In this document: one piece after another, positions 1 through 33,836 of the stretch
Position numbering within the stretch: position 1 is the stretch's first letter
How the letters are laid out: the number at the start of each line of letters is the position of its first letter
IMG/VR virus record: IMGVR_UViG_3300028837_000083
Coordinates: 1 to 33,836 of that record
Reading direction: 5' to 3' (one strand)
Source: a virus
Length of the DNA stretch: 33,836 bases
The notes under the pieces: model-generated
What the model saw: only the letters and a program-made list of their open reading frames with translations
The model's database searches: none
What the model was told of the DNA's origin: nothing
Program-made: the position numbers and the translations under genes

Positions 1-1
1 A

Positions 2-877
2 CTTATGAACTGGTCCCTGGAAGACGTCGCCAGGGCTTACAAGATTCCCCTGGATCTGGTCGGCGGGCAGAGGACCTACGCGAACGTAGAGTCGGCGGAA
101 CGGGCGGTCTGGATCCGGGCGATTAAACCGGAAACGGAATTCCTTTCCGACGAACTGACCGAACAGTTATTAACGAAGTTCCCAGGATCCGCGGATATTA
201 TCGAATTCGATCTATCCGGGGTCGAAGTCCTTCAGGAAGCGGAAAAGGAAAGATGGGAAAGATCCCAGGGACAGATTAAAAACGGCGTTATAACGATTAA
301 CGAATATCGAAAGGATAGCGGGAAGGATCCCCTGGACTGGGGCGACTCTTGGTGGGCGCCGTTATCCCTGGTCCCAGTATCTGACGCCGAAGGGATGGAT
401 TATTTCGGCGGCGGGGAAGAAGAAGACGACGACGCGGGATCTGGACTGGAAAACCTGGAAGGCGAAGAAGACGAAGAACGATCCCGATCGACGAAGCGAG
501 TTATCGAATACGGATCCGACGAACATAAAAGGCTATTCCGTCGTTTCGAACGGCGGATCAGTCAACACGAAAAAAAGGTAACGGAAGTCACCGTCGACCT
601 TTTCGAACGTCTGAAGGATTCGGTCCTGGATCTTCTGAAGGCGCGGGCGGCGGAAGCGAAGACCAGGGGACCCGAACAGGCGGCGATCGACCCGTTCGAC
701 CTTACGAAATGGATCCGCATTTTCAGGGAAGCGATTCGCCCGGTCTTTCGGTTTATTGTCGACGATGCCGGGGAAGACGCGTTCGAAGATCTTATTTTCA
801 CGTTGGCGACGGATGGGGTCCGGCGCCGGGACAGATCGGGATCGCGAAAGAAGATATTAATTGCCGCTGTACTATGA
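2..877 (+). CDS. Portal protein, C-terminal part (5' truncated)
   Basis: HK97-type portal, the dodecameric channel through which DNA enters and leaves the head. The frame is open from base 2, one codon before the first ATG at 5, so the true start lies outside the window. The first 45 residues hold the portal pattern LVGGQRTYANVESAERAVW, where the chain normally leaves the stem and wing region; residues 46-75 continue the usual family pattern. After about residue 135 comes a very acidic linker (EEEDDDAG) and then a charged helical region (165-270) that looks like the N-terminal part of a MuF minor head domain. The rest of MuF is missing and its last motif appears out of frame downstream (805-984). 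Portal identity is firm; the fused tail is inference from motif order. Confidence 0.85.
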   Translation, partial: LMNWSLEDVARAYKIPLDLVGGQRTYANVESAERAVWIRAIKPETEFLSDELTEQLLTKFPGSADIIEFDLSGVEVLQEAEKERWERSQGQIKNGVITINEYRKDSGKDPLDWGDSWWAPLSLVPVSDAEGMDYFGGGEEEDDDAGSGLENLEGEEDEERSRSTKRVIEYGSDEHKRLFRRFERRISQHEKKVTEVTVDLFERLKDSVLDLLKARAAEAKTRGPEQAAIDPFDLTKWIRIFREAIRPVFRFIVDDAGEDAFEDLIFTLATDGVRRRDRSGSRKKILIAAVL

Positions 878-984
878 TACCGGAACTGGCGGAACGAACT
901 TTTAAAAGTAACGGACGGGGTCGACTGGCGACTCTGGTACTACTCGCCGAACGTCTGGAAGGAGTCGGAAATGGAAAAAGATAA
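805..984 (+). pseudogene. Out-of-frame remnant of MuF C-terminal motif
   Basis: In the frame one base behind the portal frame, this stretch encodes EDINCRCTM, the closing motif of SPP1 gp7/MuF minor head proteins (the -InCRC- signature), followed by about 35 residues ending at TAA 982-984. That stop overlaps the protease start at 971 by 14 bases, the kind of coupling expected of a real upstream gene end. The portal frame itself stops at 877. The usual MuF core between the helical N-terminus and this motif (roughly 100 residues) cannot be found in any frame, so a deletion with a frame change, or an assembly error, is the simplest reading. A -1 frameshift is possible, but no convincing slippery heptamer is visible. 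Confidence 0.5.
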
Positions 985-2071
985 GGTATTTATTAGGGCA
1001 TACTGCGAACGGGCGGAAGGGGATCCGGCGGAACTTATGGGGACGCCGATAACGTTCGTCGCGTCGACTGAAGGGATCAAGCGGGACGGGTTAGATCTTT
1101 CTATGGATGGGGGGGACCTAGAAAACTATCGGGCGAATCCGGTCGTCCTATGGGCGCATGATTACTGGGGGAATCGTCCCCCGATCGGTCGCGCCCAGGA
1201 TCTGAAGGTCGAAGGGAAGAACTTAAAGACGGACGTTATATTCGACCAGGCGGACGACTTCGCCCGGTCGATCGAACGGAAGTATCGGGACGGCTTTCTT
1301 AATGCGGTTTCGATCGGTTTCGATCCGACCGAATTCGAAGGGAACGTCGTAACGTCCTGGGACCTGCTGGATATTTCGGCGGTCCCGGTCCCTGGGGATC
1401 CTGAAGCATTAATGGAACGACAGGGCGCCGGGATTAGATCCATTTATGCCCAGGCGCTGGAAAAGGTCCATATGGACGTTTCCAAGATTAAAAACGAACC
1501 AGTCGATCAGGTAGTCGAAAGACTCACCCGGAATCTTTTCGGGTTAGAAGAAGAAGTCGAAGATCCGGCGGAAGGCGACGACGACGTCGCCCTGGCGCCG
1601 GTTGTCGAAGTAAGGTCGGAGTCGGTTTTATGGTCCGGGGTTTCCGTCGCGATGGCGGGGATCTTCGATCCGAAATCGGCGATTGACGACGAAAAACGAA
1701 AGTCCGTATATATCCTGCTGGAAAGGATCTATCGGCGACTAGGAAAGACGGCGCCGGAATTCCTGGACCTGGAAGAACTTCGTTCCCTGGGTCCGAAGGA
1801 AATCCGCGGTCTATTCCTGGAAGAAGAAGCGATCGGGGCGTTCCTTACGGAATGGCGATCCGGCGATAAGGTCTTCGGCGGTCCCCTTCTGGAAGTTGAA
1901 ACCCTGGACGACGCGCGCAACCTGGCGGCGTCCCTGGTCCTGACAGTCGTCGGGACTCTGATCGAAGAATTCGACGCCGAACTGATCCCCGTCCTTCAGG
2001 ATCCAGACCCGGATCCGGTTCGTATCCAGGTTATCCTGGACGCCCTGGATCTGGTAAAAGAGGAAGGTTAA
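971..2071 (+). CDS. HK97-family prohead protease with C-terminal extension
   Basis: Maturation protease that cleaves the capsid protein and scaffold inside the prohead. Residues 1-165 are the protease: catalytic His63 in LWAHDY and Ser114 in NAVSIGF, spaced as in the S78 (HK97 gp4) family, followed by WDLLDISAVPVPGDP near residue 128. The remaining 200 residues are an acidic extension (EEEVEDPAEGDDD) and a helical part containing W-x-FDP-x5-DD. That pattern is often seen attached to proteases of this kind, and it may act as an internal scaffold; that role is inference. The start at 971 has GGAG seven to ten bases upstream. The stop lies four bases before the capsid gene. Confidence 0.9.
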   Translation: MEKDKVFIRAYCERAEGDPAELMGTPITFVASTEGIKRDGLDLSMDGGDLENYRANPVVLWAHDYWGNRPPIGRAQDLKVEGKNLKTDVIFDQADDFARSIERKYRDGFLNAVSIGFDPTEFEGNVVTSWDLLDISAVPVPGDPEALMERQGAGIRSIYAQALEKVHMDVSKIKNEPVDQVVERLTRNLFGLEEEVEDPAEGDDDVALAPVVEVRSESVLWSGVSVAMAGIFDPKSAIDDEKRKSVYILLERIYRRLGKTAPEFLDLEELRSLGPKEIRGLFLEEEAIGAFLTEWRSGDKVFGGPLLEVETLDDARNLAASLVLTVVGTLIEEFDAELIPVLQDPDPDPVRIQVILDALDLVKEEG

Positions 2072-2075
2072 TATC

Positions 2076-3581
2076 ATGGATCAAGAACAGTTTGATAATC
2101 TAGCGACCGAAATACAGGGTCGACTAGAGTCGATCGAAGCGAATTATTCGACCGAAGCGTTAAAGGCGCTGATCGCCGATAGTCTTCCGGCGCTCATGGA
2201 ATCGGACGAAGACTTCGCCCGGAAGATGCGATTCGGCGTTGGCGGGACACCACGCGAATTGGTCGGGACGAAATACGCGCGCTGGAATCTGTCAGTATGC
2301 GACGTCGAATTTCTGTACGACCTTATGGTCGCGAATCACCTGGCAGGACGCGGAAAGGGACCGTCGGAAGAACTGACGAACACCTTTAACGCGATCAGTC
2401 GGGCGTTTTATCTTCCCGAAGATCAAGTCCGGGCTATGGATCGCGACGCGATCGACGATCTATTCCCCAGGATCCCCTTATCCGAATTTCATGGTAGGGA
2501 TCGCGAACTGGCGGCGGACGGAAAGCATGAACTGACCGGCGCTTATAAACGGGCGATCCGCGCTATGGATACCGCGGAGTCGGGCTATGGGTCCGAACTG
2601 GTCGGCGCTCAGTACGTTGGCGAACTTTGGGAAGCGGCTAGGGCGGAGTCGCGAGTCTTTTCCCTGATCGAATCCTTCGAAATGACGGCGCCGACGGCTT
2701 ATCTTCCCGTCGAAGCGGATCTTCCCGAAATGCTGTACGTTTCGGAATTCGCCGCCGCGCCGGATGGGTCGTACTACACGACTTCGAAGACTGGATCGAA
2801 CCGGGTCCAGGTCGACGCGAAGAAGTTCATCATCTATCAGGTCTGGTCGGGCGAAATGGCGGAAGATTCGATCGTTCCGTTCGTTCCATTTATTCGACGT
2901 CAACAGACCCTGGCGCTGGCGCATTATCTAGACTCAGTCGCGATTAACGGGGACACGACGAACCTAGCGACTGGAAATATTAACCTGGACGATGCGGATC
3001 CGGCGGACACGAAACACTATCTAGCGTTCGACGGAATCCGGCACGTTGGATTGGTCGACAATACCGCGAACCAGGACGACATAGCCGCGGCGTTGGTCCT
3101 CGCAGATCTTACGAAGGCGAAGGCGCGTATGATCGACTCAACGTATCTAATGGACTGGGGACACCCGACGGACCCGGCGGATCTGATTTATGTTGGCGAT
3201 CCCGAATCAGTCGAAGCGATCCGGGCGTTATCCGATCTGGTCCTATGGTTTCAGTATCGAGGTCAACCCCTGTTGACCGGGCAGATCGCGGAAGTAGCGG
3301 GACACCCTGTTATTTCCAGTATCGCCGTTTCGAAGACCGAAGCGGACGGGAAGGTTTCGACGACTGGATCGAATAACACTCTAGGACAGGTCGTCGTTTT
3401 CAATCGGCGCGGCTTTAAAACCGGCTGGCGTCGACGCGTCAAAATCGAAATGGAACGTATAGCGGCGCGCGATCAGGACCTGATCGTTTCGTCCCTGCGA
3501 ATGGGTTTCGGGCGTTACAGTCCGACCGGGGCGGCGTCTGGGATTGAATCGGCTGACGTTCTTTACAATATCACCGTATAA
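2076..3581 (+). CDS. Major capsid protein (HK97 fold)
   Basis: 501 residues, directly after the protease as in HK97-like head cassettes. The first 60 residues are helical and charged and could be the delta/scaffold domain removed by the protease; no cleavage site can be assigned by eye. The second half shows the family pattern: a segment ending FVPFIRRQQTLALAHYLDSVAING (E-loop/spine helix region with the xxLDxxxxxG motif), LIYVGDPESVEAIRAL, then a C-terminal GQVVVFNRRGFKTGWRR typical of the final beta strands. Glycine-rich loop GTPRELVG at about 56-63. The ATG at 2076 follows AGGAAGG seven bases upstream. High confidence from sequence pattern plus position. Confidence 0.9.
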   Translation: MDQEQFDNLATEIQGRLESIEANYSTEALKALIADSLPALMESDEDFARKMRFGVGGTPRELVGTKYARWNLSVCDVEFLYDLMVANHLAGRGKGPSEELTNTFNAISRAFYLPEDQVRAMDRDAIDDLFPRIPLSEFHGRDRELAADGKHELTGAYKRAIRAMDTAESGYGSELVGAQYVGELWEAARAESRVFSLIESFEMTAPTAYLPVEADLPEMLYVSEFAAAPDGSYYTTSKTGSNRVQVDAKKFIIYQVWSGEMAEDSIVPFVPFIRRQQTLALAHYLDSVAINGDTTNLATGNINLDDADPADTKHYLAFDGIRHVGLVDNTANQDDIAAALVLADLTKAKARMIDSTYLMDWGHPTDPADLIYVGDPESVEAIRALSDLVLWFQYRGQPLLTGQIAEVAGHPVISSIAVSKTEADGKVSTTGSNNTLGQVVVFNRRGFKTGWRRRVKIEMERIAARDQDLIVSSLRMGFGRYSPTGAASGIESADVLYNITV

Positions 3582-3600
3582 ACCGATACGGCGAAAGTTT

Positions 3601-3628
3601 CCAGGGGATCCTTTCGGGGGTCCCCTGG
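3601..3628 (+). promoter_or_regulatory. Hairpin between capsid gene and next gene
   Basis: CCAGGGGA (3601-3608) pairs perfectly with TCCCCTGG (3621-3628), with a further TCC/GGG inner pairing and a short TTTC loop. There is no U run after it, so it is not a standard intrinsic terminator. Its position right after the capsid gene fits an mRNA end that protects the abundant capsid transcript or partly attenuates downstream reading. The role is inference. Confidence 0.5.
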
Positions 3629-3635
3629 ACCAGAA

Positions 3636-3649
3636 GAAGGGACGATCCC
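3636..3649 (+). promoter_or_regulatory. Recurrent mini-hairpin ribosome site GAAGGGACGATCCC
   Basis: The Shine-Dalgarno-like GAAGGGA is followed by CGATCCC immediately before ATG 3650. GGGA and TCCC can pair around a three-base loop, so the site could open and close. Almost the same string precedes ATG 7188 and ATG 16254. It decides the start chosen for the 3650 gene over the internal ATG at 3710. Confidence 0.5.
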
Positions 3650-3955
3650 ATGACGGACATAACAGGCGGACCAGGGCTTCGACGTATCGAAGAAGAAGGG
3701 AATCAGGCTATGAAGGAACTTAATGTAAAGGTTAAATTTAAGAGCGATTATCGGGCGGCGACGATGATCGGCGGACAGACGAAGAACTTCGTTTTTTCGA
3801 AGGGCGACGTCGTCGAAATTCCGACTTCGATTTTCGAATGGATCCAACGCGACGCGCCGGGGATCTGTTCGAAGGTAACGGCGCCGAAGAAATCGGCGTC
3901 GTCGAAGAAAAAGTCCGATCGCCAGGTTAAGGCGTCGGCGAATCGAAAGGGTTAA
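3650..3955 (+). CDS. Small basic head-region protein
   Basis: 101 residues, not recognised by family name. After a 20-residue leader, residues 21-70 contain a pattern often seen in short proteins next to capsid genes: F-S-K-G-D-V-V-E-I-P followed by a helix and W-I-Q-R-D-A-P-G. The tail (75-101) is Lys/Ser rich and strongly basic, suggesting contact with DNA or an acidic surface. An alternative start at 3710 (MKELNVKVKF) would remove the leader; it also has AAGGGA upstream. Capsid cement or head-completion roles are possible, but there is no direct evidence. Confidence 0.6.
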   Translation: MTDITGGPGLRRIEEEGNQAMKELNVKVKFKSDYRAATMIGGQTKNFVFSKGDVVEIPTSIFEWIQRDAPGICSKVTAPKKSASSKKKSDRQVKASANRKG

Positions 3956-3960
3956 TAATT

Positions 3961-4368
3961 ATGGGAGACTCAACACGCGAAGTAATACTGGGCGGCGGAA
4001 GACTGATTCGATCGAAGCGGGTTAACGCGGCGGACATAGCGAACACGACTTTAAACATGATCGACATTCCGGCGGACACCCTGGTTAAAAAGGTCTGGAT
4101 CGTTATAACGACCTTGTTTTCTGGCGGAACGCCGTCGATCGACGTCGGCGATTCGGGCGACGGGGACGGATGGATCGACACCCTGGACATTACAGAAGGG
4201 ACCGCGGGAACTTATGCGGGATCGGAAACGAATTCGGCGCTGAAGTTGTCCGGGAAGTATTATTCGGCGCGGGATTTTATCACCGTCACCGGCGCTATCG
4301 GAATGACGGCGGGCGTCGCGTATGTCTTCGCCGAAATGCACGACGTTTCAGACGTTATCGACGACTGA
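3961..4368 (+). CDS. Putative head decoration or head-fibre protein
   Basis: 135 residues, beta-rich and almost free of Cys. A 45-residue N-terminal strand region is followed by TPSIDVGDSGDGDGWIDT, which resembles the core of small jelly-roll decoration proteins in environmental phages, where a value with units (GDGDGWID) sits in a loop. It ends with MTAGVAYVFAEMHD. It stands five bases after the 3650 gene and twelve before the connector, a slot commonly filled by decoration proteins. The function is inferred from position and fold impression only. Confidence 0.55.
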   Translation: MGDSTREVILGGGRLIRSKRVNAADIANTTLNMIDIPADTLVKKVWIVITTLFSGGTPSIDVGDSGDGDGWIDTLDITEGTAGTYAGSETNSALKLSGKYYSARDFITVTGAIGMTAGVAYVFAEMHDVSDVIDD

Positions 4369-4380
4369 TCGGGGTCTTAA

Positions 4381-5013
4381 ATGGCGATCGAAAACGGCTA
4401 TACAGATCTAGTCACTGTTAAGGCGCGCCTGGACGTTGGCGATACGGACGACGACGCCGCGCTGGAAGGGCTGGTCGAAACCGCGTCCCGCGCCCTGGAC
4501 GATGCGCTTAATCGGCGCTTTTATATTCCGGCGATCGCGGAAGTCCGGGTCTATTCGCCGATCGGTTGGGACCTGGTTAAGGTTAATGACCTGGTCGACA
4601 TAAGTTCGAATCTGACGTCCGTAAAGGTCGACACGACGGGCGACGGGAATTTCGAAACTATCTTAACGACTTCCGACTATGATCCCGAACCGCGGAACGC
4701 GGATATGGATCTAAAACCGTTTACTAAACTCAGGATCGCGAAGGATTCGTCCCGGCATTTTCCGACCGGACGAATGACCGTCGAATTGACGGCGAAGTTC
4801 GGATGGGCGATCAGCGGAAACCCCCCGAAGCAAATAACGGAAGCGTGTTTAATGATCTGTGCGCGGCTATGGAAACGTCGGGACGCGGTCTTCGGGGTCG
4901 CAGGAACGACTCAGATGGGGACCCTTCAGGTCCTGACGGCGAAGATCGTCAAGGATCCCGATATATGGTTTCTTATTTCCCGGTTTTATAAGGGCGACTT
5001 ACTGGCGGTTTAA
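4381..5013 (+). CDS. Head-tail connector protein (gp6-like)
   Basis: 210 residues. Residues 1-45 follow the HK97 gp6/SPP1 gp15 pattern: a YTDLVTVKARLDV helix, then DTDDDAALEGLVETASRALDDALNRRFY. This is the usual start of the adaptor ring that docks under the portal. The middle part has RVYSPIGWDLVKVNDLVDI, the family's beta insertion, and residues 140-175 hold the final helix (ITEACLMICARLWKRRDA). The C-terminus continues with about 35 more residues. Position between capsid and gp10-like genes supports the call. Confidence 0.85.
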   Translation: MAIENGYTDLVTVKARLDVGDTDDDAALEGLVETASRALDDALNRRFYIPAIAEVRVYSPIGWDLVKVNDLVDISSNLTSVKVDTTGDGNFETILTTSDYDPEPRNADMDLKPFTKLRIAKDSSRHFPTGRMTVELTAKFGWAISGNPPKQITEACLMICARLWKRRDAVFGVAGTTQMGTLQVLTAKIVKDPDIWFLISRFYKGDLLAV

Positions 5014-5014
5014 T

Positions 5015-5521
5015 ATGGCGACGGCGGTTCGTGTAGCAGTTCCTGACCTTAAACGGATCATAAAGAAAACGGATCCGGCGATCCTGCGGGCGCCGTTGCG
5101 AACGTTCTTTAAGAAGGCGGCTATTCTGATCCAGGGCGAATCGAAGAAGAAGGCGCCGGTCGATACCGGACACTTGCGGGCGTCCCTGAATTATTCGATC
5201 GACAAGTCGTCCCTTCCCCTATGGGCGAAGGTCGGAACGAATGTTTTCTACGCGCCCTATATCGAATTCGGGACGGGGACCCAGGCGATCGGGACGCCGA
5301 AAAAGGGCGGGCGACATTTCCCCCCGTCTGACGCCCTGGAACGATGGGCGTCGCGGCATGGGTTCGGACCTGGCGGCGGGTTCGTCGTCGCGCGGGCGAT
5401 CGGTCGGCGGGGCGGACTTAAACCGCGGGAATTCCTGACCGGCGCTTTTAGGGAAAACGTCCAGAAGATCCGGGGTTTCCTGGGCGACGTTGCCAGGGAT
5501 ATCGAAAGGAACTGGCGATAA
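5015..5521 (+). CDS. HK97 gp10-like neck/tail-completion protein
   Basis: 168 residues with the gp10 family signature: KKKAPVDTGHLRASL (residues 48-62), then VGTNVFYAPYIEFGTGTQ, and near the C-terminus a helix REFLTGAFRENVQKI. These proteins form part of the neck or tail completion ring. The ATG at 5015 is one base past the connector stop and the gene ends with TAATG, sharing a base with the next start, so translation of the three genes is coupled. Confidence 0.88.
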   Translation: MATAVRVAVPDLKRIIKKTDPAILRAPLRTFFKKAAILIQGESKKKAPVDTGHLRASLNYSIDKSSLPLWAKVGTNVFYAPYIEFGTGTQAIGTPKKGGRHFPPSDALERWASRHGFGPGGGFVVARAIGRRGGLKPREFLTGAFRENVQKIRGFLGDVARDIERNWR

Positions 5522-5967
5522 TGGCGAAGATAGAATCGATCTGCGACTATATCGCCGGGACTCTTCTGGCGGGGGATACGACTCTTCGGACGTCGGGATC
5601 TAAACCGGCGAATAAACCCCCGGAAAAGATAACGACGTTCCCCCAGGCGGTCGTTTTCCCCCGATCGGGATCCTGGATGGACGGCGCCGCGGGGACGAAG
5701 AAGGGAATTCATACCATCGTTATTCAGATCCACGTCGCGCGGAAGGATCTTCCCAGGGACATAGATAAGGCGTTCCCATATGGGGACACCGTCCCGGACA
5801 GGATCCTTTCGGATCCGACCCTGGGGGGGAATGTCGATACGGTCGTTCTGTCGAACGGGATCAGATATATATTCGGTCCCCTGGACTGGGCGGACTCTCA
5901 GACCCTGGGATTCGAATTCGAAATCGACGTAAAGGCGCAGAATCTAATAGGCGCTGATTTACCATAA
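5521..5967 (+). CDS. Putative tail terminator protein
   Basis: 148 residues in the place where siphophages encode the tail terminator (lambda gpU-like), directly between gp10-like and tail tube genes. Visible pattern: an N-terminal helix IESICDYIAGTLLAGD, a strand pair (TTFPQAVVFPRSGSW, IHTIVIQIHVARKDLPRDID) typical of that fold, a loop with LGGNVDTV, and a last strand LGFEFEIDVKAQ. Family membership is inferred from this alternation and position; the sequence itself is divergent. Confidence 0.7.
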   Translation: MAKIESICDYIAGTLLAGDTTLRTSGSKPANKPPEKITTFPQAVVFPRSGSWMDGAAGTKKGIHTIVIQIHVARKDLPRDIDKAFPYGDTVPDRILSDPTLGGNVDTVVLSNGIRYIFGPLDWADSQTLGFEFEIDVKAQNLIGADLP

Positions 5968-5981
5968 GAAAGGCGGGGACC

Positions 5982-6176
5982 ATGCCAGAAAAGGCGAAAG
6001 AAAAAGTCGGTCTGGTTTACCTGGGCGGCGGGTCCCTTCCGGGGATCCCGGCGCGGGATCTGACTCCAGACGAAGTTAAGAAATACGGCGGGAAGGCGGA
6101 TCTTAAAAAGTCCGGGCTTTACGGCGATCCTAAAAAACCAGATCCTGGAAGCGGAGGGTTAGACGATGGGACGTAA
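5982..6176 (+). CDS. Small tail-region protein
   Basis: 64 residues. Residues 8-50 show LVYLGGGSLPGIPARDLT, a PDEVKKYGG helix and KSGLYGDPK, a pattern I know from short proteins placed between terminator and tube genes of siphophages, with no defined role. The tail is Gly/Pro rich. It overlaps the tube gene start by 11 bases. It could be a connector lid or an assembly factor; nothing in the sequence decides this. Confidence 0.65.
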   Translation: MPEKAKEKVGLVYLGGGSLPGIPARDLTPDEVKKYGGKADLKKSGLYGDPKKPDPGSGGLDDGT

Positions 6177-7164
6177 ACTATTAAGAAAGATTCAGATGGG
6201 CGCGGAAGGGGCGACACCGGGGACGCCGGTCGCGGCGACGACGATCTGGCGCGGGACTGGTATGCTGGAAGACAAGCGCGAAGTCCGGTTCGTCGAAGAA
6301 GACGTCGGTTATCTATCCGGGGTCGATCGAACCTATATCCCGAAACTGGCGGGCGCGATCGAATTCGACGAAATCGAAGCGACGTTCGAACAGTTAACGC
6401 ATATCCTGCGCGCTGGCGTGGAAGATGCGACGCCGACAATCGACGGCGCCGGGACGGATTATATCTATCAACATAGATTCCCGACGACCGCGGAACGGGA
6501 CATTGAAACCTATACAATCGAAGGCGGCGACGATCAGCAAGCGGAAGAAATGGAATATTCGTTTGTTGAGTCCTTCGAACTATCCGGGGAACCTGGGGAA
6601 GCGATTAAGGTTTCCGGGACCTGGATCGGGCGACAAGTCGAACCTACCACGTTCACCGGGGCGATCGCGCTCCCGACTGTCGAAGATATTCTTTTCCTGA
6701 ATTCGAAACTGTATATCGACGACGCGTCCGGGGCTTACGGAGATACTCAGAAGACTCAAACCTTTATGGGATTTAATCTTTCCGTTACGACTGGATGGAT
6801 CGCGAAATTCACCGGCGACGGGGAACTGTATTTCGAATTCCACGCGAATATAGGACCGGAGATAACCTGCGAAGTCACCTTCGAACACGACGGGACGGCG
6901 ACGGCGGAAAAAACGAACTGGCGAAACCAGACGTCCCGACTGATCCGAATCATAAACGAAGGATCAGAGGTAGCGACGCCCGGAACTGTATATACCTATA
7001 AGTCACTGATTATCGACCTTCCGGGGAAATGGGAAACCTTCGACAAGATCGACGAACAGGACGGGAACGACATAATTAAAGCGACGTTCCGATCGCGCTA
7101 TAACGAAACGATCGCGGACGCCGGGGAAATAATGGTCGTAAACGAAGAATCCGCGTACGGTTAA
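6166..7164 (+). CDS. Major tail tube protein
   Basis: 332 residues. The beginning RKLLRKIQMGAEGATPGTPV is a variant of the opening typical of tail tube proteins of this type (an N-terminal strand followed by a glycine/proline loop and WRGTGMLED). Beta-rich throughout, with EYSFVESFELSGEPGEAIKVS (about 130-150) and a second similar domain, giving the two-domain size. It immediately precedes the chaperone pair and tape measure gene, which makes tube identity almost certain by gene order. Start overlaps the previous stop. Confidence 0.85.
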   Translation: MGRKLLRKIQMGAEGATPGTPVAATTIWRGTGMLEDKREVRFVEEDVGYLSGVDRTYIPKLAGAIEFDEIEATFEQLTHILRAGVEDATPTIDGAGTDYIYQHRFPTTAERDIETYTIEGGDDQQAEEMEYSFVESFELSGEPGEAIKVSGTWIGRQVEPTTFTGAIALPTVEDILFLNSKLYIDDASGAYGDTQKTQTFMGFNLSVTTGWIAKFTGDGELYFEFHANIGPEITCEVTFEHDGTATAEKTNWRNQTSRLIRIINEGSEVATPGTVYTYKSLIIDLPGKWETFDKIDEQDGNDIIKATFRSRYNETIADAGEIMVVNEESAYG

Positions 7165-7170
7165 ACCGAA

Positions 7171-7183
7171 GAAGGGACGACCC
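7171..7183 (+). promoter_or_regulatory. Recurrent mini-hairpin ribosome site GAAGGGACGACCC
   Basis: Second copy of the GAAGGGACGAYCC leader, here four bases further from its ATG (7188). GGG-ACGA-CCC can form a three-pair hairpin over the Shine-Dalgarno. It precedes the tail assembly chaperone. Confidence 0.45.
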
Positions 7184-7187
7184 TACT

Positions 7188-7460
7188 ATGACAGAACAGA
7201 CGATTAATATTCACGTTACCCAGGACCGGGCGGAACTACTGGTCCTGGACGACCTGATCGACGCGACGGAAGGGGATCTGCGAGGTATGCGGTCCCTGCT
7301 GGCGCATTTCGTCCAGAACGGGAAGGGCGAATATATGAAGACGGAAGAAGCGGTCGAACTGATCGGAAAAATGACGCTTAAAGAAATCAAAGCGTCGACG
7401 ACTCAAGTCGTTACTTCGATCGAAGAAACTTCTTCCCCAAAAGAGAACGGGACGACCTGA
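7188..7460 (+). CDS. Tail assembly chaperone, short form (gpG-like)
   Basis: 90 residues, helical and acidic, placed between tube and tape measure genes like lambda G. It binds the tape measure protein while the tube polymerises around it. The last codons carry the heptamer CCCAAAA (7436-7442) in the register C CCA AAA, so a fraction of ribosomes should slip back one base and continue into the following frame through 7666. The normal stop TGA is at 7458-7460. Identity comes from position, size and the frameshift signal rather than from strong sequence motifs. Confidence 0.8.
   Translation: MTEQTINIHVTQDRAELLVLDDLIDATEGDLRGMRSLLAHFVQNGKGEYMKTEEAVELIGKMTLKEIKASTTQVVTSIEETSSPKENGTT
7436..7442 (+). 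promoter_or_regulatory. -1 programmed frameshift heptamer CCCAAAA
   Basis: Zero-frame codons are TCC CCA AAA GAG; slipping on C CCA AAA gives -1 reading AGA GAA CGG GAC and runs without a stop through ATG 7484 to 7666. The fused product would be 159 residues (85 from the first frame and 74 from the second). The arrangement is the conserved G/GT frameshift of long-tailed phages, and both frames are in the right relation. Confidence 0.88.
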
Positions 7461-7483
7461 TTCGCGTTTTCCGTCATGGGTCA

Positions 7484-7666
7484 ATGGCTGGAAGGGCGCC
7501 CTGGTGGTCAGATGTCCTTCAGATGGCGGAAGACTGGGGTCGTCCCCCGTATCTGATAATGACAGACCAGGGCGTCCTTCCCTGGTTCTTCCGTTGGCGG
7601 GCGTTTACTCAGGGGAAGGCGGCGCAAGTCGACCAGATCCAGAAGGATATAGATCGGGGACTTTAG
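7484..7666 (+). CDS. Tail assembly chaperone, T part of the G-T fusion
   Basis: Second frame of the chaperone pair. The ATG at 7484 may never be used: the frame is open back to the slippery site at 7436-7442 and the product is most likely made only as a fusion. Residues such as WWSDVLQMAEDWGRPPYLI and WFFRWRAFTQGKAAQVDQIQKDI resemble the T domains that contact the tape measure protein. The stop TAG directly abuts the tape measure ATG at 7667. Confidence 0.8.
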   Translation: MAGRAPWWSDVLQMAEDWGRPPYLIMTDQGVLPWFFRWRAFTQGKAAQVDQIQKDIDRGL

Positions 7667-9397
7667 ATGGCGCAAGATAAACTTAATATCTTGATAACGG
7701 CGGAAGATAAGGCGTCCGGGGTCCTGGGGAAAGTCGGCGGCGGCTTTAAGAAACTGGGGAAAGTTATCGCCGCGTCGGTCGTTACGGGCGCGGCGGTTGC
7801 AGGCGCGGCGGCGCTTGGTTTCGGAATTAAGGCGGTCCAGGCGGCGGGCGACGCCGAAGAAATGGTCGCGAAATTCGAAGTTACTTTCGGCGAAGCGGCG
7901 GCGGGAATGGAAGCGTCCCTGGGCGCGTTCGCCCAGGCGACCGGAAGATCCAGGTTCGAATTAATGGGAATGGGCGCCGATATGGGCGCCGTTCTTAAAG
8001 GGATGGGTCTAGGGGAAACTGTCGCCGCGGGAATGTCCGACGAAATGCTGAAACTGGCGGTCGACGTTGGATCCTTTAATAACGTTTCGTCCCCCGAAGT
8101 CGCCCATAGGTTTACGACCGCGCTATCCGGGGAATTCGAATCCCTGAAGGCGCTAGGTATCGTCATTAATCAGACCCGACTCAAGCAAGAACTTTTGAAT
8201 ATGGGGATTAAGGACAATGTAAACGAAGTCGACCAGGCGACGAAGGCGCAAGCAATAATGAATCTGATTCAACAGTCGACGACCGACGCCCAGGGCGACG
8301 CGGAACGGACGTCGGGATCCTATACGAATCAGATGGTCGCGCTTAAGGCGACGATTAAAGACGTAACGACCGAAATCGGTCTGAAACTACTTCCGGTTAT
8401 AACGCCCCTTATTTCGAAAATGGGGGAACTGGCGCTTAAGGTGGCGCCGGTCCTGGGAGACATATTCGAAAACGTACTTATCCCGGCGTTTTCTGGTTTC
8501 CTGAATCTGGTCAATGGACTGGGGTCCGGCGACTTTTCCCTGGGGAATCTGATCCCCCCGGAAATGATGGCGACGATCCAGCCAGTCGTCGACGCCGTCG
8601 GGAAGTTATTCGCGGCGTTCCAGGAATCCCTTCCGGCGATCCAGGCGGCGGCGTCTAGTTTCGTCGAATTCCTGAAGACTCAATTCGCGATAGTCGGTCC
8701 CGTTATTATGGAAAACCTGGGCGGGGCGATCGAAAATATCGCCGCGTTCTGGTCAGAACATGGAGCGACCATTATCCAGGTAGTTAAGACGATCTTTACT
8801 ATTATTGTCGCGACTATCACCGGCGCGGTCATGTTGATAACGGGGATCTTTAACGCGCTCACCGCGTTACTTACCGGAAACTGGGCGGGCGCATGGGAAG
8901 CGATTAAAGCAACGATCGTTGGTTTCGTCGAAGGCGCTTTAAATGTCGTCGGGGTTTCCCTGGACGGATTTATAGCGACCTGGTCGGGGATCTGGGAAAA
9001 TGCGAAACTGATCGTCGAGTCGATCTGGACCGGGATAACGGAAGGGGTTAAGACGGCGATCGCCGGACTTATTAGTTCGGTTATCGGCGGTCTTTCGGAA
9101 ATGTGGCAGAAGGCGAAGGACTTTCTGGGGATCGGATCCCCTTCGAAACTATTCGCCGAAATGGGATCCCAGATCATGGGCGGGATCGGCGCCGGGATCG
9201 GCGCGGGGACCCCCCAGGCGGTCGGACCTATAAAACCCGCGGTCCTGGCGGCGGGCGTTGGCGCTATGGGATCCGGCGGGGCGGGGATCGGCGCCGGGAT
9301 GAACGGGAAGACTGGCGGTCAAATATCTATCGCGAATTTACAGGTCAATACCAGGGAAGACGAAGAACAGTTAATTAATCTTCTAAAACGGGTCTAG
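7667..9397 (+). CDS. Tape measure protein
   Basis: 576 residues, rich in Ala, Gly and long helices, placed after the chaperone pair. It sets tail length and is ejected ahead of the DNA. Visible parts: an N-terminal helix ending in KVGGGFKKLGKVIAAS, a hydrophobic stretch at about 33-58 (VVTGAAVAGAAALGFGI), the conserved block of tape measure proteins with EKFE-type start and NNVSSPEVAHRFTTALSGEFESLKALGI (about 132-160), further hydrophobic helices near 365-400 (IFTIIVATITGAVMLITGIF) and a conserved C-terminal GIGSPSKLFAEMG. At about 1.5 angstrom per residue the tail would be about 85 nm, short for this group; that estimate is inference. Confidence 0.93.
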   Translation: MAQDKLNILITAEDKASGVLGKVGGGFKKLGKVIAASVVTGAAVAGAAALGFGIKAVQAAGDAEEMVAKFEVTFGEAAAGMEASLGAFAQATGRSRFELMGMGADMGAVLKGMGLGETVAAGMSDEMLKLAVDVGSFNNVSSPEVAHRFTTALSGEFESLKALGIVINQTRLKQELLNMGIKDNVNEVDQATKAQAIMNLIQQSTTDAQGDAERTSGSYTNQMVALKATIKDVTTEIGLKLLPVITPLISKMGELALKVAPVLGDIFENVLIPAFSGFLNLVNGLGSGDFSLGNLIPPEMMATIQPVVDAVGKLFAAFQESLPAIQAAASSFVEFLKTQFAIVGPVIMENLGGAIENIAAFWSEHGATIIQVVKTIFTIIVATITGAVMLITGIFNALTALLTGNWAGAWEAIKATIVGFVEGALNVVGVSLDGFIATWSGIWENAKLIVESIWTGITEGVKTAIAGLISSVIGGLSEMWQKAKDFLGIGSPSKLFAEMGSQIMGGIGAGIGAGTPQAVGPIKPAVLAAGVGAMGSGGAGIGAGMNGKTGGQISIANLQVNTREDEEQLINLLKRV

Positions 9398-9508
9398 CGG
9401 GCGTTTCCTGGGGGGGACGTATGGAAAGACCCTTTCGACTATTATGATCGTTCTAGGGGCGTCTAGGCGCCCTGGCGGGCTTATCTAGGGAAGGATCAGG
9501 GCGGGAAA
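9398..9508 (+). repeat. Intergenic with CTAG palindromic element, copy 1 (9449-9475)
   Basis: This 111-base gap holds 27 bases (9449-9475) identical to 19836-19862; the core is CTAGGGGCGTCTAG followed by GCGCCCTGG. AGGG(G)CG can pair with CGCCCT across TCTAGG. A partial sequence CCTTTCG just upstream is also shared with the second copy. No promoter hexamers are evident, so the element may be a transcript boundary or protein site. Confidence 0.7.
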
Positions 9509-12130
9509 ATGGGAAGAACGTATAAAATCACGAACGGGACGAAAGAAGTCGACCTTCTGGCGTCTGGATCTTCCGGGATCCGACCAGACGAAGGCGGTCT
9601 GGGTCCGTCCAGGATAGCGCCGGTCCATAATTTTACGGATCCGGGCGCGGTATCTGGCGGCGGCGTCGCGAATGTAAAGTTTCCCCTAGTTGTCGATACC
9701 TGGCGGCTTTATATCCGGGGGACTTCAGACGACGATATAGCGTCCCAGTTAAAGGATCTGATCGAACTTCTTCGCCAGGGCTGGCGATACCATATCGAAC
9801 CGCGACAGAACGTCCCGGTCTATATTGAAACCCAGACGACCGGCGAAACGAATATCCGTTACGCGCTGATTTACGGGGCGCCGGAAATGACGGCGCCGGA
9901 CTTCTTCGACGTCCCATTCGAATCCGCCGACCTGGTCGAACATATGAATATTCAGATCGTCCGGGAACCGTTCTGGCGATCGAACGCCCCAGGGACGCCG
10001 GGGACGGCTTTAACCCTGGCGCCCATGTGGAACGGGAAGGTTATCGTCGAAGCGGACTTCGACGCCGTAACGGAAAACGGATCTTCGACCCTGGTCGACG
10101 AATCCGGGGATCTGAAGTTTACGATCGACAGTTCCCAGAATACGGTTTTCGGTCAGATAACGACGTCCCTTCCCGACGACCAGGATCGGGTCGCGTTCCT
10201 TTTCCGATTAGATCCTAACACCCTGACAATGGCGACGAACGATCAATTAACGATTGCCCAGGGGATCGGCGCCAGTATCGGCGGGACGACGACGGACTGG
10301 ATCGTCGATCTTAAGAAGACGGCGACGGGTTATCAGATCGTTATTTCCATAGTCACCGACGCCGGGGCGACGACGGCGGGAACGGCGTTCGATATAAGCG
10401 ACGACGAAATGGACGTCCTGGTCGAATGGAATAATGCAACCGCGGTAGCGGCGGACGATGGCTATCTGAAAGTATGGGTTAATGGAATCCTGAAAGATTC
10501 AATAACGGGCGTCGATAACGATCAGCGACAGACGGATACGATTTATTTCGGCGCCGTTACCGGGATCGACGCGGGGACCGAAGGATCCTTTTATCTTTCC
10601 TCGATTTACTGGGCGGAAGAAAGGGACGGGGCGCCGACCAGGATCCACGTAGCGAACTTCCGGGACGACGTCGAAATAACCCATATTAAACAGGACGACG
10701 GCGCGGTCTTTACGGATCTAGATCTGGGCGACTCTCTTTTCCCGGCGGTCCCCGCGCAGAACGACGCGGCTTTATGGGGATCGACCGATCAGCCATTAAA
10801 GACGATCGTTATCCCGAAATTAAAAACGGCGGCGGTCATAACGACGACGACTCTAGTTCTGCAATATTCCCAGTCGGCGGCGTTCGCGGCTTTAACCCTG
10901 GGGGATGATTACACCGTTTATCCTGGTCCAGATCTGGAGTCTTCCCTGGAACAGAACGACGAAGACATAGTCCTTAATATAAAGATCCCGTCGGATCATG
11001 CGGCATATTCCCAGGACTCGGTTTCGGCGTTCTGGATCCGGCTTATCGAAACGAACGCGTCCCCATCCTGGGGGACGATCCCGGTCTTAAACGAAACGGA
11101 ATTCCCCTATCATCAGCGGGATCCGGTTATCGAAATTCCCCCAGGGATCATAGGCGGCGACGTCGAACCGAATTTATTAATGCGCGTTATGTCCCCCGCG
11201 GGCGGCGACACAGATCCGACCTTCGCGAATATTTCCCGGATCCTGGTCGGGGCGAAGTCCCGCGGTCTGGATTACTTCGTTTCCCATCTAAACGCGGGCG
11301 GCGACGATAACCCTTCCGAATGGGCGACGACACAGGTTACAGACGCGACCGCGACGGCGGATCCCCAGGGACCCGGCGGGAAACATTCGGCGGTCGACTT
11401 CGCAGGCAATTCGACGATGCAACCTAGAGTCCGATTTACCGGCGACGAAATCCTGGATTCCTGGGTCGGGGAATATCGGGCTTTTCTTCGGATGCAACAG
11501 ATCGGCGGCGCGGGCGGGGACTGTACCTTCCGACTTCTAACGTTTATCGCCGGATCCGGGGACGACGACCCCCATGTTTCTTCAGCGGACGTTGTCACCG
11601 AAACGAACGACGACGGTTTCGAAGTCCTGGATATGGGGATTATAAGGATCCCCTTCGCGCGTCCCAGGGCGGCGGACGTTCTGACGGGCGTCGACGTTAT
11701 CTTCGAAATACACGCGGAACGAACGACGGGGACTTCTACTTTAGTTATTTACGATCTGATCCTGATCCCGGTCGACGAATGGGTCGTCGGTCTGGACGAT
11801 CCCCTTTCGGACATTGAAACCGGATCGTCGGCGCTCAGGGGATCGACGGCGCTAGACGTCGACGGCGGCGTTATCGACTATCGGACCGCGAAGGTCCAGA
11901 AGATCGGCGGATCCTGGATCCTTTCGGAAAACTGGGCGCGAATGGGGAAGTCGCCGACCCTTCCCGACGTCGGGAAGAAATATCGACTCTATTTCCTAAT
12001 CCTGAATTATGAAGACGTCGGCGCGACCGGGGAATTCGGTCAAGCGCCGTTCTTCAGTTTCCCAGGCGCCCAGGTTTCGTTCGAAATGTTCGGTCATATG
12101 AACTATCTATTCTTAAGGGGATCTGATTAA
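9509..12130 (+). CDS. Distal tail-like protein with lectin-like domain
   Basis: 873 residues. The first 155 residues look like a distal tail (Dit) domain: a strand-rich start with KEVDLL and VANVKFPLVVDTWRLYIRG, then LKDLIELLRQGWRYH. Residues about 165-385 alternate short strands (LKFTIDSS, VAFLFRLDP, YLKVWVNGILKDS, IYFGAVTG), the habit of concanavalin/LamG sheets that bind sugar. The remaining 480 residues are beta-rich, with no recognised motif. Such long Dit proteins with inserted carbohydrate-binding domains adsorb to cell-wall sugars. It follows the tape measure gene and shares one base with the next start. Fold assignment is by pattern only. Confidence 0.75.
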   Translation: MGRTYKITNGTKEVDLLASGSSGIRPDEGGLGPSRIAPVHNFTDPGAVSGGGVANVKFPLVVDTWRLYIRGTSDDDIASQLKDLIELLRQGWRYHIEPRQNVPVYIETQTTGETNIRYALIYGAPEMTAPDFFDVPFESADLVEHMNIQIVREPFWRSNAPGTPGTALTLAPMWNGKVIVEADFDAVTENGSSTLVDESGDLKFTIDSSQNTVFGQITTSLPDDQDRVAFLFRLDPNTLTMATNDQLTIAQGIGASIGGTTTDWIVDLKKTATGYQIVISIVTDAGATTAGTAFDISDDEMDVLVEWNNATAVAADDGYLKVWVNGILKDSITGVDNDQRQTDTIYFGAVTGIDAGTEGSFYLSSIYWAEERDGAPTRIHVANFRDDVEITHIKQDDGAVFTDLDLGDSLFPAVPAQNDAALWGSTDQPLKTIVIPKLKTAAVITTTTLVLQYSQSAAFAALTLGDDYTVYPGPDLESSLEQNDEDIVLNIKIPSDHAAYSQDSVSAFWIRLIETNASPSWGTIPVLNETEFPYHQRDPVIEIPPGIIGGDVEPNLLMRVMSPAGGDTDPTFANISRILVGAKSRGLDYFVSHLNAGGDDNPSEWATTQVTDATATADPQGPGGKHSAVDFAGNSTMQPRVRFTGDEILDSWVGEYRAFLRMQQIGGAGGDCTFRLLTFIAGSGDDDPHVSSADVVTETNDDGFEVLDMGIIRIPFARPRAADVLTGVDVIFEIHAERTTGTSTLVIYDLILIPVDEWVVGLDDPLSDIETGSSALRGSTALDVDGGVIDYRTAKVQKIGGSWILSENWARMGKSPTLPDVGKKYRLYFLILNYEDVGATGEFGQAPFFSFPGAQVSFEMFGHMNYLFLRGSD

Positions 12131-12990
12131 TGTCCGTCGCGTCGATCGTAATAAAGCATAATCCCGTAACGTTATGGGAACGGTTTTCCCTGACCTTATC
12201 CCCAGAAAATGGGAAGTACGGGGATTATAAACAGGAAGACCGGGACGGCGGATTTTATAGGGCGTCGTTTAATGTTTATTTCGATCATGTGGCGGCGTCT
12301 GAATTCCTGGAAAGCGGTCTGGGGCGCCATATCGAAATATACGATCATCAGTCGATACTTCTTTTCGAAGGTTTCATTTTCGAAATGGTTCGCGACACTG
12401 GCGGAAGTCTTTCGGCGGTCAGTCTTCAGAATATGGTTAATCGGGTCTGGATGCGATCAGACCATGACGGCGACCAGATCGTCGAACGCGGAACGACCCT
12501 TAACGTTACCAAGTCCCAGGGGCGATACGGAATTAAAGAAGGTGTCCTTTCGGGGGGGGAACTAGAGGGCTTAACGGTCGCCGATCAGTCCGCGCAGGGA
12601 TACCTAAACCGGCGCGCTTATCCGATCCCAGAGTCTGACATAGGCGCCGGATCCGGGATCCCCCATTTACAGATTTACTGCAGGGGATACATTGAAACCC
12701 TATCCTGGCGGGTCTATAACCAGACGGTTTTAACGGGCGCCCAGGGCGCGAACGCGCAGATCGAAGACGTCCTGGACGCCGTCGGGGACTTCGTCGCCAG
12801 TTATAAGGTCGACCCGAATTCGACCCAGGTAACGAAGGAATACGACGCCGATCGGCGCGCCCTGGATATTATCTTAGGGGTTACAAGTCTAGGGGATTCG
12901 CACGATCGAAGGTGGATAGTTAAGATGGATGCCGGTCGCATTTTTCGTTATAAGCAAGGGAAACCTGCGATCCCGTTATCGCAGATATAA
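12130..12990 (+). CDS. Tail hub/minor tail protein, N-terminal portion (apparently split)
   Basis: 286 residues. An N-terminal strand-rich part contains YRASFNVYFDHVAASEFLESGLGRHIEIYD and ILLFEGFIFEMV, a hub-type pattern (in-plane ring, like Tal or gp27 domains). The end reads DAGRIFRYKQGKP, which in related proteins continues with the Y-x(n)-G-I-R-D-A-x-G segment now found at 13900-14190 in another gene. So the gene seems to have been interrupted. The start is shared with the preceding stop (TAATG). A GGAG site follows for the next gene. Confidence 0.65.
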   Translation: MSVASIVIKHNPVTLWERFSLTLSPENGKYGDYKQEDRDGGFYRASFNVYFDHVAASEFLESGLGRHIEIYDHQSILLFEGFIFEMVRDTGGSLSAVSLQNMVNRVWMRSDHDGDQIVERGTTLNVTKSQGRYGIKEGVLSGGELEGLTVADQSAQGYLNRRAYPIPESDIGAGSGIPHLQIYCRGYIETLSWRVYNQTVLTGAQGANAQIEDVLDAVGDFVASYKVDPNSTQVTKEYDADRRALDIILGVTSLGDSHDRRWIVKMDAGRIFRYKQGKPAIPLSQI

Positions 12991-12999
12991 GGAGTCGAA

Positions 13000-13275
13000 A
13001 TGGCGGAATATCTGGTTAATTGTCAGAATAACAGTTTACTAACGACGGCGGAAACGGTCGCATTTTCAGTCCAGGTAGCCAGGGACGGCGACGAAATAGC
13101 GTCCTTTAATCAGGGGTTCCCGTCGGCTATGTCAGACGCGAGTATTCGAACAGAAATCATTCGCCGAATTCAAGAGTTTATAGCGGTCGATTCCGGGACT
13201 ATCGCGGAAGACCAGGTCGAAGTCCGGGCGGACGCGATCGCGGCGTCGATCGACGGACATATAGAAACGGTTTAA
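13000..13275 (+). CDS. Small protein in tail-hub insertion
   Basis: 91 residues, unrecognised. One likely beta N-terminus (MAEYLVNCQNNSLLTTAETVAFSVQVARDGD), then a helical segment with RTEIIRRIQEFIAV, ending IDGHIETV. Its ATG has AAGGAGTCGAA upstream, a good ribosome site. Being placed between the two halves of the hub gene, it looks like a moron-like passenger or a module that arrived with the following fused domain. Confidence 0.6.
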   Translation: MAEYLVNCQNNSLLTTAETVAFSVQVARDGDEIASFNQGFPSAMSDASIRTEIIRRIQEFIAVDSGTIAEDQVEVRADAIAASIDGHIETV

Positions 13276-13278
13276 ATT

Positions 13279-14190
13279 ATGGGAATCGAGTTCGACGCGG
13301 CGTCGACAGATCAATCGTTCGCTAGTAGCAGAACCTGGGCGCATACAGTCGGGACGGGTCCTTTTCGGGTCATGCTGGCGGGCGGCGTCACGAATAATTA
13401 TGGAAACGGACCTACTACCGCGACATATAACGGCGTTTCTATGTCAGTCCTTCGCGCGTACGGAAAATGGGACACCGTTTCGGCGGCATTGTTTTATTTG
13501 TTAGATCCAGATCCGGGGACTCATAACGTCATTATGAACTTCGGCGGGAATGGATCTATTACGGTTGGTGCGGTTACTTATACCGGGGTCGATCCGAATA
13601 ATCCGTTCGGGGTCGACCTGGCGAATAGCGGGACCAGTACGGTTCCAAGTGTCGCCAGTATCGTTTCAGGCGAAGGCGAAATGGTCGTCGACTTTATGGG
13701 GTTCAGGGCTGGATCGACGAATATGTCCCCTGGGGCTTTACAGACGGCGCGCGTTAATAATAATTCCGGGGTCGGGGATAATACGGGCGCCGGAATGTCC
13801 GAAGAACCAGGGAAAGCGGCGACGACTATGTCCTGGTCGATCACAACGTCCACGAACTGGGTTATTTGCGGCGTTCCCCTGAAACCTAAAATAACAGGAG
13901 TAGAACGGGCGGTTAAATATTTCCATAACGTCTGGGATCCGCAACAGAAGATTCTAGACAACGCCGGACGGGACGTCCCGATCGAACAGATCCAGGGCGA
14001 CGAATTCCTTCGGACCCTGGGCGTTCTAATCCCGACGGCGCGCGTCTATACGGACCTTATCGAAAATCCAGAAGTCGGCTATATTGAGGCGATCAAGAAA
14101 GACGAAATCCAGGGGACGGCGCGACTCAAGTCGGGGAAAGAGTCCCTGCTGGAAACCTTTTTATCCAGGATAGCGGGAAGGGGCGTTTAA
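13279..14190 (+). CDS. Fibre-like domain fused to C-terminal part of tail hub
   Basis: 303 residues in two parts. Residues 1-205 are a beta domain: IEFDAASTDQSFASS, WAHTVGTGPFRVMLAGGV, YNGVSMSVLRAYG and VGAVTYTGVDPNNPFG. I have seen this pattern in surface or fibre-like proteins from environmental phages and bacteria, usually without a known ligand. Residues 210-303 (VERAVKYFHNVWDP, ILDNAGRDVPIEQI, VYTDLIENPEVGYIEAIKKDEIQGTARLKSG) instead match the C-terminal segment of siphophage minor tail/hub proteins, which the gene at 12130 lacks. The fusion is in frame. The stop shares a base with the next ATG. Confidence 0.7.
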   Translation: MGIEFDAASTDQSFASSRTWAHTVGTGPFRVMLAGGVTNNYGNGPTTATYNGVSMSVLRAYGKWDTVSAALFYLLDPDPGTHNVIMNFGGNGSITVGAVTYTGVDPNNPFGVDLANSGTSTVPSVASIVSGEGEMVVDFMGFRAGSTNMSPGALQTARVNNNSGVGDNTGAGMSEEPGKAATTMSWSITTSTNWVICGVPLKPKITGVERAVKYFHNVWDPQQKILDNAGRDVPIEQIQGDEFLRTLGVLIPTARVYTDLIENPEVGYIEAIKKDEIQGTARLKSGKESLLETFLSRIAGRGV

Positions 14191-14477
14191 TGGGTTATCA
14201 GAACGAACTTCGGCGAATGTTTCCGGGGATATGTTTTTATATCGTCGAAGGTCCAGACGTTACCCCTGACGACTTGACCTTCTGGGTTCATTATCTGGGC
14301 TATTCGACTCCCGACGCGGCGGGGACGACCGTCGGATCGACGGCGACGTCGACGTCGAATTATCGGGCGTCGGAAGTAGCGAAGGCGTCCCTGCGGGGGA
14401 TGCCCGCGAAGATCGGTCCGGCGTCTGTAAGTCTTTACGATCCCGAACTGGCGTCAATGATAGGAATGGACTTATGA
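14190..14477 (+). CDS. Small tail-region protein, unknown
   Basis: 95 residues, no recognised family. It begins with an amphipathic helix (YQNELRRMFP), a strand CFYIVEG, then a Thr/Ser-rich middle (GTTVGSTATSTSNYR) and a strand-like end. It overlaps the preceding stop by one base and the lysin start by four (ATGA), so it is translationally coupled on both sides. It may be a fibre chaperone or baseplate component; unresolved. Confidence 0.55.
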   Translation: MGYQNELRRMFPGICFYIVEGPDVTPDDLTFWVHYLGYSTPDAAGTTVGSTATSTSNYRASEVAKASLRGMPAKIGPASVSLYDPELASMIGMDL

Positions 14478-15460
14478 CGAAAATTATATCGACCTGGAAA
14501 CCCTGGAATATCGGAAAACCTGCGGACGTCGTCGCCCTGGCGAAGAAGTACGGGAACGAAGTCGCCATTAAAGCGGTCGACGGGCGGATCCTTTACGGGA
14601 CGAACGCCTGGACGCGCTGGACCTGGGGGATCGACCAGTTCGCGTTCGCTGATTTACTGAAGGCGGCGGGACTGGATCTTTCGATCTGGGTCGTCCCCTA
14701 CTTCTGGGACTGGGCGGCGGAGGTCGACGCGATCCATAAAGCGATTCAGGAATACAATCCGAAAAGAGTCTATCTGGATATAGAACGGTTTCAGCGTTAC
14801 GGAACCTGGCGCGGGACGAACGTCGACGAAAACGGGAATATAAAAAACGTCGGATCGTTCCTTCGGCGCCTGGGTCGGGTCCCTGCGAAGGTTTATTTCC
14901 AGGGTCCCCGGCGTCTGAATTTACACCCGGAAGTTCAGGCGGAAAAGTTCTTAAGTTATAAGGATCTGTCGAACGGGAAATATATCGTCGACGGCGTCGG
15001 CGCCCAGTTCTATCCTATGGGATGGACGGGCGCCCAGTCCTTCGTCGAACAGACGGCGCTAGATCTGGCGTCCCAGGAAACAGTTTTATCGGCGATCGGG
15101 CGCCCAGATCTTCCGCATTGTCCTACCCTTCCGGCATTTACTGAAAGGGGATGGGCGCCGACCGGCGAAGAACTGCGCGCCCAGACGGACTATCTGGTCC
15201 AGACCCTGGGCGATCGTCTGGAAGGTTTCAATTTCTGGACCCTGGATTTTCAGGATCAGATGGAAGATACGTTCCAGGGAATCGAAGCGATCGCAGATCC
15301 CCAGTCGGGATCCGGTCCGGGACCTGGTCCCCCTGACCTGGGGGAATGGGTCGAAGACGCCGAAGCGTTTCGGCGCGTCGTCCTGGACGACGTCGAACTA
15401 ATCGAGAACTACACCGAAGAAATTAAAGCGGCGGATCCAGGACCGGCGCCCGGAATGTAA
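14474..15460 (+). CDS. TIM-barrel glycosidase-like lysin or tail hydrolase
   Basis: 328 residues. The pattern of strands (VAIKAVDGR, LSIWVVPYFW, RVYLDIERF, KVYFQG, GVGAQFYPMGW, GFNFWTLDF) fits a (beta/alpha)8 glycosidase. D102 and E104 in YLDIERF sit at the end of a strand, as the acidic pair does in GH25/GH18-type barrels; which one is catalytic cannot be decided here. After residue 282 a Gly/Pro linker (SGSGPGPGPPD) precedes a 50-residue helical tail. A membrane protein gene follows at 15471, so a lysis role is plausible; a tail-bound wall hydrolase is the alternative. Confidence 0.7.
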   Translation: MTKIISTWKPWNIGKPADVVALAKKYGNEVAIKAVDGRILYGTNAWTRWTWGIDQFAFADLLKAAGLDLSIWVVPYFWDWAAEVDAIHKAIQEYNPKRVYLDIERFQRYGTWRGTNVDENGNIKNVGSFLRRLGRVPAKVYFQGPRRLNLHPEVQAEKFLSYKDLSNGKYIVDGVGAQFYPMGWTGAQSFVEQTALDLASQETVLSAIGRPDLPHCPTLPAFTERGWAPTGEELRAQTDYLVQTLGDRLEGFNFWTLDFQDQMEDTFQGIEAIADPQSGSGPGPGPPDLGEWVEDAEAFRRVVLDDVELIENYTEEIKAADPGPAPGM

Positions 15461-15470
15461 GGGGTCTTAT

Positions 15471-15827
15471 ATGACGAATGTAACATTCGACGATCTGGAT
15501 CGACGGGTCGTCCCGATCGAAAAGAAATTCGGGATCATTGACAAAGCGATAACGGACCAGGGGAAGGCGGTCGCCAGGTTAGAAGAGTCGGAAGACGAAG
15601 CGAAACGACACCGGGAAAAGGTCGAAAAGGCGCTATGGCGAAACGGATCGTCGTCGGTCGTCGCGACTCTGGCGCGAATCGAACAGAAGGTCGATAATAG
15701 ATCGGAGGGAAATAATAAGGGAAATGATAAGGTAACGTTTAAATGGATGGCGGAAAGATTCGGGGTCCCGTTCCTTCTTTTGGTCCTGGGGACGACGATC
15801 GGGATCTTAATCAATATCGGAGGGTAG
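15471..15827 (+). CDS. XhlA-like holin/lysis membrane protein
   Basis: 118 residues. Residues 1-85 form a charged coiled-coil-like stretch (heptads of hydrophobics in VVPIEKKFGIIDKAITDQGKAVARL), followed by a single C-terminal membrane segment at about 97-116 (GVPFLLLVLGTTIGILINI). This layout is that of XhlA-type proteins, which act with holin in lysis. It sits 10 bases downstream of the barrel hydrolase, with GGGGTCTTAT before ATG. Function is inferred from topology and neighbour. Confidence 0.65.
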   Translation: MTNVTFDDLDRRVVPIEKKFGIIDKAITDQGKAVARLEESEDEAKRHREKVEKALWRNGSSSVVATLARIEQKVDNRSEGNNKGNDKVTFKWMAERFGVPFLLLVLGTTIGILINIGG

Positions 15828-15831
15828 TTCT

Positions 15832-16233
15832 ATGACTGACATGAGTAATTATCTTGAAAACGCTTTGATTAACCACGTTCTTAGGAATACGGCATACACG
15901 ACGCCAGGGACCGAAATCTGGGTATCTTTATATTCGGATTCCCAGGGCGACTCGGATTCCGGGACGGAAATCGCTACAGGCAGTTATGCGCGTGTTAATG
16001 TAACGTCCTGGGACGCCCCGTCGAATGGCGCGACCGCGAATACCGCGGATATTACGTTCCCCCAGGCGACGGCGAACTGGGGAACGGTCGTTTCGGTTGG
16101 AATTAAGGACAGTTCGACGACGACCGGGACGGATAACCTTCTTCTATATGGCGACCTTACGTCTTCGAAGACGGTTAATAACGGCGATACATTTAAATTT
16201 AATGCTGGCGACCTAGACGTAGCGTTCGCATAA
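15832..16233 (+). CDS. Tail fibre-type protein
   Basis: 133 residues with the distinct pattern of a widespread phage fibre/adaptor family: SNYLENALINHVLRNTAYT, WVSLYSD, GTEIATGSYARVNVT, ADITFPQATANWGTVVSVGIKD, TVNNGDTFKFNAGDL. I recognise this domain from many siphophages, where it attaches to tail fibres or is itself a small structural protein. The ATG at 15841 (MSNYLENAL) could also be the start; the ribosome site GGAGGG upstream of 15832 favours the longer form. Confidence 0.8.
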   Translation: MTDMSNYLENALINHVLRNTAYTTPGTEIWVSLYSDSQGDSDSGTEIATGSYARVNVTSWDAPSNGATANTADITFPQATANWGTVVSVGIKDSSTTTGTDNLLLYGDLTSSKTVNNGDTFKFNAGDLDVAFA

Positions 16234-16240
16234 CACGCGG

Positions 16241-16253
16241 GAGGGACGACCCC
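16241..16253 (+). promoter_or_regulatory. Recurrent mini-hairpin ribosome site GAGGGACGACCCC
   Basis: Third clear copy of the GAGGGACGAYCCC leader, abutting ATG 16254. GGG-ACGA-CCC can pair over the Shine-Dalgarno. Confidence 0.45.
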
Positions 16254-17330
16254 ATGAGTAAAAAAGGTCCTATCGCGCTGGTCGGTTTCGGCGATTCGCG
16301 TTCGGGCGTATTCGATCTGGATCCAGAAATTCCGATCTGGACAATGAATAATCCCGAACCTTACGGATTCCCGCGGATCGACCGGCTTTTCGATATTCAC
16401 CCGATCCGGGTCCTGGAATTCACCGGGCGAATGAGTCGTTATCGGAAAGGGACACCCTATCCGGTCTATCTGATCGACGTTCTTTCCGACGTCCCGCGGG
16501 GCGTCGCCTATCCCCTGGACCGGGTCCTGGACGAAGTCTTCGATCTGATCTATGTCGGCGACGACCAGGCGGAATATCTGACGTCGACGTTTCCTTATAT
16601 GGTCGCCCTGGCGGTCCTCGAGGGATACGGACCCATAAAGACCTTCGGTTTCGAATTCGGATCTGATACCGAATGGCGATACCAGAGGGAAGGCGCGGCG
16701 CTTTTAGTCGGATGGGCGGCGGGTCGGGGGATCAGGATCGAATTCCCGGAAGGGAATACTTTAATTCCCCGGACGCTGTACGGTTATACCGATTATCAGA
16801 TGATCCACGAAGAAGAACTGATAGCGATCCGGGAAGACCTGGTCCCGCGATACCATGAAGCGAACGCGCGGATCCCCAGGGAAAAGACACCGGACGACCA
16901 GGCGGAAGCGTTTAAAGAGAAATTAATGCTATCCGGCGGGATCCAGATCGTCGATACCATGATCGAAACGGTCGAAGACCTGGAAGCGATCAGTCGCCAG
17001 TCCCTGGAAGGAATGTTAAACGACCTGGTCCGTCAACATTCCGTTGAAATGTCCAGGACGTCGTCCGAACACAATATCGTTATCGCCCTGACGGAAGTCG
17101 TTCCGAAGATCTTCGCCGATAATGGCGATCTTCCCGAAGGGATCCAGGATCAGGTCGACGATCGGATCGTCCGGCGGGACGAAGCGTTTCGACAGTTATA
17201 CATAGCAGGCGGGGCGATCCAGGTCGTCCAGTATCTGATCGGATCCTGCGATCGAAAGGTTTCCGATCGGATCGAATTTAAGGATCTGAATTTCGTCGTC
17301 GAAGACGGGGAAGAACAGGTCGTCGAATAA
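16254..17330 (+). CDS. Rossmann-like phage protein of unknown function
   Basis: 358 residues. The N-terminus IALVGFGDSRS is a strand-glycine-loop of Rossmann type, then IWTMNNPEPYGFPRIDRLFDIHP and YPVYLIDVLSDVPRGVAYPLDRVL, FTYMVALAVLEGYGPIKTFGFEF and LYGYTDY. I have seen this set of motifs in many environmental phages and in proteins near sugar-transfer genes, where a glycosyltransferase or nucleotide-sugar role is suspected but unproven. Residues 190-350 are a helical appendage. No catalytic residue can be named. It stands in the fibre region with its own ribosome site. Confidence 0.55.
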   Translation: MSKKGPIALVGFGDSRSGVFDLDPEIPIWTMNNPEPYGFPRIDRLFDIHPIRVLEFTGRMSRYRKGTPYPVYLIDVLSDVPRGVAYPLDRVLDEVFDLIYVGDDQAEYLTSTFPYMVALAVLEGYGPIKTFGFEFGSDTEWRYQREGAALLVGWAAGRGIRIEFPEGNTLIPRTLYGYTDYQMIHEEELIAIREDLVPRYHEANARIPREKTPDDQAEAFKEKLMLSGGIQIVDTMIETVEDLEAISRQSLEGMLNDLVRQHSVEMSRTSSEHNIVIALTEVVPKIFADNGDLPEGIQDQVDDRIVRRDEAFRQLYIAGGAIQVVQYLIGSCDRKVSDRIEFKDLNFVVEDGEEQVVE

Positions 17331-17339
17331 GGCGGGAAA

Positions 17340-17603
17340 ATGCCGAAACCCTGTCATGGGAATTGTGCAGATCATTGTTGTTATTTCCGGGGCGTTATAT
17401 GTCCTTATGTCGAAGAAGACACCGTCCCCGGTCGGCGCTGGACCTGCGGCTTATTGCGGGAACTGGGAACCTGGGACGCGGTCCTGGAAGACGAACGATA
17501 TAGAACGATCGTCCAGGATCTTTATAATACGGTCCCCGAACTGGAAGGGACGAATTGCCGGGACTGGTACTGTAAGGATTTAATGAATGGCGACTCTGAC
17601 TGA
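17340..17603 (+). CDS. Cysteine-rich small protein (possible metal site)
   Basis: 87 residues with nine Cys, clustered as C5, C9, C13, C14, C21, C36 and C73, C78 near the end. The motif C-H-G-N-C-A-D-H-C-C and the later WTCGLLRELGTWD resemble a short family of phage and bacterial proteins thought to bind zinc or an iron-sulphur cluster. The overlap with the following adhesin start is 17 bases. It is unusual among structural genes. Metal binding is inference. Confidence 0.6.
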   Translation: MPKPCHGNCADHCCYFRGVICPYVEEDTVPGRRWTCGLLRELGTWDAVLEDERYRTIVQDLYNTVPELEGTNCRDWYCKDLMNGDSD

Positions 17604-19458
17604 ACTTCGCCCGAACGGGGATATATTAACGACAAGTATCCTTAAGGTCAATTCGGGAGGCGATACGCTCTGGTACCAGTGTATCGACGACGATCCCGAT
17701 AGTCCCGATTCGTCTGATTATATTTATAATTCCAACGACATCGACGCGACGTTAAAGGTCGACCTTACGGCGACGGATGCCGATTTAAGCAATATGGATA
17801 CGGCGACGGTCGCCGCCTATTTTTCGTCGAACGGAACGAGATCCGACGACTCGATCGTTATCTATATAAAGATAACGAACGCCGCCGAAACGACCGACTA
17901 TATCGTCGAAACGGAAATCGCCAGATGGGATAGCGGCGGCGCCCAGACGGGATTAAGAACTGCGGGATCTGTTACCGCGGCGGGGATAGCCGCGACGAAG
18001 GCGGACTGGGACGCGGCGCGACTTCATATTCGATACGATAATACGAAATCGAAGAACTGGGACGGGATAGATCTTCGGGTCGACGCTATCGAATTGCGGG
18101 GGACCTATTCGGCGGGCGGCGTCACCCATAATTCCGGGGCGAACCTGACCGGATCCGCGACCCTGGCGGCGGTCGCCGAAGTCGTCCATCAAGCGGCGGC
18201 GGATCTTTCGGGATCTGCGACAGTTGCCGCGATCGCCGAAGTTGTCCATCAAGCGACGGCGACCTTATCAGGATCCGGGACGGTTATCGCCGTCGGGGTC
18301 CTTCAGCACGAAGCGGAAGCGGCGTTATCAGGATCTGCGACGGTTGGCGCCCTGGCGGAAGTCGTCCATCAGGCGACTGCAGATCTAGCGGGATCCGCGA
18401 CTCTTACGGCGACCGCGGAAGTCGTCCATCAGGCGGAAGCGTCGTTATCTGGATCCGGGACAGTCGAAGCGGTCGGGACTATTTTAGGGACAGTCACCGG
18501 GACGGCGACTCTGGACGCGACGGCGACGGTCCAGGCGATCGCCGAAGTTATCCATCAAGCGACGGCGATCCTAGCGGGGTCCGCGACTATTACGGCGACG
18601 GCGACGAAAGAAGTCACCGGGACGGCGACCCTGGCGGGATCTGCGGCGCTTGCGGCGCTTGCGGAAGTCGTCCATCAGGCGATCGCGGATCTGACCGGAA
18701 CGGCGGATCTAGTCGCCCTGGCGGAAGTTATTCATCAGGCGATCGCGGATCTTTCGGGAACTGCGACCCTGGCGGCGGTCGGAACTGTCGACGTCGGCGC
18801 GGTAGTCACCGGCGCGGCGTCCCTTACTGCGACCGGATCCATGACGGCGGACGGATCCCAGATCCTGGTTTCCGCGTCGATCATATCCGGGACGGCGACT
18901 CTGGCGGCGGTTGGGACAGTCGAAGCGGCGGCGGCGGTCGAAGGCGCGGCGTCCCTTACTGCGACCGGATCCATGACGGCGGACGGATCCCAGGTCTTAG
19001 TTTCCGCGTCGATCATATCCGGGGCGGCGACCCTGACCGCGGATCCTGCGGCGGTCTTCGTTTCCGGGGCGTCCCTGGCGGGATCAGCGTCGATAGTAGC
19101 GACGGCGTTAGTCGGCGGGGAAGTTTCGGCGACGGCGACCCTGACCGCGACGGGATCCATAACGGCGGCGGGATCCATATTCAATGAAGCGACCGCGACT
19201 CTTACTGGGTCCGCGGTGTTAACGTCTAGTGGGGCGCTATTCCCCGGCGGGTTCGCGTCCCTGGCGGGAACTGCGACCCTGACGGGCGATATAGTCGGGA
19301 CGATCGTCGGCGATACGGAAATCGAAGCGGCGGTCCATGTAACGGGACGGGGCTTATTCGCCGATCAGGATCTACAACCCCTGGGCGTCTGGGGCGCCCG
19401 GATAGATAAGGATCTGTTAACACCGTTCGAATCCTTACGACGTAAACTTAGAAAATAA
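17587..19458 (+). CDS. Repeat-rich tail fibre/adhesin
   Basis: 623 residues. Residues 1-175 are a beta domain (ELRPNGDI, IYIKITNAAETTDYIVETEIARW, RLHIRYDN, AIELRGTY). Residues about 180-560 are low-complexity Ala/Thr/Ser/Gly repeats: first a 20-residue unit (EVVHQAxADLSGSATVAA), then two 44-residue units containing SLTATGSMTADGSQ. The last 35 residues (GRGLFADQDLQPLGVWGA, ending RRKLRK) differ and may attach to the tail. No Cys in the repeats. This looks like a long, flexible, self-repeating fibre, probably variable between related phages. Nothing identifies the receptor. Confidence 0.7.
   Translation: MATLTELRPNGDILTTSILKVNSGGDTLWYQCIDDDPDSPDSSDYIYNSNDIDATLKVDLTATDADLSNMDTATVAAYFSSNGTRSDDSIVIYIKITNAAETTDYIVETEIARWDSGGAQTGLRTAGSVTAAGIAATKADWDAARLHIRYDNTKSKNWDGIDLRVDAIELRGTYSAGGVTHNSGANLTGSATLAAVAEVVHQAAADLSGSATVAAIAEVVHQATATLSGSGTVIAVGVLQHEAEAALSGSATVGALAEVVHQATADLAGSATLTATAEVVHQAEASLSGSGTVEAVGTILGTVTGTATLDATATVQAIAEVIHQATAILAGSATITATATKEVTGTATLAGSAALAALAEVVHQAIADLTGTADLVALAEVIHQAIADLSGTATLAAVGTVDVGAVVTGAASLTATGSMTADGSQILVSASIISGTATLAAVGTVEAAAAVEGAASLTATGSMTADGSQVLVSASIISGAATLTADPAAVFVSGASLAGSASIVATALVGGEVSATATLTATGSITAAGSIFNEATATLTGSAVLTSSGALFPGGFASLAGTATLTGDIVGTIVGDTEIEAAVHVTGRGLFADQDLQPLGVWGARIDKDLLTPFESLRRKLRK
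18178..18790 (+). repeat. 60-base tandem repeats in fibre gene
   Basis: Units of exactly 60 bases (20 codons) beginning GAAGT(C/T)GTCCATCA start at 18178, 18238, about 18298, 18358 and 18418, with degenerate copies around 18538, 18664 and 18724. They encode the EVVHQA-LSGSAT units. Frequent GGATC sequences sit in each unit. Expansion or contraction by slippage is likely. Confidence 0.85.
18775..19038 (+). repeat. 132-base duplication in fibre gene
   Basis: Two adjacent copies, 18775-18906 and 18907-19038, share about 80-90 percent identity by eye, including a block with GCGTCCCTTACTGCGACCGG. Each encodes 44 residues. The period differs from the upstream 60-base units, so this is a later or separate duplication. 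Confidence 0.85.
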
Positions 19459-19470
19459 GGAGTTAATAAA

Positions 19471-19764
19471 ATGGATATTTCACCTGGAACGATAGAAGCG
19501 ATCGCGTTCGTTATTTCGGTTCTGGTCGGTTATCTGGGACCGCGTCCGATCGAATATCTGGTTAACCTTTTCAGTCTTACGGGACCCTGGGCGGTCCTTC
19601 TGGTCTATGCGGTTTCGGCGGTCGTCGGAGTCCTGGGACTTCTCATTTCGAGTCAGTTCTTCGAAATTCCTTTCACCTGGGATAATTCCCTGACGATCGT
19701 CGGTCTGATCTTCGCCGCGGCGACTTTCGCCTATCATAGACTGAAAGACGGCGGGAAGATCTAA
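19471..19764 (+). CDS. Small multi-spanning membrane protein, holin candidate
   Basis: 97 residues with three hydrophobic segments: about 8-24 (IEAIAFVISVLVGYLG), 38-61 (GPWAVLLVYAVSAVVGVLGL) and 72-88 (SLTIVGLIFAAATFAYH), ending in a charged RLKDGGKI. Size and topology are those of phage holins. It lies at the end of the late operon, 12 bases after the fibre gene, with AAGGAG upstream of ATG. The barrel hydrolase lies 4 kb upstream, so a lysis link is only likely, not shown. Confidence 0.65.
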   Translation: MDISPGTIEAIAFVISVLVGYLGPRPIEYLVNLFSLTGPWAVLLVYAVSAVVGVLGLLISSQFFEIPFTWDNSLTIVGLIFAAATFAYHRLKDGGKI

Positions 19765-19798
19765 AACCCCCCAGACGACCCCAGAACGTCGCAAATAT

Positions 19799-19831
19799 AA
19801 AGGACGGATCTTTCTATCGGATCCGTCCTTT
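19799..19831. terminator. Bidirectional intrinsic terminator
   Basis: AAAGGACGGATC (19799-19810) and GATCCGTCCTTT (19820-19831) form a perfect 12-pair stem with a nine-base loop TTTCTATCG. A- and T-rich ends make it work in both directions. It lies between the convergent late operon (+) and leftward block (-), as expected. An outer eight-pair stem CCCCCCAG (19767-19774)/CTGGGGGG (19859-19866) encloses it. Confidence 0.9.
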
Positions 19832-19835
19832 CGTT

Positions 19836-19862
19836 CGTTCTAGGGGCGTCTAGGCGCCCTGG
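19836..19862 (+). repeat. CTAG palindromic element, copy 2
   Basis: Identical over 27 bases to 9449-9475, core CTAGGGGCGTCTAG then GCGCCCTGG. It adjoins the terminator at the convergent junction. Confidence 0.75.
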
Positions 19863-19871
19863 GGGGTCTGG

Positions 19872-20081
19872 TTATAGCGGATCCTGGGGCGAAACCAGGG
19901 AAACTTCGATAACGATCAGATGATCGGCGAGATCTTCGAAGTTCTTCGCGTCATTATGTGCTTGTTTAAGTCCCTTTTTCATAGCGTCTTCGATCGTTCC
20001 GGCGATAACGCGATATGCGAATTCGGACTGGGGACGGTTCCTTTTAATATCAGCGGTCCCGACTTCAATATTCCATAACAT
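19872..20081 (-). CDS. Small protein of leftward operon, unknown
   Basis: 69 residues, no recognised family. Starts with a strand (MLWNIEVGTADIK), then FAYRVIAGTIEDAMKKGLKQAHNDAKNFEDLADH and a hydrophobic strand IVIEVSLVS. Last gene of the leftward block; its ATG is one base after the upstream stop. Plausible alpha/beta fold, function unknown. Confidence 0.6.
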   Translation of the reverse strand: MLWNIEVGTADIKRNRPQSEFAYRVIAGTIEDAMKKGLKQAHNDAKNFEDLADHLIVIEVSLVSPQDPL

Positions 20082-20082
20082 T

Positions 20083-20337
20083 TCAGAATCCTTTCAGATC
20101 GTATTCGTCGACCAGGGTCGCCAGAAGGGGGTTTCCGGGCGAACATTTCTTCGCGAATTCTTCGACGCCGACCCTGGTCCAGATCAGGTACGCGTCGACT
20201 TCTTCGGGAAATCCTTTTCGAAGTCGTTCCGTATTTTCTGGATCGGCTTTTTTAATCGTATCGAAAAGGGACTTATAGAATCCCCCGGATCTTCGATACT
20301 GATAATCCAGGTACTTATCGAATCCATTCGGTTTCAT
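20083..20337 (-). CDS. Small phage protein, unknown
   Basis: 84 residues. The pattern FPEEVDAYLIWTRVGVEEFAKKCSPGNPLLATLVDEYDL is familiar in early-region proteins of siphophages, without known role. The start overlaps the previous stop (ATGA). Confidence 0.6.
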   Translation of the reverse strand: MKPNGFDKYLDYQYRRSGGFYKSLFDTIKKADPENTERLRKGFPEEVDAYLIWTRVGVEEFAKKCSPGNPLLATLVDEYDLKGF

Positions 20338-20558
20338 TTTTTACCTTCTTCCAGGGCGACGGTTATCCAGTTATCCGTTCGCCCATGAGCCGCGGCGAAG
20401 GTCGCCCATCGAAGACGATCGCGGGAGTAGAATTCGGCGACTCTTAAATTGGCGTCGAAATGAACAGTCGTCGCGGGGCATGGGGCGCCAGGGTCGATCG
20501 GTTTCCCGTCCTGTTCTACGGACCCATAACGAAGTTTACAAATATTACATTCTTTCAT
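20334..20558 (-). CDS. Small Cys-containing protein, unknown
   Basis: 74 residues with C4-x2-C7 (CNIC) near the N-terminus and one more Cys (PCP) at position 27; a half zinc site is possible. The rest (HFDANLRVAEFYSRDRLRWATFAAAHG) is mixed. Overlaps the neighbour on both sides by four bases. Confidence 0.55.
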   Translation of the reverse strand: MKECNICKLRYGSVEQDGKPIDPGAPCPATTVHFDANLRVAEFYSRDRLRWATFAAAHGRTDNWITVALEEGKK

Positions 20559-20977
20559 TTCCTTTTTTCCTTTCTGAATTTATATCCACAGTACGGATTG
20601 TCGAACTTCTGATTCCCGACGGCGGGGACGAACGGCGTTCCGCAATAGGGACACCGGCGCGACTTCCCCAGGACCAGGGCGCCGGACTCTACCTGACCTG
20701 GTCGGATCTTCAGGACCGCGGTTTCGAAGGCGCCATTCAGCGGGGGACCCCCGGACTTATGGATCCAGATAGCGCGAATGGCGCGAAGAATCGGGGATCC
20801 CGGATCCTGGCGACCTGCGGCGATATTCTCAATATATCCGACGCCCCAGGGTTTCGCCGGTCGTCCGACTTCGTTTAACAATTTAACGACCGATCGTTTC
20901 GTCCTGGGGGACGGGTCTTCGCCCAGAATATCCCGAAGGGTTTCGACTGGGTCGAACCTGATCGGCGCCGGGGTCAT
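20555..20977 (-). CDS. Protein with helical N-terminus and C-terminal zinc ribbon
   Basis: 140 residues. Residues 1-70 are helical (VETLRDILG, TKRSVVKLLNEVG, YIENIAAGRQDPGSPILRAIRAIW), giving the impression of a helix-turn-helix DNA-binding fold. Residues 108-140 hold CPYCGTPFVPAVGNQKF and a single later Cys (YCGYKFR), three Cys instead of four, so the zinc site is either completed by another residue or degraded. Coupled by ATGA overlap to the upstream gene. A regulator role is inference. Confidence 0.6.
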   Translation of the reverse strand: MTPAPIRFDPVETLRDILGEDPSPRTKRSVVKLLNEVGRPAKPWGVGYIENIAAGRQDPGSPILRAIRAIWIHKSGGPPLNGAFETAVLKIRPGQVESGALVLGKSRRCPYCGTPFVPAVGNQKFDNPYCGYKFRKEKRK

Positions 20978-21258
20978 GGAACTATGATCCCGGAAGGGGG
21001 TTTTACGACTCCCGGCTTTTCGCCGGATAACCGCGCCCTGGCGGTTTCCCCTGATATAGCCATAAGGGAAACGATCGCCCAGGCGACCTTCCCGTCGTCG
21101 ACTTCGACGAAGTCCATTTTTTCGATCAGCGTCGAACTTTTCGACTGGAATGTAATAATAATCTGCGGCTTAACAAGCGGCGGCGCCGGGGACTTTTTCG
21201 CGGTCGTCGCCTGGGGCGGAAGTTTCGTTCTTTGTTTTTTAGACACGATAGACTCCAT
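20974..21258 (-). CDS. Small protein, unknown
   Basis: 94 residues, Lys/Pro rich at the start (KKQRTKLPPQATTAKKSPAPPLVKP), then a strand pair IIITFQSKSSTL and MDFVEVDDGKVAWAIVSLMA. The gene overlaps its upstream neighbour by 20 bases. A disordered tail plus a small domain; no function recognised. Confidence 0.5.
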   Translation of the reverse strand: MESIVSKKQRTKLPPQATTAKKSPAPPLVKPQIIITFQSKSSTLIEKMDFVEVDDGKVAWAIVSLMAISGETARARLSGEKPGVVKPPSGIIVP

Positions 21259-21448
21259 CTATGAATTGTCGATCGAACCATTCGATCGAACGGTTTCCGA
21301 ATCCGTCTTTCGCTCTAGCTGATTCTTGTCGGATACTGATCCTTTCTAACCATCGGACTTCATTCCCTAGCTTGTAGGGCAAAAAGGCGAAGAAGGTTTT
21401 CGTCCTAGTTAATCCCGGCTTGTCCGGCTGATCTGTTTTCCATTTCAT
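21239..21448 (-). CDS. Small protein, unknown; start at internal ATG
   Basis: 69 residues. I chose ATG 21448 because GGAGTCTGATT lies before it and it is three bases from the upstream stop; the longer frame to 21529 would cross that gene. Visible sequence: LPYKLGNEVRWLERISIRQ, then GFGNRSIEWFDRQFIDGV. This resembles short early proteins of siphophages (KxxGxWLExxxxxQ...). Function unknown. Confidence 0.6.
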   Translation of the reverse strand: MKWKTDQPDKPGLTRTKTFFAFLPYKLGNEVRWLERISIRQESARAKDGFGNRSIEWFDRQFIDGVYRV

Positions 21449-21450
21449 AA

Positions 21451-21648
21451 TCAGACTCCATATAGGAATTTCGCGATGAAGAATCCTATGATAAAAAACG
21501 CGGCGGCGATCAAAAGTATTAACATGCAACCGACCCAGGGCGGGGACCAGGATTCCAGTTCTTCGATGATTACTGGGGCGTTAAGATCGGTTGGATCTGC
21601 GGGCAATTTTTCGGGATGGAACGGCGGCGGTCTTTTATTTCGATTCAT
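21451..21648 (-). CDS. Single-span membrane protein
   Basis: 65 residues. A basic, proline-rich N-terminus (RNKRPPPFHPEK) is followed by an acidic middle and a C-terminal membrane span at about 43-62 (MLILLIAAAFFIIGFFIAKF). The ATG at 21648 shares ATGA with the upstream stop and has GGAAAGG before it; the ATG six codons earlier is less likely. Possible host-takeover or exclusion protein; unproven. Confidence 0.6.
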   Translation of the reverse strand: MNRNKRPPPFHPEKLPADPTDLNAPVIIEELESWSPPWVGCMLILLIAAAFFIIGFFIAKFLYGV

Positions 21649-22160
21649 GCGATCCTTTCCTTCCATAGTTCCGCGGCGACGACCAGGTCTTCGATCGGGA
21701 TCAGATCCACGAAAGGAACGACCCAGGCGGCGCCGCCGGATTCGTCTTCTTCTTTTCGATATTCTGGGACCCTGGCGCTATCGTTTGGGATCCATCCCAT
21801 GATAAGAAAATCAGGGAAGGATCCCGAAACGGCGATATACAGATCCGGCGCCGGACTATGATCCTGGATCCAGAACTGGGTCCCGCGGGCGAATTTAACG
21901 TCGATCGACCGACCGTCCAGGGTTAGATCGTCGGCGCCATAGAAGTGCGGGGTCCAGGCGGGCGACCAGAAAACGTTAAGGAACCGGGCGACCGCGACTT
22001 CGGCGCCCAGTCCCTGGCGTTCGTTTTCGATCGGGTTTATTCCCTTCGCCATAAGTCGATCGGGGATCCCCTGGTCGCGGTTCGCCTTATATCGAAGTTC
22101 GGCGATCCGTTCGACGACCGACTTTTCGTCCTGGGATAGTTTCACCGTCGGCGGTTTCAC
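21645..22160 (-). CDS. PD-(D/E)XK nuclease-like protein
   Basis: 171 residues. GLGAEVAVARFL (51-60) with E54, then YGADDLTLDGRSIDVKFAR (74-92), where D78 and D87-x-K89 fit the E...D...(D/E)xK core of the restriction-endonuclease-like fold. The C-terminal half is strand/helix with no extra motif. Such proteins in recombination blocks often resolve or trim DNA. It sits between small genes and three genes downstream of the ERF protein. The catalytic set is visible; activity is inferred. Confidence 0.65.
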   Translation of the reverse strand: MKPPTVKLSQDEKSVVERIAELRYKANRDQGIPDRLMAKGINPIENERQGLGAEVAVARFLNVFWSPAWTPHFYGADDLTLDGRSIDVKFARGTQFWIQDHSPAPDLYIAVSGSFPDFLIMGWIPNDSARVPEYRKEEDESGGAAWVVPFVDLIPIEDLVVAAELWKERIA

Positions 22161-22417
22161 CGACCAGGGACCAGATCGCCGGACAGTTCGGCGGTTTCGA
22201 TCCAGGACTGACGGACGTCTTCGATATGGATCGTTATTCGCGCCTGGGCTAGATGGGAAATCAAGTATCGGATCCGGGCGGCGTCGTCGTCCAGGGCGGC
22301 GGCGACGGTCTTTATTCGTTCGCGCTCCGCGGGTAGCATTTTAACGCCGGTCCGATCGAATAGATTTAATCGGATAGCGATCAGTTCGTCGATCCTTTCG
22401 ACTTCTTCGTTATCCAT
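22157..22417 (-). CDS. Small helical protein, unknown
   Basis: 86 residues. ATG 22417 is taken as start (MDNEEVERIDELI), since GGAAGGACGGGTC lies before it and it overlaps the upstream stop by eight bases; a longer frame to 22468 lies inside the upstream gene. Two long helices, no metal motif. Function unknown. Confidence 0.55.
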   Translation of the reverse strand: MDNEEVERIDELIAIRLNLFDRTGVKMLPAERERIKTVAAALDDDAARIRYLISHLAQARITIHIEDVRQSWIETAELSGDLVPGR

Positions 22418-22634
22418 CGGCGGACCCGTCCTTCCATAGTTTCCAGGTCGAAAACCTGGCGGGGACATATCGTCCCCCGCGGCGGTTCATGTAATACCAG
22501 AACGACCGGGAATAAACCTTATGTCCCTGGTCGACCCATTCCTGGGCGTCGGACGATCGGTCGGCGAACTGACTCAGAACGATTCCCCGTTCGTTCGGGA
22601 CCTTCGCCATATAAAGTATTATCCGGGATCCCAT
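22410..22634 (-). CDS. Small protein, unknown
   Basis: 74 residues, aromatic and basic (SRSFWYYMNRRGGRYVP), starts by overlapping the ERF stop by one base (TAATG). No recognised family. Probably co-translated with the annealing protein. Confidence 0.55.
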   Translation of the reverse strand: MGSRIILYMAKVPNERGIVLSQFADRSSDAQEWVDQGHKVYSRSFWYYMNRRGGRYVPARFSTWKLWKDGSADG

Positions 22635-23488
22635 TAGAAGGGAATGTCGTCTTCGGTTTCAGGGGATCCGTTCTTCTTCTTAAATAGATCTTCGTCGATC
22701 CACGCGGGGACCTGTTCGGCGGGGACGTTTTCCAGGACCCAGGCGATCAGACCCTTATTCGCATGGGCGACGGCGTCGTCGACCGTTCCGGACTTTTCCC
22801 CGTCTTTATAGCGCAACCATTTATATTCCTTCCCCCAGATCCCGAACCATTCGGGCGGGGCGTCTTTCGCCAGGATAACGTCGGGGCGATTAAGAAGGGT
22901 AGCGGCATGGGGCGGACTTCCGGCGGCGCCGGACTCCGCCAGGGCGCCGACCTGATCCGCGTCCCAGGAGATCCGGCGACTGTCGTCGGGGATCTTCCGG
23001 GTCTTCGGCGGTTTTACTTCCGCGGATCCCGACACCGTTCGACCTGCGGGCGGCGGTTGGTCCCCGTTGGGTTCGCCGGACTGAAGCATAAAGGTCTGAA
23101 GGACGAAGTTCTTTATTGCATATCCCAGGAACTGATTCGTCGCCTTATCGGAATAGTCGATCGCCATAGAAGGGATCGTAATATCAACCGATTCGCCGGT
23201 CGTAGTATGGACCAGGCGGAAGACGATCTTTCCGGTCGATCTGTACGCGTATTTTATTTCGCCCTGGCGGTTCGTCGTCTTAATCGTTTCGACCAGTTCG
23301 TCGACGTCGACGGGGAAGGCGATCAGTCCGGCGGCGATCATGGCGGGGCGAACGGCGCCGATCGCGGCGTCCTTCGTAATGAAGGAATAAGGAACCCCGG
23401 CGGAGTCCGACTTCGGGACACCGGCGACGGAGTCATAGACTTCTAGAATCGCCTTATACAATGGTGATAGATCTTTCGGGGTCGTCAT
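22634..23488 (-). CDS. ERF-family single-strand annealing protein
   Basis: 284 residues. Residues 1-140 are the ERF core: LYKAILEVYDSVAGV, YSFITKDAAIGAVRPAMIAAGL and the hallmark DYSDKATNQFLGYAIK (111-126), then LQTFMLQSGEP. ERF proteins anneal complementary single strands during phage recombination. The rest of the chain is a Pro/Lys-rich linker and a second domain containing PEWFGIWGKEYKWLRYKDGEKSG and ending DDIPF, an acidic-hydrophobic tip like those that bind single-strand-binding proteins. GGAAAAAAG precedes ATG 23488. Identity is firm on the core motif. Confidence 0.9.
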   Translation of the reverse strand: MTTPKDLSPLYKAILEVYDSVAGVPKSDSAGVPYSFITKDAAIGAVRPAMIAAGLIAFPVDVDELVETIKTTNRQGEIKYAYRSTGKIVFRLVHTTTGESVDITIPSMAIDYSDKATNQFLGYAIKNFVLQTFMLQSGEPNGDQPPPAGRTVSGSAEVKPPKTRKIPDDSRRISWDADQVGALAESGAAGSPPHAATLLNRPDVILAKDAPPEWFGIWGKEYKWLRYKDGEKSGTVDDAVAHANKGLIAWVLENVPAEQVPAWIDEDLFKKKNGSPETEDDIPF

Positions 23489-23602
23489 TTTCTTTTTTCC
23501 TTTCGTTCTACGGGGTCGGATAGTCGACCCAGGGATAGAATAGCATTAATCGGGGCGTCTAGTCAAGTCTAGGCGCCCCGATTTTCTGGACCCGACGTCG
23601 GG
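23489..23602 (-). promoter_or_regulatory. ERF gene upstream region with palindrome and promoter candidate
   Basis: AATCGGGGCGTCTAG (23548-23562) and CTAGGCGCCCCGATT (23569-23583) are a 15-base inverted repeat with one mismatch, related to the CTAG element elsewhere. On the minus strand TTGACT lies in its centre, and TGC-TATTCT (an extended -10) lies 18 bases downstream, toward the ERF gene. A repressor bound to the palindrome would cover the promoter. It could also act as a terminator hairpin. Confidence 0.55.
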
Positions 23603-25390
23603 TTAAAGATGGGCGAGGGACCAGGCGTCGCCGCAACGTTCCGAACAGAAGAAATCTTGTCCGTCGTTATAAAAGACCCCCGCGGATTCGCGGAAGATCC
23701 GTCCGCAATATTTACACGCGCGTTCTTCTTCCCCGGTTTTTTCCGGGACCAGTTTCGGTTGTTGGTCGCGATCCAGGACGAAGGTTTCGGTCGTTCCAGA
23801 TCCCAGAAGGACTTCGTCCGCGTCCAGGCGGAATTCGGTCAGAAGATCGTCGAAGTCTTTTTCCAGAAGACCGGCGACGAAATCGACGGCGCGTTCGCCG
23901 ACGATCTTCCAGTTATCGCGATCATGGCGAACGGACTTCAGTTCCCCGGCGAATTCGGCGGCGACTGATTGCCAGTTGATCGCGTCTTCTTCCCCAGGGA
24001 CGGATCCATAGGGCGCCGTTAGCAGATGGACCCTTAATTCCTGGCGGGCTTTTATTACTTCTTCGGATAACCAGGCGATAATTTTCTTATCGGATCCGAA
24101 GGGGTCGTAAAGTTCGCGTCCCTTCTTCAGATATTCGGCGCTGAATTCGTCGCGGACCTTCTGATCGGGGACCTGGGGATCGTCGATCGAAGTCGACGTC
24201 GATCCTGGGATCTGGGGATTATTCCCGGTCCCTTTACAGAACGGACACCGGGAAGACGCCGATCCTTCGTAGTGTTCGCCGTCTGGATCGCGCCCGGATC
24301 CCTGGCAGGCGGGACATTCGATCGTCGGAAGGTTTCCGTCTTCGTCGATCAGGACTTCGCCCAGGTCTTCGATCGGGGGAAGTCCGTCCTTCGCGCGGCT
24401 GGCGTTAACCAGTCGCGCGGAGTCTTCCAGTAGGGCGTCGGTCGGATTTTCTGGCGGGGGTCCGATCCAGTCGAAACCGGATAGAGTCTTCAGGCAGGAT
24501 TTACAATCGACGTCTTTCGGGATCGACAGACCGGAGTCGCCGTAATATTCCGAACTATCCCGTCCGCATAAGGTCGCGGGCGTGTTCCCTTCTTCGTCTT
24601 CGATGGCGATATGAGTCTTCGTCGTCCCGGCTTTTTTCTTCAGAAATCCGAAGACGACCCAGACCTTTACGGGGAAGGGATCAGCGGGTCCCCATCGTAC
24701 GCGATCGACGACCGGGATCTTTTCGGCTTTTTCTTCCCAGTATTCTTTATGATCCTTTCGTCCTAATTCCTTCTGAAGTTCTTCCATTTCCGGTTCGCAG
24801 TTCGGACAATACGCGGCGCCCGACGGCGTTTCTTTCATTTCCAGATTACAGTTTTCGCAGATATTCATTTCGTCTTTTCCTTCCTTTGGGGGGACTCCTG
24901 GTCGGTCTGATCGGTCCGAAATCTGGGTAGGAAATTTCGACTTCTGATCCCATTCGGGGGTCGATAGGACGTTCGTTATTTCCCAGGTCCCGATAGCGGA
25001 AATCGTCAATCCGTCCAGGTAGTAAACGATCCCCTTCTTCTTATAGAAGACTTCGATTTTATATCCGTCGACCTGGGCGGTTCCGATTATTCGTCCGTCT
25101 TCGCGGGTTTCCATATTTCGGATCGACCTTCGAGCTTCGCGCTGGATCCGGCGACTGGGCGCCAGATATGGGAAGATGGATTGGGTCGATCGGGGGATAA
25201 CGACGATCTGATCCTTCAGGATCTTTACGTCGTCGACCAGAAGTTCGAATTCCATATGCGGAAATCTTTTATTCAGATCTAGGACCTGGGCGTTCGCGTC
25301 GTTTTCGTCCAGATGGACTTCCCAGATTGATTCCTTATCGTGCGGGCGGTCATATTCTTTTCGTGTTTCGCTGATCGTGTAAGTTTTCAT
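23603..25390 (-). CDS. Large multi-zinc-ribbon protein, possible gene fusion
   Basis: 595 residues from ATG 25390 (GGAAAGG upstream; the longer frame to 25426 lacks one). It contains at least four Cys clusters: CENC...CPNC (178-198), C276...CKSC (276-299), CPACxGSG...CPFCKGTG (359-388, DnaJ-like zinc hairpin) and CKYCG...CSERC (559-586). Between them are unrelated segments such as THIAIEDEEGNTPATLCG, known as a stand-alone motif in phages. An internal ATG at 24868 carries its own strong AGGAAGGAAAA site. So this looks like several small genes joined by loss of stops, or a start inside the gene. First gene of the leftward block. Confidence 0.65.
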   Translation of the reverse strand: MKTYTISETRKEYDRPHDKESIWEVHLDENDANAQVLDLNKRFPHMEFELLVDDVKILKDQIVVIPRSTQSIFPYLAPSRRIQREARRSIRNMETREDGRIIGTAQVDGYKIEVFYKKKGIVYYLDGLTISAIGTWEITNVLSTPEWDQKSKFPTQISDRSDRPGVPPKEGKDEMNICENCNLEMKETPSGAAYCPNCEPEMEELQKELGRKDHKEYWEEKAEKIPVVDRVRWGPADPFPVKVWVVFGFLKKKAGTTKTHIAIEDEEGNTPATLCGRDSSEYYGDSGLSIPKDVDCKSCLKTLSGFDWIGPPPENPTDALLEDSARLVNASRAKDGLPPIEDLGEVLIDEDGNLPTIECPACQGSGRDPDGEHYEGSASSRCPFCKGTGNNPQIPGSTSTSIDDPQVPDQKVRDEFSAEYLKKGRELYDPFGSDKKIIAWLSEEVIKARQELRVHLLTAPYGSVPGEEDAINWQSVAAEFAGELKSVRHDRDNWKIVGERAVDFVAGLLEKDFDDLLTEFRLDADEVLLGSGTTETFVLDRDQQPKLVPEKTGEEERACKYCGRIFRESAGVFYNDGQDFFCSERCGDAWSLAHL

Positions 25391-25414
25391 TTTCCCTTTT
25401 TCCTTTCCGGGCGC

Positions 25415-25460
25415 CGTATCGCGCATATAAAGTATGTGGGAAGAAGGGTCGAAATAGTCT
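25415..25460 (-). promoter_or_regulatory. Leftward promoter candidate
   Basis: The minus strand has an AT-rich CATACTTTATATG that could serve as -10, with a weak TTCGAC about 16 bases upstream. The leftward block must start here, but the hexamers are poor. Confidence 0.3.
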
Positions 25461-25500
25461 GACGTTTACCTGACAGATTCGGGGGTCGTCTATTTGACAG
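25459..25500. repeat. Possible operator repeats TGAC(A)G
   Basis: CTGACG (25459), CTGACAG (25470) and TTGACAG (25494) share TGAC(A)G, with starts 11 and 24 bases apart, about one and just over two helical turns. They flank or overlap the rightward -35. They suit an XRE-type repressor from the adjacent gene. Confidence 0.4.
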
Positions 25501-25521
25501 GGGGAAGAAAATCGTTATACT
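25494..25521 (+). promoter_or_regulatory. Rightward early promoter (sigma70-type)
   Basis: TTGACA (25494-25499) and TATACT (25516-25521) with a 16-base spacer. Perfect -35 and five of six -10 matches, standing 31 bases before the XRE gene start. Best promoter seen in the window. Confidence 0.8.
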
Positions 25522-25552
25522 GGATCCGGGACGACCTGGAAGAAAGGTCGAA

Positions 25553-25762
25553 ATGAAGGAACCTATGATTCGAACGAACTTCGGCGCGGTAATGGAAGAA
25601 AAGGGAATTTCGATCGGGCGGCTGGAACGCGACGCCGGGATCTGTCGCAATACCGCGCGGGACTTCCGCCGGGATCGTCTTAAGCGGCTGGATCTGGGAA
25701 CGTTGGCGAAGGTCGTCCGGGTCCTGGACGTCCCGATCGACGAATTAATAATGCTATACTGA
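25553..25762 (+). CDS. XRE-family small repressor (Cro-like)
   Basis: 69 residues, all helix-turn-helix. FGAVMEEKGISIGRLERDAGICRNTARDF and LGTLAKVVRVLDVPIDELI follow the XRE pattern, with recognition helix around 25-37. Its size and place, directly after a strong promoter and before the initiator gene, match Cro-type regulators. A second ATG at 25565 is possible, but AGAAAGG before 25553 decides. No long CI-type partner exists in the window, so lysogeny control, if present, is incomplete. Confidence 0.8.
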   Translation: MKEPMIRTNFGAVMEEKGISIGRLERDAGICRNTARDFRRDRLKRLDLGTLAKVVRVLDVPIDELIMLY

Positions 25763-25884
25763 TTTACCGATCGACATTCGAAACGGGCGCCGGTCCGGGG
25801 TTAGACTCCCCGTCCTTTCGTCCGGTCTTCCGGTCTTAGATCGGCGTCCTTTTCGACGGTCGATTAACGAAAGGAAAAAAGTCT
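25763..25884 (+). promoter_or_regulatory. Gap with small hairpin and tandem TCCGGTCT
   Basis: CGGGG (25796-25800) pairs with CCCCG (25808-25812) over seven bases. Then TCCGGTCT occurs twice back to back (25821-25836), followed by TTTTCG. This could be an attenuator or a protein site between the repressor and initiator genes. GAAAGG precedes the next ATG. Confidence 0.35.
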
Positions 25885-26685
25885 ATGGCGATCGAAGTCA
25901 TAAATGCGGTCCTAGAATCGAAGGCGGAAAACCCTTCGAAGAAATGGGTCCTTCTGGGATTGGCGAATCATTCGGGACCTGACGGGCGGAACTGCTATCC
26001 GTCCGTTCGTCGTTTAATGGTCTATGGCGGTCTTTCAGAATCAACGGTCCGGGCGAAACTGGGGGAACTGCGCGACGATGGTCTGATCCGGGTCGTTCGC
26101 AAGGCGTCCAGGTATAGACCGACCGAATATATGATCGACGTCGATCGCCTGGTCGAAATGCGGGATCCTATCCTGGACGAACTTTCGGGGAAGACCCCCA
26201 AATCCGGGACAGAAAACGTTGAGCTGTCGAATGGGACCCCCATATCTGGGGGGTTAAAAGACAGGGGTCCAGGAAATGGAGGTCTGGACGACCAGGGGTC
26301 CATTTCCCGGATACCAGGGGTCCAGGAGCCGGAGTCCAGGGGTCCAGGAGATGGACCCGAACCGTCCTTTAACCTTTTAATTAAACCATCAGATTTAAAT
26401 ATTTCTTTCGATCAAAGCGGATTTATTCAGGCGAAGATCGGGATCCTGGGTCAAGTCACCGGCGGGAAACCCCATATCCTACCGCCGACCTGGGATCTGT
26501 ACGATCATACCTTCGCCGCGTCGGTCGAAGACGGGACCGGCGTCGTTATCTGCGTAGGCGAAGATCCCGATTATCAGAAATTATATCTTCGGGACCGGGC
26601 GACCCTTTTCAGGAATCATTGGTTCGGGGTCGACCTGGTCGAATTCATAACGGAGTCGGAATGGAAAAAAACGAAGACGGACTGA
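25885..26685 (+). CDS. O-like replication initiator with internal origin
   Basis: 266 residues. Residues 1-80 are a winged helix-turn-helix domain of phage replication proteins: KKWVLLGLANHSGPDGRNCYPSVRRLM then LSESTVRAKLGELRDDGLI (helix-turn-helix at about 38-75). Residues 105-165 are a Gly/Pro-rich linker whose DNA carries four direct repeats (126-154 in codons). The C-terminal 100 residues hold PPTWDLYDHTFAASVEDGTGVVICVG and a last helix, the part that would contact a helicase loader or helicase. Gene order, domain order and iterons inside the gene are as in lambda O. Helicase or loader genes were not recognised. Confidence 0.7.
   Translation: MAIEVINAVLESKAENPSKKWVLLGLANHSGPDGRNCYPSVRRLMVYGGLSESTVRAKLGELRDDGLIRVVRKASRYRPTEYMIDVDRLVEMRDPILDELSGKTPKSGTENVELSNGTPISGGLKDRGPGNGGLDDQGSISRIPGVQEPESRGPGDGPEPSFNLLIKPSDLNISFDQSGFIQAKIGILGQVTGGKPHILPPTWDLYDHTFAASVEDGTGVVICVGEDPDYQKLYLRDRATLFRNHWFGVDLVEFITESEWKKTKTD
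26262..26346 (+). repeat. Iterons: four direct repeats CAGGGGTCCA
   Basis: CAGGGGTCCA at 26262-26271, 26293-26302, 26315-26324 and 26337-26346. Starts are 31, 22 and 22 bases apart, near three, two and two helical turns. Three of the copies extend to CAGGGGTCCAGGA. All lie within the initiator gene's linker, and the amino acid pattern is not repetitive enough to require them. Confidence 0.85.
26367..26435 (+). other. AT-rich unwinding region candidate (origin)
   Basis: This stretch, just 20 bases after the last iteron, includes TTTAACCTTTTAATTAAA, ATTTAAATATTTC and ATCAAAGC. It is far more AT-rich than its surroundings. Iterons followed by AT-rich DNA inside the initiator gene is the architecture of lambda ori. 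Confidence 0.7.
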
Positions 26686-27515
26686 CTCAGGAAATGCGGG
26701 ACGATATAGTCGTCGACGTCGACCTGGTCGAACTTCTGAATTCGGGATCGACGGAAGTATCCAAGCATTACGGATACGAACCGGACGGCGGTCGCGGGAT
26801 AGAAAAGATCCAGGAAATCGAACGGGCGCTGGAAGACGGCGATATTCGGTTTATAAAAGACGTCACGCCGCGACCCTGGAATGACCGGGTCGACTTCGAA
26901 ACCTGGGGACTGGTTATCCCCGAAGATTTATCCCGCGAAGATCATAGATCCGTCGGTCTATCCCTGGCGGCTATGAAAAAGGCGGTCCATTACTGGGTCG
27001 GCGACTGGATCCGTTTCGGGGTCTGGAAATGGGGCGACGAATTCTTTCAGGAAATCGACGCGGAAGACTGGGCGGACGGTTTTATTTCCCAGGAATTCGG
27101 CTTTACGTTTAAGACAGTCCAGAACGACTTATGGGTCTGCGAACGGGTCGATCCTGACGTCCGTAAACTGGCGCCCGCGTTCGGCTATTCCGACGCCGTC
27201 GCGGTCCTTCCCAGGGACGACCAGGTCCGGGTCCTGAAACAAGCGCGGCGCCTGGGCTGGAAGATCCAGAAGGTCCGCGACGTGAAAAGGCGGATCCGCC
27301 AGGTCCGGGGGGAAATCCCATATCGAAAAGAAAATATAAAAGTTTCCAGTCCAGATCCCGATCGACAATTCCGGCGCCTGGTCGGACTCTATCTAGCGAT
27401 CGAAGACTGGATCCGGGCTTATCAGTATTACGGCGGCGGGCGGCTGGCGCATAGGACAATTCAGAAGAAGCGGATCCGGGCGAAGATTATCAGGGAACTG
27501 CAGGAGTCGAAATGA
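26661..27515 (+). CDS. Phage/plasmid-type protein of unknown role (WxGDWxxxG family)
   Basis: 284 residues from ATG 26661, chosen for GGAGTCGGA upstream; it overlaps the initiator gene by 25 bases. Residues about 95-200 show LSLAAMKKAVHYWVGDWIRFG, EEFFQ-like GDEFFQEI, then TFKTVQNDLWVCERV and VLPRDDQVRVLKQARRLGWKIQKVRDVKRRI. This set resembles a family widely found in phages and plasmids with a W-x-GDW-x2-G core followed by helices for DNA binding. The exact function in replication or transcription is unknown. The C-terminal 70 residues are basic. Confidence 0.55.
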   Translation: MEKNEDGLTQEMRDDIVVDVDLVELLNSGSTEVSKHYGYEPDGGRGIEKIQEIERALEDGDIRFIKDVTPRPWNDRVDFETWGLVIPEDLSREDHRSVGLSLAAMKKAVHYWVGDWIRFGVWKWGDEFFQEIDAEDWADGFISQEFGFTFKTVQNDLWVCERVDPDVRKLAPAFGYSDAVAVLPRDDQVRVLKQARRLGWKIQKVRDVKRRIRQVRGEIPYRKENIKVSSPDPDRQFRRLVGLYLAIEDWIRAYQYYGGGRLAHRTIQKKRIRAKIIRELQESK

Positions 27516-27736
27516 AGGAATGTCCGATAAGTGAATTCGAAGCGGCGATCCTGGATCTGGTCCCGCATGGGTACGGGCGAACGATCGTCGATATAACCAG
27601 GCGGCATTATGGCGGGAACGGAAACAAGGGCGAACGATCGGCGGTTTCGCGCGCCCTGCGTTATTTATGGCAGAAGAAGATCGTCGTTTTTACCAGGAAT
27701 ATTTACGGGCGAACGATCTATCGTCGAATCATGTGA
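27512..27736 (+). CDS. Small winged-helix-like protein
   Basis: 74 residues. FEAAILDLVPHGYGRTIVDITRRHYGG, then SAVSRALRYLWQKKIVVFTRNIYGRTIYRRIM: helix, helix, recognition-like helix and a beta wing. A DNA-binding regulator is likely. Starts inside the upstream stop (ATGA) with GGAGTCGAA before it. Confidence 0.6.
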   Translation: MKECPISEFEAAILDLVPHGYGRTIVDITRRHYGGNGNKGERSAVSRALRYLWQKKIVVFTRNIYGRTIYRRIM

Positions 27737-27749
27737 AGGGAAGGAAATA

Positions 27750-27956
27750 ATGGACGTCGTTATTTACACGAAAACCGGGGTCGGAAATATCCTTTCGGAA
27801 GAAATAAAAGATATTAAGCATATCGAAATAACGGTCGATAATTCCATGTTTCGAATCGATCCCCTGGACGAAGGAATAACGATCTGCGAATTCGGATCCC
27901 GGCGTCTGATCCTGGTCCCGGATTCGGAAGAAGCGATCGGGATTATTACGAACTGA
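27750..27956 (+). CDS. Small beta-rich protein, unknown
   Basis: 68 residues from ATG 27750 (GGAAGGAAATA upstream). Strands VVIYTKTG, IEITVDNSMFRIDPL, ITICEFGSRRLILVP. No family recognised. Confidence 0.6.
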   Translation: MDVVIYTKTGVGNILSEEIKDIKHIEITVDNSMFRIDPLDEGITICEFGSRRLILVPDSEEAIGIITN

Positions 27957-27969
27957 AAGGAATAAAGAA

Positions 27970-28182
27970 ATGTCGAAAAGGATCGGACCCTATATCCCCC
28001 AGATCGGGGAAAATGTTTTCGTCGGGATAGCGACGGCGCGGGTCGAAGACCTGGAAATCGACTTCGTCGGATCCCGCGCCCTGGTCCGATATATAGGGAC
28101 CCATATCCCAGAAGATCGGCGTTCCGAATGGGTCGACCTATCCAGGATTAAAGAAATAAAAAAGCGAAAGGGTCGGAAATGA
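27970..28182 (+). CDS. Small SH3/Tudor-like protein, unknown
   Basis: 70 residues: IPQIGENVFVGIATARVEDLEIDFVGSRALVRYIG then WVDLSRIKEIKKRKGRK. The strand pattern and GENV-V turn suggest an SH3-like barrel with a basic tail. Function unknown. Overlaps the next small gene (ATGA). Confidence 0.55.
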   Translation: MSKRIGPYIPQIGENVFVGIATARVEDLEIDFVGSRALVRYIGTHIPEDRRSEWVDLSRIKEIKKRKGRK

Positions 28183-28283
28183 AACCAGGCGAAGTGGTAC
28201 TTCTGATAATGCTTATACTGGGGATCTTCGGTTCGGGATTCGCTGGCGGATATTTCTTATCGCAATATAGAAAGGGGGAATAA
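28179..28283 (+). CDS. 34-residue membrane peptide
   Basis: Short gene of 35 codons starting at 28179 in the upstream stop (ATGA) and ending by sharing TAATG with the next. It has one membrane span (VVLLIMLILGIFGSGFAGG) and a charged YRKGE tail. The packing with both neighbours supports expression. Possibly a lysis or exclusion peptide; unproven. Confidence 0.65.
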   Translation: MKPGEVVLLIMLILGIFGSGFAGGYFLSQYRKGE

Positions 28284-28477
28284 TGGCAGTAACGACGGGG
28301 AAAAATTGTTACTGCCATACGTGCGAAAAACCCTTCCATTATTTAGGGATCACCCGTCACAGGGCAATGCACAAGGACCGGCGGGAAGATTGCAAGATAA
28401 CGTATACAGACGGGGACACTTATTTACATAGATTTTCGCAAAGCGAAAGGGTAAAAAATGGCGGCGCCCATAAATAA
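28283..28477 (+). CDS. Small C2H2-type zinc finger protein
   Basis: 64 residues. CHTCEKPF then H22 region GITRHRAMH gives Cys-x2-Cys and His-x3-His spaced like a C2H2 finger, with an extra Cys nearby. The C-terminus is charged (FSQSERVKNGG). Such fingers occur in phage early genes, for DNA or protein contacts. Confidence 0.65.
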   Translation: MAVTTGKNCYCHTCEKPFHYLGITRHRAMHKDRREDCKITYTDGDTYLHRFSQSERVKNGGAHK

Positions 28478-28796
28478 CAAGTCGTCCTTAAGGTGCGAAG
28501 CGGTTTCGGATCCCGTATTTAAATATTACAGACGCGGGATCTGGATCTATTTCGGGGAATTCCGGGACTCTTTACGGGACGGGATCCTTCCCCCTGGGTC
28601 GATATGGAAGATTGGGGCGCCCTGGATCGAAGGCGCCGTCGATACGATCGTCCAGGTCGTCCCCCATCCAGACGTAACGGGTCGCGAATGGGACCTGGGC
28701 GAATGGGATTCCCCGGCGCCCCAGACCCTGGTCGACGTTACGACCGGCTTTTCTGTCGATCTTCCGTCCCTTTCCAGGGTCGGCGGGGGAATCTGA
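28458..28796 (+). CDS. Small protein, unknown
   Basis: 112 residues; ATG 28458 overlaps the preceding gene by 20 bases and has AAAGGGTAAAA upstream. The sequence contains GIWIYFGEFRDSLRDGILPPGSIWKIGAPWIEGAVDTIVQVVPHP and strand-rich SPAPQTLVDVTTGFSVDL. No recognised family. An overlap this long with a 64-residue gene is unusual but the coding signal is good. Confidence 0.55.
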   Translation: MAAPINNKSSLRCEAVSDPVFKYYRRGIWIYFGEFRDSLRDGILPPGSIWKIGAPWIEGAVDTIVQVVPHPDVTGREWDLGEWDSPAPQTLVDVTTGFSVDLPSLSRVGGGI

Positions 28797-28798
28797 AT

Positions 28799-29026
28799 AT
28801 GGCATATATAACGACCTATATCTGTAAGACCTGCGACGGGGATCCCGAATTCGAAGGGATCCGGGAAATAGAAAAGCATATGAAGGAAATTCACCCGGAC
28901 GAAGGAATGATCGGATCCCGAAAAGGGATCGAATTTCTGGACGGCGCTAAGGGATGGTTTCGGAATACCTTCGAAGTAAAGATCGGGGACGTCGATCTGA
29001 TCCAGGTCGACGTAGCGGTCGAATGA
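28799..29026 (+). CDS. Small C2H2-like zinc protein
   Basis: 75 residues from ATG 28799. C9-x2-C12 in YICKTC and H-x4-H in HMKEIH form a C2H2-like set in the first 35 residues; the remainder has strands ending DLIQVDVAVE. The stop shares bases with the next start (ATGA). Confidence 0.6.
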   Translation: MAYITTYICKTCDGDPEFEGIREIEKHMKEIHPDEGMIGSRKGIEFLDGAKGWFRNTFEVKIGDVDLIQVDVAVE

Positions 29027-29349
29027 CCAGGCGCCGACGGGCGGGTCCCAGATTCACGAAGAAGGACGCGACCCAGGACTGGTTCGTCCAGGAAATAAGG
29101 AAATATCCGGGCGTTTCCGTCTTCGAAACGAACGACGTCGGCGGCGGATTCGGGGACGTCGTCGTCGGTTTCCGGGGTCAGACGATGATCGTCGAAATAA
29201 AGGTCCCAGGGAAACGCGACGACCTGACAGAAAACGAAAAGAAATTCCGGGATACCTGGACCGGCGCTTATATGGTCGCGTGTATCCCGGACGAAGTCCT
29301 GGACGCTATGGGATTCTTCGATGGGATCCCGAAAGGAGTCGAGAAATGA
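29023..29349 (+). CDS. VRR-NUC/Holliday-junction-like nuclease
   Basis: 108 residues from ATG 29023. Residues 35-60 contain FETNDVGGGFGDVVVGF and MIVEIK, a D45...E58-x-K60 core as in VRR-NUC and archaeal-resolvase-like enzymes. LTENEKKFRDTWTGAYMV after it resembles the motif following that core in small phage nucleases. The metal residues are visible, activity is inferred. Basic N-terminus (TRRRRAGPR). Its role could be branched DNA cleavage in recombination or packaging. Confidence 0.75.
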   Translation: MTRRRRAGPRFTKKDATQDWFVQEIRKYPGVSVFETNDVGGGFGDVVVGFRGQTMIVEIKVPGKRDDLTENEKKFRDTWTGAYMVACIPDEVLDAMGFFDGIPKGVEK

Positions 29350-29555
29350 TTAAGACATATAAGTCCGAAAAGGCTATGGAACGGGGAATTAAGAAGCTGG
29401 AAAAAAAAGGCTGGATCGTTCGATCGGTCGATACTGTCGATCCCGGCTATGGATGTTTAAAGACCGGATGCCTGGGGGTCCTTTTTCTTCCCCTGGCACT
29501 ATTAGGAAAAAAACCGAAATACTTCCGGGTCGTCTTTCAGAAGGCGGGGAAATGA
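29346..29555 (+). CDS. Small protein with hydrophobic stretch
   Basis: 69 residues from ATG 29346, overlapping the nuclease stop by four bases. YKSEKAMERGIKKLEKKGWIVRSVDT is a charged helix-strand start; GCLGVLFLPLALLG near 45-58 is hydrophobic, possibly a membrane patch; end VVFQKAGK. GGAGTCGAGAA precedes it. Unknown function. Confidence 0.6.
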   Translation: MIKTYKSEKAMERGIKKLEKKGWIVRSVDTVDPGYGCLKTGCLGVLFLPLALLGKKPKYFRVVFQKAGK

Positions 29556-29761
29556 AAACGTTCGAAGTTTACCTGGAAAAATACCACGAAGCGTTGGTCG
29601 GCGGATATACAGAAGGTCGACATTTTTATATTGAAGCGAAAGACGCGCGGGAAGCGTTTAAACTTGTCGACGAATACACCGGAACGAATCCTATAATGTT
29701 AATTAGGGTCGAAGAAGTCGCAGGGCGGATTTATCCGAAGAAGAAAGGACGGACCCCATGA
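29552..29761 (+). CDS. Small protein, unknown
   Basis: 69 residues from ATG 29552, coupled by ATGA overlap. KTFEVYLEKYHEALVGGYTEGRHFYIEAKDAREAFKLVDEYTG looks like a ferredoxin-type alpha/beta mini-domain seen in small phage proteins. No catalytic motif. Confidence 0.6.
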   Translation: MKTFEVYLEKYHEALVGGYTEGRHFYIEAKDAREAFKLVDEYTGTNPIMLIRVEEVAGRIYPKKKGRTP

Positions 29762-30015
29762 ATCACGCGGTGGAAATCCAGATCGAAGCGGGGAAGGCTT
29801 GTTATAAATGCGGACATACGCCGGGAGTCGTTCCGTTGGGGACTCATTATATCGAATACGTTCCAGGACGTCCCCCCGATAGTTCTTTTCGCGGAGGGCG
29901 GGACGATTGTTTAAAAATAACCTGTTCACAATGCGGTTATTCCTGGCGGGTCGAAACCCTGGATCAGCGGAAGAAGAAGGCGAAGGAAGAAAAGGACTTC
30001 GCCCAGGGCGGCTAG
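29758..30015 (+). CDS. Zinc-ribbon small protein
   Basis: 85 residues. CYKCG (15-19) and C-x2-CGY (about 56-60) form a zinc ribbon with a third Cys nearby (DDCLKITC). Basic Lys/Arg tail. The ribosome site AAAGGACGGACCCC resembles the recurrent leader. Its stop TAG 30013-30015 lies inside the CTAG element. Confidence 0.65.
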   Translation: MNHAVEIQIEAGKACYKCGHTPGVVPLGTHYIEYVPGRPPDSSFRGGRDDCLKITCSQCGYSWRVETLDQRKKKAKEEKDFAQGG

Positions 30016-30025
30016 ACGCCCCTAG
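30003..30025 (-). repeat. CTAG palindromic element, copy 4 (reverse orientation)
   Basis: CTAGACGCCCCTAG (30012-30025) is the reverse complement of the CTAGGGGCGTCTAG core, and with CCAGGGCGG before it matches the copy at 9449 at 22 of 23 positions. It precedes the methyltransferase gene and includes the stop codon of the zinc-ribbon gene. Confidence 0.7.
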
Positions 30026-30058
30026 CAGGGCGCCGTTACACCCTTAAGGCGTGTTCGT

Positions 30059-31114
30059 ATGGACTATATCCAGAAACGGCTTAGAATCGATCCTGACGCG
30101 TCCGTCCCCGACGTCGGGTTAAACTGCGAAAATGATCTTTCGATCATATGCGGCGATAACCTGGACGTCATGGTCGAAATGGGGAAGAACTTAGGGAAGG
30201 GACATTATAGGGCGACCTTCGACCTGGTCGAATTCGACGGACCTTATAAGTCCGAAACGACCGGCGCCGAATGGGACGACTTAACCTGGAACGAATTCCG
30301 CGATCATTACGAAACCAGATTCAAGATAGCGCGTTATCTTATGACGCCCTGGGGGATCCTGTTCGCGTTCGGATACCCAGAAGGCGCCGCGGAAATCCGG
30401 GACGTTTCGATCCGGGAGTCCCGATTATTTCTTCGCCGTTGGATAACCTGGGATAAGACGAATAACGCCCATCATGGGCGGAAGATCGAAGCGATCCTTT
30501 TATTTATGAAAACGGATCCGAAGTTCGATCTTCTGAAGTTCGGCGAATTCATAAAGAAGAAGCGACTCGAGCGCGACTGGTCCCTGGTCGACGTCGGGAA
30601 AAAGATCGGCGATCCCTGGGTCCATCGGGGCGGGAACCTATATCACGAAACCGGATCCGGCGGTTTTCCCGATCAGGATCTATATCTTCGGTTGGCGGAT
30701 CTTTTCGAATTCGACCCGAAGGAATATTTCCATATCGTCGACCCGGTCTTCCCAGGGTTAACGAACTTAGATCTAATCAGGACGCCGCGAACGGAACGGG
30801 CGGTCGACCTGGGCGGGAACCTGCGATCGAAACCGCGGATCCTTTACGAACAGATCTTCCGGGCGGGGATCCCCCCGGTCCAGATCGCCGAAAGACCGCG
30901 GGCTTTAATCGCATATGGCGGATCCGGGAACGCGGCGATCGCGGCGGCGTCCCTGGGATTCCAGACGATCGTTATCGAAGAAGATCGGGAACGATGCGCG
31001 GATATTTACCGGCGCGCGGAATGGATCCTTAATCGGCGGGCGATCGAAAACCCCGACCAGGACCTGGGTCCTATTTTTAGAAAAAACGGGGAACTTGCCG
31101 ACGATGCGAAATAA
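30059..31114 (+). CDS. DNA methyltransferase (beta class) with embedded XRE-like domain
   Basis: 351 residues. Motif IV occurs as DGPY (60-63) in place of DPPY, followed by SETTGAEWDDLTWNEF as in amino-methyltransferases. Motif I comes last: YGGSGNAAIAAASLGFQTIVIEED (286-309), so the order is that of beta-class enzymes. Between them residues about 161-225 (FGEFIKKKRLERDWSLVDVGKKIG, LYLRLADLFEFDP) look like an XRE helix-turn-helix acting as the target-recognition domain. A KPRILYEQIFRAG stretch precedes motif I. No Shine-Dalgarno is clear at ATG 30059. DGPY and the loss of the usual DPF before motif I make activity uncertain. Confidence 0.75.
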   Translation: MDYIQKRLRIDPDASVPDVGLNCENDLSIICGDNLDVMVEMGKNLGKGHYRATFDLVEFDGPYKSETTGAEWDDLTWNEFRDHYETRFKIARYLMTPWGILFAFGYPEGAAEIRDVSIRESRLFLRRWITWDKTNNAHHGRKIEAILLFMKTDPKFDLLKFGEFIKKKRLERDWSLVDVGKKIGDPWVHRGGNLYHETGSGGFPDQDLYLRLADLFEFDPKEYFHIVDPVFPGLTNLDLIRTPRTERAVDLGGNLRSKPRILYEQIFRAGIPPVQIAERPRALIAYGGSGNAAIAAASLGFQTIVIEEDRERCADIYRRAEWILNRRAIENPDQDLGPIFRKNGELADDAK

Positions 31115-31158
31115 TGGTTTAATCCTGATATGTCCGAATCCCCTGCGGACGGGATCGC

Positions 31159-31911
31159 CTGATAAGTCGGCGGTCCAGGATCCCCGTCCTGACTTTAATT
31201 TTATTTATCACCGCGGCGCTTATTACGACGTTCTGTTCTTCGCGCCCGGAGATCCCCCAGACCGCGACCAGGACGCCGGTCCCCCCGACTTCGACGATCA
31301 TTCCGACTCAGGCGACGACCAGGACGCCAGAACCGACCAGGACGCCGGAACCGACGGCGACTTCGACGATCGTCCCCTGGCGGGAAATCCCGGTCCCCTG
31401 GGTCGTTCGATGCGATCCAGGCGACGGAAACCCCCAGGACGGATATCGCGACCGGGGGATCTGCGTTCCTGGAATGGTATCCTGGGAAACCTGGTATAGA
31501 TCGACGACCTATATCGTCGTCGGGAACCTTTCGTCCTATGATCCCGGCGTTATGGAAGGGGTCGCCAGGGTCCGGGGAATGTCCCTCGAGGGATACAAGG
31601 GCGGAATGTCTTCGATCAGTTGCGGGGATCTGGGGAAGAACGCCTGGATTAATCTTCCCGGATCCGACGAATGGATCGGTCCTTTCCTGGTTATCGACTG
31701 TTCGGGGCGGAATCATATGTTCGTTACTGCGTTGGTTCATAATATCGTCGGCGAAGTATCTTACGAAGTCGCCCTGGAAATACTGGACGGCGCCCTGACG
31801 CGCCAGGGCGTCGCGGTTCGTTATGGCGGGATCGGCGTCGGGGATCCTTCGACCTGGATTAACTATTCGGACTGGTTTTACTGGACTCTTTCGTTCGACT
31901 GGAAACCTTAA
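31159..31911 (+). CDS. Exported or anchored protein with Thr/Pro linker, non-ATG start
   Basis: The frame is open from the stop at 31126-31128 to 31911. Only from 31474 is there an ATG, yet the upstream frame clearly encodes protein: a basic start SRRSRIP, a hydrophobic segment VLTLILFITAALITTFC, a Thr/Pro linker (RTPEPTRTPEPTATST) and then the globular part SWETWYRSTTYIVVGN. So translation starts earlier, most likely at CTG 31159, which has GGACGGGATCGC before it like other starts here, giving 250 residues. The globular end (MSSISCGDLGKNAWINLPG, WIGPFLVIDCSGRNHMF) is a domain I associate with exported proteins of Chloroflexota. Role unknown; superinfection exclusion is possible. Confidence 0.6.
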   Translation: MISRRSRIPVLTLILFITAALITTFCSSRPEIPQTATRTPVPPTSTIIPTQATTRTPEPTRTPEPTATSTIVPWREIPVPWVVRCDPGDGNPQDGYRDRGICVPGMVSWETWYRSTTYIVVGNLSSYDPGVMEGVARVRGMSLEGYKGGMSSISCGDLGKNAWINLPGSDEWIGPFLVIDCSGRNHMFVTALVHNIVGEVSYEVALEILDGALTRQGVAVRYGGIGVGDPSTWINYSDWFYWTLSFDWKP

Positions 31912-31927
31912 TCGAAAGGTGGAAACG

Positions 31928-32191
31928 ATGGAAGCGACGGAAATAAAATCAGAAACGGATTCGCTATTAGGATCCTGGGCGGCGATCCCTGGGGATCCCC
32001 GTCCCCATGTTTACCAGGAAATCGACGCGATCGAATGGAAGGATAACGGGAAGGATCCGATCTTTCTTCGTTATATGTCGATCTGCGGTCGATCTTTTTC
32101 TTCCCAGGGTCCGGTCCCCTGCGATCGGAATAAAAAGAAATGTTCATACTGCGAAGGACTGGTCGCCGGTCGACAGTTGAAACTTCTTTAA
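31928..32191 (+). CDS. Small Cys-rich protein, unknown
   Basis: 87 residues from ATG 31928 (GAAAGGTGGAAAC upstream; GTG 31919 could also serve). The end holds C-G-R, PC-D, KCSYC: four Cys and charged residues, a likely zinc site. WAAIPGDPRPHVYQEIDAIEW precedes it. It is the last gene before the terminase promoter. Confidence 0.6.
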   Translation: MEATEIKSETDSLLGSWAAIPGDPRPHVYQEIDAIEWKDNGKDPIFLRYMSICGRSFSSQGPVPCDRNKKKCSYCEGLVAGRQLKLL

Positions 32192-32240
32192 GTTGCGCGG
32201 AGGGTCCATATATAATATTATTCGACCAGGTCCATATAAT
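32188..32240 (+). promoter_or_regulatory. Late promoter candidate before terminase genes
   Basis: Two TATAAT hexamers, 32211-32216 and 32235-32240, each inside a direct repeat GGTCCATATA (32203-32212 and 32229-32238, 26 bases apart). The only -35 resemblance is weak (TTAAGT at 32188-32193, 17-base spacer), so an activator or a phage factor may be needed. This AT-rich gap before the terminase genes is the natural place for a late promoter. Confidence 0.5.
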
Positions 32241-32254
32241 CGACCGGGCGGATA

Positions 32255-32902
32255 ATGGCGACTAGAAAAGAACGACTCGACGAATGGCTGGACGGGCGGG
32301 ATCCCGTCGAACTTAACGACGCCGAAGTATTCGCTATGCGATCGGAACGTCTGATCTGCGGATACCGGCGTCCTTCCGCGAACTACGCGCCCTGTATGCG
32401 ACCCCCGAAGAAGGACGCGGACAGATGCCGGACCCATGATCGAAAAGGGAACGCGAAGAAGGGACCAGAAGCGGGGACTTATAAGCATGGTCTGTACGCC
32501 GACGCGTTTAAAGGCGAATTAAGAAAGAAATTCACGCGGGCGGCGGGCGCTGAAGATCCCCTTAATCTGATCCCCGAAGTATCGGCGCAACGCGCCCTAT
32601 TCGCCGAATATATTTCCCGGTTCGAACCGGGGATGAGCGTTACCAGGGAAGATATCGACTATCTTATGCGTTGGGGGGATACTATCGGGAAGACTGTCGA
32701 ACGGATCTTCCGGGCGCGCGCCCTGGGCGCCCTGACGATCGCCGAAATCGAATTCCTGAAAGTGGGGATCCTGGTATTACTGGAGTCATATGTCCCTGAT
32801 CCAGAAAGACGACTGGCTTTTATCGCCGGACTCGTTAAACTCATTCCTGACCGACCTTCAGATATTATCGGGTCAGACGTCGGAAAACCTGATTCCGTAT
32901 AA
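32255..32902 (+). CDS. Small terminase subunit
   Basis: 215 residues. It lies directly before the large terminase. Four Cys/His residues (C30, C42, C53 and H55, the latter in RCRTHD) sit in a segment containing ICGYRRPSANYAPCMRPP and TYKHGLYA, as in a class of TerS proteins with a zinc-finger-like DNA-binding start; then a long helical region (ALFAEYISRFEP, YLMRWGDTIGKTVERIFRARALGALTIAEIEFL) for ring assembly. The gene overlaps the large subunit by 113 bases. The order and helical build make the call good; the zinc site is inferred. Confidence 0.75.
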   Translation: MATRKERLDEWLDGRDPVELNDAEVFAMRSERLICGYRRPSANYAPCMRPPKKDADRCRTHDRKGNAKKGPEAGTYKHGLYADAFKGELRKKFTRAAGAEDPLNLIPEVSAQRALFAEYISRFEPGMSVTREDIDYLMRWGDTIGKTVERIFRARALGALTIAEIEFLKVGILVLLESYVPDPERRLAFIAGLVKLIPDRPSDIIGSDVGKPDSV

Positions 32903-33836
32903 GTACGACCCGAAGGGATTCGTTCATAAGTTTATAAGGTTTCCCGAAGGTCAGTCGCCGACGAAGTATCAGGACCGGATCCTGGACGCGGTTGTCCCGA
33001 AGAAGCGGGTCGCCGTCCGGGGTCCGCATGGTTTAGGGAAGACGGCGGTCGCGGCTTGGATCATACTCTGGGCGGTTTTAACCCATGACGACGTTAAGGT
33101 CCCCTGTACCGCGTCGAAATGGCGCCAGTTAACGAAATTCCTTTTCCCCGAAATCCATAAATGGGCTATGCGGCTGGACTGGGACGCGATCGGTCGTCCC
33201 CCATTTACCGCGCGGGAAATGATGGTCCTATCCCTTCGCCTGGGTCCGACCAGGGAAGCGTTCGCCCTGGCGTCGAACGATCCGACGGCGATCGAAGGCG
33301 CCCATGCGGGGCGGATCCTTTACGTTTACGACGAAGCGAAGACGATCCCGGCGGCGACATTCGACGCGACGGAAGGCGCGTTCGCGGGCGCCGGGGACGA
33401 CGCCGAACAGGAGGCGTTCGCCCTGGTCATTTCGACCCCTGGGGATCCTTCGGGGCGGTTTTACGATATTCATTCCAGGGCGCCAGGGTACGAAGACTGG
33501 TTCGCGATCCACGTTACCTTAGAAGAGTCGATCGAAGCGGGTCGAATTTCGAAGACCTGGGCGGAAGCGCGTCTTCGACAATGGGGCGAAAAGTCGGCGA
33601 TTTACCAGAACCGGGTCCTGGGGGAATTCGCCAGTTCGTCCCCGGACGATATAGTTATTCCCCTTTCCTGGATCGAAGCGGCTAACGATCGTTGGCGCGA
33701 ATGGAAGGACGCGGGCGGCGAATTCTTTATGGAATTCGAAGACGAATACGGAAGGTCCCAGAAGGAACCGATCCTGAAAACCGCGGTCAGTTGCGACGTC
33801 GGTCGGGGCGGGGATAAGACGGTTATTATCGAACGA
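32790..33836 (+). CDS. Large terminase subunit, N-terminal 349 residues (3' truncated)
   Basis: Packaging motor ATPase-nuclease, cut off by the window end. Walker A GPHGLGKT (78-85), Walker B ILYVYDE (176-182) with catalytic Glu182, the coupling motif STPGDPSGRF (215-224), and the first nuclease Asp, D336 in SCDVGRGGDKT. ATG 32790 has GGAG four bases upstream and overlaps the small subunit by 113 bases; no other start lies close downstream of that gene's stop. The frame is open to the last base. The remaining nuclease domain lies outside the window. Confidence 0.95.
   Translation, partial: MSLIQKDDWLLSPDSLNSFLTDLQILSGQTSENLIPYKYDPKGFVHKFIRFPEGQSPTKYQDRILDAVVPKKRVAVRGPHGLGKTAVAAWIILWAVLTHDDVKVPCTASKWRQLTKFLFPEIHKWAMRLDWDAIGRPPFTAREMMVLSLRLGPTREAFALASNDPTAIEGAHAGRILYVYDEAKTIPAATFDATEGAFAGAGDDAEQEAFALVISTPGDPSGRFYDIHSRAPGYEDWFAIHVTLEESIEAGRISKTWAEARLRQWGEKSAIYQNRVLGEFASSSPDDIVIPLSWIEAANDRWREWKDAGGEFFMEFEDEYGRSQKEPILKTAVSCDVGRGGDKTVIIER

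Follow-up and report, generated by a model that had tools for sequence, protein, structure and literature searches.

The stretch of DNA analysed here (the window, 33,836 nt) belongs to a bacterial virus. One short mirror-symmetric sequence is present in it four times, as copies A to D, in or near the gaps between genes (Table 1). Genes were taken from a table of 54 entries chosen by hand from the open reading frame list, in which 27741-27956 and 31908-32200 are approximate. By this table, intergenic DNA makes up about 5% of the window.

Table 1. Positions of the dyad copies and of neighbouring features in the window
Feature	Position	Strand	Remarks
Copy A, 23-bp dyad	9453-9475	+	Between tape-measure gene (stop ends 9397) and gene at 9509
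Copy B, 23-bp dyad	19840-19862	+	Convergent junction, 9 nt past end of leftward gene 19872-20081
Copy C, dyad with 1 mismatch	30003-30025	-	33 nt ahead of methyltransferase start (30059)
Element D, 36-nt inverted repeat	23548-23583		Two exact half-sites, 10-bp perfect arms, spacer 16
Terminator hairpin	19799-19831		Within long inverted repeat of convergent junction; listed for + strand
Degenerate inverted partial copy of B	19765-19788	-	Pairs with B in predicted fold
ERF-like single-strand annealing protein gene	22634-23488	-	phrog_155, E 2.4e-10; Pfam ERF below cut-off; downstream of D
Probable ERF-gene promoter	23537-23566	-	TTGACT-18-TATTCT, TG before -10; -35 at centre of D
9/11 half-site	25483-25493	+	Adjoins -35 box of XRE promoter (25494-25521)
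Cro/C1-type (XRE) regulator gene	25553-25762	+	HTH_26, E 1.3e-10; candidate binder, not favoured
LmbU-family regulator gene	26619-27515	+	Below family cut-off; candidate binder
N6/N4 DNA methyltransferase gene	30059-31114	+	Weak HTH match inside; candidate binder

Sequence of the dyad element

The consensus is a 23-bp near-palindrome, CTAGGGGCGTCTAG(G/C)CGCCCTGG, as read in A and B and, reversed, in C. The arms of these three copies enclose a spacer of 6, whereas the spacer of D is ten longer. Exact matches to CTAGGGGCGTCTAG lie at 9453 (+), 19840 (+), and 30012 (-). At up to three mismatches it is found in 7 places against 1.9 expected, a number reached in none of 100 shuffles. The half-site GGGGCGYCTAG has five exact matches, one each in A, B, and C and two in D, and none elsewhere in the window; among 200 dinucleotide shuffles, 194 had none and 6 had one. 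A 14-mer of the element is present three times and was absent from all of 200 such shuffles. CTAG-N6-CTAG, present four times, was missing from 186 of 200 shuffles and occurred once in the other 14. A longest-repeat shuffle test was set aside, as its observed value (51 nt) came from outside the element and overlapping palindromes were counted.

A, B, and C keep 22 to 23 of 23 positions while their flanks diverge. One of the kept positions has T facing G or C and so departs from the symmetry, a feature that structure alone would not maintain. The original prediction rightly saw that A and B are identical beyond the dyad; the identity, put there at 27 bases, extends over 28 nt (9448-9475 and 19835-19862) and takes in non-symmetrical flank. 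Its reading of C as a reversed copy, matching at 22 of 23 positions on the other strand, and of D as a symmetrical form of the element were both borne out.

Placement relative to genes and promoters

All five exact half-sites are labelled intergenic by the gene table. Those of A, B, and D are wholly so, and 4 nt of the one in C run into the end of a gene. The full 23 bp of C covers the last 13 nt and TAG stop of the open reading frame 29758-30015. The claim that every copy lies between genes thus stands for A, B, and D and fails in part for C, and the pattern named beforehand as counting against the element, copies within genes as often as between them, was looked for and is not what the half-sites show. 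B at the convergent junction and C ahead of the methyltransferase gene are placed as predicted. For the gene after A (9509-12130), called a distal tail gene, neither PHROG nor Pfam gave a match. At B, C, and D, the stop codon of the upstream gene is no more than about 20 nt away, and the three share one polarity relative to transcription; the polarity of A is opposite. Successive distances among A, B, and C, which include direct and inverted copies, are roughly 10.4 and 10.2 kb.

Promoters in the window were ranked with a hand-entered sigma-70 weight table, in which TG earned a bonus, over gaps extended by 40 nt. By this scoring of our own, the probable ERF promoter ranks second, and its predicted -35 box falls at the dyad centre of D, in agreement with the promoter expected inside this copy. 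No high-ranking promoter was found at A, B, or C, so one element of the four overlaps one. The top-ranked promoter is that of the XRE gene. Its region (25427-25552) holds no full copy of the element, only the 9/11 half-site at 25483, which may be there by chance.

Alternative readings: possible RNA hairpins, copied repeats, and other DNA sites

The elements could act at transcript ends in the form of RNA hairpins, whether by weak termination, as processing sites, or by stabilising 3' ends, a reading that we consider doubtful though the strongest of the alternatives. The closeness of B, C, and D to upstream stop codons, in the same polarity, speaks for it, as does very stable folding of D (z -5.1/-4.5) and of the B region (z -6.4/-5.8). 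The window has 18 perfect inverted repeats whose arms reach 8 bp or more; 4 of these, including D, fall in the 5% that is intergenic. A terminator scan gave one site overlapping C (30018-30000), though on the strand opposite to the local genes. Hairpins of GGGCGNCTAGNCGCCC in some unrelated viral loci (e.g. L050, L054, L057, L060) also have terminator-like A/T runs on both sides. However, the gaps of A and C fold like shuffles (z -0.2/-1.6 and -0.3/-1.5), which favours sequence over RNA structure, and the polarity of A does not fit. No U-tract was seen on the sense strand after any of the four copies, so that none combines the stable hairpin and sense U-tract of an intrinsic terminator. In B, C, and D, the sense strand lacks the base pair that would join the arm to the central CTAG.

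The convergent junction, moreover, has a terminator hairpin of its own, with B just past it. On the minus strand, TATATTTG follows the last T-run of this hairpin. B is predicted to pair with the partial copy at 19765-19788 and not with itself. The suggestion that the elements mark transcript boundaries fits their positions, but the folding of A and C and the missing U-tracts speak against it. A search of Rfam gave no match at gathering scores. We also considered whether strong folding is typical of all intergenic DNA here and rejected this, as 9 of 12 gaps tested stay inside the range set by 60 coding windows. These nine have z not below -2.66, and the exceptions are the gaps of B, D, and 25763-25884.

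A less probable reading is that of a dispersed palindrome, REP-like or derived from the host, that reached the gaps by copying itself or being copied and has no regulatory role for the phage. The shared non-symmetrical flank of A and B would suit copying. Three viral loci with related capsid genes (L005, L034, L038) also bear dispersed repeats of their own, some palindromic and some inside mechanically called open reading frames. Against copying, the exact half-sites avoid genes. When all 54 gene-table entries were compared with PHROGs, no transposase came up, though many are matchless and the record is cut at both ends. Among 396 Actinomycetota genomes, none contains a 20-mer of the element at up to one mismatch. 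By blastn, nothing was found for copy A in phage and plasmid records or for D in phage records. A 17-mer at up to two mismatches gave 6 matches in two actinobacterial genomes versus 20 for a reversed control pattern, and none in nine viral records.

For comparison we fetched 38 viral loci (L004-L041) whose capsid gene is related, two genome loci, and one tail-gene relative. Four motif patterns are absent from all 38 capsid-gene loci, which are mostly distant relatives. One of them, L004, is 100% identical over 794-6164, a stretch that does not extend to any element site. In L087, three motif patterns are absent and one half-pattern matched once, alone. The exact 17-mer has no match in viral contigs. 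GGGCGNCTAGNCGCCC was found in 43 stretches, at one place each and two of them from one contig, with no sign of kinship seen, and CTAGGGGCGTCTAG in 16 stretches, a single copy in each. Our searches returned no viral relatives of the methyltransferase, ERF, or LmbU-like proteins, and no relative of the methyltransferase among phages or plasmids. The first 25 kb has no near match in phage records, nor has the protein encoded at 16254. The capsid protein has one weak match there, 23% identical.

Recombinase core sites are built of short inverted arms round a small spacer. Some other kind of DNA site, for recombination or inversion, for replication or partition, or as a methylation-sensitive switch of the phage methyltransferase, is highly improbable: the arms with their 6-nt spacer resemble such cores, the direct and inverted copies are about evenly spaced, and C precedes the methyltransferase gene, but the 54 entries (many matchless) gave no PHROG match to an integrase, invertase, or partition family, four scattered single sites are unlike an origin or centromere, and nothing was found for the partition or replication site first proposed.

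A candidate operator set and its possible binders

We tentatively favour, at somewhat under even chances, the reading that the elements form a small dispersed operator set, bound as DNA by a single dimeric, sequence-specific regulator that the phage itself most likely encodes. Of the three roles originally proposed, an operator is the best supported, since the copies share their sequence, are symmetric, lie between genes and, in D, take in a predicted -35 box; the single copy in four on a high-ranking promoter weakens it, as does the lack of a full copy at the top-ranked promoter. The dimer would contact the two GGGCG arms. At D it would block the ERF promoter and so control initiation. At A, B, and C it might act on passing RNA polymerase at the ends of transcription units, or on promoters invisible to a sigma-70 scan. 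With ten additional base pairs, roughly a helical turn, between the arms of D, the protein could still read the same face of the DNA. Unequal spacers are unusual for one dimer, and four copies are few; both observations run against such a set, as does the lack of any conserved element in the relatives compared, which are distant or stop short of the sites. Since the set is small, with one copy on a high-ranking promoter and the others off, comparing D with A offers a simple way to tell whether such dyads govern initiation, elongation, or neither.

The XRE protein, proposed earlier as a binder, is not favoured, because its own promoter carries only the 9/11 half-site. The known LmbU target is CGCCGGCG in the excerpts available of its description (PMC6510168). 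This sequence is absent from the window, so the target motif gives the LmbU-like protein no backing as binder. The methyltransferase is a possible binder, given the copy before its start and the weak HTH match within it. The HTH-like stretch occupies what we take, judging by eye from the motifs of such enzymes, to be the usual place of a target-recognition domain. An AlphaFold2 model from the single sequence was unusable (pLDDT 36). It is very unlikely, in our estimate the least likely proposal of all, that this enzyme, besides modifying phage DNA, uses the dyads to repress its own gene and to time the ERF recombination operon, with the helical-turn difference in spacing allowing two modes.

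The repressor sites of phage phiC31 are conserved inverted repeats. Both these and the L5 stoperators resemble the present set in that one regulator's sites are spread over a phage genome, with 18-30 sites there versus 4 here (PMC9283540, PMC4557955, as excerpted). L5 sites, found at promoters in some cases and in short gaps in others, lack symmetry and are oriented with transcription (same sources). The site here, unlike the stoperators of Cluster A phages, is near-palindromic, and A and C are in opposite orientation, yet both in rightward units. The ESAS elements of Cluster K mycobacteriophages are likewise imperfect inverted repeats with a variable spacer but, in the portion available, are tied to a 13-bp start-associated sequence before the start codon (PMC3203893). 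The start-associated motif of the window is not found before 9509, 30059, or 23488, so the elements differ from ESAS here.

Closer parallels are the intergenic dyads published for actinobacteriophage Clusters O and EG, which make this set a fresh example and not a fresh phenomenon, at least as those reports are excerpted. Here, too, several near-identical dyad copies stand in one genome, mainly between genes, and similar intergenic repeats recur in unrelated phages. Five Cluster O mycobacteriophages carry a 17-bp dyad repeat in more than 30 copies, about a third of them inside genes, whose symmetry its authors see as suggesting sites of dimeric regulators (PMC4351075). Shared with our elements are invariant short inverted arms round a spacer, copies between genes, and no clear orientation to transcription. 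The available text assigns no binder, and several DNA-binding proteins are predicted in the genome, as here (PMC4351075). The sequence is different, and the copies exceed 30 against 4 here, one of these on a predicted promoter.

Among Microbacterium phages, Cluster EG has an 18-bp inverted repeat (8-10 copies) and Cluster EI a 30-bp repeat (five) (PMC7302621). The function of the Cluster O and EI repeats is not known according to the available parts of the two reports (PMC4351075, PMC7302621). The EG and EI repeats are also few and lie in short intergenic regions, and that text identifies no repressor or integrase in either cluster (PMC7302621). EG sites typically lie 14-22 bp before starts (PMC7302621), whereas the distance to the next start here is 33 nt for A and C and 59 nt for D, and B precedes none.

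A palindromic repeat between genes

The record is that of a tailed phage of 33,836 bases, and its ends are cut inside the portal and large terminase genes. It holds a real, non-random, intergenic set of four dyads. Copies A to C share a 23-bp near-palindrome whose core, GGGCG-TCTAGG-CGCCC, is palindromic in 14 of 16 positions. A and B are identical, as the original prediction held, although the identity extends over 28 nt and not 27. Element D, a related inverted repeat, has the same arms set wider apart, with ten perfect pairs (AATCGGGGCG and CGCCCCGATT). Its 16-nt spacer starts with TCTAG and ends with CTAGG. The arms of A to C are 6 nt apart, a difference of ten.

Dyad elements and candidate binders in the window
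Feature	Position (strand)	Description
Copy A	9453-9475 (+)	exact CTAGGGGCGTCTAGGCGCCCTGG (23 bp)
Copy B	19840-19862 (+)	exact CTAGGGGCGTCTAGGCGCCCTGG (23 bp)
Copy C	30003-30025 (-)	opposite strand to A and B; CTAGGGGCGTCTAGGCGCCCTGG with one change
Element D	23548-23583	inverted repeat, 36 nt
XRE protein	25553-25762 (+)	candidate binder; HTH_26, E 1.3e-10
LmbU-family protein	26619-27515	candidate binder; 54 bits, under family cut-off 125
Methyltransferase	30059-31114 (+)	candidate binder; weak internal HTH match, residues 149-230
Replication initiator		candidate binder; phrog_1032, E 8.2e-17

Gene positions place A 55 nt past the tape-measure gene and 33 nt ahead of the gene at 9509. The convergent junction holds B, 9 nt past the leftward gene 19872-20081 and beyond a terminator hairpin (19799-19831). 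The leftward gene 23603-25426 ends 19 nt short of D, and from D it is 59 nt to the start of the ERF gene. These three are intergenic, as had been claimed for all four; C is so only in part, since 13 nt of it overlap a gene. It covers the stop codon of the ORF 29758-30015, and the methyltransferase gene follows 33 nt further on.

The half-site GGGGCGYCTAG occurs five times in the window; among 200 dinucleotide shuffles it was absent from 194 and occurred once in six. CTAG-N6-CTAG (four in the window) was absent from 186 shuffles and occurred once in 14, and a 14-mer present three times appeared in none.

Proposed operators and alternative readings

We tentatively favor A-D as operators, the DNA sites of a putative regulator. 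A consensus scan gives a minus-strand promoter at 23566-23537 (TTGACT-18-TATTCT, with TG ahead of the -10), and the dyad center of D holds the -35 box of this predicted ERF promoter. When every position of either strand was scored with a hand-entered sigma-70 weight table, this promoter came second in the window. The first was TTGACA-16-TATACT at 25494, ahead of the XRE gene, and the intergenic stretches around A, B, and C reached no better than ranks 142, 373, and 124. A 9/11 half-site at 25483-25493 adjoins the -35 of the XRE promoter, which may be chance.

A-D could instead be RNA hairpins at transcript boundaries, which we consider unlikely. This reading is favored by perfect inverted repeats with arms of at least 8 bp, 4 of 18 of which, D included, lie in the 5% of DNA that is intergenic. 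Fold z-scores against dinucleotide shuffles were -6.4 and -5.8 for the B gap and -5.1 and -4.5 for the D gap, but -0.2 (plus) and -1.6 (minus) for the A gap and -0.3 and -1.5 for the C gap; 60 coding windows served as reference (mean -0.53, sd 1.17, lowest -2.66). Around B, a single long, imperfect inverted repeat takes up the whole convergent junction (19765-19871); the terminator hairpin forms its tip, and it folds at about -56.7 kcal/mol on either strand. No U-tract follows A, B, C, or D on the sense strand; on the antisense side, a short T run follows D and a terminator-like site overlaps C. Pairing is not restored by the single change in C, and B, C, and D lose the arm/central-CTAG base pair when read on the sense strand. 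This pattern suits a retained sequence more than a retained hairpin. A long nested inverted repeat likewise makes up the stretch that separates the XRE gene from the replication gene (25763-25884; z -3.1 plus, -1.0 minus).

A dispersed palindrome is a still less probable account of A-D. At up to two mismatches the half-site has 39 places in the window. All five exact ones are labelled intergenic, that of C running 4 nt into a gene end. Of the three with one mismatch, A and B contribute their second arms, and the remaining one (8648) is within a gene. Another 31 have two mismatches, the other arm of C among them; four of these 31 are labelled intergenic, against about 1.5 expected from 5% of bases. 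By these counts, exact half-sites occur only in gaps or at the very end of a gene and near-misses are mostly intragenic. The outcome named beforehand as contrary to the original prediction, copies falling within genes as often as between them, is not what the counts show.

It is highly improbable that A-D are a DNA site of another sort; a PHROG comparison of all 54 gene-table entries, many of them matchless, gave no integrase, invertase, transposase, or partition family.

Candidate binders, relatives, and comparable systems

The XRE protein and the methyltransferase had been proposed as binders. The XRE protein is disfavored because its own promoter region has no full copy. The HTH-like stretch of the methyltransferase weakly matches phrog_3 (E 0.0019; piece alone, E 0.0006) and HTH_31 (E 0.024). 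LmbU regulators are described from actinomycetes, with CGCCGGCG as the Streptomyces target (PMC6510168); this target does not occur in the window.

Thirty-eight viral loci carry a relative of the capsid gene. The motif patterns are absent from all 38, one of which (L004) is identical to the record across 794-6164 and spans none of A-D, the rest being distant (29-67% alike in the best protein segment). Two related actinobacterial genome loci are from Prauserella and Longimycelium. Three loci with related capsid genes (L005, L034, L038) carry many dispersed repeats, some within mechanical reading frames, which we take to be of a kind found in Chloroflexota genomes.

Published work describes a 17-bp dyad in >30 copies in Cluster O phages, where its symmetry suggested dimeric regulators to the authors (PMC4351075), and, in short gaps, an 18-bp inverted repeat in Cluster EG (8-10 copies) and a 30-bp repeat in Cluster EI (five copies) (PMC7302621). 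L5 stoperators are asymmetric and oriented with transcription (PMC9283540), and repressor sites are dispersed through phiC31 and L5, 18-30 in number (PMC4557955). The A-D set would work most like these sites, and is nearest by symmetry to those of Clusters O and EG. A search with narrow phrases, which carries little weight, found no further published dispersed phage dyads.

Other sequence features

Several likely restriction sites are strongly avoided in the window: GGCC (0 against ~121 expected), CCCGGG, GCCGGC, ACCGGT, and CCATGG are absent, TCCGGA occurs once (25 expected), and ATCGAT three times (27 expected). GGCC is also absent from L004, identical over 794-6164. AGGGACGAYCC stands directly ahead of three start codons (3638-3648, 7173-7183, 16242-16252), and a weaker variant precedes a fourth gene (29746-29757). 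GGGACGAYCC occurs seven times, at these three start-codon sites and at four intragenic ones. Phages of Clusters K and EF have start-associated sequences that the longer motif resembles. A common leader, AACGAAAGGAAAAAAG, precedes the starts of the replication gene (25866-25884) and the ERF gene (23489-23507). The gene 17587-19458 has many repeats at 18091-19114, mostly 60 bases apart, or ~20 residues each.

Follow-up and report, generated by a model that had tools for sequence, protein, structure and literature searches.

Here we report a putative replication origin within the initiator gene of an uncultured virus, together with a rule that pairs one residue of the protein with one base of its repeats. 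The gene holds four 19-bp dyad iterons followed by AT-rich DNA, and this in-gene array, laid out on the plan of phage lambda, is most likely the phage replication origin. Judged from sequence and from several hundred relatives, the initiator and its iterons are not a one-off pair; they are one variant of a widespread class in which a readable rule links residue and base. The DNA analysed, here called the window, is the whole of the uncultured virus record IMGVR_UViG_3300028837_000083 (33,836 bases).

Results

Among the products of the window are portal, head protease, major head and tape-measure proteins. As a contig it is not closed, because a probable large terminase gene (33000-33836, + strand, assigned by reading) is cut by the right contig end and the portal gene begins at base 5. 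Elsewhere on the contig are an Erf-like single-strand annealing protein (22634-23488, - strand; PHROG 155, 1e-10), whose gene lies on the other strand, upstream of the initiator operon that diverges from it, and an N6/N4 DNA methyltransferase (30059-31114, + strand; Pfam 8.7e-10) with an apparent Cro/CI-type HTH insert at about residues 149-230 (PHROG repressor match 0.0019). The contig reaches its highest GC content (64%) in a part that encodes a 623-aa protein of degenerate Gly-Ser-Ala-Thr-Leu / Glu-Val-Val-His-Gln repeats (17587-19458, + strand). The features of the initiator region are as follows.

25885-26685, + strand: replication initiator gene, 266 aa, containing the putative origin (HTH_36 9.6e-8; PHROG 1032 'replication initiation protein' 8e-17; PHROG 8540 'O-like' 2.7e-10)
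25885-26190, + strand: predicted winged helix-turn-helix (wHTH) DNA-binding domain, residues 1-102 (AlphaFold2 on 74 aligned relatives, mean pLDDT 94; HTH_36 1.6e-8)
26038-26076, + strand: recognition helix of the model, residues 52-64, with Ser53 (codon 26041-26043) as the residue that tracks the iteron base
26193-26250, - strand: doubtful pair of degenerate GACCCCC-A-WATC-YGGG stretches, at 26193-26208 and 26235-26250, similar to half-iterons in inverted orientation
26262-26280, + strand: iteron 1, CAGGGGTCCAGGAAATGGA
26293-26311, + strand: iteron 2, CAGGGGTCCATTTCCCGGA
26315-26333, + strand: iteron 3, CAGGGGTCCAGGAGCCGGA
26337-26358, + strand: iteron 4, with the extended palindrome GGGTCCA-GGAGA-TGGACCC
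26366-26435, no strand: AT-rich block, candidate unwinding element (60-base minimum 23% GC)
26661-27515, + strand: next gene, 284 aa, beginning within the last bases of the initiator gene; a candidate loader partner on the strength of its position alone

The initiator has an N-terminal HTH_36 domain. In Pfam, HTH_36 was the best match, and neither the full protein nor its domain matched PF04492 (Phage_rep_O, lambda O). A single-sequence structure model reached a pLDDT of 35 and was replaced by the alignment-based wHTH model, which places Ser53 in the first turn of the recognition helix. The closest solved folds to the modelled domain are MarR/ArsR-like, and the closest viral models are phage HTH proteins, one of them a replication protein O. 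A DnaA-N-like C-terminal domain, suspected by eye, was dropped after Pfam and PDB sequence searches came back empty. The adjoining gene matched no PHROG family and no Pfam entry above the cut-off, and no P-like gene was recognised beside the initiator.

The sequence CAGGGGTCCA occurs exactly four times in the contig, always on the + strand and all inside one 85-base stretch of the initiator gene. The earlier note had described four direct repeats 31, 22 and 22 bases apart in the linker-coding part, and exact copies do start at 26262, 26293, 26315 and 26337, spaced by about two helical turns. When one mismatch was allowed, a single extra match appeared in 33,836 bases (33432, minus strand), and a total of five matches was reached in 0 of 100 dinucleotide shuffles. 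A four-copy 10-mer arose in 0 of 5000 synonymous-codon permutations within the initiator gene, while codon-order shuffling restricted to the linker gave at least four copies in 7 of 5000 trials. The repeat unit had been under-described in the earlier note: GGA stands at positions 17-19 of all four copies, so that the true unit is a 19-bp hyphenated dyad, CAGGGG-TCC-A-N6-GGA (TCC...GGA). The four copies occupy all three reading frames and encode the peptides RGPG, QGSI, PGVQ and RGPG, which places the constraint on the DNA and not on the peptide.

A search for viral relatives with the single window protein found none, and a scan of 2.9 million viral contigs for two copies of CAGGGGTCCA returned four loci only, two of them in linkers of other replication-initiator-like genes. 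In a three-copy scan for GGGGTNCA, 97 of 124 arrays among the matches listed fell within or overlapped an HTH gene of the initiator family, mostly as GGGGTGCA. As a control, GGGGTCCA triplets in bacterial genomes yielded 118 arrays, of which 0/118 were in HTH initiators. Relatives were then picked by protein, so as not to select on the repeat. The earlier note had proposed a comparison of iterons in homologous genes and held that homologues lacking repeats would tell against its reading; at least two GGGGTGCA lie inside the gene in 72 of 80 viral relatives chosen by protein alone, and homologues without GGGGTGCA arrays form a minority (8 of 80, three of the eight having other repeats). In-gene repeats were also widespread in prokaryotic-genome relatives chosen by protein, in a second viral set and among named phages and plasmids; outside the core they have drifted to GGGTGACA, GGGGTGAAC and GGGGCGCA, and to GAACCAGTCA in ST64B and mEp460.

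The iteron class can be written as GGGGTNCA-n(3-5)-TGN'A, with GGGGTGCA as its commonest form and the window as its Ser/TCCA variant. The window has four GGGGTCCA, with the dyad mate GGA in 4/4 and TGGA in 2/4, where at least three GGGGTNCA with a TGN'A mate define the class. Phage and plasmid initiators from Gammaproteobacteria, Actinomycetota and others share the class, so the suggestion of an isolated new initiator-iteron pair gives way to a C-letter version of that class. Two PF04492 proteins (L131 and L005) also bear the GGGGTNCA iteron core. The HTH_36 genes of Kineococcus pKRAD01 (L612) and a Thermobispora bispora plasmid (L613) carry 6-8 copies of ACGGGGTGCA / GGTGCGAC; because these plasmids have in-gene iterons, the class is not confined to phages. 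In a minority of loci (L012, L101, L103, L106, L176, L630) the array is inverted relative to the initiator gene and the residue-base rule is kept. A search of the open-access literature turned up no account of this iteron class.

Position 3 of the recognition helix, counted within S-E-[3]-T-V-R, was compared with base N in 47 non-redundant HTH proteins with a GGGGTNCA array. Arg was present in 30 of 30 proteins with N=G, and Arg went with G in 30 of 31 (Fisher p = 1e-11); Ser went with C or T in 13 of 14. The window, with Ser53 and C, fits the rule, and the exceptions were L164 (Arg, A) and L137 (Ser, A). Selection does not create this link, because arrays were collected for all four letters. 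Among the Ser proteins, K6-R7 was accompanied by T or a mixture of T and C, and C was present in the rest for which the letter is unambiguous (the window, L163, L176 and L220).

An automated scan of 101 non-redundant genes selected by protein found a GGT-repeat in 35, vs 1% of shuffles. Of the 23 Arg genes in this set 20 had N=G, vs 2 of the 12 others (p = 8e-5); the exceptions were T in three Arg genes and G in two Ser genes. Newly retrieved arrays of C and T type added six HTH genes with a readable helix, in which residue 3 was never Arg (Ser in L630 and L637, Gly in L639 and L640, Asn in L641 and L642). As the rule predicts, the letter is C in L630 (Ser, R6) and T in L637 (Ser, K6-R7). Drifted iterons (GGGGTGAAG, GGGGTGACA, GGGGTGAAC, TGGTGAAA and TGGTGACT; L256, L542, L566, L580, L600, L432, L434, L500) retain GGTG together with Arg at residue 3 and vary in the bases that follow N, a hint that other residues of the recognition helix may read those bases.

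The second half-site mirrors N. Among readable mates, G-type iterons have TGC in 89 of 92 cases, T-type TGA in 15 of 17 and C-type TGG in 8 of 15; the remaining C-type mates are TGA, and most of the genes concerned have both C and T iterons. At gene level the mate follows N with Fisher p = 7e-9, and no such match occurs at other offsets. Between L033 (Arg; GGGGTGCAGGAGATGCACCCAAACCG) and the window (Ser; GGGGTCCAGGAGATGGACCCGAACCG), the last iterons are identical except for N, its mate and one further base. On the simplest reading, the same helix would act twice, one copy on each half-site.

Shared ancestry could inflate the association, because an independent-pairs test on the poorly resolved short-domain tree gave one independent pair only on supported branches. 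An initiator that binds the repeats, with a residue-3/N association that mostly reflects descent and no physical contact, is nevertheless unlikely. The domain tree is largely unresolved; against descent, its best version has 11 changes of the Arg state with non-Arg rows scattered, L131 and L005 share the iteron core from a different family, and the association reappears in the drifted motifs and the fresh loci. The pattern suggests that the residue-base rule likely arose repeatedly.

The AT-rich DNA noted after the repeats is borne out, with 30% GC at 26366-26435 vs 53.7% for the whole initiator gene, and its core (26368-26427, 23% GC) falls in the lowest 0.012% of all 60-mers of the contig. 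Among 31 relatives, mean GC drops from 0.54-0.62 across the array to 0.38 right after the last iteron. The commonest iteron spacing among relatives is 22 bp, and a palindromic last iteron like iteron 4 of the window occurs in 22 of 32 same-strand relatives. The site has the plan of a lambda-type origin, namely in-gene iterons of about 19 bp with dyad symmetry, then AT-rich DNA; the earlier note had recognised this arrangement inside the initiator's own gene, and it is kept in relatives. GC skew on the contig tracks gene direction and hence speaks neither for nor against an origin at the array.

The repeats might instead be an autoregulatory operator through which the wHTH protein controls its own transcription from within the gene, with replication beginning elsewhere. 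Initiators often self-repress, and the MarR/ArsR-like wHTH is a repressor-type fold. This reading is nonetheless improbable to a high degree, given that the array lies about 380-470 bases into the gene, not at a promoter, and precedes a conserved AT dip, and that the matched families are of replication initiation, not regulation; operator and origin roles are in any case compatible with each other. That the repeats are a peptide or codon-usage repeat of a disordered linker with no role as DNA is hardly credible and already largely refuted: the linker is Gly/Pro rich and of low complexity, and GGGGTCCA triplets do occur in repetitive bacterial genes, but the window copies use three frames, iterons use two or three frames in 30 of 32 same-strand genes of relatives, the synonymous permutations never gave four copies, and N covaries with its dyad mate.

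Discussion

The iteron of lambda and Stx phages, an imperfect inverted repeat of 19 bp within gene O, has an AT-rich tract for a neighbour and is bound by O dimers (PMC7466680). Like ori-lambda and the Stx origins, the window has a mid-gene origin plan with four iterons, a unit of about 19 bp in inverted repeat, an AT tract after the array and an HTH initiator (PMC7466680). The description as lambda-like therefore holds for the plan (19-bp dyad, four copies, spacing of about two turns) and fails for the protein family. As had been noted, both partners differ from lambda: the protein lies outside PF04492, and the iteron sequence is unrelated to that of lambda.

Other parallels are Pseudomonas phages vB_Pae_BR123a and SC_8_H2H8_2017 and Arthrobacter phage Abidatro, which have a homologous wHTH domain and in-gene GGGG-T-N iterons. 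These three combine Arg at residue 3 with GGGTGCA or GGGGTGAA, in contrast to Ser53 with GGGGTCCA in the window. Their initiator genes are annotated as hypothetical or HTH and their iterons are unannotated; in SC_8_H2H8_2017 a 'replication protein P' gene immediately follows the HTH_36 initiator. The replication proteins of Salmonella phage ST64B and Enterobacteria phage mEp460, found via the window domain, are likewise HTH initiators with in-gene repeats, of which there are three copies of GAACCAGTCA, outside the GGGGTNCA core. The IncU plasmid RA3, with oriV at the 3' end of repB and primers with AGGGGTGCAT near repB, resembles the window in having a direct-repeat origin tied to the initiator gene (PMC9455977). 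RA3 was rejected as a precedent for the class: RepB matches neither Pfam nor the class profile, and GGGGTNCA is absent from bases 1-2600.

Taken as a whole, the explanation that we consider very probable is that the site is an origin at which the wHTH domain binds the dyad iterons and the AT block opens, residue 3 going with N. The repeats with their dyad and reading frames, the AT block, the conservation in relatives and the association of N with both residue 3 and the dyad mate are observed; binding, dimer formation, unwinding, helicase loading and the start of replication at the array are the parts that we infer. Each 19-bp iteron, CAGGGG-TCCA-n5-TGGA, would be bound by the wHTH domain, probably dimeric, of the protein encoded at 25885-26685, one recognition helix reading TCCA and the partner helix the mirrored TGGA, while the GGGG arm would set the direction. 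Four occupied iterons (31, 22 and 22 apart) would assemble into a nucleoprotein complex whose strain opens the AT block (26366-26435), and the host helicase would be loaded there, perhaps via the C-terminal part of the initiator or the product of the next gene. Base N goes with residue 3 as Arg-G or as Ser, Gly or Asn with a pyrimidine, the window pair being Ser53-C.

Phage replication specificity is known mainly from a few lambdoid models. We think it likely that a large, dispersed class of phage and plasmid initiators shares the in-gene dyad iteron GGGGTNCA-n-TGN'A, that one helix residue selects N on both half-sites, and that origin specificity, and probably replicon coexistence, can be read from sequence. 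If this is true, one residue and one base would set the pairing from Pseudomonas phages to a Kineococcus plasmid, origins would become predictable in many prophages and metagenomic phages, and compatibility groups could be proposed from sequence. The class would also show how specificity changes in a self-nested origin, where the helix codon and repeats a few hundred bases away shift together while the repeats still encode a working protein.
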